Below are positions 1-64,000 of a DNA stretch of 64,000 nucleotides, piece by piece (position 1 is the first letter of the stretch; each line of letters starts with the position of its first letter). Where the stretch lies: NCBI GenBank assembly GCA_009773165.1, contig WOUZ01000001.1, positions 682,001 through 746,000 of the forward strand, read 5' to 3'. The stretch comes from Bacteroidota bacterium (GTDB taxonomy: Bacteria > Bacteroidota > Bacteroidia > Bacteroidales > F082). A program made the translations under genes and the position numbers. The notes beneath the pieces were generated by a model. The model was not told the DNA's origin. It was given only the letters and a program-made list of their open reading frames with translations, and ran no database searches.

Positions 1-212
1 TCCACTGAACCAAGCATCTGGTCCATGATGCTATTGGTGTAATCAATAATTTCCTGCTTGCTGTTCCAGATTTCTTCCTTTGTGCCACCTATATTTCGAT
101 AGTCGTGCCGAATAAAAGTTGCCCAGGTTTCAATATCCCCTTTGAGATAAGTGTTCCAATAGGTATCGAGCCAATTAGCCAACTCTTGTTTTAATGCTGG
201 AGTTACTTTCAT
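1..212 (-). CDS. NTF2/SnoaL-like domain protein, 5' part (runs off window)
   Basis: About 70 codons are readable on the minus strand, starting MKVTPALKQELANWLDTYW and including the stretches GDIETWATFI and YRNIGGTKEEIW. This resembles the start of an NTF2/SnoaL-like cone fold. From memory of related Bacteroidota proteins, such a domain often forms the N-terminus of a larger histidine kinase or related signalling protein; that is inference because the rest lies outside the window. The ATG is 3 bases after the stop of the upstream membrane kinase, so it is the last visible gene of the 16-kb co-directional array. No catalytic residues can be assigned. Confidence 0.6.
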   Translation of the reverse strand, partial: MKVTPALKQELANWLDTYWNTYLKGDIETWATFIRHDYRNIGGTKEEIWNSKQEIIDYTNSIMDQMLGSV

Positions 213-215
213 CCG

Positions 216-1610
216 TTAATAGTATTTGATTGGAATTTGAATAATAAACACACTTCCTTTCCCTTGCTCAGTCTCTACTATAAGTTCCCCGCCATGCGCT
301 TTCACAATATCATACGCCAAACTCAATCCCAATCCGGTGCCTTGTCCGGTGGGTTTGGTTGTAAAAAAGGGCTGAAATATTTTGTTCATAATTTCCTCCG
401 GAATACCGTTTCCATTGTCTTTTACTGAGATTTCAATGCTTTCAATGAGGTTTTTAGTAGAAATGGTAACTGTAGGCTCGTAGTTATCCAACTCGGCCAT
501 ACTTCTCTTCTTCTCAGCAACTGCATAAAAAGCATTGTTGATTAAATTCAATAAAACCCTTCCAATATCCTGTGGAATGGTATTGATTTCTGGCAAAAAC
601 GCATCAAATTCAGTTTTGAAATCAGCATTAAAAGAATTGTCTTTTGCCCGTATTCCATGAAATGCCAAGCGTAAATACTCGTCGCATAAAACATTTATAT
701 CGGTTAATTCTTTCTGTCCGTTATTAGTGCGGCTGTGTTGGAGCATGCCTTTTACGATGGCATCAGCACGTTTGCCATGATGAAGAATTTTTTCTTCGTT
801 GATGGCAATATCATTTGCTATGGCCTTAATATCTTCCAGATTACCTGCATCCAGCTCTTCTTTGAGTTCTGAGATCAACTCCATATTGACTTCGGAGAAA
901 TTATTGACAAAGTTGAGTGGGTTTTGTATTTCATGAGCAATGCCGGCTGTGAGCTCACCGAGAGATGCCATTTTCTCGGATTGGATGAGTTGGGATTGAG
1001 TGGCAATCAGGTCTGCATTCTTCTTCTGTACACTTTCGAGAGCCCTGTTTTTACTGTTTTCATAAACAAGCAGGATAAAAAAGATGGTAACATTTGTTCC
1101 TACCAGTGAGCTAAAAAAAAACATTCGCTGTTTTTCCTGATCATATCCTATTTGCAAAGGGCCGATTGCTGATTCATAAATTAAAAATATGGTTGTCATC
1201 ATTACTGAGATGATTACCCACCAGACAGCGGGCTTTTTGCCAAGAATCAACATGGCAACTGCCGGCAATAAAAAGAATGCAGCCGGAGCGGGTGCCATCA
1301 AACCACCCTGGAAGTATGCCTGGATTAAAAAGCTTACTGCATGCTGTGAAAGAAACAGGTGAGCCGCTACAGTTTTGGATAAGCCATTTTTATAAAGATA
1401 CAGTAATAGGATGTTAATTGCTGCATTTGCAAAAAGCAGGTAAGCAAGTACTGCAATGTTAATCTCAATTGCCAGGTTAATTCCTAGCAGGTCCGACAAG
1501 GCAGCAATAAGCAAAACGGATATAAAAATCCTTTCTGTTCTCAGATTATCAGTATCAGAACTGAGCCATGCCGGCAAAAAGTAATTAACAAGTTTAGCTA
1601 CCATTTTCAC
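216..1610 (-). CDS. Membrane-bound sensor histidine kinase
   Basis: 464 residues. The N-terminal 185 residues carry about six hydrophobic helices joined by short loops, with no large extracytoplasmic domain, so the sensor is the membrane part itself. A short coiled linker (about 186-208) leads to a HisKA domain with the phospho-acceptor H226 in GELTAGIAHEIQNPLNFV. The ATPase domain shows the N box (LINNAFYAV, about 356), the G1 box DNGNGIP (398-404) and the G2 box GTGLGLSLAYDIV (about 424). All residues needed for autophosphorylation are present. It has no receiver domain. Its start overlaps the end of the preceding Pyr4-like gene by 17 bases, which suggests translational coupling. The kinase module is almost the same as in four other genes of this window; the partner response regulator must be encoded elsewhere. 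Confidence 0.93.
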   Translation of the reverse strand: MKMVAKLVNYFLPAWLSSDTDNLRTERIFISVLLIAALSDLLGINLAIEINIAVLAYLLFANAAINILLLYLYKNGLSKTVAAHLFLSQHAVSFLIQAYFQGGLMAPAPAAFFLLPAVAMLILGKKPAVWWVIISVMMTTIFLIYESAIGPLQIGYDQEKQRMFFFSSLVGTNVTIFFILLVYENSKNRALESVQKKNADLIATQSQLIQSEKMASLGELTAGIAHEIQNPLNFVNNFSEVNMELISELKEELDAGNLEDIKAIANDIAINEEKILHHGKRADAIVKGMLQHSRTNNGQKELTDINVLCDEYLRLAFHGIRAKDNSFNADFKTEFDAFLPEINTIPQDIGRVLLNLINNAFYAVAEKKRSMAELDNYEPTVTISTKNLIESIEISVKDNGNGIPEEIMNKIFQPFFTTKPTGQGTGLGLSLAYDIVKAHGGELIVETEQGKGSVFIIQIPIKYY

Positions 1611-2280
1611 TAGATTTTAAAAGTCCTAATAAAGTTCCGTGCCGTTTCCAAAGAATATAAATAAAAACGTTATCCAGCATAAAACAACTTACACCAAGCA
1701 ATTGAACAAACTGGTTTTCAGGATAAAAAATAAACATTGAAACGGTTATTAAACCGGTTCCCAGCATTCTTGACCATGCCAGAAGCATTGAGAACTTAGC
1801 CGTATCCTTTGTTTGAAACAAAAGGAAAACGCATTGCATCGACAAAACCACGTTGATAATATATCCTGAATTTGCACCAATCATTGTATCGTAACCCTCG
1901 TTCATATATGTATAGGAGAATAAAATCCAAAAGGCAAAATTGATCAGGCTAAAAAGGATAAAATGCTTTTTTGTTTCTGAATTCATTGGTTGCTTGGTTC
2001 CATAACGGAGCACCGAATAGAAAATGAAGCAATCGAGCAGAAAGGCCGCCTGGTAGCTCAAAGAAAATAATAAGCCCGTATTGGGATGGTATATGAAACT
2101 CCAGACAAACTCCCACCCTATATTGGCTCCGGCTACATAAGCGGGCATTTCAACGAATTTTTTCTTTCTGATTTCCAATACCAATATGGCATATGCAACC
2201 ACCCAGAGCAAACATCCTACTCCATTGAACAAAAGGCCTATAGATGAGTATTCATCAAAATTTATCAACGGTTGAAACAT
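1594..2280 (-). CDS. Seven-helix membrane protein resembling Pyr4/PaxB-type terpene cyclases
   Basis: 228 residues, nearly all hydrophobic, with about seven helices. What is visible: the segment EMPAYVAGANIGWEFVW with E57, LLDCFIFYSVLRYG with D83, and near the C-terminus MLDNVFIYILWKR with D203. Length and topology match the Pyr4/PaxB/AtmB family of transmembrane terpene cyclases (usually about 240 residues), known from fungal meroterpenoid pathways and bacterial drimentine synthesis. In Pyr4 the catalytic acids are a Glu near residue 63 and an Asp near 218; E57 and D203 sit at comparable places. The assignment comes from motif recall, not a search. It lies 14 bases after an MpaB/Lcp-like oxygenase gene and overlaps the following kinase. 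A general membrane sensor is the main alternative. Confidence 0.6.
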   Translation of the reverse strand: MFQPLINFDEYSSIGLLFNGVGCLLWVVAYAILVLEIRKKKFVEMPAYVAGANIGWEFVWSFIYHPNTGLLFSLSYQAAFLLDCFIFYSVLRYGTKQPMNSETKKHFILFSLINFAFWILFSYTYMNEGYDTMIGANSGYIINVVLSMQCVFLLFQTKDTAKFSMLLAWSRMLGTGLITVSMFIFYPENQFVQLLGVSCFMLDNVFIYILWKRHGTLLGLLKSSENGS

Positions 2281-2294
2281 GGCTGTTAACTTTT

Positions 2295-3563
2295 TTATCT
2301 ATTTGAACTGGTCCAATCCGATCTCAGCGATCTGGGAATGTAAAAATTAATGATCTTTGATTTAGTCATGTGACTGATCATATACAACGACATATGTTTG
2401 GTAAAAAACTGGAGGAGCATTGCTAACACTAGGCTATGATCAACTTTTTCCATCACATTTGCTATTCGTTTTATTTTGAGGTTTAACTTGTCGATTTTAC
2501 TTTGTTCAATTTTCGGAACATCCAATAAATCAGAAATTCTTGAACCCATCATCATTCGGATCATTGCAATATTGCTTTCGGAACTCATAATTGCCTTCGC
2601 ATTTCTGTTCTGAAATTCAAGCAGAGCTCTCATCAGGGCTGACCCTTGCTCGCTGTGGGCAATCTGATGATCCAAAATACTATAGCCCAGTTTTAAAGCA
2701 TCTGCAGAATTTGCAGGGATTATATCATCATGCAGCCCAATTATATGCCCAATCACGCGCCAGCAATGAATATAAGCTTCCTTCTCAACCGGCTCGAGTA
2801 CAATACCAAGTTGCTCCATGCCTTCCAGAATCAGAGCCGAAAATGACATTAATGTACCGGCCATATCTTCCTGGTTGATAGGCTCATCGTATTGAGACGC
2901 GTCCCAATTTTGTTTTCGCAGATGATATCTGATAACGGCATGAATCAACCTTACTTTTTGTGCAGCTACCAAACCTCTTCCATTAGGCGAGAGGCCACCG
3001 GGCGACATGGCAAACACCACAAACTGGGCTGTTTCGGCAATGCGTCGTGAAAATGTATCCATCGATCCATGTTGCTCGTCGAGCCTGGCAGTACGGTGCA
3101 AAACTTCGGCGCCCTTGGCACAGGCATAGCATTCGGGAAGAGATTTATTGGAGAGCAAAAGACTAATCCAGATTCCATGTCGTATATAAACCTGCTGGCC
3201 CAGATCAATTAAATCCTGATCGGCCCAATCGGGCAGAATGGCAGTTTTGCTAAAATATTCTTTTATTTCAGCAGGAGCATCAGCTGGCAGGTGGTCGCTA
3301 TCCCTTGTTATCATTCCAAATAAATGATTGATCTGGGCTACTTCATTCTTTGCCATAATTTTTGCAACGGTGCTGTCGGCCAGATCATCGGTGAGTTTAC
3401 GTTTTTTTTCAAGAAAATCTACCGTCCAGTTCTCAGATGCTTTTGTATTCATAGCTGAGACTTTTTTCAGCGCCCGCTTTTTTAGTGCTTTCGACTTTAT
3501 AACAAAAGCCAATGAAAAAAGCAGGAAAATAACTAATACAGATAAAAGAAGAATGTTTACCAT
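2295..3563 (-). CDS. DUF2236 oxygenase, MpaB/rubber-oxygenase (Lcp) family, membrane-anchored
   Basis: 422 residues. Residues 3-22 form a single hydrophobic anchor and the rest is soluble. The family hallmark is clear: FSRRIAETAQFV (R174, E177, T178), then KVRLIHAVIRYHL with H208, then QEDMAGTLMSFS with T237, and YIHCWRVIGHIIGL. In the latex-clearing protein Lcp the haem iron ligand is a histidine 30 residues after a conserved Thr, itself four after an Arg; the same spacing is seen here (R174, T178, H208). Lcp cleaves polyisoprene and fungal MpaB cleaves a farnesyl side chain, so an isoprenoid substrate is likely but unproven. It starts 19 bases after a propeller kinase and is followed 14 bases later by the Pyr4-like gene. 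Confidence 0.85.
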   Translation of the reverse strand: MVNILLLSVLVIFLLFSLAFVIKSKALKKRALKKVSAMNTKASENWTVDFLEKKRKLTDDLADSTVAKIMAKNEVAQINHLFGMITRDSDHLPADAPAEIKEYFSKTAILPDWADQDLIDLGQQVYIRHGIWISLLLSNKSLPECYACAKGAEVLHRTARLDEQHGSMDTFSRRIAETAQFVVFAMSPGGLSPNGRGLVAAQKVRLIHAVIRYHLRKQNWDASQYDEPINQEDMAGTLMSFSALILEGMEQLGIVLEPVEKEAYIHCWRVIGHIIGLHDDIIPANSADALKLGYSILDHQIAHSEQGSALMRALLEFQNRNAKAIMSSESNIAMIRMMMGSRISDLLDVPKIEQSKIDKLNLKIKRIANVMEKVDHSLVLAMLLQFFTKHMSLYMISHMTKSKIINFYIPRSLRSDWTSSNR

Positions 3564-3582
3564 ACTATTTCGAATTTTTGGA

Positions 3583-6500
3583 TTAATACGTATTTGATAG
3601 AAAAAGAGTAATTGTAAAATTTGTAAAAGACGGTTTACCTATACCTGAATCTACTTCAGATTCCACTTTCAACTCCCCTCCATGCGCCTTTATAATATCG
3701 TAAGCCAAAGATAAGCCAAGCCCCGTTCCCTCACCAGTTGGTTTGGTAGTAAAGAAGGGCTGAAATATCTTTTTCTTATTTTCCTCCGGAATGCCGTTCC
3801 CATTATCTTTTACTGAGATTTCAATGCTTTCGCCAAGGCTTTTGGTAGAGACGGTGACGGTCGGTTCATAATGGTTTTCCAAATCTGGCAGGTTTCTCTG
3901 CTTCTCAGCAACTGCATAAAATGCGTTGTTAATCAAATTAAGCAAAACCCTTCCAAAATCCTGCGGAATGATATTGATTTCTGGCAAAGACACATCAAAT
4001 TTAGTTTTGAAATCAGCGTTAAATGTTTTGTCTTTGGCTCTTAAACCATGATAGCTCAACCGCAAATATTCATCAGCCAAAGCATTGATATCAGTGGGTT
4101 CTTTTACACCACTGCTTCTGCGACTATGTTGGAGCATGCCTTTCACGATGGCATCGGCGCGTTTACCATGTTCAAGAATTTTTTCCTCGTTGATGGCAAT
4201 ATCATCCGCAATGGCCTTAATTTCTTCCAAATTTCCGGCTTCAATCTCTTCCTTCAGTTCTGCAATCAACTCTACATTTACTTCCGAAAAATTATTGACA
4301 AAGTTCAACGGGTTTTGGATTTCATGGGCAATGCCGGCGGTAAGTTCACCGAGGCTGGCCATCTTTTCGGATTGGATGAGTTGGGATTGGGTGGATTTGA
4401 GTATTTCGTGCGCTTTCCCGAGCTCGAGATATGCTTTTTCAATTTCTTTACCCTGTGCCAACTCGCGTTCCCGGTTACGTTCTTTTTCGGCTTTTAGCAA
4501 ACGTTGCCGCTGGAAACGGTCGATACCATATACCAGGACAAGAAGCAAAAGTCCGTAAATACAATATGCCCACCATGTTTTCCACCAGGGAGGTGTAATG
4601 GTGATAACCATACTTTTTTGAGCAACGGAACCAACGTCGTTGACGGCTTTTATGTGCAATATATATTTCCCATGTGGCAGGTTAAAAAAAGTGGCTTTGT
4701 GTTCGGTTCCAATATCCCGCCATTCGTTATCATAATTTGCCAGTTTATACAGATATTTTATTTCCCCGAGGCTTCTATAATCAATGGCATCAAACTCAAA
4801 GGAAATGGTGTTTTGCGAGTAACTTAGTTTTAAACTGTTGGTTTCCCAAATAGGCACTGTTAATACAGTTCCATCTTCAACCACAATCTCCTGGCTGCCT
4901 ATTTTAAAATTAGTAAAGTTCAATAAGGGTGCTGTTCTTTCATCAATCAGCTCATCGGGTTTAAATGAGTAATAGCCCTTTTTCCCTCCCAGGAACAAAC
5001 GACCATCTTTGGTACTGATATTCTTAAACCACAAATCAGCAAGAGGTTCTACTCCCTGGGCCAATCCAAATATTTTTTCAGCATCCCGTTCCTTGTTTAT
5101 TTTTATGATGCCTTTGCCGATGCTTAACCATATATTTTCCTTAGCATCAACCACCATGCCCGATACGCTTTCTATTCCTTCGGGAAAGACCTGGGAAGTA
5201 TATTTCTTAAAGATATTCTTTTGCTTATCCAGAAAATACAGTCCGGCAGTACCGGCAGCCCAGATTTTACCGGTTTCATCAATGCATATTGTCGTTATTT
5301 GTCCGCCTAAAGCATATCGTTTAAACTTTTCCGTTTTGGTGTCCAATGCATATATGTCAACATCGGTACCTATCCATATAGTACCATTTTTAGCTTGTGC
5401 AAAACTGTTTATGTGCCCTGCGCCGATGCTAAGGCTGTCCTTGGGGTTATTAACGTAATTAGTGCAGCTCCCGGTTTTTGTATCCATACGCGACACCCCT
5501 GTGTGTGTGCCGATCCATAAATACTGTTGCCGGTCAAAAAACAAGGCATGTGTTGCATCATCCAAAAGGCTGGCAGGATTGTTTTTATCGTGGCGAATGC
5601 TTGTAAATTGTTCCGTTTTGATATTGAATTTCAATAAGCCATTAAAGTGGGTAGCCAGCCAGATATTTCCTTCTCCATCACCCTTCATATCCATCACATT
5701 GCTTATAGACTGGCTTTTTGCAGCCCGGGAGTCTGGTTTAAATAATTTTTGCTGGTTGTTCAATAAATTCTTCCTGATAAGTGCGCTGTCTGATTGTATC
5801 CACACTATATTTTTGTCTTCCTCGTAATAAAAAGCAGTTGCTTTTGCATTTAGTGAAACAAAAGGAATGGTAGTACTTGAAAAATCAACGTTATAAAGAT
5901 TGCCATTAAAACCGGCGGATATCCACAGTAAGCCATCTTTTGAAGAAAAAGCCCGGATAGCAGTACTATCTTTAAAACCGGTTAATGTATCTTTTGCAAA
6001 CCGGTTAGTTTTATCATTGCTAACAAGACCATAATGGATTGTCGTTTTCAGCAAAGGATCGTACATATTTATGCCCCCGGTTGTAGAGCCAGTCCATAAT
6101 CTTCCATTAGCATCTTCGGTTATAAAACTCACAAAATCGAACTCACTTCCTGTAAAAGGAGGACGGCTTACCCTTTCAGGGTAGGCCGGATCATAATAAC
6201 CATAATGCGTAAACTTTCCGGTGGCTCTGTCCAATGTCTGTAATCCACTTCCCCTGGTGCAGACCCAAAGATTATTTTTACTGTCTTCGTAAATATCAAA
6301 TACATTATTATCTGAAAGGCTATTGAGGTTAGCAGGGTCATGCTTAAAGATTATAAAATTACCAGTGGTTTTGTCGAAACGGGCTAATCCGCCGGGGCCG
6401 TCTTTCTTCCCTGCAAAGGGTTCACCCCATCCGATCCATAAAGCACCATTCTTGGCTTCGAAGATCGCATTAATAGTAAAAAAATTATCCGAAGTGTTCA

Positions 6501-7026
6501 CATAGTTGAAAAGTTCATCTATTATATAATGAGTAAACTTTCCTGTTGCCGGGTTAAATTGATCAAGGGTACGGTTTGTACCGATCCATAAAATTCCGGA
6601 ACGGTCAGTTGTAATGGCAAATATGGTATCATTGCCCAGGCTGGCGGGATCTCTGGGGTCGTGCCTGAAATGAGTAAATATTTTTGTTTCAGGATCAAAA
6701 CGGTCAAGTCCCGAACCAAATGTACCTATCCAGATATTACCTGTTGAATCAATAGAAACAACACTAGCCATATTACTTGCCAGGGAATTGGGGTTATCAC
6801 TGTTATGGCTGTATGTAGTGAGCTTTTTCCCGTCATAACGCTGCAATCCCTTTTGTGCTGAAGTAAACCAGATAAAACCTTTTTGGTCCTGTACGATCGA
6901 AAAAACAGGGCCAAAACCATATTTTGTCCCATCCAATACCTTATTAAATTTTGGTTGCTGAGAAAAAGCAATGCCTGTTGAAAAGAGAAAGAGGACAACA
7001 AGCAGTAGTATTATATAATTTTTCAT
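3583..7026 (-). CDS. Propeller-type sensor histidine kinase (Reg_prop, Y_Y_Y, HisKA, HATPase)
   Basis: 1147 residues. A signal peptide (1-22, ending GIAFSQ) precedes an exported sensor of some 700 residues built from repeats with IWIGT or LWIGT strands (Reg_prop), expected to fold as two beta-propellers. A Y_Y_Y domain follows (about 735-805, with LYKLANYDNEWRDIG), then one transmembrane helix (about 816-836, after PPWWKTWW), a charged coiled coil, and HisKA with H901 in GELTAGIAHEIQNPLNFV. G1 is DNGNGIP and G2 is GTGLGLSLAYDII. Unlike the hybrid regulator at 24-28 kb it has no receiver or AraC domain, so it needs a separate response regulator. The C-terminal tail is slightly longer and different from the sister kinases (GKPSFTNFTITLFL). 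It is followed 19 bases later by the MpaB-like gene. Confidence 0.93.
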   Translation of the reverse strand: MKNYIILLLVVLFLFSTGIAFSQQPKFNKVLDGTKYGFGPVFSIVQDQKGFIWFTSAQKGLQRYDGKKLTTYSHNSDNPNSLASNMASVVSIDSTGNIWIGTFGSGLDRFDPETKIFTHFRHDPRDPASLGNDTIFAITTDRSGILWIGTNRTLDQFNPATGKFTHYIIDELFNYVNTSDNFFTINAIFEAKNGALWIGWGEPFAGKKDGPGGLARFDKTTGNFIIFKHDPANLNSLSDNNVFDIYEDSKNNLWVCTRGSGLQTLDRATGKFTHYGYYDPAYPERVSRPPFTGSEFDFVSFITEDANGRLWTGSTTGGINMYDPLLKTTIHYGLVSNDKTNRFAKDTLTGFKDSTAIRAFSSKDGLLWISAGFNGNLYNVDFSSTTIPFVSLNAKATAFYYEEDKNIVWIQSDSALIRKNLLNNQQKLFKPDSRAAKSQSISNVMDMKGDGEGNIWLATHFNGLLKFNIKTEQFTSIRHDKNNPASLLDDATHALFFDRQQYLWIGTHTGVSRMDTKTGSCTNYVNNPKDSLSIGAGHINSFAQAKNGTIWIGTDVDIYALDTKTEKFKRYALGGQITTICIDETGKIWAAGTAGLYFLDKQKNIFKKYTSQVFPEGIESVSGMVVDAKENIWLSIGKGIIKINKERDAEKIFGLAQGVEPLADLWFKNISTKDGRLFLGGKKGYYSFKPDELIDERTAPLLNFTNFKIGSQEIVVEDGTVLTVPIWETNSLKLSYSQNTISFEFDAIDYRSLGEIKYLYKLANYDNEWRDIGTEHKATFFNLPHGKYILHIKAVNDVGSVAQKSMVITITPPWWKTWWAYCIYGLLLLVLVYGIDRFQRQRLLKAEKERNRERELAQGKEIEKAYLELGKAHEILKSTQSQLIQSEKMASLGELTAGIAHEIQNPLNFVNNFSEVNVELIAELKEEIEAGNLEEIKAIADDIAINEEKILEHGKRADAIVKGMLQHSRRSSGVKEPTDINALADEYLRLSYHGLRAKDKTFNADFKTKFDVSLPEINIIPQDFGRVLLNLINNAFYAVAEKQRNLPDLENHYEPTVTVSTKSLGESIEISVKDNGNGIPEENKKKIFQPFFTTKPTGEGTGLGLSLAYDIIKAHGGELKVESEVDSGIGKPSFTNFTITLFLSNTY

Positions 7027-7034
7027 TGCCGGGT

Positions 7035-7118
7035 TTATTTTACAGGTAAATAAATAGTAAACATTGCTCCTTCATTTGTAATTATTTCAATTCTTATTTC
7101 CCTGCCATGTGCTTTAAC
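7035..7118 (-). pseudogene. Remnant: last 27 codons of a histidine kinase
   Basis: The minus strand reads VKAHGREIRIEIITNEGA followed by MFTIYLPVK and a stop at 7035-7037. This is the C-terminal end of the same kinase family (compare VKAHGGEIKIETKENEGT in the kinase at 12925-13968), with one Gly of the usual HGGE motif changed to Arg. Homology stops abruptly at about 7119, where an upstream TGA and unrelated sequence begin. The remnant lies between two intact family members in the same orientation. This is what an unequal crossover or deletion within the array would leave. Found by reading the gap; too short for ORF callers. Confidence 0.8.
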
Positions 7119-7222
7119 GACTCATAAATCGTCTGACACACTGATTGGCAAGGATTTATGGATTTTACTGATTTTATTAAGTTATGCATCTGTGCAATTT
7201 TTTATTCTCATTTATCCGTGAT
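7119..7222. repeat. Probable dispersed intergenic repeat
   Basis: This stretch between the kinase remnant and the stop of the TPR kinase is non-coding. It contains near-periodic words such as GGATTTATGGATTTTACTGATTTT and CATTTATCCGTGATTC. Similar sequences built on CGTGAATC/GGATTT words are common between genes in Bacteroidales genomes; that comparison is from memory. It marks the break point of the decayed kinase copy. Confidence 0.3.
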
Positions 7223-9211
7223 TCAGACAACAGGCAATTGAATAATGAACTCACTACCCACTCCATCCTTCGTTTCCACCTTCAACTCCCCACCATGCGC
7301 TTTAACAATATCATAGCTTAAACTCAGACCTAATCCAGTGCCTTGACCTGTAGGTTTGGTGGTGAAGAATGGCTGGAAGATTTTGTTTTTGATTTCATCG
7401 GGGATACCATTGCCGTTGTCTTTTACAGAGATTTCGATGCTTTCGCCGAGGTTTTTGGTGGAGACGGTGACGGTAGGTTCGTAATGGCTGTCAAAATCTG
7501 ACAGGTTTATCAAACCTGTCAGATTTCTCTGCCGTTCCGCAACCACGTAAAAAGCATTGTTAATCAAATTCAGCAAAACCCTTCCAATATCCTGCGGAAT
7601 GATATTTATTTCTGGCAAAGACACATCAAATTCAGTTTTGAAATCAGCATTGAAACTTTTATCCTTTGCACGCAAGCCGTGATAGCTTAGGCGTAAATAT
7701 TCATCAGCCAAAGCATTGATATCGGTGGGTTCTTTAACACCACTGCTGCTGCGGCTATGCTGGAGCATGCCTTTTACGATGGCATCAGCACGCTTTCCAT
7801 GCTCAAGAATTTTTTCCTCATTGATAGCGATATCATCAGCAATGGCTTTAATATCTTCCAGATTTCCTGCTTCAAGCTCCTCTTTCAGTTCTGCAATCAA
7901 CTCCATATTGACTTCGGAGAAATTGTTCACAAAGTTGAGCGGGTTTTGAATTTCATGGGCAATTCCGGCAGTAAGTTCACCGAGGGATGCCATTTTTTCG
8001 GATTGGATGAGTTGGGATTGGGTTGATTTTAATTTAGATAAAGCATCCTCCGCTTTTTCCTTTTGCTCCTGCAAGAGGGTGTTGGCCTTATTCTTTTGCT
8101 TGTTATTTCTGTATAGAAACATGGCTATGATGATGAGAAGTCCAACACCGGCAAGATATCCATATTGTTTCAATCTGTTTTGGTAGGCAAGTTTACTGGC
8201 TTCGATTTCATCGTTGCGTTTTTGCTCCTGGTAAACCATTGCCTGAATAGCTTCAATGTTGCCGGCACCATATAGTTTTTCTTTGGTATCAACCATTAGT
8301 TCCTGGTATTCAAGTGCTTTTCGGAAATCATCTTTAGATTTATATGCCTCCGCCAATAGTTTGCTCGATTCCAGAATCATGACCCGGAAAGGTCCTTTTA
8401 TCCCATACTTTAAGGCCTTTTCGGCGTAATAAATGCAAGAGTCTGCTTGCCTGTCTGTAAGAAACAACACAGCAATCTTATTATTAGTGGCCGCCAGATT
8501 CCTGTAATCTTCCTGGCCGCAGGCCTCAATACTCTTTAAATAATAGTTAAGTGCCTGTTTCTGATTCCCAAGCTTAACCTTCAGTTTTCCGAGATTTCTG
8601 TACATAAATATGCCTGAATTTCCGGATCCCGATCGAATGAAAAGGTGAAAAGCCTTATTCAAATAATAGGAGGCTGAATCCAACTGGTTACTTTCAGTAT
8701 ATACATTTCCAATATTCAAAAGCAAATTCATTTCACTAAACTCTGTTTTAGTGATATCAGGAACTTGTCTGCTAAGCTGAAAAAAACTGATTGATTTTTG
8801 GTAATCCATCAGGTCGAGGTAAATATTGCCCAGGCCATTGTAGCTCCTGCGGATTTCACTATTATTATTATATTTCTGGCCAATGCGCAATGAATTTAGG
8901 GTAAGTTCAATAGCCAAAGGTAAATTTCCGATTTCCCGATTGATTGAACCATGCAACCTTAATGCAGTAGGTTTCCATTTATCAGCTTTTTTATTCTGGA
9001 TCAGATTAATTGCTTTTTCAACATATAAAAGTGCAGAGTCAGGCTTTGCATAAGTATACTGAGCAGCCAGTGAGAGCATAATTGAGATCCTGGAAGTATC
9101 CGATTTTGAAACAGCCAACTGATTGGTAATGCTATCAATTGTTTTCTGTCTTTGGGCGAACCCTATCAGGCTGGTTAAAAGGAAAATAATAATTAGTGAT
9201 CTGCTTATCAT
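7223..9211 (-). CDS. TPR-type sensor histidine kinase
   Basis: 662 residues. A signal peptide (1-19, ending GFAQ) is followed by about 300 residues of helical TPR-like repeats (for example SYNGLGNIYLDLMDYQKSI and LLNIGNVYTESNQLDSASYY), presumably in the periplasm. One transmembrane helix covers about 351-368 and a coiled coil 370-400. HisKA has H419 in GELTAGIAHEIQNPLNFV, and the G1 (DNGNGIP) and G2 (GTGLGLSLSYDIV) boxes are complete. Its ATG overlaps the stop of the preceding kinase by 4 bases (9208-9211). Between the N box and the next strand it has six extra residues (TGLINL) compared with the kinases at 3583 and 12925; they are encoded by a 33-base perfect palindrome (7494-7526). No receiver domain; a partner regulator elsewhere is inferred. 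Confidence 0.93.
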   Translation of the reverse strand: MISRSLIIIFLLTSLIGFAQRQKTIDSITNQLAVSKSDTSRISIMLSLAAQYTYAKPDSALLYVEKAINLIQNKKADKWKPTALRLHGSINREIGNLPLAIELTLNSLRIGQKYNNNSEIRRSYNGLGNIYLDLMDYQKSISFFQLSRQVPDITKTEFSEMNLLLNIGNVYTESNQLDSASYYLNKAFHLFIRSGSGNSGIFMYRNLGKLKVKLGNQKQALNYYLKSIEACGQEDYRNLAATNNKIAVLFLTDRQADSCIYYAEKALKYGIKGPFRVMILESSKLLAEAYKSKDDFRKALEYQELMVDTKEKLYGAGNIEAIQAMVYQEQKRNDEIEASKLAYQNRLKQYGYLAGVGLLIIIAMFLYRNNKQKNKANTLLQEQKEKAEDALSKLKSTQSQLIQSEKMASLGELTAGIAHEIQNPLNFVNNFSEVNMELIAELKEELEAGNLEDIKAIADDIAINEEKILEHGKRADAIVKGMLQHSRSSSGVKEPTDINALADEYLRLSYHGLRAKDKSFNADFKTEFDVSLPEINIIPQDIGRVLLNLINNAFYVVAERQRNLTGLINLSDFDSHYEPTVTVSTKNLGESIEISVKDNGNGIPDEIKNKIFQPFFTTKPTGQGTGLGLSLSYDIVKAHGGELKVETKDGVGSEFIIQLPVV
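7494..7526. repeat. 33-bp perfect palindrome inside a kinase gene
   Basis: Two 15-base arms, AAATCTGACAGGTTT and AAACCTGTCAGATTT, are exact reverse complements around the loop ATC. The kinases at 3583 and 12925 have only the outer part of this sequence at the same place, so the palindrome adds 18 bases, or six codons, and keeps the frame. It resembles short mobile palindromic repeats that are usually intergenic. Confidence 0.8.
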
Positions 9212-10149
9212 TTTGAATTTTGTTGAATGGGTAAATGAAACCTAAAAACTGAGCCAAGATCTTCTTTCGTTTCCACTTTCAACTCCCCACCGTGCGCTTT
9301 CACAATATCGTAACTCAAACTCAATCCCAATCCCGTTCCCTCACCAGTTGGTTTGGTTGTGAAAAAAGGCTGAAATATTTTATTTTTGATTTCCTCCGGA
9401 ATACCTTTTCCATTATCTTTCACTGATATTTCAATACTTTCACCGAGGTTTTTAGTGGAGACGGTGACGGTCGGTTCGTAATGGTTGTCTAAATCTGACT
9501 GGTTTGATAAACTTGTCAGATTTCTCTGCCGTTCCGCAACCACGTAGAAAGCATTGTTTATCAAATTAAGTAAAACCCTTCCGATATCCTGAGGGATTAT
9601 TTCAACTTTTGGTAGATTGGGGTCAAATTCAGTTTTGAAATCAGCATTGAATGTTTTGTCTTTTGCACGCAGTCCATGATAACTTAACCGTAAATACTCA
9701 TCAGCCAGGGCATTGATGTCGGTGGGTTCTTTTGTACCATTGCTGCTTCGGCTATGTTGCAGCATACCTTTTACAATGGAATCAGCTCGTTTTCCGTGAT
9801 GAAGAATTTTTTCTTCGTTGATAGCAATATCATCAGCAATGGCTTTAATATCTTCCAGATTGCCTGCTTCAAGCTCCTCTTTCAGTTCTGCAATCAACTC
9901 CATATTGACTTCGGAGAAATTATTCACAAAGTTGAGCGGGTTTTGAATTTCATGTGCAATGCCTGCAGTGAGTTCTCCGAGAGAGGCCATTTTCTCGGAT
10001 TGGATGAGTTGGGATTGGGTATTCTTCAGTTCAACATAGGCTTTTTCAATTTCTTTAGCCTGGGCCAGTTCTTTTTGCTGTCCGCGTTCCCTTTCTTTTC
10101 GAATGGTTCTTTCTTTTTGGAATTGATGGACCAACCGGATTAAAGCCAT
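9208..10149 (-). CDS. Histidine kinase module: C-terminal part of a frameshifted propeller kinase
   Basis: 313 residues as an isolated frame, but the same frame stays open and homologous back to about 10356, encoding the end of a Y_Y_Y domain (LENYDKNWSAASKERKAFY), PPWWQTWWAYLIYG and a transmembrane helix. It is therefore the second half of the gene that begins at 12917; one base is missing around 10357-10358. Seen in this part: linker coiled coil, HisKA with H66 (numbered from the internal ATG), G1 DNGKGIP and G2 GTGLGLSLSYDIV, all complete. If ATG 10149 is really used, the product would be a soluble kinase without sensor. It shares long identical DNA runs with the TPR kinase next to it, including a degenerate copy of the in-frame palindrome. 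Confidence 0.85.
   Translation of the reverse strand: MALIRLVHQFQKERTIRKERERGQQKELAQAKEIEKAYVELKNTQSQLIQSEKMASLGELTAGIAHEIQNPLNFVNNFSEVNMELIAELKEELEAGNLEDIKAIADDIAINEEKILHHGKRADSIVKGMLQHSRSSNGTKEPTDINALADEYLRLSYHGLRAKDKTFNADFKTEFDPNLPKVEIIPQDIGRVLLNLINNAFYVVAERQRNLTSLSNQSDLDNHYEPTVTVSTKNLGESIEISVKDNGKGIPEEIKNKIFQPFFTTKPTGEGTGLGLSLSYDIVKAHGGELKVETKEDLGSVFRFHLPIQQNSK
9491..9523. repeat. Degenerate copy of the 33-bp in-frame palindrome
   Basis: Arms AAATCTGACTGGTTT and AAACTTGTCAGATTT flank the loop GAT at the same codons as the perfect copy at 7494-7526. Two of 15 pairs are mismatched. The encoded residues are TSLSNQ in place of TGLINL. The shared position indicates either duplication of the kinase after insertion or gene conversion. 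Confidence 0.7.
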
Positions 10150-10262
10150 TAGAAGAAAACCATAAATCAGGTACGCCCACCAGGTTTGCCACCAGGGTGG
10201 TAAAATGCGAATAGTAAACGAAATACCTTCTTCATTCCAAACTCCATCGGCATTGGATGCTT

Positions 10263-12917
10263 TTACCCGGAAAATATATTTACCAGGTGATAGATTGGTG
10301 TAGAAGGCTTTTCTTTCTTTAGATGCTGCCGACCAATTCTTGTCGTAGTTTTCCAGCTATACTGGTTGTCTTCGGAACGCAGGTAATGCAGGGCCACAAA
10401 ATCAAAACCCAGATTCTTTTGCCAATATTTCAACTCGATAGAATTGGTATAAGCCACCGACTGTTTAAAAATTACTCCATCGGGTTTTGAATAGAGCGAA
10501 TCGTTGATGGTAATCTTTGTAATCACAATGGAAGGAAGGGTGGTGTCTTTCTTCAGTAGCTTGGCTGGTAAAATATGGTTAAGACCATGAGTTCCACCAA
10601 TCCATATACCGCCATTACTGGTTGCAATTGTTACATACCGCCTGTCATAAGGCTGAAAACCGTCTTTTTCATAGTAAGAAACAAACGATTTTGTTTCCGG
10701 ATCGAATACCGATAAGCCTCTTTGCGTGGGCAGCCAAAATCTTCCGAATTCATCTTTAACAATTCGTCCATTATGTCCAGAAGCTAAATCGTTTTGCAGC
10801 AAGCCCTTTGATTCGTCAATGGTTGTAATAATGCCCTTTTCAACATCTACGGATACCAGTCCGCCACTTGAATATGTTGCAAACCAAGGTTCTCCATTTT
10901 TGTCTGTTGTAAAAAAATTGGTAGAAGAAAGTTTGGAATTCCTGAAAACAGTAAAGTTGTTTTGATCGTAATCATATAAATTTAAACCTCCATCTGTTCC
11001 AATCCATAATCGCTGCTTACCGTCTTCGGCAATAAAGCTTATTTCATTACTGCTAATAGAGCTACTGTCTCCGGAGACAGGCAAATAATGAGTAAACCCT
11101 TCTTCTCCCTCATTCAAACGGTACAAACCAAACTTATTATCCCCTCTGTCGCCAAGCCAAATGTTTCCTCTGGAATCCTGATAAAAGGCATCAATTCGTT
11201 TACTGCTTAGAGAAGCAGTGTTTTTACCATCGGGAAGAAAGCTTTTCAAAATCCTGCCGGTATTTTTATCCAATACAAAAACACCTTTATCCCTAATGGA
11301 AAGCCATAGTCGTTGCTGTTTATCGGGGAAAATAAATGTACAAGTGTTGATTTCTTTTGGACTGTAGAAGTATCGTTTAAAACTGCCGGTAGATTCCTGA
11401 AATTGGTTCAGTCCATTTTGGGTGCCCACCCATATTATCCCATCCGCATCTTCCTGCACGGTTATAATGTCATTGTTGCTGATAGATGATGAATTTGACG
11501 GATTGTTCCTGAATACTTTAAAATTATCCTGATCTGCCTGGTACAATGAGAGTCCGTTGGCGGTACCTATCCACAATCTTTTTTTACTGTCTTCAAATAA
11601 ATACTGGATACTATCCGATGGCAATCCTTCAGGTTCACCAGCCCGGTAACGAAATAAATCCATCTGTTGTTTCTTAGGTGCCTGTTTATATAAGCCGGGC
11701 CGGGTGCCCAGCCATAACAATCCTGTACGATCTTCTAAAGACAAATAAGGAAATGGTCTTTGAGGCAAAGGATTACCGGGGAGATTGAAATTGTAATCAT
11801 AGAAGCTGAATGTTTTATTAGCAAACTGATAATGAATAAAAAAATGCTTTTGTTGCAAACGGGAGATGGCCTGAAACAAAATGCCCTCTTTGTTTTGAGC
11901 AGTGACGAAGAAAACGCTTATTTCGGTAATTCCCTTTTGATAGGGAAGATGGTCACTGCCATAGGTAAAGGTTTGGATGTTATCAGAAACAGGGTCTATC
12001 AATGATAGAATCCCTTTCCTGTGGACTACCCAATATTGCCCGTTCAAATCTTCAACAGCATAAAAAACAGAATCAGCTATTCCACTCGCGATTCCCGGTT
12101 GGTAAACATAACTTTTAACAATTTTCTGGTTTTTACTGTCAAAAACATACAGCCCATGAGTGCCTGTGAGTAGTAATCTGTTTTCACTTGCTTTGCTGAG
12201 TTGCCTGATGGTATCTGCTTTACCTGACAGCATAATATCCTCTCCTGCAGGGATAACGATTTCAAAACTATCTTTCTGCAGGTTCAGCCCATTGAGATTG
12301 TTTTTTTCATCCAGCGCCCAAATAGTACCGGATGATTCAATTGTATTAAAATTTCTCCAATATATACTTCTTAAATTTGCAGCGAAATCCGTATACTGTT
12401 TAATGATACCTGTTTCCGGGTTAAGACGGAAAGTGGTAAACTGTGTATCCAAAAATGATCCTGCAATGAACCAAATATCTCCGGCTTCGTCTTCAAATAG
12501 CAGAGAACTAAACATTTGGTTGCCACCTTTCGTAGCATTGCCGGCAGGGTAAAAATTCCGGAATATCTCTTTTAAAGGATCAAATGATGTGATTCCACTA
12601 CTTTCACCAGAAATCCAAATCTTTCCATCCCTTGCTTTTAAGAGACCTCCAAATTGGCTTCTCATGTGTAAACTTGTCGAATCAGTTTTATCTAAAGCTG
12701 CTCTATACACTTTAAAGTTATAGCCATCGTATTTTACGAGTCCATTTTGGGTGCCGAACCAGATAAAGCCTTTGTCGTCCTGGAGGGGTGATATTGCAAC
12801 CTCTTCGGGTAAGCCTTCGGCCACGCCGTATTTTTCAAACGGAATTTTATGTTGCTGGGCAAAACCAAGGCTTGCAGCAACTGTAAGAAGGATGGTGAGT
12901 GTTATTAATTTTATCAT
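10263..12917 (-). CDS. Propeller sensor half of a frameshifted histidine kinase
   Basis: I place the start at 12917, giving MIKLITLTILLTVAASLGFA, a clear signal peptide and no overlap with the preceding stop at 12925; the longer frame to 12977 would run into the upstream kinase. About 840 residues of Reg_prop repeats follow (LWIGTRPGL, RLWIGTANGLSLY, IIWVGTQNGLNQF and others). The frame derails in the Y_Y_Y domain: after NQY it reads SWKTTTRIGRQ and stops, whereas dropping one base at 10357-10358 gives LENYDKNWSAASKERKAFY, as expected. A restored gene would run from 12917 to 9208 and encode about 1236 residues. A real mutation and a sequencing or assembly error cannot be told apart from this sequence alone. 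Confidence 0.88.
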   Translation of the reverse strand: MIKLITLTILLTVAASLGFAQQHKIPFEKYGVAEGLPEEVAISPLQDDKGFIWFGTQNGLVKYDGYNFKVYRAALDKTDSTSLHMRSQFGGLLKARDGKIWISGESSGITSFDPLKEIFRNFYPAGNATKGGNQMFSSLLFEDEAGDIWFIAGSFLDTQFTTFRLNPETGIIKQYTDFAANLRSIYWRNFNTIESSGTIWALDEKNNLNGLNLQKDSFEIVIPAGEDIMLSGKADTIRQLSKASENRLLLTGTHGLYVFDSKNQKIVKSYVYQPGIASGIADSVFYAVEDLNGQYWVVHRKGILSLIDPVSDNIQTFTYGSDHLPYQKGITEISVFFVTAQNKEGILFQAISRLQQKHFFIHYQFANKTFSFYDYNFNLPGNPLPQRPFPYLSLEDRTGLLWLGTRPGLYKQAPKKQQMDLFRYRAGEPEGLPSDSIQYLFEDSKKRLWIGTANGLSLYQADQDNFKVFRNNPSNSSSISNNDIITVQEDADGIIWVGTQNGLNQFQESTGSFKRYFYSPKEINTCTFIFPDKQQRLWLSIRDKGVFVLDKNTGRILKSFLPDGKNTASLSSKRIDAFYQDSRGNIWLGDRGDNKFGLYRLNEGEEGFTHYLPVSGDSSSISSNEISFIAEDGKQRLWIGTDGGLNLYDYDQNNFTVFRNSKLSSTNFFTTDKNGEPWFATYSSGGLVSVDVEKGIITTIDESKGLLQNDLASGHNGRIVKDEFGRFWLPTQRGLSVFDPETKSFVSYYEKDGFQPYDRRYVTIATSNGGIWIGGTHGLNHILPAKLLKKDTTLPSIVITKITINDSLYSKPDGVIFKQSVAYTNSIELKYWQKNLGFDFVALHYLRSEDNQYSWKTTTRIGRQHLKKEKPSTPIYHLVNIFSG

Positions 12918-12924
12918 GGATTGG

Positions 12925-13968
12925 TTATATAGGTAATTGAATGATGAATGTTGTTCCCTCATTTTCTTTTGTTTCAATTTTTATTTCCCCACCATGCGCC
13001 TTTACAATATCATATGCCAATGAAAGGCCAAGCCCCGTTCCCTCACCAGTTGGTTTGGTTGTAAAGAAAGGCTGGAAAATTTTGTTTTTGATTTCTTCCG
13101 GAATGCCGTTCGCATTATCTTTCACTGAGACTTCAATGCTTTCACCCAGGCTTTTGGTAGAAAAAATGACGGTAGGTTCGTAATTGCTGTCCAAATCTGA
13201 CAAGTTTCTCTGCTTCTCAGCAACTGCATAAAAAGCATTGTTGATTAAATTCAACAAAACCCTTCCAATATCCTGCGGAACGATATTGATTTCTGGCAAC
13301 GACGCATCAAATTCGGTTTTGAAATCAGCATTAAAGGAATTGTCTTTTGCCCGTATACCATGAAATGCCAGGCGTAAATACTCATCGCATAAAACATTAA
13401 TGTCGGTTAACTCTTTCTGACCGTTGCTGCTTCGGCTATGTTGCAGCATTCCTTTCACGATGGCATCAGCACGCTTGCCGTGTTGAAGAATTTTTTCTTC
13501 GTTGATAGCAATATCATCAGCAATGGCCTTAATATCTTCCAGATTGCCTGCTTCAAGCTCCTCTTTCAGTTCGGCGATCAACTCCACATTAACTTCAGAG
13601 AAATTATTCACGAAGTTCAACGGGTTTTGAATTTCATGGGCAATACCTGCAGTGAGTTCGCCGAGGGAGGCCATTTTTTCGGATTGAATGAGTTGTGCTT
13701 GCGCCGCTTTAAGTTCATTAAGCGATTTGGTTAATGCAGTATTGGTTTCTTCGATGGCTTTTCTTTTTTGCTCGAGTTCTTCTATGGTTTCTTCGAGTAA
13801 AATGGCAGTAGTGCGTTTTACCTTTTCGGTGCGATCGAGCTTGAATGCTAAGATGACCAGTTCTTTATCAGCATCCTTCAAAGATTTATTGATCAAAGCT
13901 TTCTGATCATCAGAGATGCTTTCAATCTGCTGAAGAATGTCAAGGATATTTTGAAGATGTTGATTCAT
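12925..13968 (-). CDS. Cytosolic histidine kinase linked to FIST sensors
   Basis: 347 residues without signal peptide or membrane helix. The first 95 residues are charged and helical (SDDQKALINKSLKDADKEL, later ETIEELEQKRKAIEETNTAL), a dimerising coiled coil. HisKA has H111 in GELTAGIAHEIQNPLNFV. The G2 box GTGLGLSLAYDIV is normal, but the G1 box reads DNANGIP where all sister kinases have DNGNGIP or DNGKGIP, a Gly-to-Ala change at a conserved nucleotide-binding position. The gene starts immediately after the stop of the second FIST gene with no gap, so the FIST proteins are likely its separate sensory partners. FIST domains are commonly fused to or encoded with kinases and diguanylate cyclases. 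Confidence 0.92.
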   Translation of the reverse strand: MNQHLQNILDILQQIESISDDQKALINKSLKDADKELVILAFKLDRTEKVKRTTAILLEETIEELEQKRKAIEETNTALTKSLNELKAAQAQLIQSEKMASLGELTAGIAHEIQNPLNFVNNFSEVNVELIAELKEELEAGNLEDIKAIADDIAINEEKILQHGKRADAIVKGMLQHSRSSNGQKELTDINVLCDEYLRLAFHGIRAKDNSFNADFKTEFDASLPEINIVPQDIGRVLLNLINNAFYAVAEKQRNLSDLDSNYEPTVIFSTKSLGESIEVSVKDNANGIPEEIKNKIFQPFFTTKPTGEGTGLGLSLAYDIVKAHGGEIKIETKENEGTTFIIQLPI

Positions 13969-15102
13969 TTACTTCTCTTTTAAAGCCACACAACAAGCTG
14001 TTAATCCATGCAACTCAAGGTTTCCATTCGTAGCCCTTGCAAGCTCTGATGTGCTGAACATGCCGGCAATCGGCGCATTCCATACTTTCTGAATACCCTC
14101 AATTTCTTCACTTATCAATGGCCCCAATGAAATAAGCCTGCCTGCGCAACTGAATAATAGCAGGGCATCTGCTTCCGGCATTTCAGTGGCTTTTAAATCC
14201 TCACATTCATTGATTACTTTTTCTATCACATCAAAATCGGGCGGAATGGAAAACCGCACTTTAGATCCCTCCGGCACATTGCCGTTGCAGTAAAAAGAAT
14301 GGTCGTTCCAATCCACCACTAACCCGACACGGATTATTGAATTTCCGTTTTCTCTCTGAAGTTGTAAAGGCAAGGTAACGGAATGTTGCATTGCAAAATT
14401 TTCGGGTGTAACATCTTTAAGTCCGCCATATTTTACCACCAGATCCAATACTGGAGTATCTTCTATTGTAAAAACATGGTTGCCTTCGCTTTTCGTAACT
14501 GTCTTTTCCGTTCCTACAGCACTCCATCCATGTGTGGCCCGGCCCTTTATGCTGATTTTGTCTTCATCGATAGCTATTGCCACGATGCCTTTGTTGCTAA
14601 TTCTACCGTTGGTGAAAACAAAATTTTCCTTAAAAGCAAAATCATCTCCTGCCATACCCCCATATACATTACCCTTTTTGCCAAGGATGTCTTCAAAACC
14701 ATGCAGCAATTCTTCGGCATCTGTCTGCATATTACTGCCAGCCATGAGAAAACAGGGATGGGTAAATTTTTCCAATGCTTGTTTTGCCATGGCCTTTGCA
14801 GTTTGCTGGTAATTATTTTCGGAAAATTCTTCAAAATGAATAGTGAAGTATGCCGGATTCATATCGAGCAACATGATGGCAATTTCACCGGAACTGATTC
14901 CTTCCCCCGTAAACTCTCCATTTGTTGTGGCACCATATACCGAAATACCTGTCTCGTCGAGCAAGCTGCACAAAGCATCAATGTCCTGTTTTACTGAAAG
15001 AAAGACGATGGCAAGCGTTGGTTTAAAACCATCTTGCATGCTTTTATCTAAACTGATCTTAATTTCGGCGGTAGAATTTCCTTTGATTGACTTTGCTTTC
15101 AT
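13969..15102 (-). CDS. FIST-domain signal sensor (second copy)
   Basis: 377 residues, soluble, without signal peptide. It spans a FIST_N domain (about 25-215, with LAIVFLSVKQD, GATTNGEFTGEG and NVYGGMAGDDF) and a FIST_C domain (about 220-365, ending LHGLTACCVALKEK). FIST proteins are intracellular ligand sensors thought to bind small molecules such as amino acids. It is a paralogue of the protein encoded just upstream (15125-16264); the two share GRATHGWSAVGTEKTVTKSEGNHVFT-like stretches. The gap between them is 22 bases, and the kinase gene follows without a gap. There is no output domain, so it must act through a partner, most simply the adjacent cytosolic kinase. Confidence 0.9.
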   Translation of the reverse strand: MKAKSIKGNSTAEIKISLDKSMQDGFKPTLAIVFLSVKQDIDALCSLLDETGISVYGATTNGEFTGEGISSGEIAIMLLDMNPAYFTIHFEEFSENNYQQTAKAMAKQALEKFTHPCFLMAGSNMQTDAEELLHGFEDILGKKGNVYGGMAGDDFAFKENFVFTNGRISNKGIVAIAIDEDKISIKGRATHGWSAVGTEKTVTKSEGNHVFTIEDTPVLDLVVKYGGLKDVTPENFAMQHSVTLPLQLQRENGNSIIRVGLVVDWNDHSFYCNGNVPEGSKVRFSIPPDFDVIEKVINECEDLKATEMPEADALLLFSCAGRLISLGPLISEEIEGIQKVWNAPIAGMFSTSELARATNGNLELHGLTACCVALKEK

Positions 15103-15124
15103 GGGTTTCTTGTTTTTAATAGTA

Positions 15125-16264
15125 CTATTTTTCTTTCAATGCCACACAGCAGGTGGTGAGGTTGTGCATTTCCAGATTTCCGCCGGTGGCCCTTGCCAGT
15201 TCTGCATTACTGAACATACCGGCCATAGGCACCTTCCAGACGTTTTTTAATCCTTCAATTTCCATGTTCATCATGGGGCCGAAAGCAAGGATTCTCCCTG
15301 CACAACTGAATAAGATCAGCGCATCGGCATCGGGCATTTCGTTTTCCTGCATCTCCGTGGCACTTTTGATCACTTTTTCCATCACATCGAAATCAGGAGG
15401 TATCGAGAATCGTATTTTGGAACCCTGAGGCACTGATCCACTGCAATGGAATGACCGGTCGCTCCAGTCTATGACGAGACCTGGACGCATGACCGGGTCA
15501 CCTTTTTCACGTTGCAGTTGTAAAGGCAAATTTGCAGCGATCTCAAACACCAATCCGGTATTGTCGGGTGATACATTTTCAATTCCTCCATATTTTGCAG
15601 TAAGATCCAAAACAGGAATATCATCAACAGTAAACACATGATTTCCTTCGCTTTTTGTCACTGTTTTCTCTGTTCCCACAGCCTTCCAGCCACAAGTTGC
15701 CCTTCCCTTGATGAGGATTTTATTTTCGTCCAGTGCAAGGGCAACAATTCCCTGCTTGCTTTCCATCCCGTTTGTAAAAACGAATTGTTCAGTGAATGTA
15801 TAGTCATCGGATGCCATTCCACCATATACATTCACCTCCTTGCCGGCAACGTCTTCAAACCCAAAAAGCAATTGCTCCGCATCAGTTTCCATGTGAGAAC
15901 CTGAAATAAGGAAGGCAGGTTTTGAGAATTTCACCTTCGCTTTTTCAGCAATGCCCGACGCGGTCTCCCTGTAATTTTTCTCCGGAAATTCCTCCAGGTA
16001 GATTTGAAAATGATCCCTGTTCATATCCAGAAGCAGCATCACAACTGAATCTTTTTCTGTTACTTCATCTATAAACTCTCCACATGTAGTGGCACCAAAT
16101 ATGGCAATGCTATGGACATCAAGTAATTCAGCGATCACTTTTCTGTCCTGATTTACCGATAAAAACACAATAGCCAGTGTCGGCATGAATCCGTCGGCCA
16201 TACTTTCAGCAAGTGCAGTTTTTATTTCTTCGGTTGAAATTCCTTTAATTGATTTTGCCTTCAT
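15125..16264 (-). CDS. FIST-domain signal sensor (first copy)
   Basis: 379 residues, soluble. The domain order is FIST_N then FIST_C, with KAKSIKGISTEEIKTALAES at the start, GATTCGEFIDE, NVYGGMASDDYTF and the C-terminal LEMHNLTTCCVALKEK. It is the first gene of the co-directional array that extends to the left edge of the window. A promoter-like pair of boxes lies 24-54 bases upstream. Divergence from its neighbour is clear at the protein level, especially around residues 215-250 and 300-330, so the two copies may sense different ligands or form a heteromer. The role as sensory subunit of the downstream cytosolic kinase is inference from gene order. Confidence 0.9.
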   Translation of the reverse strand: MKAKSIKGISTEEIKTALAESMADGFMPTLAIVFLSVNQDRKVIAELLDVHSIAIFGATTCGEFIDEVTEKDSVVMLLLDMNRDHFQIYLEEFPEKNYRETASGIAEKAKVKFSKPAFLISGSHMETDAEQLLFGFEDVAGKEVNVYGGMASDDYTFTEQFVFTNGMESKQGIVALALDENKILIKGRATCGWKAVGTEKTVTKSEGNHVFTVDDIPVLDLTAKYGGIENVSPDNTGLVFEIAANLPLQLQREKGDPVMRPGLVIDWSDRSFHCSGSVPQGSKIRFSIPPDFDVMEKVIKSATEMQENEMPDADALILFSCAGRILAFGPMMNMEIEGLKNVWKVPMAGMFSNAELARATGGNLEMHNLTTCCVALKEK

Positions 16265-16287
16265 TTTTTAAGTTTACTAATATTTGA

Positions 16288-16318
16288 CAATGATACATAA
16301 TCGCTTGTTTATATCAAG
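16288..16318 (-). promoter_or_regulatory. Putative promoter of the FIST/kinase array
   Basis: On the minus strand CTTG and TATCATTG are separated by exactly 19 bases, close to the Bacteroidota consensus TTTG-N19-TAnnTTTG (one mismatch in each box). A perfect 12-base palindrome, ATATGATCATAT, lies just upstream at 16319-16330 and could be an operator. The next plausible internal start site of the array was not found. Confidence 0.4.
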
Positions 16319-16396
16319 ATATGATCATATGTTTTAAATTATCCTATCATTGAAATCATTTGTTATCGTGCTTATGTTCAAGAGGAACAAATACTT

Positions 16397-17779
16397 CTAT
16401 CGGTTTGAGTTCTCAGATAATTCATCAAGCTTGATCTGATTTATCTCAAGTACGTCAACCCGCTTTGTATGCTTATCAAAATGCAGAAACTGTATGACTA
16501 TAAGCATGAAACCTGCAAAAACAGCAAAAGCCAGCACTACATATTCCCATGCCATAAATGATTTTAAAGGCCCAAGCAAAGCCGCACCAGATGCCAGACC
16601 CAGGTTAGAAATGGCCATATATAAAGTGAACTGGGTAGCCGATATTCTTTTCCAGCAAAGTTGCATGGCCGAGGCAAATACAGCGATGGTTGTAAACACA
16701 ATCAAGGTATAAAGCAAGCCAATAAAGCCAATAAAGATATACTGGTTGTCCCAATAATCTCTGAGAAAGAATGCAGACACTACCAATAAGATTAGTAAAA
16801 TCAGATAAATGCTCATCATTCTTACTTTACCAAAAAAATCAATGAAAGCACCGGCTACAAACATGCCCAAAATGCCTGAAACCAGCTGTATCAAAGAAAA
16901 AGTCTGAGAATAATCACCATCGGTCCACCCCAATTCCTGTACGGTAAAAACAGGCAGCATGGCATCTATCAATCCCCTGCCAATTGAAAAACTAAATGCA
17001 GCAACCCCCATAATGAGGCTGACTGGTAATATAAACACCCTTGCCAGGCTTGTAAACAGTTCTTTGAAGCTTTGAACCTGTATGCTTGCAGCAACTTCTG
17101 ACACCTTGCCTTTAGTCCATGGCAACCTTTTTTCGCCTGCTCTTTCTCTGAAGAAGAGAGGGAATAACAGTATCAGAAACACAAACAAAGAAAAAAAGAC
17201 AATGGCATGAAAAAAACTGTAAGCGTTGATAATAGAGATACCTATTGCAACTGAGGCTGAAATTCCTATGGTTTTTGAGCCCCACATAAGCCCATTGGCC
17301 CTTGCCTGTTGCTCCTCCGGAAGTATGTCGATAGCAAGTCCGTCAACGGCAATATCCTGAAAAACTGCAAACAAGCCTACAAAGAAGCTGAAAAGTTTGA
17401 GCATAAACATATTATTCAGCGGATCGGCAATGAAAGCCATTGACAGAAAACTGATAGCCAACCCCAGCTGTCCAAACAATATCCAGGGTCGTCTGCGGCC
17501 CATTGCAAGGAAAGTAAACCTGTCCATTAATGGCGCTGCCAGAATTTTAAAGCTCCAGGGTAAGATACCAATAGCAACAAAAGCGCCTATTTCGACGGCG
17601 CTTTTCCCATTCATAGCAAGCCATGCAGGTATTCCAAACCTCAATAAGCCTTCGGGTAAGCCTTGAGCAAAATACAAAAATGAAAATGATAAATAGCGCA
17701 AAGGCGCATTTTCTGAGAGTGAAGGAAACTTTCCTTCAGCAGTTCGTTTAAAGGGATTGTAAGTATCAGGTTTTTTCAT
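16397..17779 (-). CDS. MFS transporter, AmpG-like
   Basis: 460 residues with about 12 transmembrane helices. The N-terminal part reads YFAQGLPEGLLRFGIPAWL, then PWSFKILAAPLMDRFTFLAMGRRRPWI, the pattern of the AmpG/SLC33 branch of the major facilitator superfamily (conserved APLMDR and the basic cluster GRRRPW in the first cytosolic loop). AmpG itself imports anhydro-muropeptides, but many members of this branch have unknown substrates, so no substrate is assigned. A hydrophilic loop around residues 210-235 separates the two six-helix halves. It is not tightly linked to either neighbour: there are 99 bases to the upstream DUF418 gene and 132 to the FIST gene downstream. Confidence 0.85.
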   Translation of the reverse strand: MKKPDTYNPFKRTAEGKFPSLSENAPLRYLSFSFLYFAQGLPEGLLRFGIPAWLAMNGKSAVEIGAFVAIGILPWSFKILAAPLMDRFTFLAMGRRRPWILFGQLGLAISFLSMAFIADPLNNMFMLKLFSFFVGLFAVFQDIAVDGLAIDILPEEQQARANGLMWGSKTIGISASVAIGISIINAYSFFHAIVFFSLFVFLILLFPLFFRERAGEKRLPWTKGKVSEVAASIQVQSFKELFTSLARVFILPVSLIMGVAAFSFSIGRGLIDAMLPVFTVQELGWTDGDYSQTFSLIQLVSGILGMFVAGAFIDFFGKVRMMSIYLILLILLVVSAFFLRDYWDNQYIFIGFIGLLYTLIVFTTIAVFASAMQLCWKRISATQFTLYMAISNLGLASGAALLGPLKSFMAWEYVVLAFAVFAGFMLIVIQFLHFDKHTKRVDVLEINQIKLDELSENSNR

Positions 17780-17878
17780 GAGTATAGTGAGTTTTTAAAG
17801 TATTCTTAAAATTGAAATATTTAGTTTTACCTTCTACTTCCTTAATTTTACCTGTTTTTTATCTGACTTAAAAAATGT

Positions 17879-19195
17879 TTAATTGCTTAATGTAGCCTTT
17901 CGTAAAAGAAATTGTTGGCTTTTTCCGTAGGTCAGGCTTCGCCAAATCCACTCTGCCGGGCCGTAAAGAAAATATTTAAGGTAGATTGGGCTGTAAATCA
18001 ACTGGAAAATCCACAATCCGGCAACGATATAATAGAGTTCATAGCGTTGCAACATTCCGAACATTGAAAAGCCATCGCCATAGAAAATTACAGATGTAAC
18101 AATGCTATGCATTAAGTAGTTGGTTAAGGCCAATTTACCTACTGCAGCCAACGACTTTTGAAGAAATCTCAGGGAACCTGATTTAATGAAAAGCATAAAA
18201 AGGCCTATATGTCCCATGGTGGTAAATAAGCGACCAATCTGATAAGTTTGATCTGCTTTGAGGATTGTTAAAGCATGAAAATTATCTCCAAGCAACATTT
18301 TTGTTTCAAAATAATTTATGGACAAACCGATGAGATAACCCACTGAAAGCATTATTAAATAGAAACGATTGGAGCGCTCTCCATGAAAACCCCGGAGTTT
18401 AAAAAATGCCATTCCGATCAGCATAAAACTCAGGATATCCCATACCCAGAGCCTGTATGGAAGCCAGGTTTGCATAAACTGATTTCCTTTCACTTTATCA
18501 AATAATACAGTGAAATAACTCTGATGCATCTTTTCGATCAGCTCATCTACCTCTTCTTTTGTATGCTTTGTCGTAAACTTATCCCACTCCTTGATTTTGT
18601 CTTCTTGTGCTTTGGTGATTTCATTTTCAAGACCCTTTATTGCTTGTATCTCAGTAACTTCTTTTTGCAGATTCAACTTGCTGTGATAATCGGCAACGTC
18701 CCAGATTATGCCTAAAATAATGAGGATTCCAGCTACAAGAAAAAGTTTTTTCACACTTGCATTTCTGAAAGGAAAAAGCATCAAACCAAAAATGGCATAC
18801 GGATAAAGAATATCACCATGCCAGAGAAATATGTAAACATTGACTATACCAAAAAGCAAAAGCCATAAGGTTCTGCGATAGTAAATATCAGCTGTGGCTA
18901 TGCCGGCACCACTTTTTTCAAGTCTGCTCGTAAGCAAAATTACTCCGGCACCAAAAAGGAGTGTAAACAATCCCCGCATTGTTCCCTCAAAAAGCATGTT
19001 GTTTACAATCCAAACTTTCAGGTTGAGGCCATCAGCGCCACCTGCGAGCGTTGGATCTGAGTAGGCAAACGGTAGACCCATGCCATTGATATTCATCAAA
19101 AGTATTCCGAGTAGGGCAATACCACGTATGACATCGAGCGAATCAATGCGCTCTGATGCATTAAGTGGAGAATATTTGATTTTGTTTTGATTCAT
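17879..19195 (-). CDS. DUF418 family membrane protein
   Basis: 438 residues with about ten transmembrane helices. The N-terminal signature RIDSLDVIRGIALLGILLMN and the C-terminal GPAEWIWRSLTYGK mark it as a DUF418/YeiB-type protein, related to membrane acyltransferase folds but of unknown biochemical role. A charged non-membrane insertion of about 60 residues (around 175-235, rich in Glu and Lys) lies between two membrane blocks, which is longer than the usual loop there. It starts 18 bases after the stop of the YfcC-like carrier and may be co-transcribed with it. Confidence 0.85.
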   Translation of the reverse strand: MNQNKIKYSPLNASERIDSLDVIRGIALLGILLMNINGMGLPFAYSDPTLAGGADGLNLKVWIVNNMLFEGTMRGLFTLLFGAGVILLTSRLEKSGAGIATADIYYRRTLWLLLFGIVNVYIFLWHGDILYPYAIFGLMLFPFRNASVKKLFLVAGILIILGIIWDVADYHSKLNLQKEVTEIQAIKGLENEITKAQEDKIKEWDKFTTKHTKEEVDELIEKMHQSYFTVLFDKVKGNQFMQTWLPYRLWVWDILSFMLIGMAFFKLRGFHGERSNRFYLIMLSVGYLIGLSINYFETKMLLGDNFHALTILKADQTYQIGRLFTTMGHIGLFMLFIKSGSLRFLQKSLAAVGKLALTNYLMHSIVTSVIFYGDGFSMFGMLQRYELYYIVAGLWIFQLIYSPIYLKYFLYGPAEWIWRSLTYGKSQQFLLRKATLSN

Positions 19196-19213
19196 TGATT
19201 TTTTTCTAAGTAA

Positions 19214-20647
19214 TTAATAATTAGTGTGATGAGCTAATAATAGTATAAGACCACCAAGGATAGATAAGATGAGAAACAGCGGCCAGATAAATTTGAACCA
19301 CTTCTCATATGGAACACCAGCGATAGCAATTGACGCCATTAAAACTCCATTTGTTGGTACGATGCTGTTTGAAAATCCATCGCCAAAAACAAAAGCCAAA
19401 ACGGCCGTTTGGCGCGATATGCCAAGTATATCAGATAACGGTATTACCAGTGGCATCGAAACAAGTGCCTGACCTGATGCCGAAGGAATAAAAAAGTTAA
19501 ACAGGCTTTGGAAAGTAAATATTCCTGTCACAGCCATTGATTGACTCATGTCACCCAACAATTCTGCTGTTTGAAAAAGAATGGTGTCAATGATCTGACC
19601 TTCAACCATTACTACCTGGATACCTCTCGCAAAACCAACGATGAGAGCGGGTACAAGCATGCCTTCAAGTCCGGTTATAAAAGCTTTCATGGATTCGTTT
19701 CCCGACATTCTGCTGATTAAAATAGTGCATAATCCGACCATGAAGAATCCTCCGGTCATTTCGACCAAATCCCAGCCCATAGTTTGAACAGCAAATAATA
19801 TCGCAGCAAAAAGTACAAATGCAGTCAGGGCTATAAAAATGTGTTTTTTGGTCAGAGCAGCCCCGTTTAAAGAAATTGAACCATCAAGAATAAAAGGATC
19901 GTCAGCCATAATTGACTTCATTGGATCTTTTTTTACCTTTTTTCCGTAGGCCATGAGAAAGAAAAAGCCAGCCATAGTGCAAACAGCAAAGGAAAGAATC
20001 CGCATTCCCATCCCGCTACCAAGAGGCAGTTCTGCAATAGATTGGGCTATTTGCAGATTAAAAGGATTAGTTATAGCTGTGGCCCATCCAATATCTCCTC
20101 CAAGAACAAAAATACCGATACCAAAGATCCGGTCATACCCCAACTGTTTCGAAATGAGGAGTAAAACAGGAATGAGCGGAATAAATTCAGTCCCCATTCC
20201 TAAAAAAGTTGCAGCAAATGCAAAAGAAAAATACAGGATAAACACCAGCAACACCGGTGAATGAATAAATCTTTTCAGCAGCATTGAGATAAACACATCT
20301 ATCGTTCCCGTATGTTTGATAATGTTCACCACAGCACCGATTATGAGAATAAAAAAAATCAATGCGGCAGCTTCGTTCATGCCTTTAGGAATGGCTGTAA
20401 AAAGCCCAAGCAAACTTGTTGGTGAGGCAAAACCATCTACATCCTCACCCAAAAGTGCTCCCTGAACAGAAAAGTTCTTAGGAATTTCTTTGTAGGTTCC
20501 TGTAACAACAAGGGTTTGCTCTACATTTCCTGTTTTCTTTACTACCCGATCAAATGATCCTGAGGGTATAATATACGTCATCACTCCTAAAAAGAGTATG
20601 ATGGCAGAAAGAAAAATGAATACATGAGGGATTTTTATGTTTTTCAT
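19214..20647 (-). CDS. YfcC-family carrier
   Basis: 477 residues with about 12 helices. The opening KIPHVFIFLSAIILFLGVMTYIIPSGSF and the later PSASGQALVSMPLVIPLSDILG and GDGFSNSIVPTNGVLMA are typical of the YfcC/DcuC group of the ion-transporter superfamily (re-entrant hairpins with Pro-Ser-Ala and Pro-Thr-Asn motifs). Members carry dicarboxylates, peptides or amino acids and are often called basic amino-acid antiporters without direct evidence, so I do not name a substrate. It is followed by the DUF418 gene. Confidence 0.87.
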   Translation of the reverse strand: MKNIKIPHVFIFLSAIILFLGVMTYIIPSGSFDRVVKKTGNVEQTLVVTGTYKEIPKNFSVQGALLGEDVDGFASPTSLLGLFTAIPKGMNEAAALIFFILIIGAVVNIIKHTGTIDVFISMLLKRFIHSPVLLVFILYFSFAFAATFLGMGTEFIPLIPVLLLISKQLGYDRIFGIGIFVLGGDIGWATAITNPFNLQIAQSIAELPLGSGMGMRILSFAVCTMAGFFFLMAYGKKVKKDPMKSIMADDPFILDGSISLNGAALTKKHIFIALTAFVLFAAILFAVQTMGWDLVEMTGGFFMVGLCTILISRMSGNESMKAFITGLEGMLVPALIVGFARGIQVVMVEGQIIDTILFQTAELLGDMSQSMAVTGIFTFQSLFNFFIPSASGQALVSMPLVIPLSDILGISRQTAVLAFVFGDGFSNSIVPTNGVLMASIAIAGVPYEKWFKFIWPLFLILSILGGLILLLAHHTNY

Positions 20648-20705
20648 TTTGAATTAATTTGCTAAGCAGTATTAGTCTCTATAGCTTTCAGCATAAGATT
20701 AATAA

Positions 20706-21143
20706 TCAACCGACTATCCACTTTTCAAAGCTCTTGTTGGGTTCGCCTTCAGGGTAGACCCAATCTGGTTTTAACCTCATTCCACTTTCTTTTCTCCAAA
20801 TGAAATCCATGGCATCAGCAACATTATTCATGTTGTGAATTTTTATGAGTAAAAGAACCTGATCATCCAAATCCACCTTTCCGATAGCGGATGTTATGTT
20901 TTGAGCAAGGAGAGCATTGTGTAAAACTTCGGCCTGATATTGATGATATGTGGCCCAAACTATTCCGTGATTGCCGGAAATCAATACTTTTTCATCGAAA
21001 AGTATATAAATATCAAGAGGTGTTCCCAAGGGTAGGTCGGGGATGTTTTTATTGCTCAACGACTTCCATGAAATAGAGATACCCGGATGAAGAATTATTT
21101 CTCCATCCGGATTAAATACCCCTATTTTGTTGATGAGCTTCAA
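20706..21143 (-). CDS. Hypothetical cytosolic protein
   Basis: 145 residues, no signal peptide or membrane helix. I do not recognise a family. It begins MKLINKIGVFNPDGEIILHP and contains PLGTPLDIYILFDEKVLISG, then HQYQAEVLHNALLAQNITSA, which looks like a helix that could pack on a beta sheet, and ends PEGEPNKSFEKWIVG. The middle (ALLAQNITSAIGKV followed by QVLLLIKIHNMNNVADAMDF) has the outline of a small ferredoxin-like alpha/beta fold. It starts two bases after the stop of the lipoprotein gene at 21146, so the two are probably translated from one message. Confidence 0.6.
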   Translation of the reverse strand: MKLINKIGVFNPDGEIILHPGISISWKSLSNKNIPDLPLGTPLDIYILFDEKVLISGNHGIVWATYHQYQAEVLHNALLAQNITSAIGKVDLDDQVLLLIKIHNMNNVADAMDFIWRKESGMRLKPDWVYPEGEPNKSFEKWIVG

Positions 21144-21145
21144 GT

Positions 21146-21646
21146 TTATGGCGTTTGGGTTTCAAGTTTACTTAATGCCATTTCAACAGCGGCGTTGTTC
21201 CAATAACCATGTTCAAGCACTACTTTTTGATCCATAAACCTAAAGGTAATGTGAATGGGGATCTCAAATTTTTCACCTGACGAACGCAGTGTTCCAACCC
21301 ATAATCCCCAGAAATTAACCCAGTTTTCGCCTTCGTCGGTTAGCACCATCTCGAAGAAATCTTCTTCAGCAACATAGCTTATGGAGGAGAAAAGTTCATG
21401 TTCCTGCCTGTAATCTTCAATTGCAGCGCTGATCGAAATCCCTTTTGCCTTTGTTACATTGTTAAGGATTTTTGCTGTGTCGGCATAGTGCGACTTCATG
21501 GCAACCCAATCCGCATCAACGTATGCTTTAAGAATAGATTTGGCAGCTTCGATTTCAGGGGAAGCTGAGAAATAGCGAACTGGTTGATTTGTATTGCAGG
21601 CTGTAAAAAGTACAACTGCAAAAAGTAAATTGATGACTTTTTTCAT
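21146..21646 (-). CDS. NTF2/SnoaL-like lipoprotein
   Basis: 166 residues. The lipoprotein signal is MKKVINLLFAVVLFTAC, with the lipidated Cys at 17. The remainder has the layout of an NTF2/SnoaL cone: a helix starting ILKAYVDADWVAMKSHYAD, then strands VNFWGLWVGTL and IPIHITFRFMDQKVVLEHGYWN. Such proteins bind small ligands or act as enzymes of unknown type; no catalytic pair is obvious. It is the upstream member of a two-gene unit with the hypothetical at 20706. Confidence 0.7.
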   Translation of the reverse strand: MKKVINLLFAVVLFTACNTNQPVRYFSASPEIEAAKSILKAYVDADWVAMKSHYADTAKILNNVTKAKGISISAAIEDYRQEHELFSSISYVAEEDFFEMVLTDEGENWVNFWGLWVGTLRSSGEKFEIPIHITFRFMDQKVVLEHGYWNNAAVEMALSKLETQTP

Positions 21647-21703
21647 AAGAATTTTATATTATTCGTTGTTGATGAGTTTATTGTATACTATTTCGCCGGT
21701 GGA

Positions 21704-23092
21704 TCAGAGCCGCAGGAAACGGATGGGGCGAAGGGCATCACCGCTTTTCCCAACCCAAACAAGGTAAATGCCTGAAGGCCAGGACCCGACTTCGATGGTT
21801 GCAGAGGTTAAGGCGGAATTCAGCGGCAGAATCTCACGACCGTCTATGGCACTAACCCGGTAATCAAATTTTTCGTTTGAAGAACTGAACAGATTTAAAA
21901 CAGCATTGGACGGGTTCGGATAGATCCGGTAACTTTCTGCCAGCTGTATCTCATTTGTACTCAGTGAACTTGAAAACAGCCATTTATATGCGTCCGGAAA
22001 TTCGCGACGCCAGAACCATTCACCGTGTGCCCCATCTGCTTTGCCCACCACTTGCAAATTAAAGCCCGCAACTCCTTTTTCGTCAATGATGTCGCGCATC
22101 TGGAAGATATCGGTCATTATGCCATTCCATTCTAAAGTACCTGCGACAAAATAAATCCTGAGCCATTCGGGCAGGGAGAGCGTTTGCAACCAGGCCGGCA
22201 GTTCGTTGATGTTAAACCAGAACGAAGGCGAGAGTGCTCCGGCTTTCCCAAAGGTTTCAGGGTATTTTGCCGCTGCACAAAATGAAATCAATCCCCCCAA
22301 CGAGGAACCCATAATTGCGGTATGTTCTGCTTCGGGTTTTGTCCGGTAATTGAGGTCGATGAAAGGCTTAAGTGTGTTCCGAATGAAATCAATGTACTCA
22401 TCCCCATCGCCACCTCCATAGGTGGAGTTTGCCCAAAGCGAATACTCAGCATCACGCAGGCCTCCGCCATTATCAATGCCAACAATGATGGCACCCGGAT
22501 CTCCCGCCAGTTCAAGGTCGCGCATGGATTCATCAATGCCCCACTCTCCATTATATGCAAGCAAATCATTAAAAAGGTTCTGACCATCTTGCATGTAAAC
22601 CACGCGATAACGTGTATCGGGTGTTGAAGCGTAATTCTCGGGCAACCGAACCCAGATTCTCCTGCTGCGGTTCAACTGTGGCATAAAGAAATCTGCATCC
22701 ATCAGGGTTACAGAGGGCAGAGCAGTACCTGGACCTGCCGGGCCAAGGTCTTCCCATGAGAGAATGGAAATGAGCAGAGTATCGAAGGGTTGTACTGTAT
22801 ATTGCCGGTTTGGTATGACGTTACCACTGGCATTCCCTTCTACAGTTGCCCAGGAGCCCCGGGTAAACTTACATTGAATGGCGCCCTGAACAGGCACAGT
22901 GATGGACGAATCCCCGTTGATTATTGAACTAAGCATATAATCCGGATTTGCCGGATTCCAGTTATTAAAGTTTCCTGCGAGGTAAATGGGCGCCCCGGGC
23001 GGTGAGTTGGCGGGCAGACTTACAATGCGAAAGGTAACCTGCGCTTGGAGCGCAGGTAAAAATCCAATCAAAAAAATAAGAATACGAAACAT
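21704..23092 (-). CDS. Secreted esterase with starch-binding-like N-terminus and T9SS sorting domain
   Basis: 462 residues. A signal peptide (1-17) is followed by a beta-sandwich of about 100 residues with IYLAGNFNNWNPANPDYML, the pattern of CBM48/CBM20-like domains. An esterase domain of the PF00756 type spans about 125-375: the nucleophile is S264 in GSSLG, and the histidine is probably in ADGAHGEWFW. The last 80 residues are a type A T9SS sorting domain (ESYRIYPNPSNAVLNLFSSS and, at the end, GIYLVWVGK), so the enzyme is exported to the surface or medium. Substrate unknown; the family includes enterobactin, feruloyl and acyl-sugar esterases. Codon use looks slightly more GC-rich than its neighbours by eye. 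Confidence 0.87.
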   Translation of the reverse strand: MFRILIFLIGFLPALQAQVTFRIVSLPANSPPGAPIYLAGNFNNWNPANPDYMLSSIINGDSSITVPVQGAIQCKFTRGSWATVEGNASGNVIPNRQYTVQPFDTLLISILSWEDLGPAGPGTALPSVTLMDADFFMPQLNRSRRIWVRLPENYASTPDTRYRVVYMQDGQNLFNDLLAYNGEWGIDESMRDLELAGDPGAIIVGIDNGGGLRDAEYSLWANSTYGGGDGDEYIDFIRNTLKPFIDLNYRTKPEAEHTAIMGSSLGGLISFCAAAKYPETFGKAGALSPSFWFNINELPAWLQTLSLPEWLRIYFVAGTLEWNGIMTDIFQMRDIIDEKGVAGFNLQVVGKADGAHGEWFWRREFPDAYKWLFSSSLSTNEIQLAESYRIYPNPSNAVLNLFSSSNEKFDYRVSAIDGREILPLNSALTSATIEVGSWPSGIYLVWVGKSGDALRPIRFLRL

Positions 23093-23156
23093 CGGATTAG
23101 ATTTAAAGTTGTGAAAATTGAATTCGTAAAGTATTTGGTGAAGAGTTCAATGTGCA

Positions 23157-23927
23157 CTATTTCGCTGGTGGATTATGGCTTAGTTCTTTCTCACGAGTCA
23201 ATAAATAAGACCATGAATCTTTAATTGACTCGCGGAATTCGGCCTGAAGCTGATCTCTTTTTTCCTTTCCGTTAGCTTTTTCATAAATGTCCCACACATT
23301 GTCCCTGTCCACATCTAGTGCGGCAAAGTTTGAAAATGGTGTTGCAACAAAAAAGTCAGCGGCATCTTTGCTGCCACCCATATAGCTATACCAAAATCCA
23401 CGTGATGATCCTTCGGCCTGTTTTGTAGCATCCGACATCTGTTTAACGACTTCTCTGAATTTCGCTCCGTTTTTCACCTGCCATGAAGTAACCCACAACA
23501 CCTGGTCAGAGTTGGGATACGCTTTACTGTAATCGGGCATGAACCTGGCAAAATTATCTTCGGAGGTTTCAACGTGTGGATTGATCAACGCTCTTGCAAT
23601 ATCACTACAGTTTTTTCCAGACTCATCTGTTTTATCCATTTCTGCCCAGTTGGCCATTCTCGAAGTCAAAATATAAACATTTCCTTCGCCATTCACCCTG
23701 CGCCACATATTCCAGGTCCAATCGCCTTTGTTTTCGATATAACATGCTTTCCATGCTTTTACCCCTTCACGGAATTGCACATCATGGCCATTTTTAATGG
23801 TTAATTCTGAAATCGACAGCAGGAAACCTTTGTCTGATTCCTGTGCCTTTGCACTTGTGCTAATAAATGTTGAGTATGCAAAAATCACTAATAAGAAATT
23901 TGCACTGAGTAAACTGATAGTTTTCAT
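23157..23927 (-). CDS. Exported protein with two tandem alpha/beta-barrel-like halves
   Basis: 256 residues with a signal peptide (1-28, ending TSAKAQ). The mature protein is an internal duplication: half one has SELTIKNGHDVQFREGVKAW and then YILTSRMANWAEMD, half two has SWQVKNGAKFREVVKQM and then FFVATPFSNFAALD. The layout (strand, helix, W-rich strand, strand, NWAEMD-like turn) fits the dimeric alpha/beta barrel (ABM-like) fold fused in tandem. No catalytic residue or named family is apparent. A perfect CAAAnnTA box (minus-strand TAnnTTTG) lies 78 bases upstream, so it has its own promoter. Confidence 0.7.
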   Translation of the reverse strand: MKTISLLSANFLLVIFAYSTFISTSAKAQESDKGFLLSISELTIKNGHDVQFREGVKAWKACYIENKGDWTWNMWRRVNGEGNVYILTSRMANWAEMDKTDESGKNCSDIARALINPHVETSEDNFARFMPDYSKAYPNSDQVLWVTSWQVKNGAKFREVVKQMSDATKQAEGSSRGFWYSYMGGSKDAADFFVATPFSNFAALDVDRDNVWDIYEKANGKEKRDQLQAEFRESIKDSWSYLLTREKELSHNPPAK

Positions 23928-24004
23928 AGTTTATGATATTTAGTAAATGCCTACTCTTTGGTTAAAGGATTTTCAGCTTGCTCCTTTGTTCGAATGAACA
24001 GAGG

Positions 24005-24012
24005 CAAAAGTA
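24005..24012 (-). promoter_or_regulatory. Promoter -7 box for the tandem-half exported protein
   Basis: TACTTTTG on the minus strand matches TAnnTTTG exactly, 78 bases before the start at 23927. No -33 element at the ideal 19-base distance is visible, so the match is partial. Confidence 0.4.
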
Positions 24013-24168
24013 CCTTGCCAAAAGGGCAAAAGAATAGGACTTTCATTCCAAAGTATTGGATTTTTCTGCAAAAATGTCTGAAAACCAATATAATGCAAGT
24101 AAAAAACGGTGAAAGATATCCTTCAACAGATTTTAGACCTCAAGGCAATGGAATAGATGAAGAGATTT

Positions 24169-27100
24169 TTAAATTGAATCGGTATACTCAGATGGGCTGC
24201 AACCAAACTGTTTTTTGAATGCTCTTGAAAAATAAGCATTATCAGAAAAGCCGACGATATAACAAATTTCGGAAACCGACCCTGCTTTTTGCTTTAGCAA
24301 GTCGGCTGCCCGTTGTAACCGGAAAGTGCGAATCAACTGTCCAGGCGGCTGGTCAATAAGTGCATTGAGCTTCCGGCTGAGTTGGGTAACACTCATGTTT
24401 GCATTTTTCGCAAGTATTTCGACAGAGAATTGTTCATCACCAAAGTTTGATTCGATTGTGCGAACAATTTTTTCTAAAAACACCTGATCAGCCGAAACAA
24501 CGCTAACCTCAGAAGGTTTGATGACTACAGATTTACTAAATTGCTTTCGTAGCTGAAGACGCTGTTGAAGAAGGTTAACAAGAGTGGCTTTCAGTTCTTT
24601 AGCGCTGAAGGGTTTAGTCAGATAAGCGTCAACACCGGATTCAAGACCTGTAATTTTATCATCAAGACTACTCTTGGCAGTTAACATGATCATTGGAATG
24701 TGACTCGTTTTTTCGTCCAGTCTGATGGCTTTACAGAACTCAAAGCCATCCATTTTGGGCATCATAACATCAGTAATGATCAAATCGGGGATCTTTTCCT
24801 GAGCGATTTTTAAACCCAGTTCCCCCTGTGGGGCTTCAAAGGTTTGGTAGTCATCCTCTATTTGTTCGCGAATGTATGTACGCACATCATCATTATCCTC
24901 AACAATAAGAACGATTTTTTTAGCATCCTTTAGTTGTTGGGTTTCAAAAATATCTGCATAAATGGGCTGCTCTTCGTCAAGTTCTGCATATACGCTATAA
25001 GTTTTGGTTTCCTCAGAACTTTTTCCCAAAACAGGGGTGGTATTTTTATTTACAGTCTTAACAGGCAGGGTGACAATAAATTCAGCCCCTATACCTACGG
25101 CGCTGAGCACTTTGATTTTACCATTGTGCAAAAGAACGAGCTCTTTTGCAAGTGCGAGACCTATTCCTGTTCCTTCGTGTTCGCGTGTATTTGAGCCATC
25201 TACCTGGTAAAAACGATCAAAAATATTTTCCAGCTTATCCTCAGGAATACCGCATCCTGAGTCTTTTACAGATATTTCGATCGAACCATCATTTGTAAAA
25301 CCAACCTTGACTTTTATTTCACCGTTTTCAGGTGTAAATTTGAAAGCATTGGATATCAGGTTATAAAATACCTTTTCCATCTTATCTGTATCGAATAACA
25401 CGATAATAGTATCGGATACAGATTCGAATTTGATTGCGATCTTTTTATCAGTAGCCAATGATTCGAATGAGAATAAAAGATTTTTGAGAAAAGAGACGAT
25501 GTTATTGTTTTCGGCATTCAGCACCATGCTACCTGCTTCAAGTTTCGATAAATCGAGCAACTCATTGATGAGTTTAAGCAGCCTTCGTGAATTACGATTG
25601 GCAACCTGAAGTTTCCCTTTTTCTCTGTTGTCGATGCCTGATGACATAACACTTTCAATCTGTCCGAGAATCAGTGTAAGTGGTGTGCGGAATTCATGCG
25701 AAATATTAGTATAGAACTGTGATTTCATCTGGTCGAGGTTCCGAAGAGAATCGCTTTTTATCTTTTCGAGTTTTAACTGATTACGCAAACGGATTCGGTT
25801 CAACTCGTAACGTCTGATCCCTAAAAGTATCAGAAGAAAGGCCATAATATAACTTAGTATAGCCCACCATGTTAACCACCAAGGCGATAGAACTTCGAAA
25901 CTATATCCAATTGGCTCGCTCCAGACACCATCCGGACTTTTAGCCTTAACCCTAAAGGTATAGTTGCCTTTTGGAAGGTTACGGTAGTCTGCAGTTGATT
26001 TTGGGCCAGGCGCACTCCATTTGTCATCAAATCCTTCCAGTAAATATTGATACTGCACTAAAGATGGCCTCTTTGTTTCAATACCAACAAAATCGAAACT
26101 GATGCTATTAAAGGAAAATGGAAGCACAAGGTTCTCAGGAACGGAATGAAATCGCCTGATTCCATCGAAACGAATGGAATGGAACTTGAATATCATTGAA
26201 TCCCGTTCTGAAGTGCTTAATATTCTTTCAAAAACGCTTAACTCATCATGAACAAAAGCAGGCACATTGCCGGATGATTTATTATCAGCGCTTTCTTTCT
26301 CTTTCGCCTTTTTAAGACTATGCCAGCTGATATTTTCATTGTTGATCCGGATCTTTTGGATCAAAATATTAGGTGCTTTTGTTGATTTATGCACTTTTTT
26401 GTAATCAAATCGTACCAGTTTATCACCTGTTCCCATCCATACAAAACCCTGGCTATCAAGATGCATGCTGTAGTTGTTGCTGACATCTTTGATAGGATAA
26501 CCGGTTTTTTGGTTGAAAACTTCAATTCCGTCTTTAGCAATTTTATTTCCATCACCCAATCCCCCTTTAAGCACTGTCAACCCTTTACTTGTTCCAATCA
26601 TGATATTACCTTCATCATCTTCAAGAATGCCATAAACCACATCGTTGGCAAGCCCGTTAGCTGTGTTGAAATTTTCAAAAACGGTTGCATCTGCTTGAGC
26701 ATAATTGTTTTTGTTCATTTCTTCCAGCTTATTTTTCCTAATAATTGAAACACCGCCACCCCAACTACCTATCAAAAGATTACCAAAATGGTCTTGAGTT
26801 ACAATTGATAATTTGTTGTCGGGAAGCCCTTGTTCTTTTGTGAAATTGATAAATCTTTTGCCATCAAACCGGCTTAACCCACCCCTTGTTGCCAACCAAA
26901 TTGCTCCCTCTTTGTCTTCGTGTATATTCCAAACGGTGTTGTGCACCAATCCCTGTTCTTTTGTGAAATGTACAAAGCTTTTGCCATCAAACATGCTGAG
27001 CCCTCCTTCGTAGATTCCAAGCCAGATATTTCCCTTTCGGTCCTCTTTCAGACTTATGACACCGTTATCTATCATGCCCTGACTGGTTGTATAATTGGTG

Positions 27101-28560
27101 ATGGTTTTCCCATCGAACCGGCTAAGTCCTTTACCGGAACCAAACCAAAGATGACCATTTTTGTCGAACATCATTGTCATAGCATCATGAAAAGATAACC
27201 CTTGATCTGCTGTATAACGAATGAATGCATCGTTGTTGAGCTTGCTCTTGTCGAACTCCAGTTTTGTAATACCATTTTCCTGAACTCCAAACCACAAATT
27301 GCCATCAGAGTCTTCTTCCATCGAAAAAACTGCCTTACCGATGAGTCCCTGATTTTGACTGTATTCCAAGGTGTTAATCCCGTCAAACCGACTTAATCCA
27401 CTACCGATTGTGCCAAACCAAATACTGCCTGCCGCATCTTCGGTAATGCAGATGATACTATTGTTTATTAATCCCTGTTTTGAAGTAAAATTCAAAAAGG
27501 AGGCATCAATCGTGCGAAATGCAGATACACCAGCCTTCGACCCAAACCAAATAATCCCTTCGCTGTCCTCAAAAACAGAGGTGATTTTATTGCTCACAAG
27601 TCCGTCATCAGTAGTATATCTGATAAAAGGAGTAGTTCCGGCGATAAGCTTTTTCGGGTCAAACCGTAGTGCACCCATGTTAGTTCCAAACCATATAAAT
27701 CCATCGCGGTCTTCAGCTATGCATTCGACCAAAGCTTTTTCCAAACCAATTATCGTTGAATAATCAGAAAAAGAAACTTTTCCGGAGGGTACAGTTAATG
27801 GATCATATTTAAAAACCCCTTTATCGGTTGAAATCCAAATATTTCCATTCCTGTCTTCGGTTAGAGCTGAAATATAGGTTCCTGAAATACCATGCTTTTC
27901 ATTGTATTTAACAAATAGTTCGGGTGTTGTGTCCTTACTTGAAGGTGAATACCTGCACAGACCCTTTATTGTTGCGACCCAGATATTACCCTGCACGTCT
28001 TCGAGCAATTGATTAACATTGTTATTTGGGAGTCCATGCGCTGTGGTAAAGTTCTGAAACAAAACTCCATCATATTTGCTCACACCACCATAAGTGCTAA
28101 ACCAAATATTTCCTTTGCTGTCTTCAGTAATAGAATTTATAAGATTATGTGCTAAGCCATTCGCTGAAGTATAATTTGTGAATGATTTTCCATCAAAGCG
28201 GCTTACTCCGTTACCAGAAGTGCCAAACCACAGATTTCCGGCATTATCTTTAAAACTGCATAATATACTGCTTAAAGCCAAGCCTTGGTCGGTATTGAAA
28301 TTCTGCATGGTAATAAAAAAGTCAGCTTGATGCCTTACAGGAAAGGGTTTTTGAGATAAATCAATTGTCTCGGGCAATGAATGGTCGTTTAGTAGTTTAA
28401 CTACCGGATTACCTAAACTTACAACTACCGGTGCTTTTATGGAATCTCTGTTATCGAATTTTTGCTGAGAGAGTACCTCAGGACGCTGATTGCAGGCAAC
28501 AAAGAAAATGAACAGCATACAAATACATAAAAACATGTATGTTGCCTGAACTTTCTTCAT
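24169..28560 (-). CDS. Hybrid two-component regulator (propeller sensor, kinase, receiver, AraC)
   Basis: 1463 residues. It has a lipoprotein-type signal (FIFFVACNQ), about 14 propeller repeats (approx. 60-760, for example GNIWFSTYGGVSKYDG), a Y_Y_Y domain (about 800-880, LEGFDDKWSAPGPKS), one transmembrane helix (about 890-912, after PWWLTWW), HisKA with H955 in NISHEFRTPLTLILG, an HATPase domain (GCGIPEDKLENIFDRFYQVD and GTGIGLALAKELV), a receiver with the acceptor D1264 in IITDVMMPKMDG and the switch Lys in YLTKPFSAKEL, and a C-terminal AraC domain (about 1360-1463, GFSDNAYFSRAFKKQFGCSP). All key residues are intact. Such regulators usually control a nearby glycan-use locus, but no SusC/SusD pair is in the window; the T9SS esterase at 21.7 kb is the nearest hydrolase. 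Confidence 0.95.
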   Translation of the reverse strand: MKKVQATYMFLCICMLFIFFVACNQRPEVLSQQKFDNRDSIKAPVVVSLGNPVVKLLNDHSLPETIDLSQKPFPVRHQADFFITMQNFNTDQGLALSSILCSFKDNAGNLWFGTSGNGVSRFDGKSFTNYTSANGLAHNLINSITEDSKGNIWFSTYGGVSKYDGVLFQNFTTAHGLPNNNVNQLLEDVQGNIWVATIKGLCRYSPSSKDTTPELFVKYNEKHGISGTYISALTEDRNGNIWISTDKGVFKYDPLTVPSGKVSFSDYSTIIGLEKALVECIAEDRDGFIWFGTNMGALRFDPKKLIAGTTPFIRYTTDDGLVSNKITSVFEDSEGIIWFGSKAGVSAFRTIDASFLNFTSKQGLINNSIICITEDAAGSIWFGTIGSGLSRFDGINTLEYSQNQGLIGKAVFSMEEDSDGNLWFGVQENGITKLEFDKSKLNNDAFIRYTADQGLSFHDAMTMMFDKNGHLWFGSGKGLSRFDGKTITNYTTSQGMIDNGVISLKEDRKGNIWLGIYEGGLSMFDGKSFVHFTKEQGLVHNTVWNIHEDKEGAIWLATRGGLSRFDGKRFINFTKEQGLPDNKLSIVTQDHFGNLLIGSWGGGVSIIRKNKLEEMNKNNYAQADATVFENFNTANGLANDVVYGILEDDEGNIMIGTSKGLTVLKGGLGDGNKIAKDGIEVFNQKTGYPIKDVSNNYSMHLDSQGFVWMGTGDKLVRFDYKKVHKSTKAPNILIQKIRINNENISWHSLKKAKEKESADNKSSGNVPAFVHDELSVFERILSTSERDSMIFKFHSIRFDGIRRFHSVPENLVLPFSFNSISFDFVGIETKRPSLVQYQYLLEGFDDKWSAPGPKSTADYRNLPKGNYTFRVKAKSPDGVWSEPIGYSFEVLSPWWLTWWAILSYIMAFLLILLGIRRYELNRIRLRNQLKLEKIKSDSLRNLDQMKSQFYTNISHEFRTPLTLILGQIESVMSSGIDNREKGKLQVANRNSRRLLKLINELLDLSKLEAGSMVLNAENNNIVSFLKNLLFSFESLATDKKIAIKFESVSDTIIVLFDTDKMEKVFYNLISNAFKFTPENGEIKVKVGFTNDGSIEISVKDSGCGIPEDKLENIFDRFYQVDGSNTREHEGTGIGLALAKELVLLHNGKIKVLSAVGIGAEFIVTLPVKTVNKNTTPVLGKSSEETKTYSVYAELDEEQPIYADIFETQQLKDAKKIVLIVEDNDDVRTYIREQIEDDYQTFEAPQGELGLKIAQEKIPDLIITDVMMPKMDGFEFCKAIRLDEKTSHIPMIMLTAKSSLDDKITGLESGVDAYLTKPFSAKELKATLVNLLQQRLQLRKQFSKSVVIKPSEVSVVSADQVFLEKIVRTIESNFGDEQFSVEILAKNANMSVTQLSRKLNALIDQPPGQLIRTFRLQRAADLLKQKAGSVSEICYIVGFSDNAYFSRAFKKQFGCSPSEYTDSI

Positions 28561-28620
28561 TTGATACGTCGTGATTCTAATTCCCTTTTAAAACTTAAGT
28601 CGTTAATTAAAAGGAAGATG

Positions 28621-28636
28621 TGTAAATAGATTTACA
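28621..28636. promoter_or_regulatory. Perfect 16-bp palindrome upstream of the hybrid regulator
   Basis: TGTAAAT-AG-ATTTACA, 61 bases before the start of the hybrid regulator, in an AT-rich leader without other dyads of this quality. Direct-repeat or palindromic sites upstream of AraC-type regulators can serve self-regulation; that role is inference. Confidence 0.3.
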
Positions 28637-28775
28637 TATACCCTTTTATTTAATCGGGTAAATATATAAAAATATACGTATTTATATCTATGTAAAGAAA
28701 ACAGGAATAAATATTAACAACTATTCACTTACATCACTTTGATAAATGTTGGATGAAGTGTCTTATGCTAACATA

Positions 28776-29690
28776 TTAAATGTTTCGATTTTTGTGATTT
28801 ACCACTGAGAAGGGTATTCGTTTAATAGATTCTTTGGAAAGGCAGTCATACTTTGCCAAATTAACAGCTGTTAATGTAGCATTAAAGTGAAAATCAAGTT
28901 TGTTTTCGCTTCTTGCCTGACAATCATTAAACCCGTTATGCTGTTTAGCATCGCGATACAAAAACTCAATCTGAAATCGTGAACGCTAGTAACGCACAAA
29001 TTGTTCTCCTTCTTGATTCAAGTCAGTTGAAAAATAAAGTTTGCGGGCTATTTCTTTCCCATCTTTGTAAAAGACAGCTATGGTAAGATTAATATCCCGG
29101 TTGAAAGCCTTCGAGTGTACAACAGTCGAATATATTGTTAACTCTTGGTTGCAGATTTGTTTATCGCAGTAGGTTGTATCAAGTTCATAAACGATTACTC
29201 TTCCTTCAACCATTCTTGGTCTCCCTCTTTTTCCGGTTGGTTTTCCATAATGCTTGTACATCAACACGCTGTCATCTCTGAACTACTAATACAATGCAAC
29301 TCTACACCCAAAAGGGCATCAACAATGGTTTTTTTGAGAAGTATGCATCAGCCACCATATAGTCAGATATCTCACTAAATGTCTTTGAATTGTCCGAAAT
29401 GATTGATGCGTAGTGCGAAAGCAGGTTAAACTGGTCCGCATTCGGATAATTTACCCCTGGAGTTTACCATGCTGTAAGGTGGAATGCCGTATTGTTTTCA
29501 ACATCAATAACGGCAAATCCACAAATGTCCAAACCCATTTTGCAGTTTTAGCTGAGCCTGACCAAAACCGACCTCTGCCATAGGTATGCTTTCCGGATTT
29601 TGATATGTAACTGGATCAACGGCGAGCATCCGGTGTTTGCCAATAATCTGTTCGCACAATAATTTAATGAAAGACAAAAAATCAAATTTT
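28776..29690 (-). pseudogene. Decayed DDE transposase of an insertion sequence (IS4-like)
   Basis: Several minus-strand fragments in different frames join into one transposase: SYISKSGKHTYGRGRFWSGS, then GLDICGFAVIDVENNTAFHL, then NADQFNLLSHYASIISDNSK and YMVADAYFSKK, then LMYKHYGKPTGKRGRPRM, then FQIEFLYRDAKQHNGFND and FHFNATLTAVNLAK. I count at least three frameshifts, a TAA after FHLTAW and a TAG before RSRFQIEF (about 28987). The C-terminal Y-R-D-A-K-Q-H element resembles the last acidic block of IS4-type DDE enzymes. No terminal inverted repeats or target duplication could be recognised. The element cannot move by itself and is an old relic between the hybrid regulator and the SBBP protein. 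Confidence 0.8.
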
Positions 29691-29743
29691 TAACGGAGTA
29701 TTGATTTTAATAGAACCCCGCCTTTATATTTTTTAAAATTAAA

Positions 29744-31456
29744 CTATCTGCTCACCACAAACTTTGTTTTAAAAGATTGTCCTTCAATTTGGACATCTAT
29801 AATATAATGACCATTATTTAAATCAGTTGTTGATATTATGTTTTCAATTCCATTTTCGAAACTCAAAGCTTTAATCAATTGCATAGTACTGTTGTAAATT
29901 TTTATACTTGTTTTTGAGCTGGCTTTATACATTTTTACTGTGATGAAATCATTTGCCGGGTTAGGGTAAATTGATGTCATATTAGCTGATTGCAAACTTT
30001 CAATGCCTGTTATGTTGTCACCAAGTTTGGCTATAAACGTATCCCATCCTGTAGCGGATGCATTTAGTATCGTATGGGTGCCAAAGGAAACAACAGGGCT
30101 ACCAAAGCGACCGGTGAGGTACAGGTTATGGTTATTGTCAATAGCGATTGAACCTGCTACATCAGCCCCGGTACCACCTGCTGCTATTGCATGAACAAAA
30201 TTGCCTGCGCTGTCAAATTCGGAAATGTAAATGCTGAAAATCCCTAATGGTGTCATATTAAACACTGCAGCACCCGGATCGAAATCGAACGTTGAACGAA
30301 ACGTACCTGTTAAGTATAGATTGGCCGCGCTATCTAATGTGAGCCCCCAGGCAGCATCTGTTCCCATCCCCCCAAAGGTTTTCCCCCATAAATAATTTCC
30401 TGCATTATCAAGTTTAATAAAAAACACATCTTCTTCGCCATCAAAGGAATTAACTATGACTGTGGCTGGGCCTGGGTCAAGATCTAATGTGCCATAAAAG
30501 TATCCTGAGAAATAAATATTTTGAGCAGCATCTAAAGTAATGGAAGTGACATATGCCGCAGCATAACCAACTACAGCTTTTGCCCATACAAAATTTCCTG
30601 CACTATCTAACTTTGAAATAAAAACATTTGTAGCACCAGCCGTAGCTGATATATTGAAACTGTTTACACCCGGATCAAAATCTACCGTACCCTCAAATTC
30701 ACCAACGGTATAAATATTGCCAGCGCTATCAGTAGTTAATGCCTTTGCCTGCGCATATCCATTCGATCCATCCAGCTGCTTTGCCCAAACAAAATCACCG
30801 GCACTGGTTAATTTTAAAATGAATGCATCCCATCCCGGAGAAGTTAAATTAAACACGCCAACTCCGGGGTCAAAATCTACTGTAGAACTAAAACTGCCAC
30901 ACGTTAAAAGGTCATTATTATCATCAACAGTTATTGAATAGCCTTGATCATAATCTATTGCCCCAATAGCCTTTGCCCAAATAAAATTACCTGAACTATC
31001 CAACTTTAAAATAAATACATCGTCATATCCGGCAGCAGTTAAATTAAAGATAGAGGCTCCTGGATCAAAGTCTGCGGTGCCTTGGAAAGTACCTGTCAGG
31101 TAAACATTAGCCAGTGTATCAAAGGCGATGGATTTACAATTATCGGTCGTCAAACCTCCAATAGATTTTGCCCAGTTAAGATTACCGGAAGGATCTAATT
31201 TCAAAAGATATATATCGCTGCCTCCAACGGCCGTTAAATTTAATATGCCGGCACTCGGATCAAAATCAACAGTTCCTTCAAAATAGCCTGTTGTGTAAAC
31301 ATTTCCTGCGGCATCGGAGGTTATATAAGTGCCTCCATCATAACCCGTACTACCTGCACTTTTGGCCCATTGCCAATTAGGAATTTGGCTCTTTGCATTT
31401 AAACAAAAGCTAAAGGCAAGAATCACAAAGATTAGTTTTAGTTGATTGTCTTTCAT
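29744..31456 (-). CDS. Secreted SBBP-repeat protein with T9SS sorting domain
   Basis: 570 residues. A signal peptide (1-23) is followed by about nine repeats of some 53 residues with the core NVYTTGYFEGTVDFDPSAG and FILKLDSSGNFIWAKAIG, the SBBP beta-propeller type. Each repeat also holds a DFDPG segment whose acidic residues could bind calcium. The last 75 residues form a T9SS type A domain (TSIYPNPANDFITVKMYKAS and GHYIIDVQIEG). It is probably an exposed or released surface protein, and the function is unknown. The repeats are similar in DNA, so copy number could change by recombination. It stands alone, with the IS relic downstream and 93 bases to the peroxiredoxin upstream. Confidence 0.88.
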   Translation of the reverse strand: MKDNQLKLIFVILAFSFCLNAKSQIPNWQWAKSAGSTGYDGGTYITSDAAGNVYTTGYFEGTVDFDPSAGILNLTAVGGSDIYLLKLDPSGNLNWAKSIGGLTTDNCKSIAFDTLANVYLTGTFQGTADFDPGASIFNLTAAGYDDVFILKLDSSGNFIWAKAIGAIDYDQGYSITVDDNNDLLTCGSFSSTVDFDPGVGVFNLTSPGWDAFILKLTSAGDFVWAKQLDGSNGYAQAKALTTDSAGNIYTVGEFEGTVDFDPGVNSFNISATAGATNVFISKLDSAGNFVWAKAVVGYAAAYVTSITLDAAQNIYFSGYFYGTLDLDPGPATVIVNSFDGEEDVFFIKLDNAGNYLWGKTFGGMGTDAAWGLTLDSAANLYLTGTFRSTFDFDPGAAVFNMTPLGIFSIYISEFDSAGNFVHAIAAGGTGADVAGSIAIDNNHNLYLTGRFGSPVVSFGTHTILNASATGWDTFIAKLGDNITGIESLQSANMTSIYPNPANDFITVKMYKASSKTSIKIYNSTMQLIKALSFENGIENIISTTDLNNGHYIIDVQIEGQSFKTKFVVSR

Positions 31457-31549
31457 ATTGATTTTTATGATTTTTTTTCATGTGTTGATTTTGTAATAAT
31501 TAATTTTGATAATTTCTGCAACCCTACCGAATTCAAAGAAAGGAGTTGG

Positions 31550-32275
31550 TTACAGCTTCTTAAACCACATATACCAGGTAACTTTCCTTAGACTGGCATC
31601 TTGTTTTCTTTCAAGTTTCTCGGATTCCTGAATTGAAGAAGGGCTTTTGATAAGAACCTCATCGCCGGGTTTCCAATTGGCCGGTGTTTGCACATTATGC
31701 TTATCCTGAGTTTGCAACGCAATCAAAGTCCGTTTTACTTCTTCAATATTCCGGCCAACTGTATTTGGATAATGAAAAAAGGCGCGTATTTTATTTTCGG
31801 TATCGATGAAAACAACGCCTCTGATGTCTTTTCTTTCACCTGAGTTAGCCTGCAAAAGACCATAAAGTTTGGATACTTCTAAATCGCTGTCTGCTATCAA
31901 CGGAAAATCTATTTTGACTGGACTAAATCCTTCATTGCTGATCGACTCCATCGATTTAATCCATTCGATATGACTGTTTAATCCATCCGTTGATATAACA
32001 ATCAATTGGGTTTTTAATTTTTCAAATTCCTCATGGCTTGCTGCCAGAGCTAATATTTCGGAGGTGCAAACAGGTGTGAAATCGGCTGGATGACTAAAAA
32101 GGATTTTCCATTTTCCGAAATAATCATCCGGGAAATTTATTTCTCCCATGGTTGATATCGCCTTAAATGATGGTGCTGTGCCTGAAGTTAGAGGGCCGTT
32201 TCTTTCTTTTCCGGTTTGAGATATCCCATGCAATGAACTTAGCAAAACGAGTAATACGAGTAATACATTTTTCAT
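31550..32275 (-). CDS. Exported 1-Cys peroxiredoxin (Prx6/AhpC-TSA family)
   Basis: 241 residues. A signal peptide (1-19, ending HGISQ) precedes a peroxiredoxin domain. The peroxidatic cysteine is C70 in HPADFTPVCTSE. It is the only cysteine in the whole protein, so this is a one-cysteine enzyme. The C-terminal extension with ALQTQDKHNVQTPANWKPGDEV is typical of the Prx6 group. It should reduce peroxides with an external thiol, probably in the periplasm; the donor is not encoded nearby. An exported Prx6-type protein is uncommon because this group is usually cytosolic. It ends VTWYMWFKKL, beyond the normal family C-terminus. Confidence 0.88.
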   Translation of the reverse strand: MKNVLLVLLVLLSSLHGISQTGKERNGPLTSGTAPSFKAISTMGEINFPDDYFGKWKILFSHPADFTPVCTSEILALAASHEEFEKLKTQLIVISTDGLNSHIEWIKSMESISNEGFSPVKIDFPLIADSDLEVSKLYGLLQANSGERKDIRGVVFIDTENKIRAFFHYPNTVGRNIEEVKRTLIALQTQDKHNVQTPANWKPGDEVLIKSPSSIQESEKLERKQDASLRKVTWYMWFKKL

Positions 32276-33039
32276 AATCCAAATTTTTATTAATTTATTG
32301 CAGATGAAGTTTATAATTGCTTTTTAGTAAATAATGCTGGCAAGCGTGCAGTCGAATTGTGCCTATAGTTTTAGGAGTAAAGCTGTGTTTTAGAATGAAG
32401 ATATTCAACTGTGCGTTTGCCAACATATTTTAATTTAGTAGAAGTAGAGGTTATAGTAATTGAATGTAAAAAATTTGTCCCTGGTAATTTTTTCTTTCGT
32501 CTATTAAATTACACATCACAAAACTACAACCACATGTAATTTAAAGTCTTGTACTTTTCATGCAATTAGTTGGACTTTCTTGACAGGCTACCTTTTTTTT
32601 CTAAAAGGAGGCTCAAAAATTAAATTTTCCTGCCTTAATTTCCCTAGCCATGCAAATGATTACTTGCTGGTTTCTTGTGAAATAGGATTAAATAGGATGA
32701 AGGATTTTCCCTTAAGAATGGTTTTTTAACTTTCAGACACTTAAAGACTCATTAAAACTTGAGTTTTATTCGTTGAAAACATAATATCAAAAATGACTTA
32801 GCCTGGGTTCGCTTTCACGATGACAGATGAAATCAATTACTTCTTCAATATCATTTCGGCTCTGAATCTAAATCAGGAAAAGGGAATTGCCCTTAAGTCA
32901 GAAGGAATAGTTAAAGACTCAATTCTTTGACTAAAAAAAGCATTACGTGTTTTCTCAGCTTTCTGTAAATGATGTGAAGCCCGTGCTATATAGCCTGAGC
33001 TGGTAATAAAATGTTTATATAAGCTTGATTAACAGAAAA
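32276..33039. other. Long intergenic region without a recognised gene
   Basis: 764 AT-rich bases with frequent stops in all frames. I saw no tRNA, no strong hairpin with a T-run, and no clear TAnnTTTG promoter next to the peroxiredoxin start. A small RNA or a fully decayed gene cannot be excluded. Confidence 0.5.
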
Positions 33040-33837
33040 TTATAAACCCAGACTAAGGCTTACCAATTCAGCAATGTCATAGTTTTTCATCCGTTCTTCC
33101 TGATTTTTATATTTGATTCCATCAGTCATCATGACCATACAGAAAGGACAAGCTGTGGCGATGATATCTGCGCCGGTTGCTATTGCCTCCTCCGTGCGTT
33201 CGATAAAAACTTCTTTAGTGCCTTTTTCAGCTTCTTTAAACATTTGTCCTCCTCCTGCACCACAGCACAAACCAAAACTACGATTACGTTTCATCTCAAC
33301 TTTTGTGGAAGGGATGCCGTCCAGAATACTTCGGGGAGCATCATATTCTTTATTGGCTCTCCCTAGATAACAAGGATCATGAAAAACAATCGTTTTATCC
33401 TTAAATAATGTGGTGTCAAAATGTAGCTTCTTTTCGCTGATTTGTTTCTGAAGAAATTGTGTATGATGCCACACTTCATAGTTTCCACCCAGATCAGGAT
33501 ATTCGTTTTTTAGCGTATTGAAATCATGTGGACAGCATGTGACAATTTTCTTAACATCATACATATCAAGAATTTGAATATTTGTAAGTGCTTGCATTTG
33601 GAATAGCATCTCATTGCCTGCCCTTCGGGCAACATCGCCACTGTCTGATTCTTCTGTTCCTAAAACAGCATAATCAATTTTAAGAAAGCTCAGAATCTTG
33701 GCAAATTCACGCGTAACTTTTTTATACCTGTCATCAAAAGCACCGGCTGAACCCACCCAAAACAGCCATTCAGGCTGATGTCCGCCTGCTGCTGCGTCTG
33801 CCATAACAGGCACCTTAATTTTGGTCTTGTTTTCCAT
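33040..33837 (-). CDS. HdrB/LutA-like CCG-domain iron-sulfur protein with altered N-terminal half
   Basis: 265 residues, soluble. The C-terminal CCG domain is intact: HDPCYLGRANKEYDAPRSIL, then LCCGAGGGQMF and ATACPFCMVMM, ligands for a non-cubane or [4Fe-4S] cluster as in HdrB and GlpC. The N-terminal half follows the same family but reads WVGSAGAFDDR, TEESDSGDVARR and TCCPHDFNTLKN, where from memory relatives have VGCAG, EESCTGD and CPHCFN. If so, three cysteines have become Ser or Asp. The gene starts 20 bases after the membrane iron-sulfur partner at 33858, so the two form one complex, probably passing electrons between a membrane quinone and a soluble donor or acceptor. The donor is not in the window. 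Confidence 0.85.
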   Translation of the reverse strand: MENKTKIKVPVMADAAAGGHQPEWLFWVGSAGAFDDRYKKVTREFAKILSFLKIDYAVLGTEESDSGDVARRAGNEMLFQMQALTNIQILDMYDVKKIVTCCPHDFNTLKNEYPDLGGNYEVWHHTQFLQKQISEKKLHFDTTLFKDKTIVFHDPCYLGRANKEYDAPRSILDGIPSTKVEMKRNRSFGLCCGAGGGQMFKEAEKGTKEVFIERTEEAIATGADIIATACPFCMVMMTDGIKYKNQEERMKNYDIAELVSLSLGL

Positions 33838-33857
33838 GATATAATAGATTTGGGTGG

Positions 33858-35171
33858 TTAAACAGTTTCATTTATAAAAAGGTCATCGGCCCATTTCATT
33901 CGATCCTGGGGAGAAAATTGCCATGGTGCACCATTATTTTCAATATTGGTAAAGGCATTATTTAGTCCTGCTGGCGCTGCTGATTTTTCCAGAACGAGAT
34001 AACGTCTCATATCCAAGATGAGCGATGGTTGATGGATGTTTACCGGACATTCCTGTGCACAGGCATTGCAAAGAGTGCAGGCCCACAATTCCTCTTCAGT
34101 AATATAATCCCCAATTAATGATTTGCCATCGGAATAGGCACTTCCTGAGGCACGTAAGCCTGGTCCTTTTTCTTTCATCCTCGCTCTGACATCCATCATT
34201 ATTTTACGAGGCGATAATAATTTTCCGGTAATATTGGCCGGACAAACTGCTGTACAACGACCACACTCAGTGCACGAAAGCGCATTCATATAATTGACCC
34301 AGGTGATGTCTTCGGCATCCGAAACACCAAATTTTGGAGGAGCCTCGGTGCTGGCCGAAAATGCACTCTGGGGATCAAGCATCATTTTGACTTCTTTGGT
34401 GATGCTTTCCATATTTTCGGCGTAACCCAACGGACTTATTCGACTGACAAAAACGTTAGGTACCGACATAAACACGTGAAAGTGTTTGGAATAGGGAAGA
34501 ATATTGGCAAAAACAAAAATCAGCAGAATATGTGCCCACCAGTTGAACTCATGCCAAAAGTGTATTTGTGAAGGATTTAATGTTGTGAAAAAGGAAGCAA
34601 TAAAAATACTCACAGGATAAACCCCGGAAAGCTGTTCATCAGGTGAATTTACATCCAAAAGATAAAAAGTGTTCATACCCAAGAGGCTCACCATCAAAAA
34701 CAGAATAAAACTGAGAGCAATATTAGCATCAGCTTTTGAAACCGGCTTCATTTCAGGTCCATAAAACCGCTTTACCTTGATGAATAACCTGCGCGAAAGG
34801 AAGACAAGGATGGAGATGAAAATAATTGCAGCAAACACATCGCCGGTTGCAATTAGCACATCATAAAAAGGTTCAAGAGCTCCAAGTACCCTTTCAGTAC
34901 CAAAAAGGCCATCAATAACCATTTCGATACTTCCTATGAGGATTACCAGAAAGCCCCAAAAAACCAAGGCGTGCAAAAATCCCATTACAGGATGCCGAAA
35001 AATCTTCGTCTGTCCAATGGCAACTTCCAATGTAATCCTGATGCGCTCAGGTATATGGGTTAAGGGAAGTTTTTTTGTGAATTTGAAATTGTTGAAAAGC
35101 TTTCGCATCGTCCAGGCAAAGGTGGCCAGGGTTGCGAGTAATGCGAGTGAAAAAACGAGTTGTTTGAGCAT
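33858..35171 (-). CDS. Membrane iron-sulfur oxidoreductase subunit (HdrC/HdrE-like fusion)
   Basis: 437 residues. The N-terminal 250 residues hold about six membrane helices of a cytochrome b/NarI-like type (HPVMGFLHALVFWGFLVIL; HFWHEFNWWAHILLIFVFAN with histidines that could bind haem). A ferredoxin domain with two [4Fe-4S] motifs follows: CTECGRCTAVCP (about 293-304) and CTLCNACAQECP (about 360-371). This resembles a fusion of HdrE and HdrC, or of NarI and GlpC. Together with the CCG protein encoded 20 bases downstream it should form a quinone-linked oxidoreductase. It is a single two-gene unit, with no promoter box of high quality seen upstream. Confidence 0.87.
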   Translation of the reverse strand: MLKQLVFSLALLATLATFAWTMRKLFNNFKFTKKLPLTHIPERIRITLEVAIGQTKIFRHPVMGFLHALVFWGFLVILIGSIEMVIDGLFGTERVLGALEPFYDVLIATGDVFAAIIFISILVFLSRRLFIKVKRFYGPEMKPVSKADANIALSFILFLMVSLLGMNTFYLLDVNSPDEQLSGVYPVSIFIASFFTTLNPSQIHFWHEFNWWAHILLIFVFANILPYSKHFHVFMSVPNVFVSRISPLGYAENMESITKEVKMMLDPQSAFSASTEAPPKFGVSDAEDITWVNYMNALSCTECGRCTAVCPANITGKLLSPRKIMMDVRARMKEKGPGLRASGSAYSDGKSLIGDYITEEELWACTLCNACAQECPVNIHQPSLILDMRRYLVLEKSAAPAGLNNAFTNIENNGAPWQFSPQDRMKWADDLFINETV

Positions 35172-35548
35172 AAACCAGATGTTTTGTGTTCATTGCTTGC
35201 AATATTACAGCATTTTAGGTAATAATAGAAAGCTTCCATAACAACAAATTTCGTAAAAACACTTTTTTAAACCCCAAGAAAAGTTAACTACCTGGTTGGC
35301 ATGGTGAAATAATGTTAACAACCAGTTATTTAGACACTTATTTAGTCTCTTTCCAAATTTTAAACTTGTTGTTTTTGTTAACCACTCTACTCATTGACAA
35401 CAAACGATTAAACTTTAATTAAAAGCAATTTTTGATGAATAAAAAAAGCGGGAGTTATAATCCCGCTTTTTGTCTAACCAACACAAAACTAAATAATTAT
35501 GAGAAAAATAGATGCTTCTTTATCAAATATTTTATCGGATATCCAATT
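35172..35548. other. Intergenic region between the iron-sulfur operon and the small repeat protein gene
   Basis: 377 bases. It holds the terminator at 35443-35471. The rest is AT-rich with repeated GTTAAC words (around 35280-35390) and no ORF that I would support; the plus-strand frame opening at 35499 is antisense to the repeat protein. Confidence 0.5.
35443..35471 (-). terminator. Intrinsic terminator of the small repeat protein gene
   Basis: Stem AAAAAGCGGGA / TCCCGCTTTTT with a 7-base loop. On the minus strand the hairpin is followed by a T-run, so it ends transcription of the gene at 35549. Its symmetry also allows function in the other direction. Confidence 0.8.
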
Positions 35549-35890
35549 TTACTTACACATGTGCTGTGCAGCAATTTTGTACGTATTAAAAGGTATATCG
35601 TCAATATATTCTTCTGAGGTTAATTGTGGTAATGTTTCTTTTTCAATGTTGAAAAGAGCATCTTCAGCAATTTTTTCAGTGTCAAATGGAATATCGTTTA
35701 CATAAGCCTCTTCTTCAATTTTGAAATTTACTCCAATTGCCTGCTCAAAACTAATTTTACTGGCAACACTGAAGGTATCGAATGGAATATCGTTAATGTA
35801 TGATTCCTCCTCATATTGAAAGTTAAATCCTTCAGCATGTAGTGAGGTAAAACTGAAAAGTACGATTGCGAGGGTGATAAGTGTTTTCAT
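35549..35890 (-). CDS. Small exported protein with three EEYxDDIPFDT repeats
   Basis: 113 residues from the start I prefer at 35890 (MKTLITLAIVLFSFTSLHA, a clean signal peptide); an in-frame ATG at 35914 would add eight residues before it. The mature part contains three imperfect repeats: EEESYINDIPFDTFSVA, EEEAYVNDIPFDTEKIA and SEEYIDDIPFNTYKIA, separated by 20-25 residues. It is acidic and has a single cysteine near the end. I recall similar short proteins with the D-I-P-F-D-T motif in other Bacteroidota, all of unknown function. It is monocistronic with its own terminator. Confidence 0.75.
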   Translation of the reverse strand: MKTLITLAIVLFSFTSLHAEGFNFQYEEESYINDIPFDTFSVASKISFEQAIGVNFKIEEEAYVNDIPFDTEKIAEDALFNIEKETLPQLTSEEYIDDIPFNTYKIAAQHMCK

Positions 35891-36271
35891 TTTATTTATT
35901 GTAATTATTTTCATTTATTAATTTGATATCATTATTTCATTAATCGTGCCAAAAATCATAAAATACTGTATAATAACAACATATAGAATTTTATACAAAT
36001 AATTTTATTTATAAAAAGTGTGCGAAACCGCAAAATTTTGTGCGCTTGCGTACAGTTTTTTATGAAATATTTTCCGGTTTTTATTATAAATAGACCCGGT
36101 AAGGTAATGTAGGAATCAGAATATTCGGTATAACCCATGGGTAACCTAAATCTTTTTTGACCTTGTAATAATCCTTGATCATTTAAGATCATTAGGATGT
36201 CAAAAAAAAACTGCCGAAAATTTTTCGGCAGCAAATTATAATAAGTTAGCTTAAAATCGTAAAAAAGTTGA
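35891..36271. other. Intergenic region upstream of the repeat protein and downstream of glmS
   Basis: About 380 bases with the glmS terminator at 36202-36231. An ORF that starts inside the end of glmS and runs to 35956 in another frame has no protein-like character. No promoter matching the consensus well was seen for the repeat protein. Confidence 0.5.
36202..36231 (-). terminator. Intrinsic terminator of glmS
   Basis: On the minus strand CTGCCGAAAAATTTTCGGCAG is followed by nine T. It lies 40 bases past the glmS stop. Confidence 0.85.
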
Positions 36272-38110
36272 CTATTCCACTGTAACTGATTTAGCAAGAT
36301 TTCTTGGTTGATCCACATTGCAATTACGCATTACAGCAATATGGTAGGCAAGTTTTTGCAATGGAACAGTTGCAAGTAACGGAACAAACATTTCTTCAGT
36401 TTCTGGTATTTCAATCACATAATCAGCGAGGTGTTTAACTTCTTTATCACCTTCAGTGACAATAGCTATAACCTGTCCTTTTCGTGCTTTTACTTCCTGA
36501 ATATTACTAACAACTTTATCGTATGTACCCTTATTTGTGGCTATTACAACAACAGGCATCTCTTCATCAATCAATGCAATAGGGCCATGCTTCATTTCTG
36601 CAGCAGGATAACCCTCGGCATGTATGTAGGAGATTTCCTTCAATTTTAAAGCGCCTTCCAGAGCAACAGGGAAATTGTATCCCCTTCCAAGGTAAAGGAA
36701 ATTGCGAACGTCTTTAAATTTTTCAGCAATTTCAATAACCTTCTTACTAACTTTAAGTGTCTGTTCAACCTTTTCGGGAATCAAACTTAGCTCAGTAATT
36801 AATTGCATAAAACGAGAGCGTCCAATTGTTCCGCGCAGTTGAGCAAGCCTCAGAGCCATGAGCGTGAGCACGGTAACTTGAGCCGTAAAAGCTTTTGTTG
36901 ATGCAACACCTATTTCTGGTCCGGCATGTGTGTAAGTGCCTGCGTGCGTTGCTCGCGCGATTGAAGATCCAACGACATTGCATATACCCAGAATGGTAGC
37001 ACCTTTTGATTTCGCTAATTCAATAGCAGCAAGGGTGTCGGCTGTTTCGCCTGATTGGGAGATGGCGATCACTACATCCCGTTCATAAATGACCGGGTTT
37101 CGATAACGAAACTCAGATGCATATTCAACTTCAACAGGAATGCGGGCGATATCTTCAAAAAGATACTCTCCAACGAGTCCGGCATGCCATGATGTCCCAC
37201 AAGCTACAATGATTATTCTGTTGGCATTGAGCAACTTCTGCTCATATTCAATAATCCCTCCCAGAGTTACAGTTCCTTGCTCGAGATGAATACGGCCCCG
37301 CATACTATCCATTATAGAGGTCGGTTGCTCATAGATTTCTTTCAACATGAAATGCTCATAACCACCTTTTTCTAGGGCAGTCAAATTCATTTCCAGCTTT
37401 TGAATATACGGAGTCTTTTCCTGATTACGTATTGTCTTTATTTTCAAATCTTTATCACGTCTTATTAAAGCCACTTCTTCGTCATCGAGATAGACAACAT
37501 TTTTAGTGTACTCAATAATAGGCGTTGCATCAGAGGCTACAAAGTAATCATTTTGACCGATTCCAATTACCAACGGACTGCCTTTTCGTGCGGCAATTAA
37601 CGTGTTTGGATCATTTTTATCCATTACTACGATTGCATAAGCTCCGGTTACCTGATTAAGAGCAATGCGAACAGCCTCAAAAAGGCTCACTCCTTCATTC
37701 AACTTTATGTCTTCAATCAGATTTGTGAGCACTTCCGTATCTGTACTTGACTGAAAAACATATCCCCTGGTTTGAAGTTCTTGCTTCAACAGGGCATAAT
37801 TCTCGATGATTCCATTGTGAATCAGCGCTATTTCTTTGCTTTGAGAGAAATGGGGATGTGCATTAACCTGATTGGGTTCGCCATGTGTTGCCCAGCGTGT
37901 GTGAGCAATACCAATAGTTCCGCCCAAATTGGCATTCTGAACATGTTCTTCCAGATCTGAAACTTTTCCTTTGGTTTTATATACCAGCAATTCTTCTTCA
38001 AGAAGTGCAACACCAGCACTGTCATATCCTCTATATTCCAGGCGTTTAAGCCCATTGATAAGAATAGGATAAGCTTGTTTTGGACCTACATACGCAACAA
38101 TTCCACACAT
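36272..38110 (-). CDS. glmS: Glutamine--fructose-6-phosphate aminotransferase (isomerizing)
   Basis: 612 residues, the usual length. It makes glucosamine 6-phosphate from fructose 6-phosphate and glutamine, the first step of amino-sugar and cell-wall precursor synthesis, in the cytosol. The glutaminase domain starts MCGIVAYVG with the nucleophile C2 and has THGEPNQVNAHPH. Two SIS sugar-isomerase domains follow (CGTSWHAGLVGEYLFE; SQSGETADTLAAIELAK; GRGYNFPVALEGALKLKEIS). It ends RNLAKSVTVE, the conserved C-terminal loop. No glmS ribozyme structure was recognised in the 254 bases upstream. Together with the DUF4270 and GT5 genes it forms a minus-strand cluster that I recall from other Bacteroidales. 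Confidence 0.98.
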   Translation of the reverse strand: MCGIVAYVGPKQAYPILINGLKRLEYRGYDSAGVALLEEELLVYKTKGKVSDLEEHVQNANLGGTIGIAHTRWATHGEPNQVNAHPHFSQSKEIALIHNGIIENYALLKQELQTRGYVFQSSTDTEVLTNLIEDIKLNEGVSLFEAVRIALNQVTGAYAIVVMDKNDPNTLIAARKGSPLVIGIGQNDYFVASDATPIIEYTKNVVYLDDEEVALIRRDKDLKIKTIRNQEKTPYIQKLEMNLTALEKGGYEHFMLKEIYEQPTSIMDSMRGRIHLEQGTVTLGGIIEYEQKLLNANRIIIVACGTSWHAGLVGEYLFEDIARIPVEVEYASEFRYRNPVIYERDVVIAISQSGETADTLAAIELAKSKGATILGICNVVGSSIARATHAGTYTHAGPEIGVASTKAFTAQVTVLTLMALRLAQLRGTIGRSRFMQLITELSLIPEKVEQTLKVSKKVIEIAEKFKDVRNFLYLGRGYNFPVALEGALKLKEISYIHAEGYPAAEMKHGPIALIDEEMPVVVIATNKGTYDKVVSNIQEVKARKGQVIAIVTEGDKEVKHLADYVIEIPETEEMFVPLLATVPLQKLAYHIAVMRNCNVDQPRNLAKSVTVE

Positions 38111-38364
38111 TTTTGTTTTATTTTTGGGTTACGATACACATCTTTATCTTTGGATAAGATTTCGTTTAGTATATTTTTAGCTAAATTAATCCTTTTTTTA
38201 CGGATTGATACTTTTAACGGCAATTTTTTTCATTCTTGAAAACAAGGAGAAATATTTTGTCAAATTGTTGCAAATCAACCAGAAGGCATGCTGAAACTTA
38301 AAGCATCAAAAAAGCACTCCATACTAATATGAAGCTAATAAAACTTTAAACTGTAATAAGCAGA

Positions 38365-39720
38365 TTAGTCGTTTACAATGGTATAATTCAATTGCAACTG
38401 AAGCCGGGTAAGTGTATCAACTTGTGGATCAGTTCCGTTGAGTATCAATCTATTGGCCCTTGCTGATGAACCCTGTATGAAAAGTAACAGCCCCGGATCG
38501 TCAGTGAGACTATCGTTGCTGAGTAACTCTTGTACATATCTGTTTAATCGAAATTGGTAATTATTGTAATTGGAACGATAGCTACCACCAAAATAGGATT
38601 CGCCTTCAAGCTGGTCATCCAAAATGCTGTATGTCCCATCATTGTTGTTACGTACAAGAGCAAGCTGTGTTGGTGCATAATACATGACCGTATCGAGACT
38701 CATGCTGGTAAAAATCATCTTTGCCTCGTTGACAATGATTTTTCCGTTAGCACTTTGTTGAATATCGCTCAGTCCCGGAAAACGCAGGCGTGCTTTGAGT
38801 CCACTCATAGCCTGAAGATAGAATTTGTTTCTGCCAAGAAGTGTATCGCCATTCACTACCTGATTTTTGAATTCACTTTCTGCATCAGCATAATCGAGGT
38901 GAGTGTATCTGTTGTAGCGCGCTTCGGTGCTGGTAATAAAAAACTCATAACGAAGTGAGTCTTCCGCATCATTGCTGTAATAAATGGTCATGCGCGAAAG
39001 GTTTATCGGCAAATTAAAATACATGATTGCACCACCCTGGCTAACAGCATCAGCAGTTACATACAAGCCATCAAAATAGTCAAGAAAAGCATCATTTGAA
39101 GACAAATCATCTTTAGTGGCGGCGAGAAGTTTATTTCCCAAAGCGGGTGATAAATCGCTCAGGCGTACCCGGATTAGTGGTGATAAAGTGTCTTCATCCA
39201 ATACAAAAGGTCTTTTAGGTTTCGGAGCAAAGCTGTAATTGGCATAGTCTGTAACATCTGTCGGCTTGATTTGATTAGAAAAATAGGCCGAGTCAATGCT
39301 CAAACTATCAAGTAGTTCGTATACACGGATAGTTTGAATGGTAGTTGTATCACCATAATAACCGGAATAGGCTAGCTGTAATACCAGCGAATCCAATTGA
39401 GGATTGGTTCCAAAATCATGGGTGCTTGTTGAAAGACGAACCTGTGTGTAGAATCCTGCCACAGTTGTGCCAAAAATAGGATCTTTCATGCTTCCCAACA
39501 GATTTGACTCAGTGTGATCTGTTCGAACCGAATCTTCCTGAACACTGTAAGCAATGATATCGATGGTATCGGAATAGTGAAGTTGTATTAATCCCTGATT
39601 GGGCTGTAAGTCGGCACCAATTTGATTTGGACGTTTTGTACAGGCACTGGAAAGCAGTAAAAAATTAACAAAAAATAAGAGTATAAGCCACTGATTAAGG
39701 CTAAGAAATGTGTTTTTCAA
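38365..39720 (-). CDS. DUF4270 lipoprotein
   Basis: 451 residues. The lipoprotein signal ends LLLSSACTKRPNQIGADLQP, with the Cys at about 27 and the characteristic start of DUF4270 after it. The rest is rich in beta strands and Tyr/Asn/Asp, with short paired motifs such as LDSLVLQLAYSGYYGDTTTI, which suggest several beta-sandwich repeats. Function is unknown; it probably sits in the outer membrane or periplasm. It starts 24 bases after the stop of the GT5 protein gene and lies before glmS, an order I associate with Bacteroidales. Confidence 0.85.
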   Translation of the reverse strand: MKNTFLSLNQWLILLFFVNFLLLSSACTKRPNQIGADLQPNQGLIQLHYSDTIDIIAYSVQEDSVRTDHTESNLLGSMKDPIFGTTVAGFYTQVRLSTSTHDFGTNPQLDSLVLQLAYSGYYGDTTTIQTIRVYELLDSLSIDSAYFSNQIKPTDVTDYANYSFAPKPKRPFVLDEDTLSPLIRVRLSDLSPALGNKLLAATKDDLSSNDAFLDYFDGLYVTADAVSQGGAIMYFNLPINLSRMTIYYSNDAEDSLRYEFFITSTEARYNRYTHLDYADAESEFKNQVVNGDTLLGRNKFYLQAMSGLKARLRFPGLSDIQQSANGKIIVNEAKMIFTSMSLDTVMYYAPTQLALVRNNNDGTYSILDDQLEGESYFGGSYRSNYNNYQFRLNRYVQELLSNDSLTDDPGLLLFIQGSSARANRLILNGTDPQVDTLTRLQLQLNYTIVND

Positions 39721-39744
39721 GGTCGTGGAATTAACGTTTTGTAA

Positions 39745-40557
39745 TTATTTTTTTCCAAGTAAGCTGTCGAAAAAGGCATTATATGGCTCAATATAGTTTT
39801 CAACGCTTGGGTGAATCAGAATCGGTTTTTTCTTATCTTCCAGATATTCAAGAAGTTCCGGATTCACTTTTTCGCTGGCAACAATGATCGCATCAGCATA
39901 GTCAATTGCAGCTTTGGTAATGTTAACGTAATTGGATTCTTTATAGTATTTCAGATCTTTAGGCGTGATGCCAGGAAGGCGTAATTTTTTTTCAAATGAA
40001 TCTCTGAATGTTTCTTTGAAATCGTCGCCGTAAAGCGAATAAACGACTTTAGAATCGGAGAATAATGGATTATCTTTGAAAGCGCGCTTTACATATAGAG
40101 GTACTAAAGCCGACATCCATCCTTGACAATGGATGATATCAGGACCCCAGCCGAGTTTTTTAACGGTCTCTATAACGCCTCTCGAAAAGAAAATCGTTCG
40201 CTCATCATTGTCTTCATAAAAGCGACCCGCCTTATCTTTGATGGTGAATTTACGATGAAAAAAATCTTCGTTATCAATGAAGTAAATCTGCATTCTTGCT
40301 TGTTGAATGGAGGCAACTTTAATAATCAATGGATGGTCTGTTTCATTGATAATCAAATTCATACCTGATAATCGAATCACCTCGTGCAATTGATTGCGAC
40401 GCTCATTTATACTTCCAAAGCGTGGCATAAAAGTGCGGATTTCTTTACCCTTTTCCTGAATTCCCTGAGGCAAAAACCTTCCGATTTTGCTCATGTGGGT
40501 CTCTTTCAGATAGGGCGTGATAGCTTGCTCAACAAAAAGAATCCTTGATTTTTCCAT
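39745..40557 (-). CDS. GT5 (glycogen/starch synthase) catalytic N-domain protein
   Basis: 270 residues from the start at 40557 (MEKSRILFVEQAITPYL); a longer frame to 40623 would begin with an unlikely Phe/Cys-rich stretch and cover the promoter box. The protein matches only the first Rossmann domain of glycogen synthase: FLPQGIQEKGKEIRTFMPRF, DNEDFFHRK, PDIIHCQGWMSALVPLYVK and VVYSLYGDDFKETF. The ADP-glucose-binding second domain is absent, so it may not polymerise glucose by itself. From memory, a protein of this short length is normal in Bacteroidales, so this is not a truncation in this genome. Confidence 0.85.
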   Translation of the reverse strand: MEKSRILFVEQAITPYLKETHMSKIGRFLPQGIQEKGKEIRTFMPRFGSINERRNQLHEVIRLSGMNLIINETDHPLIIKVASIQQARMQIYFIDNEDFFHRKFTIKDKAGRFYEDNDERTIFFSRGVIETVKKLGWGPDIIHCQGWMSALVPLYVKRAFKDNPLFSDSKVVYSLYGDDFKETFRDSFEKKLRLPGITPKDLKYYKESNYVNITKAAIDYADAIIVASEKVNPELLEYLEDKKKPILIHPSVENYIEPYNAFFDSLLGKK

Positions 40558-40592
40558 TATGTTTTTATTGATGAACGATGTAAATAAGTGTG

Positions 40593-40624
40593 CAAAGGTA
40601 AGCAAAAAACAAAAAAAACACAAA
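40593..40624 (-). promoter_or_regulatory. Promoter of the GT5-DUF4270 unit
   Basis: On the minus strand TTTG, 20 bases, TACCTTTG: both boxes match the Bacteroidota consensus TTTG-N19-TAnnTTTG with one extra spacer base. It lies 36 bases before the start at 40557 and supports that start. Confidence 0.65.
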
Positions 40625-40655
40625 CAACTGATTTCAATGGGATTTAATGCATAAA

Positions 40656-40689
40656 AAAAGGAGATAATACAAAATGCTTATCTCCTTTT
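40656..40689 (-). terminator. Intrinsic terminator of the proline dehydrogenase gene
   Basis: Twelve-base perfect stem AAAAGGAGATAA / TTATCTCCTTTT; on the minus strand it is followed by a T-run. It lies 22 bases after the stop at 40711 and just upstream of the GT5 promoter. Confidence 0.85.
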
Positions 40690-40710
40690 TCTTTTATTCA
40701 TAAATTGGGT

Positions 40711-41628
40711 TTAGCCTCTGAAAAACAGCGCTTTTATGATTTCTTTAGCCATTGCAGGGTTTTCTTTCAATCGACGGGTGGAATATGCAAACCATTGATT
40801 ACCGAAGGGAACATAAATACGCATACGGTGCCCGGCATCTACAATTGATTTGCGCAATTGAGGCGTAACACCATAGAGCATCTGGAATTCATATTTTTCA
40901 CGTGGGACTTTGTATTTTTCGATGAGTTTATAGGCTCCTTCAACCAAATATTTATCATGCGTTGCAATCCCGGGATAATTTCCGTTTTTAAGCATAAAAT
41001 CCAGATCTTCAAGAAAATGCTGATTTATCTCAGCGTATTTCTTGTAGGCAATCTTCTCAGGCTCAACATAAATACCTTTGCATAACCTGTAACTAACAGG
41101 AATTTCTGATGTTTGTAGATCAAGCAGTTGATTGATATCACCTAAGGTGCGTTTCAGGTAAGCCTGGAAAACAAGTCCTACATTGGCAGGAAACTCAGCC
41201 TTTAATTTTCTAAAAAGTTCAATCTCAAGGTCAACGCATTGGGAATCTTCCATATCGATACGCACAAAGTTGTTGTAAGAAGCCGCTTTGGCAACTATTT
41301 CACGGATGTAACCATAGCACACATCTTTATCGATAAGTAATCCAAACATGGTTGGTTTTAATGAAAAATTACCGTCGATTTTAGCCTTTTGAATGGTTTC
41401 AATGATATTCAGGTATTCGTTTTTATTATCCTCTGCCTGATGTAATTTTGTGATAAATTCACCTAACAGGTCAATGGTAACCATCATGCCTTCTTTGTTC
41501 AGCTGTCGGCTGACTTCAATGGCATCTTCGATTTTTTTACCGGCAATGTAGCGTTTGGAGAACAGCCACACAAGATTCTTTGGCATATATGGCAACATGC
41601 CAGCAATCATTTTGTTAATCCACATCAT
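40711..41628 (-). CDS. Proline dehydrogenase (monofunctional, PutA family)
   Basis: 305 residues. It oxidises proline to pyrroline-5-carboxylate with FAD, passing electrons to the membrane quinone pool. Signatures of the TIM-barrel catalytic domain are seen: DLLGEFITKL, FVRIDMEDSQCVDLEIELFR, VGLVFQAYLKRTLGDINQLL, PVSYRLCKGIYVEPEKIAYK, ATHDKYLVEGAYKLI, YEFQMLYGVTPQLRKSIVDAG and the C-terminal YSTRRLKENPAMAKEII, with paired arginines that hold the proline carboxylate. The length fits the short bacterial PRODH type with no P5C dehydrogenase domain. It is monocistronic, with its own TAnnTTTG box and terminator. Confidence 0.95.
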   Translation of the reverse strand: MMWINKMIAGMLPYMPKNLVWLFSKRYIAGKKIEDAIEVSRQLNKEGMMVTIDLLGEFITKLHQAEDNKNEYLNIIETIQKAKIDGNFSLKPTMFGLLIDKDVCYGYIREIVAKAASYNNFVRIDMEDSQCVDLEIELFRKLKAEFPANVGLVFQAYLKRTLGDINQLLDLQTSEIPVSYRLCKGIYVEPEKIAYKKYAEINQHFLEDLDFMLKNGNYPGIATHDKYLVEGAYKLIEKYKVPREKYEFQMLYGVTPQLRKSIVDAGHRMRIYVPFGNQWFAYSTRRLKENPAMAKEIIKALFFRG

Positions 41629-41704
41629 AGCTTTAAGATATTATTCACTAATTATCTGATTTTTTATGCTTTCAAATTTTGAAAGGCTTTAATTTTTTTC
41701 CGCG

Positions 41705-41712
41705 CAAAGGTA
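41705..41712 (-). promoter_or_regulatory. Promoter -7 box for proline dehydrogenase
   Basis: TACCTTTG on the minus strand, an exact TAnnTTTG, 77 bases before the start at 41628. The -33 region is a weaker TTTC 21 bases upstream. The gap 41629-42001 (373 bases) holds this box, the divergent box at 41971 and nothing else that I can support. Confidence 0.5.
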
Positions 41713-41970
41713 GTAAAAGCGTTCATCTGTTAAGAAACTAACAAAGAATTTTTCAAACGATTGCTGAATAGAGCATTCTCATATAAAGTCAACTATATCT
41801 AAGGATTGGTAAAGTTTCGGAAGTGGTTAAGCTGCAGGATTGAAGCTCTTAAAGGAAACGACTCATCAACTGTTTGTTACATAATCGAACACTTTTTATG
41901 CAGTCTTTTTTGAGAAATAGGCATCTATCCTATTGTTCCCACTTTGTTTCGGCTGATAAAAATGTTTTTT

Positions 41971-41978
41971 TAATTTTG
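41971..41978 (+). promoter_or_regulatory. Promoter -7 box for the GH3-family gene
   Basis: TAATTTTG, an exact TAnnTTTG, ending 23 bases before the start at 42002. A TTTG at 41943-41946 is 24 bases upstream, further than the ideal 19. Confidence 0.45.
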
Positions 41979-42001
41979 CACAACATTAAAAACCCCCAAT
42001 C

Positions 42002-43558
42002 ATGCCTCTTTTAGGGAGTATTATAAAAAAAGCCTACGAATTGCGGAATATGCCTGTCGAGTTGAAGAATCAACGGCAAAACCCTGTTTCGGCACAAATC
42101 GCTCAGCTAAAGAAACTTTTACAAAAAGCTGAATATACAGCCTTTGGAGAGGAGTATAATTTTGAAGCTATTCTTGCTGATAAGAATATAGTTGAATCCT
42201 TTGCCAAAAGAGTTCCGGTTTTCGATTATAACGCAATGTACAAACAGTGGTGGTACAGGGCATTAAATGGTGAAGCTTATGTTACATGGCCCGGCAGGGT
42301 GAATTATTTTGCTTTGAGTTCAGGCACATCAGAGGCTTCAAGTAAACATATCCCCATCACACAGGACATGCTTACGTCGATAAAAAGAGCTAGTATCCGG
42401 CAGTTGGTTTCTGCCTCCAAATATGATTTCCCCGTTCATTTTTACGAAAAAGGAATTCTTATGATTGGCGGCAGCACACATCTCAATTACAACGGCACTT
42501 ATTTTGCCGGTGATCTTTCTGGTATCACAGCAGGTAATATTCCTTTTTGGTTTGAGCATTTTTACAAACCGGGTCGTCGTATCTCAAAGGCAACAGATTG
42601 GGCAACAAAACTCAACGAGATGGTAAAAAAAGCGCCATCCTGGGATATTGGAGTAATTGTTGGTGTTCCGGCATGGGTACAAATTCTGCTTGAACGTATC
42701 ATCAAAGAGTACAATCTGACCACCATACACGATATTTGGCCCAACCTCACAGTTTATGTCCACAGTGGAGTTTCTTTTGCACCCTATGAGAAAAGTTTTG
42801 AAAAGCTTTTCAGCAAACCTGTTATTTATTCCGAAAGTTACCTTGCCTCTGAAGGCTATATCGCATACCAAACACGGTTGGACAAACGCATCATGCAATT
42901 GATTGTTGACAATGGTATTTATTATGAATTTGTGCCTTTTAACGAACAAAATTTTGATGAAGAAGGTAATTTGCTCAGCAATCCTCAGGTTCTGAGTTTG
43001 CAACAAGCCCAAAACAACGTAGAATATGCTTTATTACTTTCGACAAACGCTGGTGCCTGGAGGTATTTGATTGGGGACACGATCAAATTCACCAATGTGG
43101 AGCAGTGCGAAATTATCATTACCGGACGTACAAAGCAGTTTCTAAGTATTTGTGGCGAACATCTTTCTGTTGAAAATATGAGTCGTGCAATTGAGTTACT
43201 GCAGGAAGAAATGAATATAACTGTTAAAGAATTTACCGTGAGCGGATTCAGGCACGGATCAATGTTTGCGCATCGTTGGTATCTTGGAACTGATGATAAA
43301 GTTGATACTGTAGAGGCTGTCAAAAAAATTGATGGTTATCTCAATCAGCTGAATGACGACTATATGGTAGAACGAACAGAAGCTATTACCGATATTTTCA
43401 TGGAAGTGGTTCCAACAAGGGTGTTCTATGAGTATTTAAAAAAACAAGGCAAAGAAGGAAGTGCCAATAAATTTCCACGTGTATTGAAAGGTCAACGTCT
43501 TGAAGATTGGGAAAATTATCTTTCCGAATTTAAAGCAAAAGAAAACTCAGGGGTTTAA
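42002..43558 (+). CDS. GH3-family acyl-acid amido synthetase-like protein
   Basis: 518 residues. GH3 proteins belong to the adenylate-forming (ANL) superfamily and in plants join amino acids to acyl acids; bacterial members have mostly unknown substrates. ATP-binding motifs are present: YFALSSGTSEASSKHIPIT (about 102-120), VIYSESYLASEGYIAYQ and ITGRTKQFLSICGEHLS, followed by the small C-terminal domain (EFTVSGFRHGSMFAHRWYLG). Length is usual for the bacterial family. A LysE-type exporter gene follows after 24 bases on the same strand, so an amino-acid-linked product or substrate could be handled by both; this is inference. Confidence 0.9.
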   Translation: MPLLGSIIKKAYELRNMPVELKNQRQNPVSAQIAQLKKLLQKAEYTAFGEEYNFEAILADKNIVESFAKRVPVFDYNAMYKQWWYRALNGEAYVTWPGRVNYFALSSGTSEASSKHIPITQDMLTSIKRASIRQLVSASKYDFPVHFYEKGILMIGGSTHLNYNGTYFAGDLSGITAGNIPFWFEHFYKPGRRISKATDWATKLNEMVKKAPSWDIGVIVGVPAWVQILLERIIKEYNLTTIHDIWPNLTVYVHSGVSFAPYEKSFEKLFSKPVIYSESYLASEGYIAYQTRLDKRIMQLIVDNGIYYEFVPFNEQNFDEEGNLLSNPQVLSLQQAQNNVEYALLLSTNAGAWRYLIGDTIKFTNVEQCEIIITGRTKQFLSICGEHLSVENMSRAIELLQEEMNITVKEFTVSGFRHGSMFAHRWYLGTDDKVDTVEAVKKIDGYLNQLNDDYMVERTEAITDIFMEVVPTRVFYEYLKKQGKEGSANKFPRVLKGQRLEDWENYLSEFKAKENSGV

Positions 43559-43582
43559 ATCCGTTATCAGACTAAAAAAGAT

Positions 43583-44230
43583 ATGACAACGATTTTTTTT
43601 GAAGGGGTTTTATTAGGATTGACACTCGCCACATTCTTTGGCTTCGGACCAGCTTTTTTTTCATTAGTACAGACTAGTATTCACAGGGGTTTTTGGCCAG
43701 CTGTATTGCTTGCCTTGGGAATTTTTATCAACGACCTGCTGATGGTGGTTTTGTGCCTGATGGGAGCTGTGCAGATTGTCACTGAGCCAAGTAACTACCT
43801 GTGGTTTGGAATAGCAAGCGGAATCATTCTTATCATTTTTGGACTGGTAACCTATTCTCGAAAAGTTATTACAGAAGGAAATGAAAACCCTGAACTGCCT
43901 GTCGAAATAAGCGGTCCGCGGTGGTTTACGTATATGGCAAAAGGCTTTTTCATGAATATAATTAACCCCTTTGTTTGGGTATTCTGGATTGGGGTAGTTG
44001 TTGGGATTTCGGCACGTTTTGGTGGGAATGAAGAAGACCTCACCTACTTTTTTGCAGGAACTTTAATAACGGTTTTGATAAGCGATATAGGCAAGGCTTA
44101 TGCTTCATTCAGTATAAAGCGATTCTTAAACCAAAAGGTTATTGGAATGTTCAATAAAACTGCAGGTATTGGGTTGATTGGTTTTGGCCTTTTTCTGATT
44201 GTAAAGGTGATTTGGGAATACTTTACGTAA
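43583..44230 (+). CDS. LysE-family translocator
   Basis: 215 residues with about six transmembrane helices. The opening GVLLGLTLATFFGFGPAFFSLVQTSIHRG, followed by a hydrophobic helix, resembles the GPxxxxxxxxxxxxG pattern of LysE/RhtB exporters, and MNIINPFVWVFWIGVV carries the conserved N-P-x-x-W in the second half. Members export amino acids or related compounds; no substrate can be named. It is coupled to the GH3-family gene upstream. Confidence 0.88.
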   Translation: MTTIFFEGVLLGLTLATFFGFGPAFFSLVQTSIHRGFWPAVLLALGIFINDLLMVVLCLMGAVQIVTEPSNYLWFGIASGIILIIFGLVTYSRKVITEGNENPELPVEISGPRWFTYMAKGFFMNIINPFVWVFWIGVVVGISARFGGNEEDLTYFFAGTLITVLISDIGKAYASFSIKRFLNQKVIGMFNKTAGIGLIGFGLFLIVKVIWEYFT

Positions 44231-44294
44231 AAGTTTTTGGAAAATCTTATCTCCGCAAGAAGGAGTAAAAATCAGTAAAATGGGGGGATATTTA

Positions 44295-46046
44295 TCAGTC
44301 AAAAAACTGTATATCTTTCACATTCAACTGCATATTAATTTTACCCTGCCATTCATTTTCCTCAATATGGTAGCAAATACTAAATGGCTTGCCACTTTTA
44401 ATGGCATTAAAATGATGGCCTTGTTGAAAAGCAATTCCTGAAATAGGTTCGCTGCGTTCATTTATCTGCATCAGTTCAAGTTTGAGATGGTTTTTACCTA
44501 CCACTCTGATGCGACCTGTGTCGATTACCTGATCGGTTCGGAAAATGGGTGCCATATTACCCGGGCCAAACGGAGCGAATTGTTTCAAAATACGCAAAAA
44601 CTTAGCGGTAATTTGATTGAAATTGAGTGTGATATCAATTTCTACTTCAGGAATAAGTATTTCATCATCAATTGTTTGACTTACAAAAGTGTGAAATTTA
44701 TGCTTAAAAAGCTCAAGATTTTCAGGTTTCATCGAAAGACCGGCAGCGTATTTATGTCCACCAAAATGCTCAAGCAAGTCGGAGCAATGATCAATGGCAT
44801 CATAAACATCAAAATGCTTGATTGAACGTGCAGATCCTGTGATCAGATTATTGGAACGTGTCAGGATAATTGTTGGACGATAATAAGTATCAGTAAGTCG
44901 TGATGCAACAATTCCAATAACTCCTTTGTGCCATCCTTCGTGAAACAAGACGGTGCTTTTGGCATTTTTGAGTGCAGGGTCGCCTTCAATCATTGCCAGA
45001 GCTTCTTCGGTGATATTATTGTCGAGGCTGCGACGCTCGGTATTGAGATCATTAATAGCGTTAGCTAGTTTTTCTGCATGGCTCATTTTGTCGGCAAGCA
45101 ATAACCTTACCGAATCGCTTGCTTTTTCTATACGTCCGGCAGCATTAATTCGTGGCCCAATCAAAAATACGAGATCGCTGATGGTTAATTCTCTGCTAAA
45201 TGCAGGCTCACCTGCTTTATGATCGGGAACGCGTAAAACCTGAGAATAACTTAAAACGGATTCAACACCCGGTCGGGGAGAGGTATTGATAAGCTTAAGA
45301 CCATAATGAGCAAGTAATCGATTTTCACCAGTGATGGGGACAATATCGGCGGCAATGCTTATAGCAACCAGATCAAGCAATTGCATGATTAATTCAAAAG
45401 GTTCATTTTGTTCCTTGGCTAAAGCAGAAATTAGCTTGAAACCAACACCGCAGCCGGATAATTCCTTAAAAGGATACGAACAATCAGCCCTTTTTGTGTC
45501 AAGAACAGCAACAGCAGCCGGCAATTCATCTCCCGGACGATGGTGATCACAAATGATAAAATCTACGCCTCTTGTGGTAGCATAACGAATTTTTTCCACA
45601 GCCTTAATTCCGCAATCAAGCGCTATAACCAAATTGAAGCCATTATCGGCAGCATGATCGATTCCCTTATAAGAAATACCATAGCCTTCATCATACCTGT
45701 CGGGAATGTAAAACTCAATCTTTTTCTTGAAGTATTTTTTGAGATACGAATAAACAAGAGCAACAGATGTTGTTCCATCTACATCGTAATCGCCATAAAT
45801 TAGAATTTTCTCGTTTTTTTCAATAGCCTTAAGCACCCGCTCAACGGCTTTATCCATATCTTTCATCAGATAAGGGTCGTGCAGTTGATCAAAATCTGGT
45901 CTGAAAAATAATTTAGCTTCTTCGAATGTTGAAATTTCGCGTTGAGCAAGCAAATTAGCAACCTTGTCATCTACCGACAAAACCTCCATCAATTTCCGTA
46001 CTACCTCACTATCACCTTGTTGCTTTAAAACCCACCTACTTTGCAT
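44295..46046 (-). CDS. recJ: Single-stranded-DNA-specific exonuclease RecJ
   Basis: 583 residues from my preferred start at 46046 (MQSRWVLKQQGDSEVV), the typical RecJ opening; the frame can extend to 46094 but without family similarity. RecJ degrades single-stranded DNA from the 5' end in recombination and repair. The DHH domain shows ILIYGDYDVDGTTSVAL (metal-binding DYDVD), ALDCGI and ICDHHRPGDELPAA; the DHHA1 domain shows FGGHKYAAGLSM, and an OB-fold follows near the end (RVVGKNHLKLELMQ). All metal ligands are present. Its 3' end faces the LysE gene, and the MacB-type permease lies upstream in the same direction with its stop at 46193. Confidence 0.96.
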   Translation of the reverse strand: MQSRWVLKQQGDSEVVRKLMEVLSVDDKVANLLAQREISTFEEAKLFFRPDFDQLHDPYLMKDMDKAVERVLKAIEKNEKILIYGDYDVDGTTSVALVYSYLKKYFKKKIEFYIPDRYDEGYGISYKGIDHAADNGFNLVIALDCGIKAVEKIRYATTRGVDFIICDHHRPGDELPAAVAVLDTKRADCSYPFKELSGCGVGFKLISALAKEQNEPFELIMQLLDLVAISIAADIVPITGENRLLAHYGLKLINTSPRPGVESVLSYSQVLRVPDHKAGEPAFSRELTISDLVFLIGPRINAAGRIEKASDSVRLLLADKMSHAEKLANAINDLNTERRSLDNNITEEALAMIEGDPALKNAKSTVLFHEGWHKGVIGIVASRLTDTYYRPTIILTRSNNLITGSARSIKHFDVYDAIDHCSDLLEHFGGHKYAAGLSMKPENLELFKHKFHTFVSQTIDDEILIPEVEIDITLNFNQITAKFLRILKQFAPFGPGNMAPIFRTDQVIDTGRIRVVGKNHLKLELMQINERSEPISGIAFQQGHHFNAIKSGKPFSICYHIEENEWQGKINMQLNVKDIQFFD

Positions 46047-46192
46047 CCAAAATTTGTTTAATCTGTAAAGATAGGAAGAATCGTTTGCAATCAAAGCTTT
46101 TTTTTCGGCTTTGACCAGTGTTTTATAAAGGGAATGTAATAGCAGAATGAAAGGTTAATAGTTCCATCCTTCAGAAGTTGAGAATTATACTC

Positions 46193-47434
46193 TCAAAAGT
46201 TTGAACGCATTGCTTCCACAGGATCAAGTCGTGAAGCCGACCAGGCAGGAATAAAACCTGATACAAGTCCGATAAGTCCTGAAACAGATAGCCCAAGCAA
46301 AACATTTTGAAATGATAATCCCAACTGAAACGATGTGGTGCTGCTTACGATTACGCTCATTGTAAACACTATAAGTAAACCAACAATACCACCAAGAATG
46401 GCAAGAAAAATTGCTTCGAACAGGAATTGCAGAAGGATGAAATAGTTTTTTGCACCCAGAGATTTTTGAATACCGATTTGATTGGTACGTTCTTTTACAG
46501 AAACAAACATGATGTTGGCAATTCCAAAACCTCCAACTAATAACGAAAAACCACCGATAACCCAGCCTACAATTGCAATAACAGAAAATAATTGGTCGAA
46601 TGACTTGTTGATGATATCCATTTCGTTAATGGCAAAATTATCTTCAGCTGTAGGTTTTATTTTACGAATGGATCGCATAATGCCCCGGAGCTCATCCTCA
46701 AGTTCTTCGTTGGATACACCTGCTTTGGCTCTTGCCACAATAGTTGTCCCATTGCGAAGATCAATAACATTTCGCCCGAACTGAACAGGTATCAGCGCCG
46801 ATTTATCGTTGGAGTTCCCAAAAAGATTTTCTCCCTGCTTTTTCATTACTCCGATAACATCGAGCTTAAGTCCAAAAACCTTCACTGTTTGTCCGATCGG
46901 ATCGGAAGTCGGAAAAAGCGCCTCGGCAACTTCTGCTCCAATAATAACAACATTTCGTCCGGATTGTGATTCCTGAGACGTGAAGTACCTTCCTGACTCC
47001 AAATCGAAGGGCATGACAATTGAATAATCGTGCGAAACAGCGTTCACCGAAACATCCTCAACGTTTATAGACTCAAAACTTACGCTTCGGTTATCGCCTG
47101 TCATAAACGCAAACGACTGCGCAGCGTTACTTCTTTTTTCCAATTCTGCAAGCTCACGTAACGAAGCTTCCGGACGCTGCCAATATTTCCACCATGGATA
47201 ATCAGAGCCCGATGCCCAGGGCCACTTCTGAACAAATAAAATGTTGTCACCCAACGAGTTAATATCACTTCTTATTGATTTTTCAAGGCTGTCAAAAACA
47301 GAAAAAACAGCAATAATTGAAAATATACCAATAGTGATGCCGAGCAAAGACAAAATGGTTCTTACCTTGTTCACCAGCAATGCGGTAACTGCAAACCGAA
47401 AGCTTTCCTGAAGAAGTCGAAAGAAGAGTAACAT
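46193..47434 (-). CDS. ABC transporter permease, MacB/FtsX type
   Basis: 413 residues. One N-terminal helix (about 20-42, NKVRTILSLLGITIGIFSII) leads to a large periplasmic MacB_PCD-like domain (about 45-270, with SGRYFTSQESQSGRNVVIIG and GQTVKVFGLKLDVIGVM), then three helices in the FtsX domain (GGFGIANIMFVSVKERTNQIGIQKSLGA). These proteins need an ATPase partner and often an outer-membrane and adaptor protein; none is encoded within the window, so its partner is elsewhere. The family moves lipoproteins, peptides or toxins; the substrate is unknown. It diverges from purH with a gap of about 200 bases. Confidence 0.9.
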   Translation of the reverse strand: MLLFFRLLQESFRFAVTALLVNKVRTILSLLGITIGIFSIIAVFSVFDSLEKSIRSDINSLGDNILFVQKWPWASGSDYPWWKYWQRPEASLRELAELEKRSNAAQSFAFMTGDNRSVSFESINVEDVSVNAVSHDYSIVMPFDLESGRYFTSQESQSGRNVVIIGAEVAEALFPTSDPIGQTVKVFGLKLDVIGVMKKQGENLFGNSNDKSALIPVQFGRNVIDLRNGTTIVARAKAGVSNEELEDELRGIMRSIRKIKPTAEDNFAINEMDIINKSFDQLFSVIAIVGWVIGGFSLLVGGFGIANIMFVSVKERTNQIGIQKSLGAKNYFILLQFLFEAIFLAILGGIVGLLIVFTMSVIVSSTTSFQLGLSFQNVLLGLSVSGLIGLVSGFIPAWSASRLDPVEAMRSNF

Positions 47435-47642
47435 ATGTGTGAAATTTCAAGGGTAAAAGTAAACATTCCTTCATTATACTGCCAAAAGCCATTAAACAAA
47501 GTTACTATTCCAGCTTTTTCAAATTCCTTAGGATTTATAAACAACGGTCTGCGGGGCAATTTTGGAGTATTTTTAAATTGTTATGCACTTTTCAACGGCT
47601 TTTTTTTATAATCTTGCAAATTGTTTTAAGCTTAAAATCAAG

Positions 47643-49154
47643 ATGTTAAAAAAGATACAAACTGCCTTAATCTCTGTATATTACAAAGAAGGTCTGGATT
47701 TGATTGTTCAAAAATTGAATGAACATGATGTAAAAATATTTTCAACAGGAGGAACTTTCGATTTCATTTCCAAGCTTGGAATTCCTGTTGAGGCAGTTGA
47801 AACGCTCACCGGCTACCCATCAATTTTGGGAGGACGGGTCAAAACCTTACATCCAAAAGTGTTTGGTGGCATTTTAGGACGCGGAAACAATCCGTCCGAC
47901 GTGACTGAAATGGAAAATTATGCCATTCCGGCTTTTGACCTGGTAATTGTTGATTTATATCCTTTTGAAGAGACCGTAAATAAAACAACGGAGGAGCAGT
48001 TAATAATCGAGAAAATTGATATTGGCGGCATTTCGTTGATACGTGCAGGAGCCAAAAATCATCAGGATGTTTGCATAGTGCCTTCAGTAACCTATTACAG
48101 CGAGTTACTTGAATTGCTCCAAAAAGGACCTTATACTTCACTAGAAGACAGGCGCAGATTTGCGGCATATGCCTTTGGGGTAAGCTCGCATTATGATGCC
48201 GCTATTTACAATTGGTTTACTGGTGGTCAGCAACAACTCAGGCTTTCGGGCAGCAGCGCACAACCGCTTCGGTATGGTGAGAATCCCCACCAAAAAGGCA
48301 TCTTCTACGGCAACCTTGATGAAGTTTTTGAAAAGTTGCATGGAAAAGATCTGTCTTATAATAATTTGCTCGATCTCGATGCCGGATTGCATCTTATAGC
48401 CGAATTTGAAGAACCAAGTTTTGCTATCCTCAAACATAACAACGCGTGTGGCCTGGCTTCCAGAGACACGATGAGAGAAGCTTATCTGGCTGCATTGGCA
48501 GGTGATCCTGTTTCTGCTTTCGGTGGAGTACTTGTTGCTAACCGAAAATTGGATGAGGCAACGGCTTTATTAGTCAACGAATTGTTTTTTGAAGTGATAA
48601 TAGCTCCTGATTATGAAGAAAATGCACTTCAACTACTCTATTCTCGTAAAAATAGAATAATTTTGCAACTTAGAACAGGAGTGTTTCCAAAAACACAATA
48701 CAAGACACTTTTAAACGGACTGCTTTCACAGGAGAAGGATGTACAAACTGAACAAGCCGCTGATATGCGGGTTGTTACTCAAAAAGCTCCCACAGCAGCT
48801 GAAACAGATGATCTTGTTTTTGCTAATAAAATTGTTAAACACACCCGTTCAAACGCAATTGTACTTGTAAAAAACAAGCAATTGGCGGGAAGCGGAATCG
48901 GGCAAACCTCACGTGTTGATGCACTGAAACAAGCCGTAGCCAAAGCAAAAGAGTTTGGCTTCGATTTGAATGGTGCTGTGATGGCTTCTGATGCTTTCTT
49001 CCCTTTTGCCGACTCGGTGGAGATCGCTTCACAAGCCGGCATTACTGCAGTGGTTCAACCAGGAGGATCGGTACGCGATAATGATACCATCAACTTTTGC
49101 AACTCAGCAGGCCTAAGCATGGTGTTTACAGGTATCAGGCATTTTAAACATTGA
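47643..49154 (+). CDS. purH: Bifunctional IMP cyclohydrolase / AICAR formyltransferase
   Basis: 503 residues from the start at 47643 (MLKKIQTALISVYYKEGLDLI), the family's normal opening; the frame extends 60 bases upstream without similarity. It catalyses the last two steps of IMP synthesis in the cytosol. The MGS-like cyclohydrolase domain (about 1-150) has STGGTFDFISKLGIPVEAVE and GRVKTLHPKVFGGILGR. The formyltransferase domain shows LRYGENPHQKGIFYG, AILKHNNACGLA with the catalytic Lys-His pair, DPVSAFGGVLVANRKLD and the C-terminal VVQPGGSVRDNDTINFCN. A weak box TAATCTTG (47609-47616) precedes the start. The mreB gene follows after 27 bases, an order common in Bacteroidota. Confidence 0.97.
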   Translation: MLKKIQTALISVYYKEGLDLIVQKLNEHDVKIFSTGGTFDFISKLGIPVEAVETLTGYPSILGGRVKTLHPKVFGGILGRGNNPSDVTEMENYAIPAFDLVIVDLYPFEETVNKTTEEQLIIEKIDIGGISLIRAGAKNHQDVCIVPSVTYYSELLELLQKGPYTSLEDRRRFAAYAFGVSSHYDAAIYNWFTGGQQQLRLSGSSAQPLRYGENPHQKGIFYGNLDEVFEKLHGKDLSYNNLLDLDAGLHLIAEFEEPSFAILKHNNACGLASRDTMREAYLAALAGDPVSAFGGVLVANRKLDEATALLVNELFFEVIIAPDYEENALQLLYSRKNRIILQLRTGVFPKTQYKTLLNGLLSQEKDVQTEQAADMRVVTQKAPTAAETDDLVFANKIVKHTRSNAIVLVKNKQLAGSGIGQTSRVDALKQAVAKAKEFGFDLNGAVMASDAFFPFADSVEIASQAGITAVVQPGGSVRDNDTINFCNSAGLSMVFTGIRHFKH

Positions 49155-49181
49155 TAAATAAGTCAATAAACACACATAGAT

Positions 49182-50204
49182 ATGGGATTATTTTCGTTCC
49201 TAAACAAAGAGATTGCTATTGACCTTGGTACGGCCAATACTATCATTATCTACAATGATAAGGTAGTTGTTGATGAACCATCAATCGTTGCCATAGAGCG
49301 CAACACAGGCCGGATTATTGCTGTAGGTAAAAAAGCGATGATGATGCATGGTAAAACACATGAAAACATCAAAACCATTCGTCCGCTGCGCGATGGAGTA
49401 ATCGCCGATTTTCAAGCCGCTGAGCATATGATGCGGGAGATGATCAAAATGATTGGTATAAAAAGCAGGTTCTTCCCACCTGCATTGAAAATGGTTATTT
49501 GTATCCCTTCGGGTATTACTGAAGTAGAAGAAAGAGCTGTAAAAGATTCTGCCGAACAGGCTGGTGCCAAAGAGGTAAGATTGATACACGAACCTATGGC
49601 TGCTGCTATTGGAATTGGTATCGATGTGCTCGAACCTACCGGAAACATGATTATTGATATTGGTGGAGGAACAAGTGAAATTGCTGTTATCGCCTTAGGT
49701 GGTATTGTAAATAATAAATCGATCCGCATTGCCGGAGATGACTTTAATGCTGATATTGAAGAGTATATGCGTAAGCAACACAACATTAATATTGGCGAAC
49801 GTACAGCTGAACGCATCAAGATAGAAGTTGGTGCAGCGCTTCCTCTTATTGATAATCCACCGGACGATTTCCCTGTTCACGGACGGGATATGTTAACAGG
49901 TATTCCAAAGGAGATTAAAGTAAACTATACCGAAATAGCCCATTGTCTGGATAAAAGTATTTCAAAAATTGAAGCTGCGGTGCTCAACGCACTTGAAATG
50001 ACACCTCCTGAACTTTCAGCTGATATTTTCAGAACAGGGATTTATTTGGCTGGCGGTGGTTCGTTGCTTCGGGGCCTCGACAAGCGCTTGCATCAAAAGA
50101 CCAAACTTCCGGTGCACGTGGCAGAAGATCCTTTGCGTGCTGTTGCCCGTGGCACAGGTATTGCCCTTAAAAACTTTGATAAGTTCCCATTCCTGATCAA
50201 ATAG
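49182..50204 (+). CDS. mreB: Rod shape-determining protein MreB
   Basis: 340 residues. This bacterial actin polymerises along the inner membrane and guides lateral wall synthesis. Actin-fold motifs are visible: phosphate 1 EIAIDLGTANTIIIYNDKVV, IRPLRDGVIADFQAAEHM, CIPSGITEVEERAVKDSAEQ, LIHEPMAAAIGIG, phosphate 2 MIIDIGGGTSEIAVIALGGI and the adenosine motif IYLAGGGSLLRGLDKRL. The N-terminal FSFLNKE fits the membrane-binding helix region. It heads an mreB-mreC-mreD unit. Confidence 0.98.
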   Translation: MGLFSFLNKEIAIDLGTANTIIIYNDKVVVDEPSIVAIERNTGRIIAVGKKAMMMHGKTHENIKTIRPLRDGVIADFQAAEHMMREMIKMIGIKSRFFPPALKMVICIPSGITEVEERAVKDSAEQAGAKEVRLIHEPMAAAIGIGIDVLEPTGNMIIDIGGGTSEIAVIALGGIVNNKSIRIAGDDFNADIEEYMRKQHNINIGERTAERIKIEVGAALPLIDNPPDDFPVHGRDMLTGIPKEIKVNYTEIAHCLDKSISKIEAAVLNALEMTPPELSADIFRTGIYLAGGGSLLRGLDKRLHQKTKLPVHVAEDPLRAVARGTGIALKNFDKFPFLIK

Positions 50205-50225
50205 CAAGCAGCAGAGTAACGCAGC

Positions 50226-51044
50226 ATGTATAACCTTATCCGATTTTTACAGAAACACAATTTCATCATTCTATTTGTGTTTCTGGAGGCGTTGGCATTG
50301 GTCATGCTAAGTCGCAGCCATACGTTTCACAGGGCGGCGCTAAATCACCGTACAAATACCATTGCCGGAAGTGTTTATCACATCAACAGTGATATCACCA
50401 ATTATTTTTCGCTACAGCAGCAAAACACCCGGCTGCAGCAGCAAAATGCCGATTTGTTACGAAAGCTTGCTCTTGTTCAAGAAATGATTCCTGATCCGGA
50501 TAGCGCCCTCAGAAGTCAGATTTTTGATTTTGTACCTGCAAGAGTGATAAACAACACGGTGGATCTACGTAACAACTATATCATAATTAACAAGGGCTTC
50601 AGAGATGGAGTCAGCAAGGATATGGGAATTGTATCACCCGATGGAGTTGCGGGTATTATAATTGGAGTGAGTGAGCATTATGCCACAGCAATGTCGCTTT
50701 TGCACAAGCACGCTACTCTAAGCGTACGATTTTTAAATAACGATCAAATTGCAAATCTTCATTGGCGCGGAGGCGATTATCATTATGCCGAAGTAGTGGA
50801 TATTCCTTCACATGTTATTCCAAATGAGGGAGATACAATTGTCACAAGTGGACACTCCTTTGTGTTTCCCGAAGGACTGATGGTAGGAACAGTGGCAGAG
50901 TTGATTGAATCTGAACGAGGAAATTTGAACACTGCCCGCGTGAAATTTCAAACAAACTTTGGGAAATTACGTAATGTTTATGTGGTGAAAAATGCCCATC
51001 GCAACGAATTAGATGCCTTATCAACCATCAAAACCAATGAATAA
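50226..51044 (+). CDS. mreC: Rod shape-determining protein MreC
   Basis: 272 residues. One N-terminal membrane helix (about 13-31, NFIILFVFLEALALVML) is followed by a coiled coil (about 60-92, LQQQNTRLQQQNADLLRKLA) and the periplasmic beta-barrel domain (PARVINNTVDLRNNYIIINK, RDGVSKDMGIVSPDGVAGII, GDTIVTSGHSFVFPEGLMVG). MreC links MreB to the periplasmic wall synthases. It lies 21 bases after mreB and overlaps mreD by 8 bases. Confidence 0.95.
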   Translation: MYNLIRFLQKHNFIILFVFLEALALVMLSRSHTFHRAALNHRTNTIAGSVYHINSDITNYFSLQQQNTRLQQQNADLLRKLALVQEMIPDPDSALRSQIFDFVPARVINNTVDLRNNYIIINKGFRDGVSKDMGIVSPDGVAGIIIGVSEHYATAMSLLHKHATLSVRFLNNDQIANLHWRGGDYHYAEVVDIPSHVIPNEGDTIVTSGHSFVFPEGLMVGTVAELIESERGNLNTARVKFQTNFGKLRNVYVVKNAHRNELDALSTIKTNE

Positions 51045-51555
51045 CACCCTGTTAAATACGTTACGGTTTATTGGATTGATACTTCTGCAGGTGTTGATTC
51101 TTAATCACATAGAGTTAATTGGTTATGTGAATCCCTTTGTTTACATCCTTTTTGTTTTAATGCTTCCTTTATCAACACCGGGTTGGTTGCTTTTATTGTT
51201 GAGTTTTGGAACAGGTTATACGATCGATGTTTTTATGTCAAGTGCAGGTCTTCATACTGCTGCAACCGTTTTTATGGCATTCATGCGCCCCTATGTCGTT
51301 CAACTTGCAACAGGAGCTAAAGAACCTGAAATGCTGAATAATCCAGGGCTGTCACAAATGGGTATCCGATGGTGGTTCAGCTATTCTCTTAGCCTTGTAT
51401 TTCTTCATCATTTTGCGCTTTTTCTTCTTGAATCTTTCAGCTTCAGCCAGCTGGGTTATACGCTGATCAGGATTGTTCTGAGTGTTCTGTTCACTGAGAT
51501 ACTGATTCTTTTGCTAAGCTATTTCTTTGCTACCCGACCCAAAAAAAAGAAATAA
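51037..51555 (+). CDS. mreD: Rod shape-determining protein MreD
   Basis: 172 residues from ATG 51037, which overlaps the end of mreC (ATGAATAA context); an in-frame ATG at 51013 would overlap more deeply. It has about five to six membrane helices with GYTIDVFMSSAGLHTAATVF, the conserved D-x-x-x-S-x-x-x-x-H region of MreD, and a basic tail RPKKKK. It is the last gene of the unit. In many Bacteroidota pbp2 (mrdA) and rodA follow directly; here the next gene is unrelated. Confidence 0.9.
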   Translation: MNNTLLNTLRFIGLILLQVLILNHIELIGYVNPFVYILFVLMLPLSTPGWLLLLLSFGTGYTIDVFMSSAGLHTAATVFMAFMRPYVVQLATGAKEPEMLNNPGLSQMGIRWWFSYSLSLVFLHHFALFLLESFSFSQLGYTLIRIVLSVLFTEILILLLSYFFATRPKKKK

Positions 51556-51798
51556 AATTGCGGTTTGATAGCTTTTCCAGGTCCTCATTCCACATCTTCG
51601 TAAATTGGAAATCCAATTGCATATCAATGAATTAAGCATTTGATATACTGAGCTATACAAAATTTATTAAGGAATTTTTCTTTTGGCTTTCAATCAGGAA
51701 ACGCACCTGTTTTAGTGTTTTATTGTGAATTTTGGACATAGTTAACTTTATAAGATTGTTAAAAAAGCAAAACTAGTTTTCCGAATAAAAAAAAACGA

Positions 51799-51806
51799 TA
51801 GATTTG
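51799..51806 (+). promoter_or_regulatory. Promoter -7 box for the TlpA-like lipoprotein
   Basis: TAGATTTG, an exact TAnnTTTG, 25 bases before the ATG at 51832. The expected -33 position reads GTTT, a poor match. The 276-base gap after mreD holds only this box. Confidence 0.45.
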
Positions 51807-51831
51807 CCCTTATAAGTAAACTCCAAAAATC

Positions 51832-52938
51832 ATGAAACATATCGTTTTGTTCGCCCTGGTGGCAATACTGGGATTGGCTGCTTGCAGCACCTCTAAAAAA
51901 GACCTTCCTTCTTTTAAATTAACATTGAGTGTCACCAATTTCGACGGAAAACAGGTGAAAGTACAAAAACGTGTAGGTGATGTATGGGAAGTCATCGATT
52001 CGGTTAAAGTAGAAGCCAGTGTAGCCCATCTGAAAGGTACCATAGAAACTCCTGAGATGTTGTTTGTAGCTTTTGAAGATTTACGTGGGAATGTTCCATT
52101 TTTTGCTGAAGCAAGCGAAATTACAATTAAAGCCGATCCTCAAAACTTACGTCAGGCTGAGATAAATGGCTCGCTCACGCATGAGCGTTATCAGGCTTTC
52201 ACCGATAAATTTGAAGAATTTGACGAAGTGCTCTATCAGCATTATCAAGCTTATAAATCAGCTGAAGAGGCTGCCAATGAGGAGGGACTTAAAGCTGCCG
52301 AAGCAGCCTATGAGCAAGCGGAAAAGGATAAAAAACAATTTTTGGTTGATTATGTCCGAACCAATAATAAAGATGTGGTTTCACATTACATCTTATATAG
52401 AAACACCTATCAATTTGAACTTGATGAACTTGAAGGTATGGTGGTTACCTTTGATGAAACAGTTAAATCATCGTATTTAACCGATTTATTCGATAGGGTA
52501 ATGGTATTAAAAAGTGTTGCAATTGGAATGCCATACAAGGATTTCAAACAAGCAGCGCCCAACGACAGCTTGATTAAACTTTCGGACAAAGTTGGAGCAA
52601 AGGTGTTATTGGTTGATTTTTGGGCATCATGGTGTCAGCCATGCAGGGCTGAAAACCCAAATATTGTTGCTATCTACAAAGACTTTAAAGGAAAAGGGTT
52701 TGATATTTTCGGAGTTTCGTTTGATACCGATAAAGAAAAATGGATGCAGGCTATCACCGATGATAATTTGACCTGGACACACGTTTCTGATTTAAAAGGA
52801 TGGGGTAACGAAGCCGGGAAAAAATATGGTGTTCAATCTATACCGCACAGCGTGCTCCTTGATGCAAATGGCAATATCATTGCGAAGAATCTCCGTGGTG
52901 AAGATTTACGCAATAAAATAGCCGAACTACTCAAGTAA
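51832..52938 (+). CDS. TlpA-like thioredoxin-fold lipoprotein with DUF4369-type N-terminus
   Basis: 368 residues. A lipoprotein signal (ALVAILGLAACSTSK, Cys about 19) is followed by a beta-rich DUF4369-like domain (about 25-125), a helical linker rich in Glu, Ala and Lys (about 125-200, SAEEAANEEGLKAAEAAYEQ), and a C-terminal thioredoxin-fold domain with the active site WASWCQPCRAEN (C268, C271) and the cis-Pro loop VQSIPHSVLLD. It is probably a periplasmic thiol-disulfide oxidoreductase attached to a membrane, reducing substrates such as cytochrome c apoproteins or other disulfides. It is monocistronic, with its own promoter box and a strong terminator. Confidence 0.92.
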   Translation: MKHIVLFALVAILGLAACSTSKKDLPSFKLTLSVTNFDGKQVKVQKRVGDVWEVIDSVKVEASVAHLKGTIETPEMLFVAFEDLRGNVPFFAEASEITIKADPQNLRQAEINGSLTHERYQAFTDKFEEFDEVLYQHYQAYKSAEEAANEEGLKAAEAAYEQAEKDKKQFLVDYVRTNNKDVVSHYILYRNTYQFELDELEGMVVTFDETVKSSYLTDLFDRVMVLKSVAIGMPYKDFKQAAPNDSLIKLSDKVGAKVLLVDFWASWCQPCRAENPNIVAIYKDFKGKGFDIFGVSFDTDKEKWMQAITDDNLTWTHVSDLKGWGNEAGKKYGVQSIPHSVLLDANGNIIAKNLRGEDLRNKIAELLK

Positions 52939-52957
52939 TTAATATCCAATAGTATAT

Positions 52958-52989
52958 AAAAAGAGGCATTGTTTTCAATGCCTCTTTTT
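52958..52989 (+). terminator. Intrinsic terminator of the TlpA-like gene
   Basis: Fourteen-base perfect stem AAAAAGAGGCATTG / CAATGCCTCTTTTT with a 4-base loop, ending in a T-run, 20 bases past the stop at 52938. Confidence 0.9.
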
Positions 52990-53157
52990 TTTATCTTAAT
53001 AGTGAAGGTAAACTATCCCTGATCCACTTAAATCTTGAAATGCTACATCTAAAAAGAGTAGTCATATAAACTCGATTCGAAATAGGAGGAGATTGAAATT
53101 TCAATCTTGAGTAACCTATTAATCGGATTTTCTGACAATATTTACGAATCAGCAGAT

Positions 53158-54114
53158 CTACTTTTTGTTGCTAAGTTTTGTGCGTATTTCATTCAGCATC
53201 AGCGAAGTCATGCTTTCGAGGTTAAAGGCATCACTTAGTCCCCAATCTTTTCTGGCTACACTATCATCAATGCTTGCAGGCCAGCTGTCGGCAATTGCCT
53301 GACGAAAATCAGGTTCATAAGTAATTTCAAAATCAGGCTGATGTTTGCGAATGGCTGCAGCAACTTCTTTAGGCGTAAAACTCATTCCTCCAACATTGTA
53401 ACTCGAGCGGAGACTCAGCTTTCCGGCATCGGCTTCCATTAACTGAATGGTAGCTTTGATAGCGTCATCCATAAACATCATCGGCAAGGCGGTATCTTCG
53501 CGCAGGAAGCAATTGTATCTATTGTTACGAATAGCCTCATAATAAATTTCAACAGCATAGTCAGTAGTTCCCCCACCTGCTTCGGTTTTGTAACTTATAA
53601 GGCCGGGATAACGCAAACTACGGAAGTCGACATCATAGCGCTTTTGGTAGTATTCGCCCCAGCGTTCACCCGCAAGCTTACTGATGCCATACACGGTATT
53701 TGGTTCCATTACAGTGAGTTGTGGAGTATTATACCGGGGTGTTGTTGGGCCAAACACTGCGATTGAGCTGGGCCAGAAGAGTTTTTTCACATCTGAGTCG
53801 CGCGCAAGCTCAAGGGTATTCATCAATGCGCGCATATTGATTTCCCAGGCTTGCTGTGGGATTTTCTCAGCATTGCCCGAAAGAACGGCGGCAAGATTAT
53901 AAACCTGAGTGATTTTAAACCTGACTGCAAAATGCAACAAATTGTTGTAATCCATCACATCGAGGGTGTTGAAAGGCCCACTTTCGAGGATGTCTTTTGG
54001 CGGTTGTTTGATGTCGGTGGCAAAAACATTTTCATTGCCATGTACTTTTCTCAAAGCTAAGGTAAGCTCTGATCCGATTTGCCCTGAGCAACCAATGACG
54101 AGAATACGCTCCAT
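53158..54114 (-). CDS. NAD-dependent epimerase-type L-threonine 3-dehydrogenase (probable)
   Basis: 318 residues, extended SDR fold. The Rossmann motif is VIGCSGQIGSELTLAL (residues 5-20), the strand-4 segment YNLAAVLSG, and the catalytic pair is in VYGISKLAGERWGEYY (Tyr and Lys spaced by three). The overall sequence, notably SIAVFGPTTPRYNTPQ, GLISYKTEAGGGTTDYAVEI and YNVGGMSFTPKEVAAAI, matches my memory of the GalE-like threonine dehydrogenases of Bacteroidota, which oxidise threonine to 2-amino-3-oxobutyrate. The partner kbl gene is not adjacent, so the exact substrate is likely but not certain. It has its own TAnnTTTG box 35 bases upstream. Confidence 0.88.
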   Translation of the reverse strand: MERILVIGCSGQIGSELTLALRKVHGNENVFATDIKQPPKDILESGPFNTLDVMDYNNLLHFAVRFKITQVYNLAAVLSGNAEKIPQQAWEINMRALMNTLELARDSDVKKLFWPSSIAVFGPTTPRYNTPQLTVMEPNTVYGISKLAGERWGEYYQKRYDVDFRSLRYPGLISYKTEAGGGTTDYAVEIYYEAIRNNRYNCFLREDTALPMMFMDDAIKATIQLMEADAGKLSLRSSYNVGGMSFTPKEVAAAIRKHQPDFEITYEPDFRQAIADSWPASIDDSVARKDWGLSDAFNLESMTSLMLNEIRTKLSNKK

Positions 54115-54148
54115 AAAATCTATCTGTTATTTATTTCACATTAAGTTA

Positions 54149-54156
54149 CAAATGTA
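54149..54156 (-). promoter_or_regulatory. Promoter -7 box for the threonine dehydrogenase-like gene
   Basis: TACATTTG on the minus strand, exact TAnnTTTG, 35 bases before the start at 54114. No good -33 element was identified. Confidence 0.45.
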
Positions 54157-54238
54157 GGACATTTCCTTTTCCGGTGATTGAAGCACAGACTGATTCCATG
54201 AAATTTCGTTTCTTTGCAGCCTGAAAGCATCACAAATT

Positions 54239-55723
54239 ATGACGAAGTTTCGCAATCAGGCAGAAGTTGTTGTATACAATAGCCTCAGCCGCAAGAAAGA
54301 AGTTTTTATTCCCATCAATCCTCTTCATATTGGTATGTATGTTTGCGGGCCAACCGTATATGGTGATGCACATTTGGGTCATGCCCGTGCTGCAATAACT
54401 TTTGATCTTGTTTTTCGTTATTTCTCACATTTGGGGTACAAAGTACGCTATGTGCGCAATATCACTGACGTAGGGCATCTTGAAAATGATGCCGATGAGG
54501 GTGAGGATAAAATTGCTCAAAAGGCTCGTTTAGAACAGATTGAGCCAATGGAGGTTGTGCAGTATTATACTGTTCGATACCATAAAAATATGGATCAACT
54601 CAACGTTTTACGCCCATCTATTGAGCCACATGCTTCGGGACATCTCATCGAACAGATTGCCATGGTAGAAAAGATTCTAAAGAAGGGATATGCCTACGAG
54701 GTTGATGGATCGGTGTATTTTGACGTTGAAAAGTACAGCAAAAACCACCACTACGGCATCCTTTCCGGACGGAAAATCGAAGATTTGATCAGCAATACCC
54801 GTAAACTCGACGGACAATCTGACAAACGAAACAGTGCTGACTTTGCTTTGTGGAAAAAAGCTGAGCCTTCTCATATCATGCGCTGGCCTTCGCCCTGGAG
54901 CGACGGATTCCCTGGCTGGCATATGGAATGCTCGGCCATGGGTTGCAAGTATTTGGGCGAACAGTTTGATATTCATGGTGGTGGCATGGACTTACTTTTC
55001 CCGCACCACGAGTCGGAAATAGCACAGTCAACCGTAGCCAACGAAAAATCGCCCGTGCGTTATTGGATGCACAACAATATGATTACCCTCAACGGACAGA
55101 AAATGGGCAAGTCGCTGGGTAATGCCATCTCACTCGACAATATTTTCGCAGGAAATCATCCTTTGCTTGAACAGGCTTACAGTCCGATGACTATCCGGTT
55201 TTTTATTTTGCAGGCCCACTACCGCAGCACCCTCGACTTTAGCAACGAAGCCCTTCAGGCAGCTGAAAAAGGATTGAAAAAACTGCTGGTGGCATCCACA
55301 ACCCTCAAAAAGCTGAAAGCTGTTAAAGGTGCTGCTGCACAAGGTATTGAAGCCATTGCCAAAGCTTGCTACGACGCCATGAACGATGACTTCAGCAGCC
55401 CTGTGGCCATTGCTACATTATTTGATGCTGTGAAACTGATCAACGCTGCAAATGATGGGTTATTGGCAATAAATGAAACCGATCTTCATCAGCTAAAACA
55501 ACTTATGGATGACTTTATATTCCATATTTTGGGAATTCAGGACGAAGAAGCAGGCTCTGATTTAGAGTTAGTGGATGGTCTGATGCAAACCATCATCAGC
55601 TTACGACAGGAAGCTCGTGTAAAAAAGGATTTTGCTACAAGTGATGTGATTCGTGACAGCCTCGGAAAACTTAATATTGTGCTGAAAGACGGTAAAGACG
55701 GTACAAGCTGGGAACTGAAATAA
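54239..55723 (+). CDS. cysS: Cysteinyl-tRNA synthetase
   Basis: 494 residues. It charges tRNA-Cys in the cytosol. The class I signatures are [20 protein letters not shown] (zinc-binding Cys and HLGH, the HIGH variant) and [13 protein letters not shown] (the KMSKS variant). Other zinc ligands lie in [14 protein letters not shown] and the histidine-rich [20 protein letters not shown]. The C-terminal DALR-like helical domain (about 370-490) is present. Length is normal. It is divergent from the threonine dehydrogenase-like gene and convergent with the glycosyltransferase gene, with only 12 bases between stops. Confidence 0.98.
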
Positions 55724-55735
55724 AAATACTGAATT

Positions 55736-57109
55736 TTACTCTTCCGGATGTGGGTTTTTCCGCTTTAGCAAAATCGTTTTAGTGTCAGCAAAATTTGCCA
55801 TTACTGTGAAGGCAGTGGTATCGGCGATTTTTTCTTTTTCATGCGCATGACAATAAATGTAATCGCCATTATTACTTAATGTGTTGTCAATGATGAGTTT
55901 CTTGTTGTTTGAAATTCTTTGAATATAAAAATCCAGTGCAGGATGAAATTCCCATGAGCTAACAATGGATTTTTGTTCCACGCTCGAACTTTCTGATTGA
56001 ATCATCCTTACAACTTCCTTAGTGTTGGCATCAAATTTCCATTCCAAGATGTATTTGGTATTCATATTCCTGATAAAATGATAACCCATTGGTAGCACAA
56101 AAAAGGCAAACAAAACAAGGCCAATGAACCACTCAGATTTGCGCAAATGGGATGAAAACCAATCGCTTAAATCAACACCAACATGAAATAAAGTTAATCC
56201 GGCTAAAGGGATAAAAATCAAAGCTGTCCTATCGACCGGAAAAAGTATCTGAAACACGTGAAACTGTATTACGGCAGCAGCTATCATCACAACCAACAAA
56301 GCAAAAATACGGTTAAGCCCAGATTGTTTTTTACGCAAGAGCAAGATCACTGTCAAACCAAAAAAAGCAATTATTAGCCCATGATAAATTCTTTCCCAAA
56401 ACGCTTCGCCATAATAACCCAGGTAAATGGACCTATGGATTAGTACCCGCAAAGTTGATATGATAAACCCTTGCTTTCCACCAAAATAAAGCTCTTTGTT
56501 GTCTTGTAACACCATGAGTATATCATGTATTTTATTGATGTGATGCAAGTTGAGACCCACAATCAATATGAGACCAATACCAAGCGATAAGTTTTCACGA
56601 AGAATCTCCTTTCTATAGTGCAATACAAACTCTAGCAAAAACAAGGCGAGTAAGGCAATATTCAGATTTATAAAAATGAAGTTGGAATATGCGGCCAACA
56701 GACTAAATAACATGGAGAAAAACAGATCCCTTACAAAGGGTTTCAATTGGCCCGGCTCCCGAGCTTTCACAAAAAAGTAAACAGCCATCAAACCAAAAGC
56801 CAAAGCCAGTCCATACCCACGGGCAATTGAAAAAAAGTCAATCAAATAGGGGTTGAGGAGCAACATTCCCAATCCTAAAAAGTAGAGAAAGGGGTTGTTT
56901 TTCCATGGTTTGAGCAGCAGCCAAACAGCGATTGCATAAACCAAAAATGCCAAAACATTGGGAAACCTAAGCGCCAGTTCGGAATGACTACCAGTCAACC
57001 CGATGCTTTGGCGCATCAGCCAGGTGTTGAGTAAGTGGTTGTTGGCAGTTGTTTTGAAAGGACAATCCCCCCCCCCCCCGCAGGATTTAAAATGGTATAA
57101 GTGTTGCAT
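55736..57109 (-). CDS. GT-C-type membrane glycosyltransferase, main part (frame broken at poly-G)
   Basis: The frame is open for 457 codons, but the true protein enters it only after the G-run at 57067-57079; the first ten residues of the open frame are not protein-like. It continues with TTANNHLLNTWLMRQSIGL, LRFPNVLAFLVYAIAVWLLL and about nine more hydrophobic helices, then a soluble C-terminal part of about 120 residues (from NTKYILEWKFDANTKEV). This is the layout of GT-C polyprenyl-sugar glycosyltransferases of the ArnT/PMT kind. With the 5' part at 57016-57216 the whole gene would encode about 490 residues. A glycan or lipid target at the cell surface is inferred. Confidence 0.85.
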   Translation of the reverse strand: MQHLYHFKSCGGGGDCPFKTTANNHLLNTWLMRQSIGLTGSHSELALRFPNVLAFLVYAIAVWLLLKPWKNNPFLYFLGLGMLLLNPYLIDFFSIARGYGLALAFGLMAVYFFVKAREPGQLKPFVRDLFFSMLFSLLAAYSNFIFINLNIALLALFLLEFVLHYRKEILRENLSLGIGLILIVGLNLHHINKIHDILMVLQDNKELYFGGKQGFIISTLRVLIHRSIYLGYYGEAFWERIYHGLIIAFFGLTVILLLRKKQSGLNRIFALLVVMIAAAVIQFHVFQILFPVDRTALIFIPLAGLTLFHVGVDLSDWFSSHLRKSEWFIGLVLFAFFVLPMGYHFIRNMNTKYILEWKFDANTKEVVRMIQSESSSVEQKSIVSSWEFHPALDFYIQRISNNKKLIIDNTLSNNGDYIYCHAHEKEKIADTTAFTVMANFADTKTILLKRKNPHPEE

Positions 57110-57216
57110 TCATCATGTGTGAGGCCAATAATAGATGCTCTGTAGGCAACATAAACAAAGATGCTCATAAAAAACAGAATAGCGGTAAAGGAAGTTAAAA
57201 ATGTTAGGCGCTTCAT
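57016..57216 (-). CDS. 5' part of the same glycosyltransferase, before the poly-G frameshift
   Basis: Starts MKRLTFLTSFTAILFFMSIF, a first transmembrane helix, followed by YRASIIGLTHDECNTYTILN. The Asp-Glu of THDEC is placed like the catalytic acids in the first extracytoplasmic loop of GT-C enzymes. Four Gly from the G-run follow, then the frame leaves the homologous path and stops at 57016 after IVLSKQLPTTTYSTPG. With 11 or 14 G instead of 13 the reading would continue into DCPFKTTANNHLLN. A promoter box lies 43 bases upstream. Confidence 0.8.
   Translation of the reverse strand: MKRLTFLTSFTAILFFMSIFVYVAYRASIIGLTHDECNTYTILNPAGGGGIVLSKQLPTTTYSTPG
57067..57079. repeat. Homopolymer of 13 C (13 G on the coding strand)
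   Basis: By far the longest G/C homopolymer seen in this AT-rich window. It sits inside the glycosyltransferase gene and decides its reading frame: frames need 11 or 14 G to be joined. Confidence 0.9.
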
Positions 57217-57258
57217 GGGTCGGTTTTTAATAGATATCTTTCATGGAGTTGAGTGGCG

Positions 57259-57266
57259 CAAAGGTA
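57259..57266 (-). promoter_or_regulatory. Promoter -7 box of the glycosyltransferase gene
   Basis: TACCTTTG on the minus strand, exact TAnnTTTG, 43 bases before ATG 57216; identical in sequence to the boxes of the GT5 and proline dehydrogenase genes. Confidence 0.5.
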
Positions 57267-57466
57267 GTGTTTTCAGTTTTTTTTAATTAAAATAAATAGT
57301 GACACTTTGCAATAATTCAAAGCAAATGATAAAACTGAAAAAACATCAATCAGACTTGTAATCAGTAGTGAAACTTCCATTTTTTGATACAATTCGCCTT
57401 AAATTTTTGTTGTTTTTTATAGGAAAATAGTTTAAAAAAACAGATGTAATTAGCTGTATGATAACA

Positions 57467-57655
57467 CTATATAAAACTAACTAGTTTGTTAGTAACTAGT
57501 TTGTTAGTAACTAACTGGTTAGCAATATTCTCATTGAAAAAGAGTTGATAGACAACCCCGGCAAAACCGTCGCTTTTCTTGATCCGGTTTATGAATTGTG
57601 GTTCGTTAACAAAGTTCTTAAAAGATAAACTGAAAGGTGATTTCCATGAGATCAA
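57467..57655 (-). CDS. Small ORF of doubtful status downstream of nadD
   Basis: 62 codons starting MISWKSPFSLSFKNFVNEPQ, 12 bases past the nadD stop on the same strand. The middle (FINRIKKSDGFAGVVYQLFF) looks protein-like, while the end (QLVTNKLVTNKLVSFI) is encoded by 15-base repeats. I do not recognise a family. It may be a real small gene at the end of the yicC-nadD operon, or a relic of a larger gene. The rest of the 57217-57667 gap is AT-rich and holds the glycosyltransferase promoter box. Confidence 0.3.
   Translation of the reverse strand: MISWKSPFSLSFKNFVNEPQFINRIKKSDGFAGVVYQLFFNENIANQLVTNKLVTNKLVSFI
57479..57523. repeat. Three tandem 15-bp repeats
   Basis: AACTAGTTTGTTAGT occurs twice exactly (57479-57493, 57494-57508) and once in altered form AACTAACTGGTTAGC (57509-57523). 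On the minus strand each unit encodes five residues (LVTNK type), so change in copy number would keep the frame of the small ORF. Confidence 0.8.
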
Positions 57656-57667
57656 TCTTTCTTTTGT

Positions 57668-58249
57668 TTAATTCTCAAAAATGGATTGGCGTATCATTTC
57701 GAAAACCCCTTTAGGTAAAAAGAAACGTAAATCTTTGCCCTGTTTGATGGCATCGCGGATGAAAGTGGAAGACACCTCTATCAACGGAGCTTCAATAAGT
57801 TGAACAGAAGGGTGCTTGATCAAAGGATGGTCTGAGCTGCCTTTGCGGGGATAAACGAGCAAACTGTAGCTTTTGAGAATTGCTTCATAATCTTTCCAAA
57901 GGTGGAAGTTTTCTAAACTGTCAGTTCCCGTGATAAGGTGAAAATGCATATTGGGAAACTTGATTTCCAATGCCTTGAGCGTGTCGATGGTATAAGATGG
58001 TTTTGGCATACCAAACTCGATGTCGCTCACAACAAACCGATCGAAACCCTCAACTGCTTTCTTGACCATGGCCAACCGTTTTTCTTCGGGCATGAGATCA
58101 GCTTGTGCTTTCAATGGATTATGAGGTGAAACAATGAACCATATTTCATCCAAAGAAGCGTATTCAAGCAAATAATTAGCCAACATCAGGTGGCCGTTGT
58201 GCACCGGATTGAACGAGCCGAAAAACAGACCAACATTCTTCATCTTCAA
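57668..58249 (-). CDS. nadD: Nicotinate-nucleotide adenylyltransferase
   Basis: 193 residues. It adenylates nicotinate mononucleotide in NAD synthesis. The nucleotidyltransferase motif is LFFGSFNPVHNGHLMLANYL (HxGH as H-N-G-H), followed by IWFIVSPHNPLK, LITGTDSLENFHLWKDYE and the C-terminal IEVSSTFIRDAIKQG (the I-S-S-T-x-I-R variant). Length is normal. It is the last clear gene of the yicC-gmk-oxidoreductase-nadD operon, four bases after the oxidoreductase gene. Confidence 0.96.
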   Translation of the reverse strand: MKMKNVGLFFGSFNPVHNGHLMLANYLLEYASLDEIWFIVSPHNPLKAQADLMPEEKRLAMVKKAVEGFDRFVVSDIEFGMPKPSYTIDTLKALEIKFPNMHFHLITGTDSLENFHLWKDYEAILKSYSLLVYPRKGSSDHPLIKHPSVQLIEAPLIEVSSTFIRDAIKQGKDLRFFLPKGVFEMIRQSIFEN

Positions 58250-58253
58250 TTAT

Positions 58254-59282
58254 TTAGAAACGAATCAGCATTTTGCCTTCCGACATCGCACCCAGGTAAT
58301 GTCGCAGTCCTTTTACCAGTTCATTCAAACTCACCTGAATACCAACAGGATTCAAGACTTCCTGTGAGAGGATCAATTTGGTTAGTAGTTCACTCGCTTC
58401 TTTAAGGGTTTGTGGGTTGTTGCGGGCAAACCACACATTGAGATCGAAGCCCATAATCGTTAGCTTTTTAAAGATCAGCTGTAGGGCATTGATCCCTGAA
58501 ATATCTTTTCCCGAGAGGCCGCCATAAACGATGATCTGACTGTTTTCGGGGAGGTTTTTGGCTATGATGCCAGTTTGTTCGCCGGCAACAGCATCAAAGA
58601 ATGTGGTAGGTTGATAGGTTTGCAATGCGGCCGTAATCTCTTCCTCAAAAGTTGGTTCAGAAGAAAAAATTACAGCCTTGAATCCTTTACCGGAAAGCAT
58701 TTCGGCAGTTTGTTTACGTCGGACAATAGCTACCACATCGATTCCATACATTTTACTCAATGCAAGAAGGTATTCACTTACCCTGCTGCCGGCAGCATTT
58801 ACCAGAATAGTTTTACTGTTATGATTGCGTGCTGCCTGTATCAGTCCGTAGGCTGTAAATGGGTTGACAAAAAAAACAGCAGCCTGCTCAGGCGTAAACT
58901 GATCATGCGCAGGGAGTAATTGTTCAGGACTTGCAAGCATGTATTCGGCCCATGTCCCGTCACTATCGCCCTGAGCAAAACAAGACACCTGCTTTCCAAT
59001 CCATTTGGAGGCATCCACATCTTTGCCAGTGTCCACTACAATGCCACAACCTTCAAAGCCCGGCACTGCAGGCAATGTTTTAATCACATTGTAGCCTCCT
59101 TGCATAAAAGCGATATCGGAGGGATTACATGGTGCTGCCTCCATCTTGACTAAAAGAGCTCCGGCAGGCAACGATTTCAAGCTGCGTTCTACCACTCGGA
59201 TGCTGAGTAAAGCTCTGAGGGTGTTTATGTTATAGACTGGTAATTCAGCTACCTGATATGTGAGTGGATAAGAGATTTTCAT
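58254..59282 (-). CDS. MDR-superfamily zinc-free oxidoreductase (quinone reductase-like)
   Basis: 342 residues. A GroES-like N-terminal domain (MEAAPCNPSDIAFMQGGYN, LPAVPGFEGCGIVVDTGKDV) is followed by a Rossmann NAD(P) domain (TILVNAAGSRVSEYLLALSK, an A-A-x-S-x-V-S variant of the usual G-x-G-x-x-G). There is no structural-zinc Cys cluster, so it belongs to the quinone oxidoreductase-like branch. Substrate unknown. It overlaps gmk by four bases and ends four bases before nadD, which means it is translated within a nucleotide and cofactor housekeeping operon; I do not recall it as a constant member of that operon. Confidence 0.85.
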   Translation of the reverse strand: MKISYPLTYQVAELPVYNINTLRALLSIRVVERSLKSLPAGALLVKMEAAPCNPSDIAFMQGGYNVIKTLPAVPGFEGCGIVVDTGKDVDASKWIGKQVSCFAQGDSDGTWAEYMLASPEQLLPAHDQFTPEQAAVFFVNPFTAYGLIQAARNHNSKTILVNAAGSRVSEYLLALSKMYGIDVVAIVRRKQTAEMLSGKGFKAVIFSSEPTFEEEITAALQTYQPTTFFDAVAGEQTGIIAKNLPENSQIIVYGGLSGKDISGINALQLIFKKLTIMGFDLNVWFARNNPQTLKEASELLTKLILSQEVLNPVGIQVSLNELVKGLRHYLGAMSEGKMLIRF

Positions 59283-59860
59283 GGTTTTTCAAGGAAATCT
59301 TTTACAAGAATTGTAAGTTGTTCGCGGGCAATATTTAAATCATCGTTTATGAAAACGAGGTCGAATTGTGGAGCGTATGTCATTTCCTGAGCCGCTTTTT
59401 GTACACGCTCATGGATACTGTCTTCGGCATCGCTGCAGCGGTTGCGAAGTCGTTGTTCAAGAACCTGAATCGAAGGGGCTTGTATGAAAATACTGTAAGC
59501 GATTTCTCCAAAGTGTTTTTTTATATTTATCCCACCAACAACATCTACATCAAATATCAAATGTTTTCCATTATTGAGTGCTTTGTCAACTTCTTCGAGC
59601 AGCGTACCATAAAAAACACCTTCGTATACCTCCTCCCATTCCAGAAATTCACCATTAGCTATCCGTTGTTTGAAATCCTCCTTCGTTAAAAAGAAATAAT
59701 CTTTGCCATGAACTTCATTGTCTCTTTTGGGGCGTGAGGTAGCCGAAACCGAGAATGCCAGAGAAGGAATTTGATTCAGCAGATGTTTTACAAGAGTTGT
59801 TTTGCCTGCACCTGAGGGGGCTGAAACAACCAACATTTTTCCTTTGGAAATGGATGTCAT
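59279..59860 (-). CDS. gmk: Guanylate kinase
   Basis: 193 residues from ATG 59860 (MTSISKGKMLVVSAPSGAGK), one base after the yicC stop; the longer frame to 59899 overlaps yicC and lacks similarity. It phosphorylates GMP to GDP. The P-loop is SAPSGAGKTTLVKHLL, the GMP-binding segment FSVSATSRPKRDNEVHGKDY with the usual S-x-T-S-R-x-x-R pattern (here A-T-S-R-P-K-R), then FLEWEEVYEGVFYGT and FDVDVVGGINIKKHF. Length is normal. Confidence 0.97.
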   Translation of the reverse strand: MTSISKGKMLVVSAPSGAGKTTLVKHLLNQIPSLAFSVSATSRPKRDNEVHGKDYFFLTKEDFKQRIANGEFLEWEEVYEGVFYGTLLEEVDKALNNGKHLIFDVDVVGGINIKKHFGEIAYSIFIQAPSIQVLEQRLRNRCSDAEDSIHERVQKAAQEMTYAPQFDLVFINDDLNIAREQLTILVKDFLEKP

Positions 59861-59861
59861 A

Positions 59862-60740
59862 TTAAAGCACATTAAAAAGTTGTTCCTTAATTTTCTCAAG
59901 TTCGTCCTTCATTTGCACAACAATACGTTGTATTTGGGCATCATTGGCTTTTGATCCTAATGTGTTTATTTCACGACCAATTTCCTGCACGATGAAACCC
60001 AATTTTTTACCGGCATAATCCTCATCAATAGCTTCCATGAAGTAGTTACAATGTTGCCTGAGACGCACTTTTTCTTCACTGATGTCTAACTTTTCAAGAT
60101 AATATATGAGCTCTTGCTCAAAACGGTTTGGATCGAATTTCAGATGATCGCTAACCTCCGATACGTTTTTCATCAAGCGGTTTTTAAGCAGCTCTGTTCG
60201 CTGGTTTTCAAAAGGAGTTACTTCATCTAAAAGACTGATGATCAAATTTATATGACTTAGAATATCAAGCTTTAATGCCTGACCTTCCTGCATACGAAAA
60301 GCATCGAATTCATTGAGAACTGATAAAGCAGTGGAGGTGAGTGCCTTTGATAAAGATTCAGGCAACATGACATCTCCGTCACCATTCGCAATCACGCCCG
60401 GAAATTTTAGCAATAATGAAGCCATATCCTGTGGCAATTGAATCCGAAGTGCATAGGCCATTTCATTGAGTTGCTCAAAAGCTGCTGCCGCAACTTCCCT
60501 GTCGATACGACCAACTTTTTTTAAATCCGAATCTTCAATCGTAACATAAAAGTCAACTTTTCCTCTTCTGACACTTTCAGAAATTCTGTTTCGTAAATCA
60601 AACTCCAATTGTTTCAAATCGGCAGGTAGGCGTAGGTTTAAATCTAACTGCTTACTGTTGAGTGATTTAATTTCCACTGTAATTTTTCCAGACCCCACTT
60701 GCTGGTGCTGTTTTCCATAACCTGTCATCGAACGTATCAT
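59862..60740 (-). CDS. yicC: YicC-family endoribonuclease
   Basis: 292 residues from ATG 60740 (MIRSMTGYGKQHQQVG); the frame extends to 60797 but the family always starts M-x-x-S-M-T-G. Conserved parts include EIKSLNSKQLDLNLRLP, RRGKVDFYVTIE and the C-terminal KLGFIVQEIGREINTLGSKA with acidic and basic residues of the DUF1732 domain. YicC proteins are RNA endonucleases; the cellular target in this organism is unknown. It heads the yicC-gmk operon and has a TAnnTTTG box 17-24 bases upstream. Confidence 0.95.
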   Translation of the reverse strand: MIRSMTGYGKQHQQVGSGKITVEIKSLNSKQLDLNLRLPADLKQLEFDLRNRISESVRRGKVDFYVTIEDSDLKKVGRIDREVAAAAFEQLNEMAYALRIQLPQDMASLLLKFPGVIANGDGDVMLPESLSKALTSTALSVLNEFDAFRMQEGQALKLDILSHINLIISLLDEVTPFENQRTELLKNRLMKNVSEVSDHLKFDPNRFEQELIYYLEKLDISEEKVRLRQHCNYFMEAIDEDYAGKKLGFIVQEIGREINTLGSKANDAQIQRIVVQMKDELEKIKEQLFNVL

Positions 60741-60756
60741 ACTTCTCAGTTTTTGG

Positions 60757-60764
60757 CAAATATA
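60757..60764 (-). promoter_or_regulatory. Promoter -7 box of the yicC operon
   Basis: TATATTTG on the minus strand, exact TAnnTTTG, 17 bases before the ATG at 60740, with TTTG 22 bases further upstream (60787-60790). The close spacing supports the start at 60740. Confidence 0.5.
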
Positions 60765-60939
60765 CATGAATTGAGAGGGTGGACAACAAAGATGCATTTG
60801 CTGTCATTTTTCAGATTATTTAATGGATTTGATAGAGAGTTTTTTATAAACACATATATATCAGTAGTTTAAATACTTTATCAGCTTCAGTGACTCTGGC
60901 ACTTTGCGAAGTCAAAAAAATTGTAATATTGCCATTGCT

Positions 60940-62367
60940 ATGAAAAGAATTGCACAAGCTTTCCTGACTTTTTTATTTAGTCTGGTCTTATTCCTGCCTG
61001 CACAGTCAGCGGATGAGATGCGAAAGATTGATAGTTTGAATCAACTCATCAAAAACCAATCAGGACAAGAGCGATTGAAATCACTTATTGCGCTCACGGA
61101 GGCTTATCGTCTGGTGAGTTATGATGAGAGTTTGAAAACAGGAAACGAGGCTGTCAATTATGCGGATACACAAGGCTTGACAGAGATGAAGGCGCTGGTT
61201 TTACGTACGCTGGGCCAAAGCGCTCAATGGGCTGGTGACTTTGATCTGGCCTTTGATTATTATCAGAAATCACTCGACAACTACAGTCGTTTAAACAATC
61301 GGTTGGGAATGGCTCACATTTATAACATGATGGGTGATTTGAAGAACAACACCTCTGAGTATGATACGGCCTTGGTTTATTTCGAAAAAGTTAATTCTCT
61401 TGCTAATGAACTGGGTAACGATACACTAATCGGAGCTTCATTCCAGAATAAGGGCATTGCATGGTTTGAAACCGGCAGGCTCAACGAAGCCCATGATGCG
61501 TTTTACAGAGCTTCTATTGTATTTTCAAAGCTGAAGGATTCCATTCCTTATGCACAATCGGTGATGAATATGAGTCAGGTTTTGTGGCAATGGGACCAAA
61601 ACGCCGAAGCTGTAGATAAACTTCTAACTGCAATTGGTATTGCTGAACGTCATCAGCAATTGGAAATCCTTTCAAAAGCGTATACCAATCTTGGTTTGAT
61701 TTATTACTATGATGAAGGTAATTACAGCCTGGCTTTGGATTATTATTCAAAAGCGTTGAACATCAGGGAACAGAAAGGATATCCAATACCAAATATTCTG
61801 GTGAATATTGCCAATGTTTATGTTGCACAAAAAAACTTTCAGGAGGCCTTTCAGAATTATGGTCGTGCCCTGAAAATTTATGAATCTTCCAATGCAGTTC
61901 AAGGTATTGTCCGCACCCATTTTCATCTTGGTGAGGCACATCATGATAATAAAGAATACAAACTTTCCAATCAATACCTGGAAAAATGCCTCTCCAAAGC
62001 TCAGCAATTTGGAATTATCTCCTACAATTCCATTGCAGCAGACCTCATAATGCAAAACTATATAGCTTTGAACGACTTCGCTGCTTTTCAGACCTATTTT
62101 CAACAGTACAAAGCAGAAAAAGACAGCCTCGAAGATGCTTATAATCAGCTCCAGGCCAAAGAAGCAAAGTTTCGGCTGCTTTCAGAGGAGCTACAGCAAC
62201 TATCGGATTCAAGAAGAGAAGAGAATGAAATAATCAATCATAAACTACAGACCTACAATTATTTAACAGCTGCTGTTATTGGTTTGATTTTGTTTAGTCT
62301 TTTGATGTTACTTATAAGAAGAAGCGTAAGAAAGGCTCACAAAAGGCCTTTGCAGGATGTTGTTTGA
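60940..62367 (+). CDS. TPR-repeat membrane protein
   Basis: 475 residues from ATG 60940 (MKRIAQAFLTFLFSLVLFLP), a signal peptide; a TTG at 60904 would only add a non-conserved tail. Eight or nine TPR-like units follow (AWAGDFDLAFDYYQKSLDNY, ALDYYSKALNIREQKG, QKNFQEAFQNYGRALKIYE). A coiled coil and one transmembrane helix (about 440-462, YLTAAVIGLILFSLLMLLI) end in a short basic tail RRSVRKAHKRPLQDVV. This is the same sensor layout as the TPR kinase at 7223-9211, but the kinase module is missing. It may be a sensor without output, or an adaptor. The gene diverges from yicC. Confidence 0.85.
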   Translation: MKRIAQAFLTFLFSLVLFLPAQSADEMRKIDSLNQLIKNQSGQERLKSLIALTEAYRLVSYDESLKTGNEAVNYADTQGLTEMKALVLRTLGQSAQWAGDFDLAFDYYQKSLDNYSRLNNRLGMAHIYNMMGDLKNNTSEYDTALVYFEKVNSLANELGNDTLIGASFQNKGIAWFETGRLNEAHDAFYRASIVFSKLKDSIPYAQSVMNMSQVLWQWDQNAEAVDKLLTAIGIAERHQQLEILSKAYTNLGLIYYYDEGNYSLALDYYSKALNIREQKGYPIPNILVNIANVYVAQKNFQEAFQNYGRALKIYESSNAVQGIVRTHFHLGEAHHDNKEYKLSNQYLEKCLSKAQQFGIISYNSIAADLIMQNYIALNDFAAFQTYFQQYKAEKDSLEDAYNQLQAKEAKFRLLSEELQQLSDSRREENEIINHKLQTYNYLTAAVIGLILFSLLMLLIRRSVRKAHKRPLQDVV

Positions 62368-62392
62368 ACCGATTTTTACACGTGTAAGTTTC
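62363..62392 (+). promoter_or_regulatory. Promoter of the T9SS esterase gene
   Basis: TTTG, 18 bases, TAAGTTTC: an exact -33 box and a -7 box with one mismatch to TAnnTTTG. It overlaps the stop of the TPR gene and lies 57 bases before the ATG at 62449. Confidence 0.4.
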
Positions 62393-62448
62393 GATATATA
62401 ATAAAGCCTACTACTCACTATTTCAGACTAATATTAAACAACCACAAC

Positions 62449-63582
62449 ATGAAAAAATTCTATTTATCAAGCTTAATTCTCTTGTTGTTTTATCAGACAA
62501 CCGTTTTTTGCCAAACTACCTTTAGTTTTCAACATAATGGGATTAACCGCACTTATATTTTGTTCGTTCCTGAAAACAATGTAAAAGGAGAGGCTATGCC
62601 GTTGTTACTGGCTTTGCATGGCTTTACTCAAAACGGACAAACCATGATGCAACTTTCTGGTTTCAATGATCTTGCTAATGAATATAAGTTCGCAGTGGCT
62701 TATCCTTATGGAGTGGGAACATCATGGAATGTTGGAGTTACAGGAGGTTCAACAGCAGATGATGTTGGTTTTTTAAGTGTGTTGATTGACAGCATAGCCA
62801 TGAAAACTACGATTGACCAGAATAGGGTATATGCAACTGGTTTTTCCAATGGGGGATTCATGTCGTACCGTCTTGCTTGCGAGGCTTCAACAAGGATTGC
62901 TGCAATAGCCTCTGTTGCAGGCACAATGGCTGTTGCAACAGCAAACGCATGTTTCGCTGAGAGGGCAGTTCCGGTTATGCATATTCATGGGACCAGCGAT
63001 TTTATTGTGCCTTACAATGGAAATGGCAGTTTTCTATCGGTAAATGCAACAATGGAATACTGGAACACACAGAACGGTTGCCCATCGGAACCCACGCTAT
63101 TTAACTACCCTGACATCGTTTCAGAAGGATCAACGGTAGAGGCATCGGTTTGGGATTCATGTAACAATGAAACGGAAAACAGGTTGTTGAGAATCATTAG
63201 TGGAGGACACACGTGGCCTGGAAATTCGGGCTCAGGAGGCATTGGAATAACAAATATGGATATAAGCGCTTCAGCTGAGATATGGACTTTTTTGAGTCGA
63301 TTTAGTTTGAGTTCCCCGGTTGGGATTTCATCCTTTCAAGGAAAACAACAGGTTACCATAACACCAAATCCCTATCGCAGCGGATTGCTGTTTCTTTTTT
63401 GCGATGCCACCGAAGCAGCATTGAAAATTGTTGATATTCATGGAAGACTGAGAGTTTCGCGCCAGATTAATTTTAGTAACGGTAAAGCCTTCTTTAATCC
63501 AGAACCACTTGAAAAAGGACTTTATTTCTTAATCCTTTCAACCGAAAAAACACAAAGTAGCACGAAACTGATAGTTTGGTAG
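62449..63582 (+). CDS. Secreted esterase (PHB depolymerase/feruloyl esterase-like) with T9SS domain
   Basis: 377 residues. A signal peptide (1-21) precedes an LpqC-type alpha/beta hydrolase: LLLALHGFTQNGQTMM (oxyanion region), the nucleophile Ser in YATGFSNGGFMSYRLA (about 130), Asp in HIHGTSDFIVPYNG and His in ISGGHTWPG. The family includes poly-hydroxybutyrate depolymerases, acetylxylan and feruloyl esterases. The C-terminal 80 residues are a T9SS type A-like sorting domain (TITPNPYRSGLLFLF, then LEKGLYFLILS). The substrate is not defined. It is a single gene with its own promoter and a shared terminator. Confidence 0.9.
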   Translation: MKKFYLSSLILLLFYQTTVFCQTTFSFQHNGINRTYILFVPENNVKGEAMPLLLALHGFTQNGQTMMQLSGFNDLANEYKFAVAYPYGVGTSWNVGVTGGSTADDVGFLSVLIDSIAMKTTIDQNRVYATGFSNGGFMSYRLACEASTRIAAIASVAGTMAVATANACFAERAVPVMHIHGTSDFIVPYNGNGSFLSVNATMEYWNTQNGCPSEPTLFNYPDIVSEGSTVEASVWDSCNNETENRLLRIISGGHTWPGNSGSGGIGITNMDISASAEIWTFLSRFSLSSPVGISSFQGKQQVTITPNPYRSGLLFLFCDATEAALKIVDIHGRLRVSRQINFSNGKAFFNPEPLEKGLYFLILSTEKTQSSTKLIVW

Positions 63583-63669
63583 AATAAGAGACATAGCAAG
63601 ATTTTGAATATTAGATGCTCAAAACAATATCATAGCAATTTGTAAAAACAAAAACCTTGATTACACCAA

Positions 63670-63697
63670 AAAAGCCGGAACAATATGCCCGGCTTTT
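63670..63697. terminator. Bidirectional intrinsic terminator
   Basis: Stem AAAAGCCGG / CCGGCTTTT around a 10-base loop, between two convergent genes: the T9SS esterase (plus) and queA (minus). Confidence 0.8.
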
Positions 63698-63719
63698 GAA
63701 TTTATACTTTTGGAGGTAA

Positions 63720-64000
63720 TTACAGAATGAGCATAGCGTCGCCGTATGTGAAAAAGCGATACTTTTCGGCAACAGCTTCTTTGTAGGCACGCATTAGGAA
63801 ATCGTAATCTGCGAAAGCGGCCACCTGCATCATCATAGGTGATTTTGGCATATGGAAATTCGTTACCATAGCATCAGCCATACCGAAATCGTAAGGAGGG
63901 AAGATAAAACGATTCGTCCAGCCTTTGTATGGTTTGATACGACCAGCAATCGTAACAGCAGTTTCAAGAGCCTTCATTGTGGTTGTTCCAACTGCAACAA
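63720..64000 (-). CDS. queA: S-adenosylmethionine:tRNA ribosyltransferase-isomerase, 3' part (partial)
   Basis: About 94 codons of the C-terminal end; the gene enters from outside the window on the right (VAVGTTTMKALETA is readable before the first Met). QueA makes epoxyqueuosine in tRNA. Signatures: FIFPPYDFGMADAMVTNFHM, PKSPMMMQVAAFADYDFLMR and EKYRFFTYGDAMLIL, matching the conserved T-N-F-H-x-P-K-S and Y-R-F-F-x-Y-G-D-A-M of the family. The ATG at 63977 is internal and not the start. Confidence 0.93.
   Translation of the reverse strand, partial: VAVGTTTMKALETAVTIAGRIKPYKGWTNRFIFPPYDFGMADAMVTNFHMPKSPMMMQVAAFADYDFLMRAYKEAVAEKYRFFTYGDAMLIL

Follow-up and report, generated by a model that had tools for sequence, protein, structure and literature searches.

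The locus analysed here lies at one end of a 64,000-nt stretch of DNA (the window) from a Bacteroidota bacterium, and it raises the question of what a row of sensor kinases, FIST proteins and isoprenoid-type enzymes might do together, and which regulator they address. An earlier note, made from the window alone, had described ten minus-strand genes. When the coordinates were rechecked these genes were recovered, with successive gaps of 22, 0, 7, -4, 196, 19, 14, -17 and 3 bases. Pfam likewise confirmed two FIST proteins, five kinases in which the same HisKA/HATPase module is combined with differing sensors (two propellers, TPR, membrane helices, and one kinase sensorless), and, inside the array, MpaB/Lcp-like and Pyr4-like genes (MPAB_Lcp_cat and Pyr4-TMTC domains). 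The features of the window are as follows.

15125..16264, minus strand: FIST sensor protein 1 (FIST and FIST_C; Pfam)
13969..15102, minus strand: FIST sensor protein 2 (Pfam)
12925..13968, minus strand: sensorless cytosolic histidine kinase adjoining FIST, in a NosP/NosK-like arrangement (Pfam; core motifs present)
9208..12917, minus strand: propeller (Reg_prop) histidine kinase A, reading frame interrupted near 10.27 kb (ORFs and Pfam)
7223..9211, minus strand: TPR histidine kinase (Pfam; core motifs)
7027..7222, minus strand: kinase relic, C-terminal end of a HATPase core, remainder absent (reading frames; core comparison)
3583..7026, minus strand: propeller histidine kinase B (Reg_prop, Y_Y_Y; Pfam; core motifs)
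2295..3563, minus strand: predicted MpaB/Lcp-type oxygenase (DUF2236; MPAB_Lcp_cat; Pfam, alignment, structure match)
1594..2280, minus strand: predicted Pyr4-like transmembrane terpene cyclase (Pyr4-TMTC; Pfam PF25129, alignment, tree)
216..1610, minus strand: 6TM-sensor histidine kinase, sensor at residues 1-205 (996-1610; Pfam, N-terminal homology)
1..212 (G000:C1:679132-682212), minus strand: SnoaL_3 histidine kinase, start only; the whole protein (1026 aa) continues beyond the window

The number of helices in the 6TM sensor is our own reading of the sequence. Propeller kinase A, which had been taken as one gene, is not a single open frame: it is split into ORFs 10263-12917 (884-904 aa) and 9208-10149 (313 aa), with the apparent frameshift upstream of its kinase core. 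The relic noticed earlier does exist; it fills the 196-base gap and resembles the last 27 residues of a kinase core, with up to 59% identity, reached over these 27 residues with the FIST-adjacent kinase. Two terminator-like sites were detected on the minus strand, both within coding sequence and none between genes; such sites numbered 8 vs. 15.0 in shuffles, and the promoter scan carried no information (44 sites vs. a mean of 43.0 in shuffles). The TAnnTTTG motif was absent from the 136 bases ahead of FIST1.

The earlier note had reported no response regulator and had proposed an external one. The apparent absence arose because the window edge cut the cluster: the array extends ~6.7 kb past position 1, through the remainder of the sixth kinase, a seventh kinase, a REC, a REC-cyclase and YitT, with gaps of 48, 62 and -8 bases through the REC-cyclase and then 74 to YitT. 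The genes wholly outside the window are listed below.

C1:677785-679083: SnoaL-type histidine kinase, the seventh kinase
C1:677342-677722: lone receiver (REC)
C1:676309-677349: predicted REC-adenylate cyclase, class III (Pfam)
C1:675347-676234: YitT

Since these regulators lie in the same cluster, within 5 kb past the last gene of the window, an external regulator is ruled out. Residues D176, K216, D220, D285, N294 and R298 of the REC-cyclase, to which we presume metal, adenine and transition-state roles, are invariant in an alignment of 8 sequences, as is the REC acceptor Asp, D57. By its Pfam domains, these residues and its alignment with the solved cyclase CyaB (3r5g), the protein is a predicted class III adenylate cyclase response regulator. 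The same genome yields seven matches to cNMP-binding (CRP-type) proteins.

We then asked how far this arrangement recurs. The 80 kept REC-cyclase loci were reduced to 43 (L047-L088 plus L091), and L089 (42% identity) as well as L090 and L092-L126 (mostly REC-only matches) were dropped. Across Bacteroidota the order HK(s)-REC-REC-cyclase is found repeatedly. A lone REC lies upstream of the REC-cyclase in 47/52 loci, a kinase of the array's core type lies within 1.2 kb in 45/52 (43/47 where upstream sequence of more than 1.2 kb was available), and at least two kinase ORFs lie upstream in 29/52. At L084 and L088 no kinase of this core type was seen upstream, with about 10 kb read. From the earlier idea of one integration system, many sensors acting on one output is thus supported by the conserved order and by the similar cores described below, whereas the external regulator falls. 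It is very probable, judging from these sequences, that the kinases of the array converge on the local REC and REC-cyclase.

The enzyme pair was not found in the other 51 of the 52 REC-cyclase loci, the one exception being that of the window, which rules it out as a core component of the array. In the MpaB/Lcp-type protein R174, T178 and H208 are invariant (alignment of 8 sequences), and the alignment matched the rubber oxygenase 5o1m (E 3e-29). The protein resembles MpaB and LcpK30 in its DUF2236 domain and in equally spaced R, T and H, the spacing being that of Arg164, Thr168 and His198 in the part of the LcpK30 account available (PMC5522427), and differs in having E177 at the position of the distal lysine of LcpK30. 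The proximal histidine and the active-site arginine and threonine of MpaB/Lcp oxygenases thus appear to be retained. The Pyr4-like protein passed Pfam PF25129 (73.4 bits, cut-off 27), and E57, D83 and D203 are nearly invariant in its alignment. No solved structure matched this alignment up to E 1. Bacterial Pyr4-like transmembrane cyclases include, in the part of the source available, XiaH, TylF and that of the zig cluster; these share the Pyr4-like character of the window protein, but are found in terpenoid biosynthetic clusters, whereas the latter is placed among signalling genes (PMC13307353). The same survey retained 264 of 1107 candidates, those with terpenoid neighbours, and its main text holds no word beginning with bacteroid or signal (PMC13307353).

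The placement of the pair is not random. In the Pyr4 clade of the window gene, 16 of the 19 genes have signalling genes, of four kinds, as neighbours (12/13 families), as compared with 1/17 in the sister clade and 12/170 control genes. Some of the signalling queries had been taken from Pyr4 neighbours, a bias towards these loci; once those derived from the locus being scored or its relatives were omitted, 14/19 remained, and the control count was unchanged up to E 1. Eighteen of the 20 requested control regions existed. The tree comprised 36 sequences. It left out L172, a 114-aa piece at a contig end, as well as L045 and G536, both of which scored under the cut-off; L045 also gave no phmmer hit, and the frame of G536 is broken. 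The Pyr4 loci L032 and L034 had no signalling neighbour. In the co-occurrence check across Bacteroidota that the earlier note had suggested, it was not the case that the enzymes never occurred with kinases.

A candidate partner of the pair is the 6TM sensor. In the Pyr4 tree, the sister of the window gene overlaps a gene for a 6TM-cyclase, and the 6TM domains of that cyclase and of the window's Pyr4-adjacent kinase are homologous (30% identity, pairwise E 3e-26). The sensor was found in 24/395 class genomes, its own included. Beside the 23 other 6TM genes, Pyr4 was seen twice, a FAD oxidoreductase (adjacent or one gene off) seven times and either of them eight times; in 15/23 genomes none of these enzymes was seen beside the 6TM gene. 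With Pyr4 beside only 2/23, the 6TM sensor as its exclusive partner is ruled out. Twenty of the 23 loci were read over a wider stretch, G308 over only 1.5 kb on each side, and G374 and G297 within L040 and L043; at four of the 20 widely read loci the 6TM queries were silent, and FAD oxidoreductase, Pyr4 and MPAB were also not found. In G183, G265 and G329 the Pyr4 gene is on one contig and a 6TM gene on another. Some signalling proteins linked to Pyr4 are giant kinase-cyclases that gave no 6TM match. At L221 a REC, a REC-cyclase, a FAD oxidoreductase and a 6TM-kinase (41% to that of the window) form a single run. The earlier view that the enzymes are tied to signalling is therefore upheld by the clade linkage and the shared 6TM domain; the form in which it was proposed is not, since the pair was not found in the other 51 REC-cyclase loci and the outputs are of several types. 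That the pair makes the ligand of the 6TM sensor is a tentative suggestion from these linkages, which we would not hold against strong doubt.

Other roles for the Pyr4-like protein have to be weighed. It could be a membrane co-receptor and not an enzyme, binding an isoprenoid or quinone and relaying its state to the neighbouring signalling proteins. Outputs of four kinds, some of them giant kinase proteins in which no 6TM domain was matched (L039, L044, L151 and L153), would fit such a portable receptor, and so would the seven helices of the single-sequence structure model, which is poor (pLDDT 50.8). However, the acidic residues E57 and D203 lie where, as we presume, the catalytic acidic residues of a Pyr4 cyclase are expected, and isoprenoid-type enzymes (MpaB or FAD oxidoreductase) often adjoin Pyr4-like genes, so that we consider the co-receptor rather unlikely. 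The pair could also be a passenger inserted between kinases, without functional tie to the array, as the failure to find it in the other REC-cyclase loci and the presence of Pyr4 in only 2/173 family genomes might suggest. The clade-wide linkage to signalling under either count, the gaps of 14 and -17 bases to neighbouring genes and the 6TM domain common to the window and the sister locus speak against this, and render it improbable.

The FIST genes and their kinase might, in turn, be a separate NO-sensing unit that merely adjoins the array. In the part of the source available, NosP-NosK operons encode a FIST protein next to a kinase lacking a sensor domain, the arrangement seen here, and also include a response regulator, NosR, which is of the c-di-GMP type (PMC12570481). 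The best NCBIfam match of our REC-cyclase is NosR, in the REC part only and far below the cut-off (76.9 of 400 bits). The window array differs, however, in having two FIST genes (up to six in a relative) and seven kinases, and a REC-adenylate cyclase plus lone REC as its output. FIST1, which is 86% identical to the G165 FIST at the same place, reached 26.4 bits against a NosP cut-off of 450, and is thus not NosP by NCBI's model. Furthermore, FIST genes precede the same REC/REC-cyclase in 9/52 loci, spread over several families, and we give a separate unit little credence.

The convergence of the kinases on one output also depends on their cores. The full array has seven, each with its H, N, G1, F and G2 motifs in place; against the query core the other six show 80-88% identity, and the next best cores elsewhere in the genome reach 53% and 51%. 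Because fourfold sites differ by 37-59% among the seven, the duplication is not recent, and recent amplification is unsupported as the source of their likeness. In the relative G165 the core of the SnoaL kinase shares 92% identity with that of the FIST kinase in the same array, whereas against the G000 sensor orthologue the core is 75% and the sensor 83% identical, so that core homogenisation can be read from the sequence of this relative. It is not general, since only 34/84 cores had their best match within the same locus, and none did in several Hymenobacter arrays; the 84 do not include cores aligned over fewer than about 215 residues, those with no second core in their locus, or two that lie outside the arrays. 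Mutual insulation of the kinases, each with its own regulator and alike only through recent duplication, would accord with a same-family kinase of this genome (51% core, C29) that adjoins a differently built REC protein, the REC of which shares 63-66% identity with the one in the REC-cyclase, but it is very unlikely given fourfold differences of this size in cores whose proteins are 75-90% identical, and the conserved place of a kinase ahead of REC/REC-cyclase.

Hence, the explanation that we favour as a whole, and regard as probable, is a many-to-one two-component operon with an acquired enzyme/6TM cassette. The FIST proteins would act through the adjoining sensorless kinase, and the propeller, TPR, SnoaL-like and 6TM sensors would each control a separate copy of the common kinase core. 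These cores may be so similar that all of them phosphorylate one pair of receivers, the lone REC and the REC-class III adenylate cyclase, and the output would be cAMP, read by some of the seven cNMP-binding proteins. The array may have grown by the grafting of new sensors onto local cores and by recombination between cores. The MpaB-like and Pyr4-like enzymes and the 6TM sensor would constitute one acquired mobile cassette. Its enzymes would act on an isoprenoid chain by oxidation or cleavage and by cyclisation, and the resulting compound would be sensed within the membrane by the 6TM domain.

Relays in which many kinases address one receiver are known from KinA-E and Spo0F and from the quorum kinases of Vibrio cholerae. 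The window array is predicted to share this layout, but its kinases are near-copies within one operon, with swapped sensors and a cyclase output. Cyanobacterial CyaC is likewise a response regulator in which REC is fused to a class III adenylate cyclase, whereas the array has separate kinases, a preceding lone REC and a multi-kinase operon in Bacteroidota. No account of this operon, or of a link between Pyr4/MpaB and signalling, was among the literature matches listed, in a search mainly of freely accessible journals.

From the linkage of Pyr4 and MpaB, enzymes familiar from secondary metabolism and from the breakdown of rubber may also serve in signalling, and this among the bacterial Pyr4-like proteins that genome mining discards when no terpenoid genes adjoin them. 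More speculatively, and with greater doubt than likelihood, Bacteroidota might signal internally through a membrane isoprenoid of their own making, with mobile MpaB-like, Pyr4-like and FAD enzymes coupled to 6TM sensors with exchangeable outputs (kinase to REC-cyclase, cyclase or SpoIIE phosphatase), so that terpenoid chemistry would feed into cAMP or partner switching. If the favoured reading is right, crosstalk between paralogous kinases, whether avoided or exploited, would become directly testable within one operon, and a recurring operon of the Bacteroidota would let a cell fit further sensors to a single cAMP switch, like cards in a rack, while the cores stay interchangeable.

The ten minus-strand genes of the array and the gaps between them were as the earlier note had described, and its domain calls held as well, i.e., FIST/FIST_C twice, HisKA/HATPase cores, Reg_prop propellers, TPR, MPAB_Lcp_cat and Pyr4-TMTC; the relic that occupies the gap of 196 bases corresponds to the C-terminal end of a kinase (59% across 27 residues). 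HisKA scored below Pfam's own cut-off in 6 of the 7 kinase copies, and the H, N, G1, F and G2 motifs were found in all 7 cores. Propeller kinase A (9208-12917) is present, but not as one open frame: a break near 10.27 kb, either a genuine frameshift or an error in the sequence, divides it into two ORFs. The earlier note's statement that no response regulator is present proved incorrect, because the window, which spans G000:C1:682001-746000, stops inside the cluster and the receivers lie beyond its start (locus L002), in this order:

Genes of the array beyond the window start (L002)
Beyond window start, same strand, gap 3: rest of the 1026-aa SnoaL_3 kinase
Beyond window start, same strand, gap 48: 432-aa SnoaL_3 kinase
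Beyond window start, same strand, gap 62: lone receiver (REC)
Beyond window start, same strand, gap -8: REC plus class III cyclase protein (REC-cyclase)
Beyond window start, same strand, gap 74: YitT/DUF2179 protein

Hence, the full array amounts to two FIST genes, seven kinase cores, a pair of enzymes and a pair of response regulators. With one core as the query, the other six matched at 80-88% identity, and the next best in the window's own genome (G000) at 53% and 51%. Upstream of FIST1 (16397-20647) lie MFS, DUF418 and DcuC genes; as judged by N-terminal sequence only, the same set precedes the FIST genes in relatives G037 and G042, with one additional gene in G036, and two of the three are present in G165.

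A REC-cyclase aligned at full length was found in 8 of the 173 family genomes searched (G000 included), at 66-91% identity to the G000 protein; beyond these eight, G018 has a shorter match with an internal stop, and the other family matches covered the REC portion only. The order FIST (2-3), HK (2-3), REC, REC-cyclase was observed on one contig in G165, G042 and G170, the FIST genes and the REC-cyclase are on separate contigs in G036 and G037, and the piece read in G018 holds kinases, REC and cyclase. An alignment scan of named genomes gave at least 80 REC-cyclase loci, of which the strongest 43 (L047-L088 and L091, from Chitinophagaceae, Cyclobacteriaceae, Flavobacteriaceae, Hymenobacteraceae, Sphingobacteriaceae and others) were counted together with 9 family loci. 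In these 52 loci a lone REC lay directly upstream of the REC-cyclase in 47, and a kinase of the array-type core lay within 1.2 kb in 45 (43 of the 47 loci where more than 1.2 kb of upstream sequence was present). This distance was 1.5-2.1 kb in L054 and L067, and no array-type kinase was detected across about 10 kb upstream in L084 and L088. Two or more same-strand kinase ORFs were present upstream in 29/52 loci and FIST genes in 9/52, and the kinase sensors varied between loci (TPR, propeller, SnoaL/GAF-like, membrane). In the draft genomes, L007 of G036 (5796-12672) has six tandem FIST genes and then the contig end, the breaks in L007/L008 and L009/L010 fall between the FIST genes and REC, the expected place of the kinase repeats, and in L008 two kinase cores are interrupted at nearly the same point; arrays of this kind may be concealed or scrambled in short-read assemblies.

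Because of this gene order, REC and REC-cyclase are the obvious receivers of the array kinases, so that the signal would pass from the kinases to both receivers, then to cAMP and finally to cNMP-binding readers. The REC-cyclase keeps D176, K216, D220, D285, N294 and R298, which we take to be the functional residues of a class III cyclase and which are invariant in 8/8 sequences, and its alignment matches class III cyclases of solved structure, the best being CyaB (entry 3r5g). G000 has seven cNMP-binding matches, so cAMP has possible readers. We infer phosphotransfer, cAMP output and cAMP readout from sequence; on the same basis, the proposal that many sensors feed one output is well supported by the recurrence of the HK-REC-REC-cyclase order, and these sensors would be integrated on one cAMP switch. 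Elsewhere in G000 (C29; L014, 10960-14000 and beyond), a same-family kinase precedes a differently built REC protein (66% in REC), followed by genes that by eye resemble an anti-sigma ATPase and an antagonist, possibly the same core wired to partner switching.

The array cores share 75-90% protein identity although their fourfold sites differ by 37-59%, a pattern not of a recent burst but of cores that selection or repeated exchange has kept alike. The G165 SnoaL-kinase core shares 92% identity with the core of the FIST kinase in that array and 75% with its G000 orthologue, whereas the SnoaL-kinase sensors of the two genomes are 83% and the REC-cyclases 89% identical, which directly suggests core exchange within the G165 array. 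The best match lay in the same array for 34 of 84 cores from 27 arrays, whereas label shuffles over all 103 cores, which take no account of ancestry, gave a mean of 2.2; several Hymenobacter arrays had no such core. In a quick-method tree of 105 cores, the seven of G000 clustered with G036, G042 and G165 cores in a single group of 12.

As in the NosP-NosK operon, according to the part of the source consulted (PMC12570481), a FIST gene lies ahead of a sensorless kinase. FIST1 reached 26.4 bits with the NosP model, whose cut-off is 450, and the best NCBIfam match of the REC-cyclase was NosR, in the REC part only (76.9, cut-off 400), so the name NosP was withheld; NO sensing by these FIST proteins is possible.

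The MPAB protein (2295-3563) matches rubber oxygenase structures (E 3e-29), and its R174, T178 and H208, invariant in 8 homologues, have the spacing of Arg164, Thr168 and His198 of LcpK30 in the part of PMC5522427 consulted. The Pyr4 protein (1594-2280) scored 73.4 bits against a Pfam cut-off of 27, and across 16 sequences its E57, D83 and D203 hardly vary. It is rare, i.e., found in 2/173 family genomes, in 16/395 class genomes (14 above cut-off) and, by alignment search, in 24/395 phylum genomes, a set that overlaps that of the class (e.g., G000 and G374). Mining of bacterial Pyr4-like proteins gave 1107, with 264 retained for nearby terpenoid genes (PMC13307353, consulted in part); the main text as consulted gave no match for "bacteroid" or "signal". 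Among the papers listed in our literature search, none was seen to describe a Pyr4/MPAB linkage to signalling.

The earlier note had tentatively tied this enzyme pair to signalling, which comparison supports for the Pyr4 clade but not for the core array: a core role was rejected, since MPAB or Pyr4 was found at the window's locus only among the 52. A tree of 36 Pyr4 proteins separated 19, the window's included, from 17 (support 100/97). A signalling neighbour, defined as a same-strand kinase, class III cyclase, SpoIIE or Ser/Thr kinase within 2.5 kb, was present in 16/19 (five kinases, five SpoIIE, two cyclases and four giant kinase proteins), compared with 1/17 in the other set and 12/170 control non-signalling ORFs from 18 stretches at arbitrary places in the same genomes (Fisher p 4e-13 by rows; by families 12/13, p 2e-11). 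These loci had an advantage, because several signalling queries were drawn from the neighbours of Pyr4 genes; when queries from the scored locus or its near kin were omitted, the count was 14/19, and the control remained 12/170 even at E up to 1. Three of the four giant proteins carry a cyclase, and that of L151 ends, in our own reading, in a SpoIIE-like domain. L036 makes a seventeenth case, with a neighbour that is truncated where the contig stops and shares 46% identity with a 7TMR-SpoIIE protein; the sisters L032 and L034 have no signalling neighbour by this definition, and in L032 a FAD oxidoreductase adjoins Pyr4. In 9/19, MPAB was a same-strand neighbour at no more than 2.5 kb. Pyr4 lies within a kinase run in L162 and behind three kinases, at a contig end, in L163. 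In L152 (G897) MPAB-Pyr4 sits within a tandem run of six SpoIIE proteins, a phosphatase array that parallels the kinase array of the window. The other set (L154-L171, mostly family f85) has recurring neighbourhoods, 16/17 rows being without signalling genes.

In the window, the Pyr4 gene shares 17 bases with the 6TM-kinase gene (216-1610), and its tree sister, L040 of G374, shares 20 bases with a 6TM-cyclase gene; on identity alone, L042 is a little closer than L040 (52% versus 50%). The 6TM domains of the window and L040 are 30% identical (E 3e-26 pairwise, 1e-21 in the genome search). This domain was found in 24/395 class genomes (G000 included), and in the 23 others its output was a cyclase (8), a kinase (7), SpoIIE (6) or none recognised (2). 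A FAD oxidoreductase, whose nearest curated models are HpnE and phytoene desaturase (both below cut-off), adjoined or lay one gene from the 6TM gene in 7/23, Pyr4 in 2/23 and either in 8/23; at E values up to 0.01, no gene for FAD oxidoreductase, Pyr4, MPAB or a 6TM protein was found in 271 kb of control stretches. L221 unites these elements in a single run, with REC, REC-cyclase, FAD oxidoreductase and a 6TM-kinase that shares 41% identity with that of the window along its length, and the Hymenobacter REC-cyclase arrays L081 and L091 have a 6TM kinase and lack the enzymes. In L219 (5190-5864) and L228 (1686-2399), a small protein that matched none of the queries, by eye a membrane protein, sits between or beside the FAD oxidoreductase and the 6TM protein and perhaps takes the place of Pyr4. 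Pyr4 might act as a co-receptor, which is the main rival to the reading that we prefer, in which the MPAB and Pyr4 enzymes would make the ligand of the 6TM sensor. As judged from these comparisons, the MPAB/Pyr4 pair is part of a recurring isoprenoid-type enzyme set joined to signalling proteins with exchangeable outputs.
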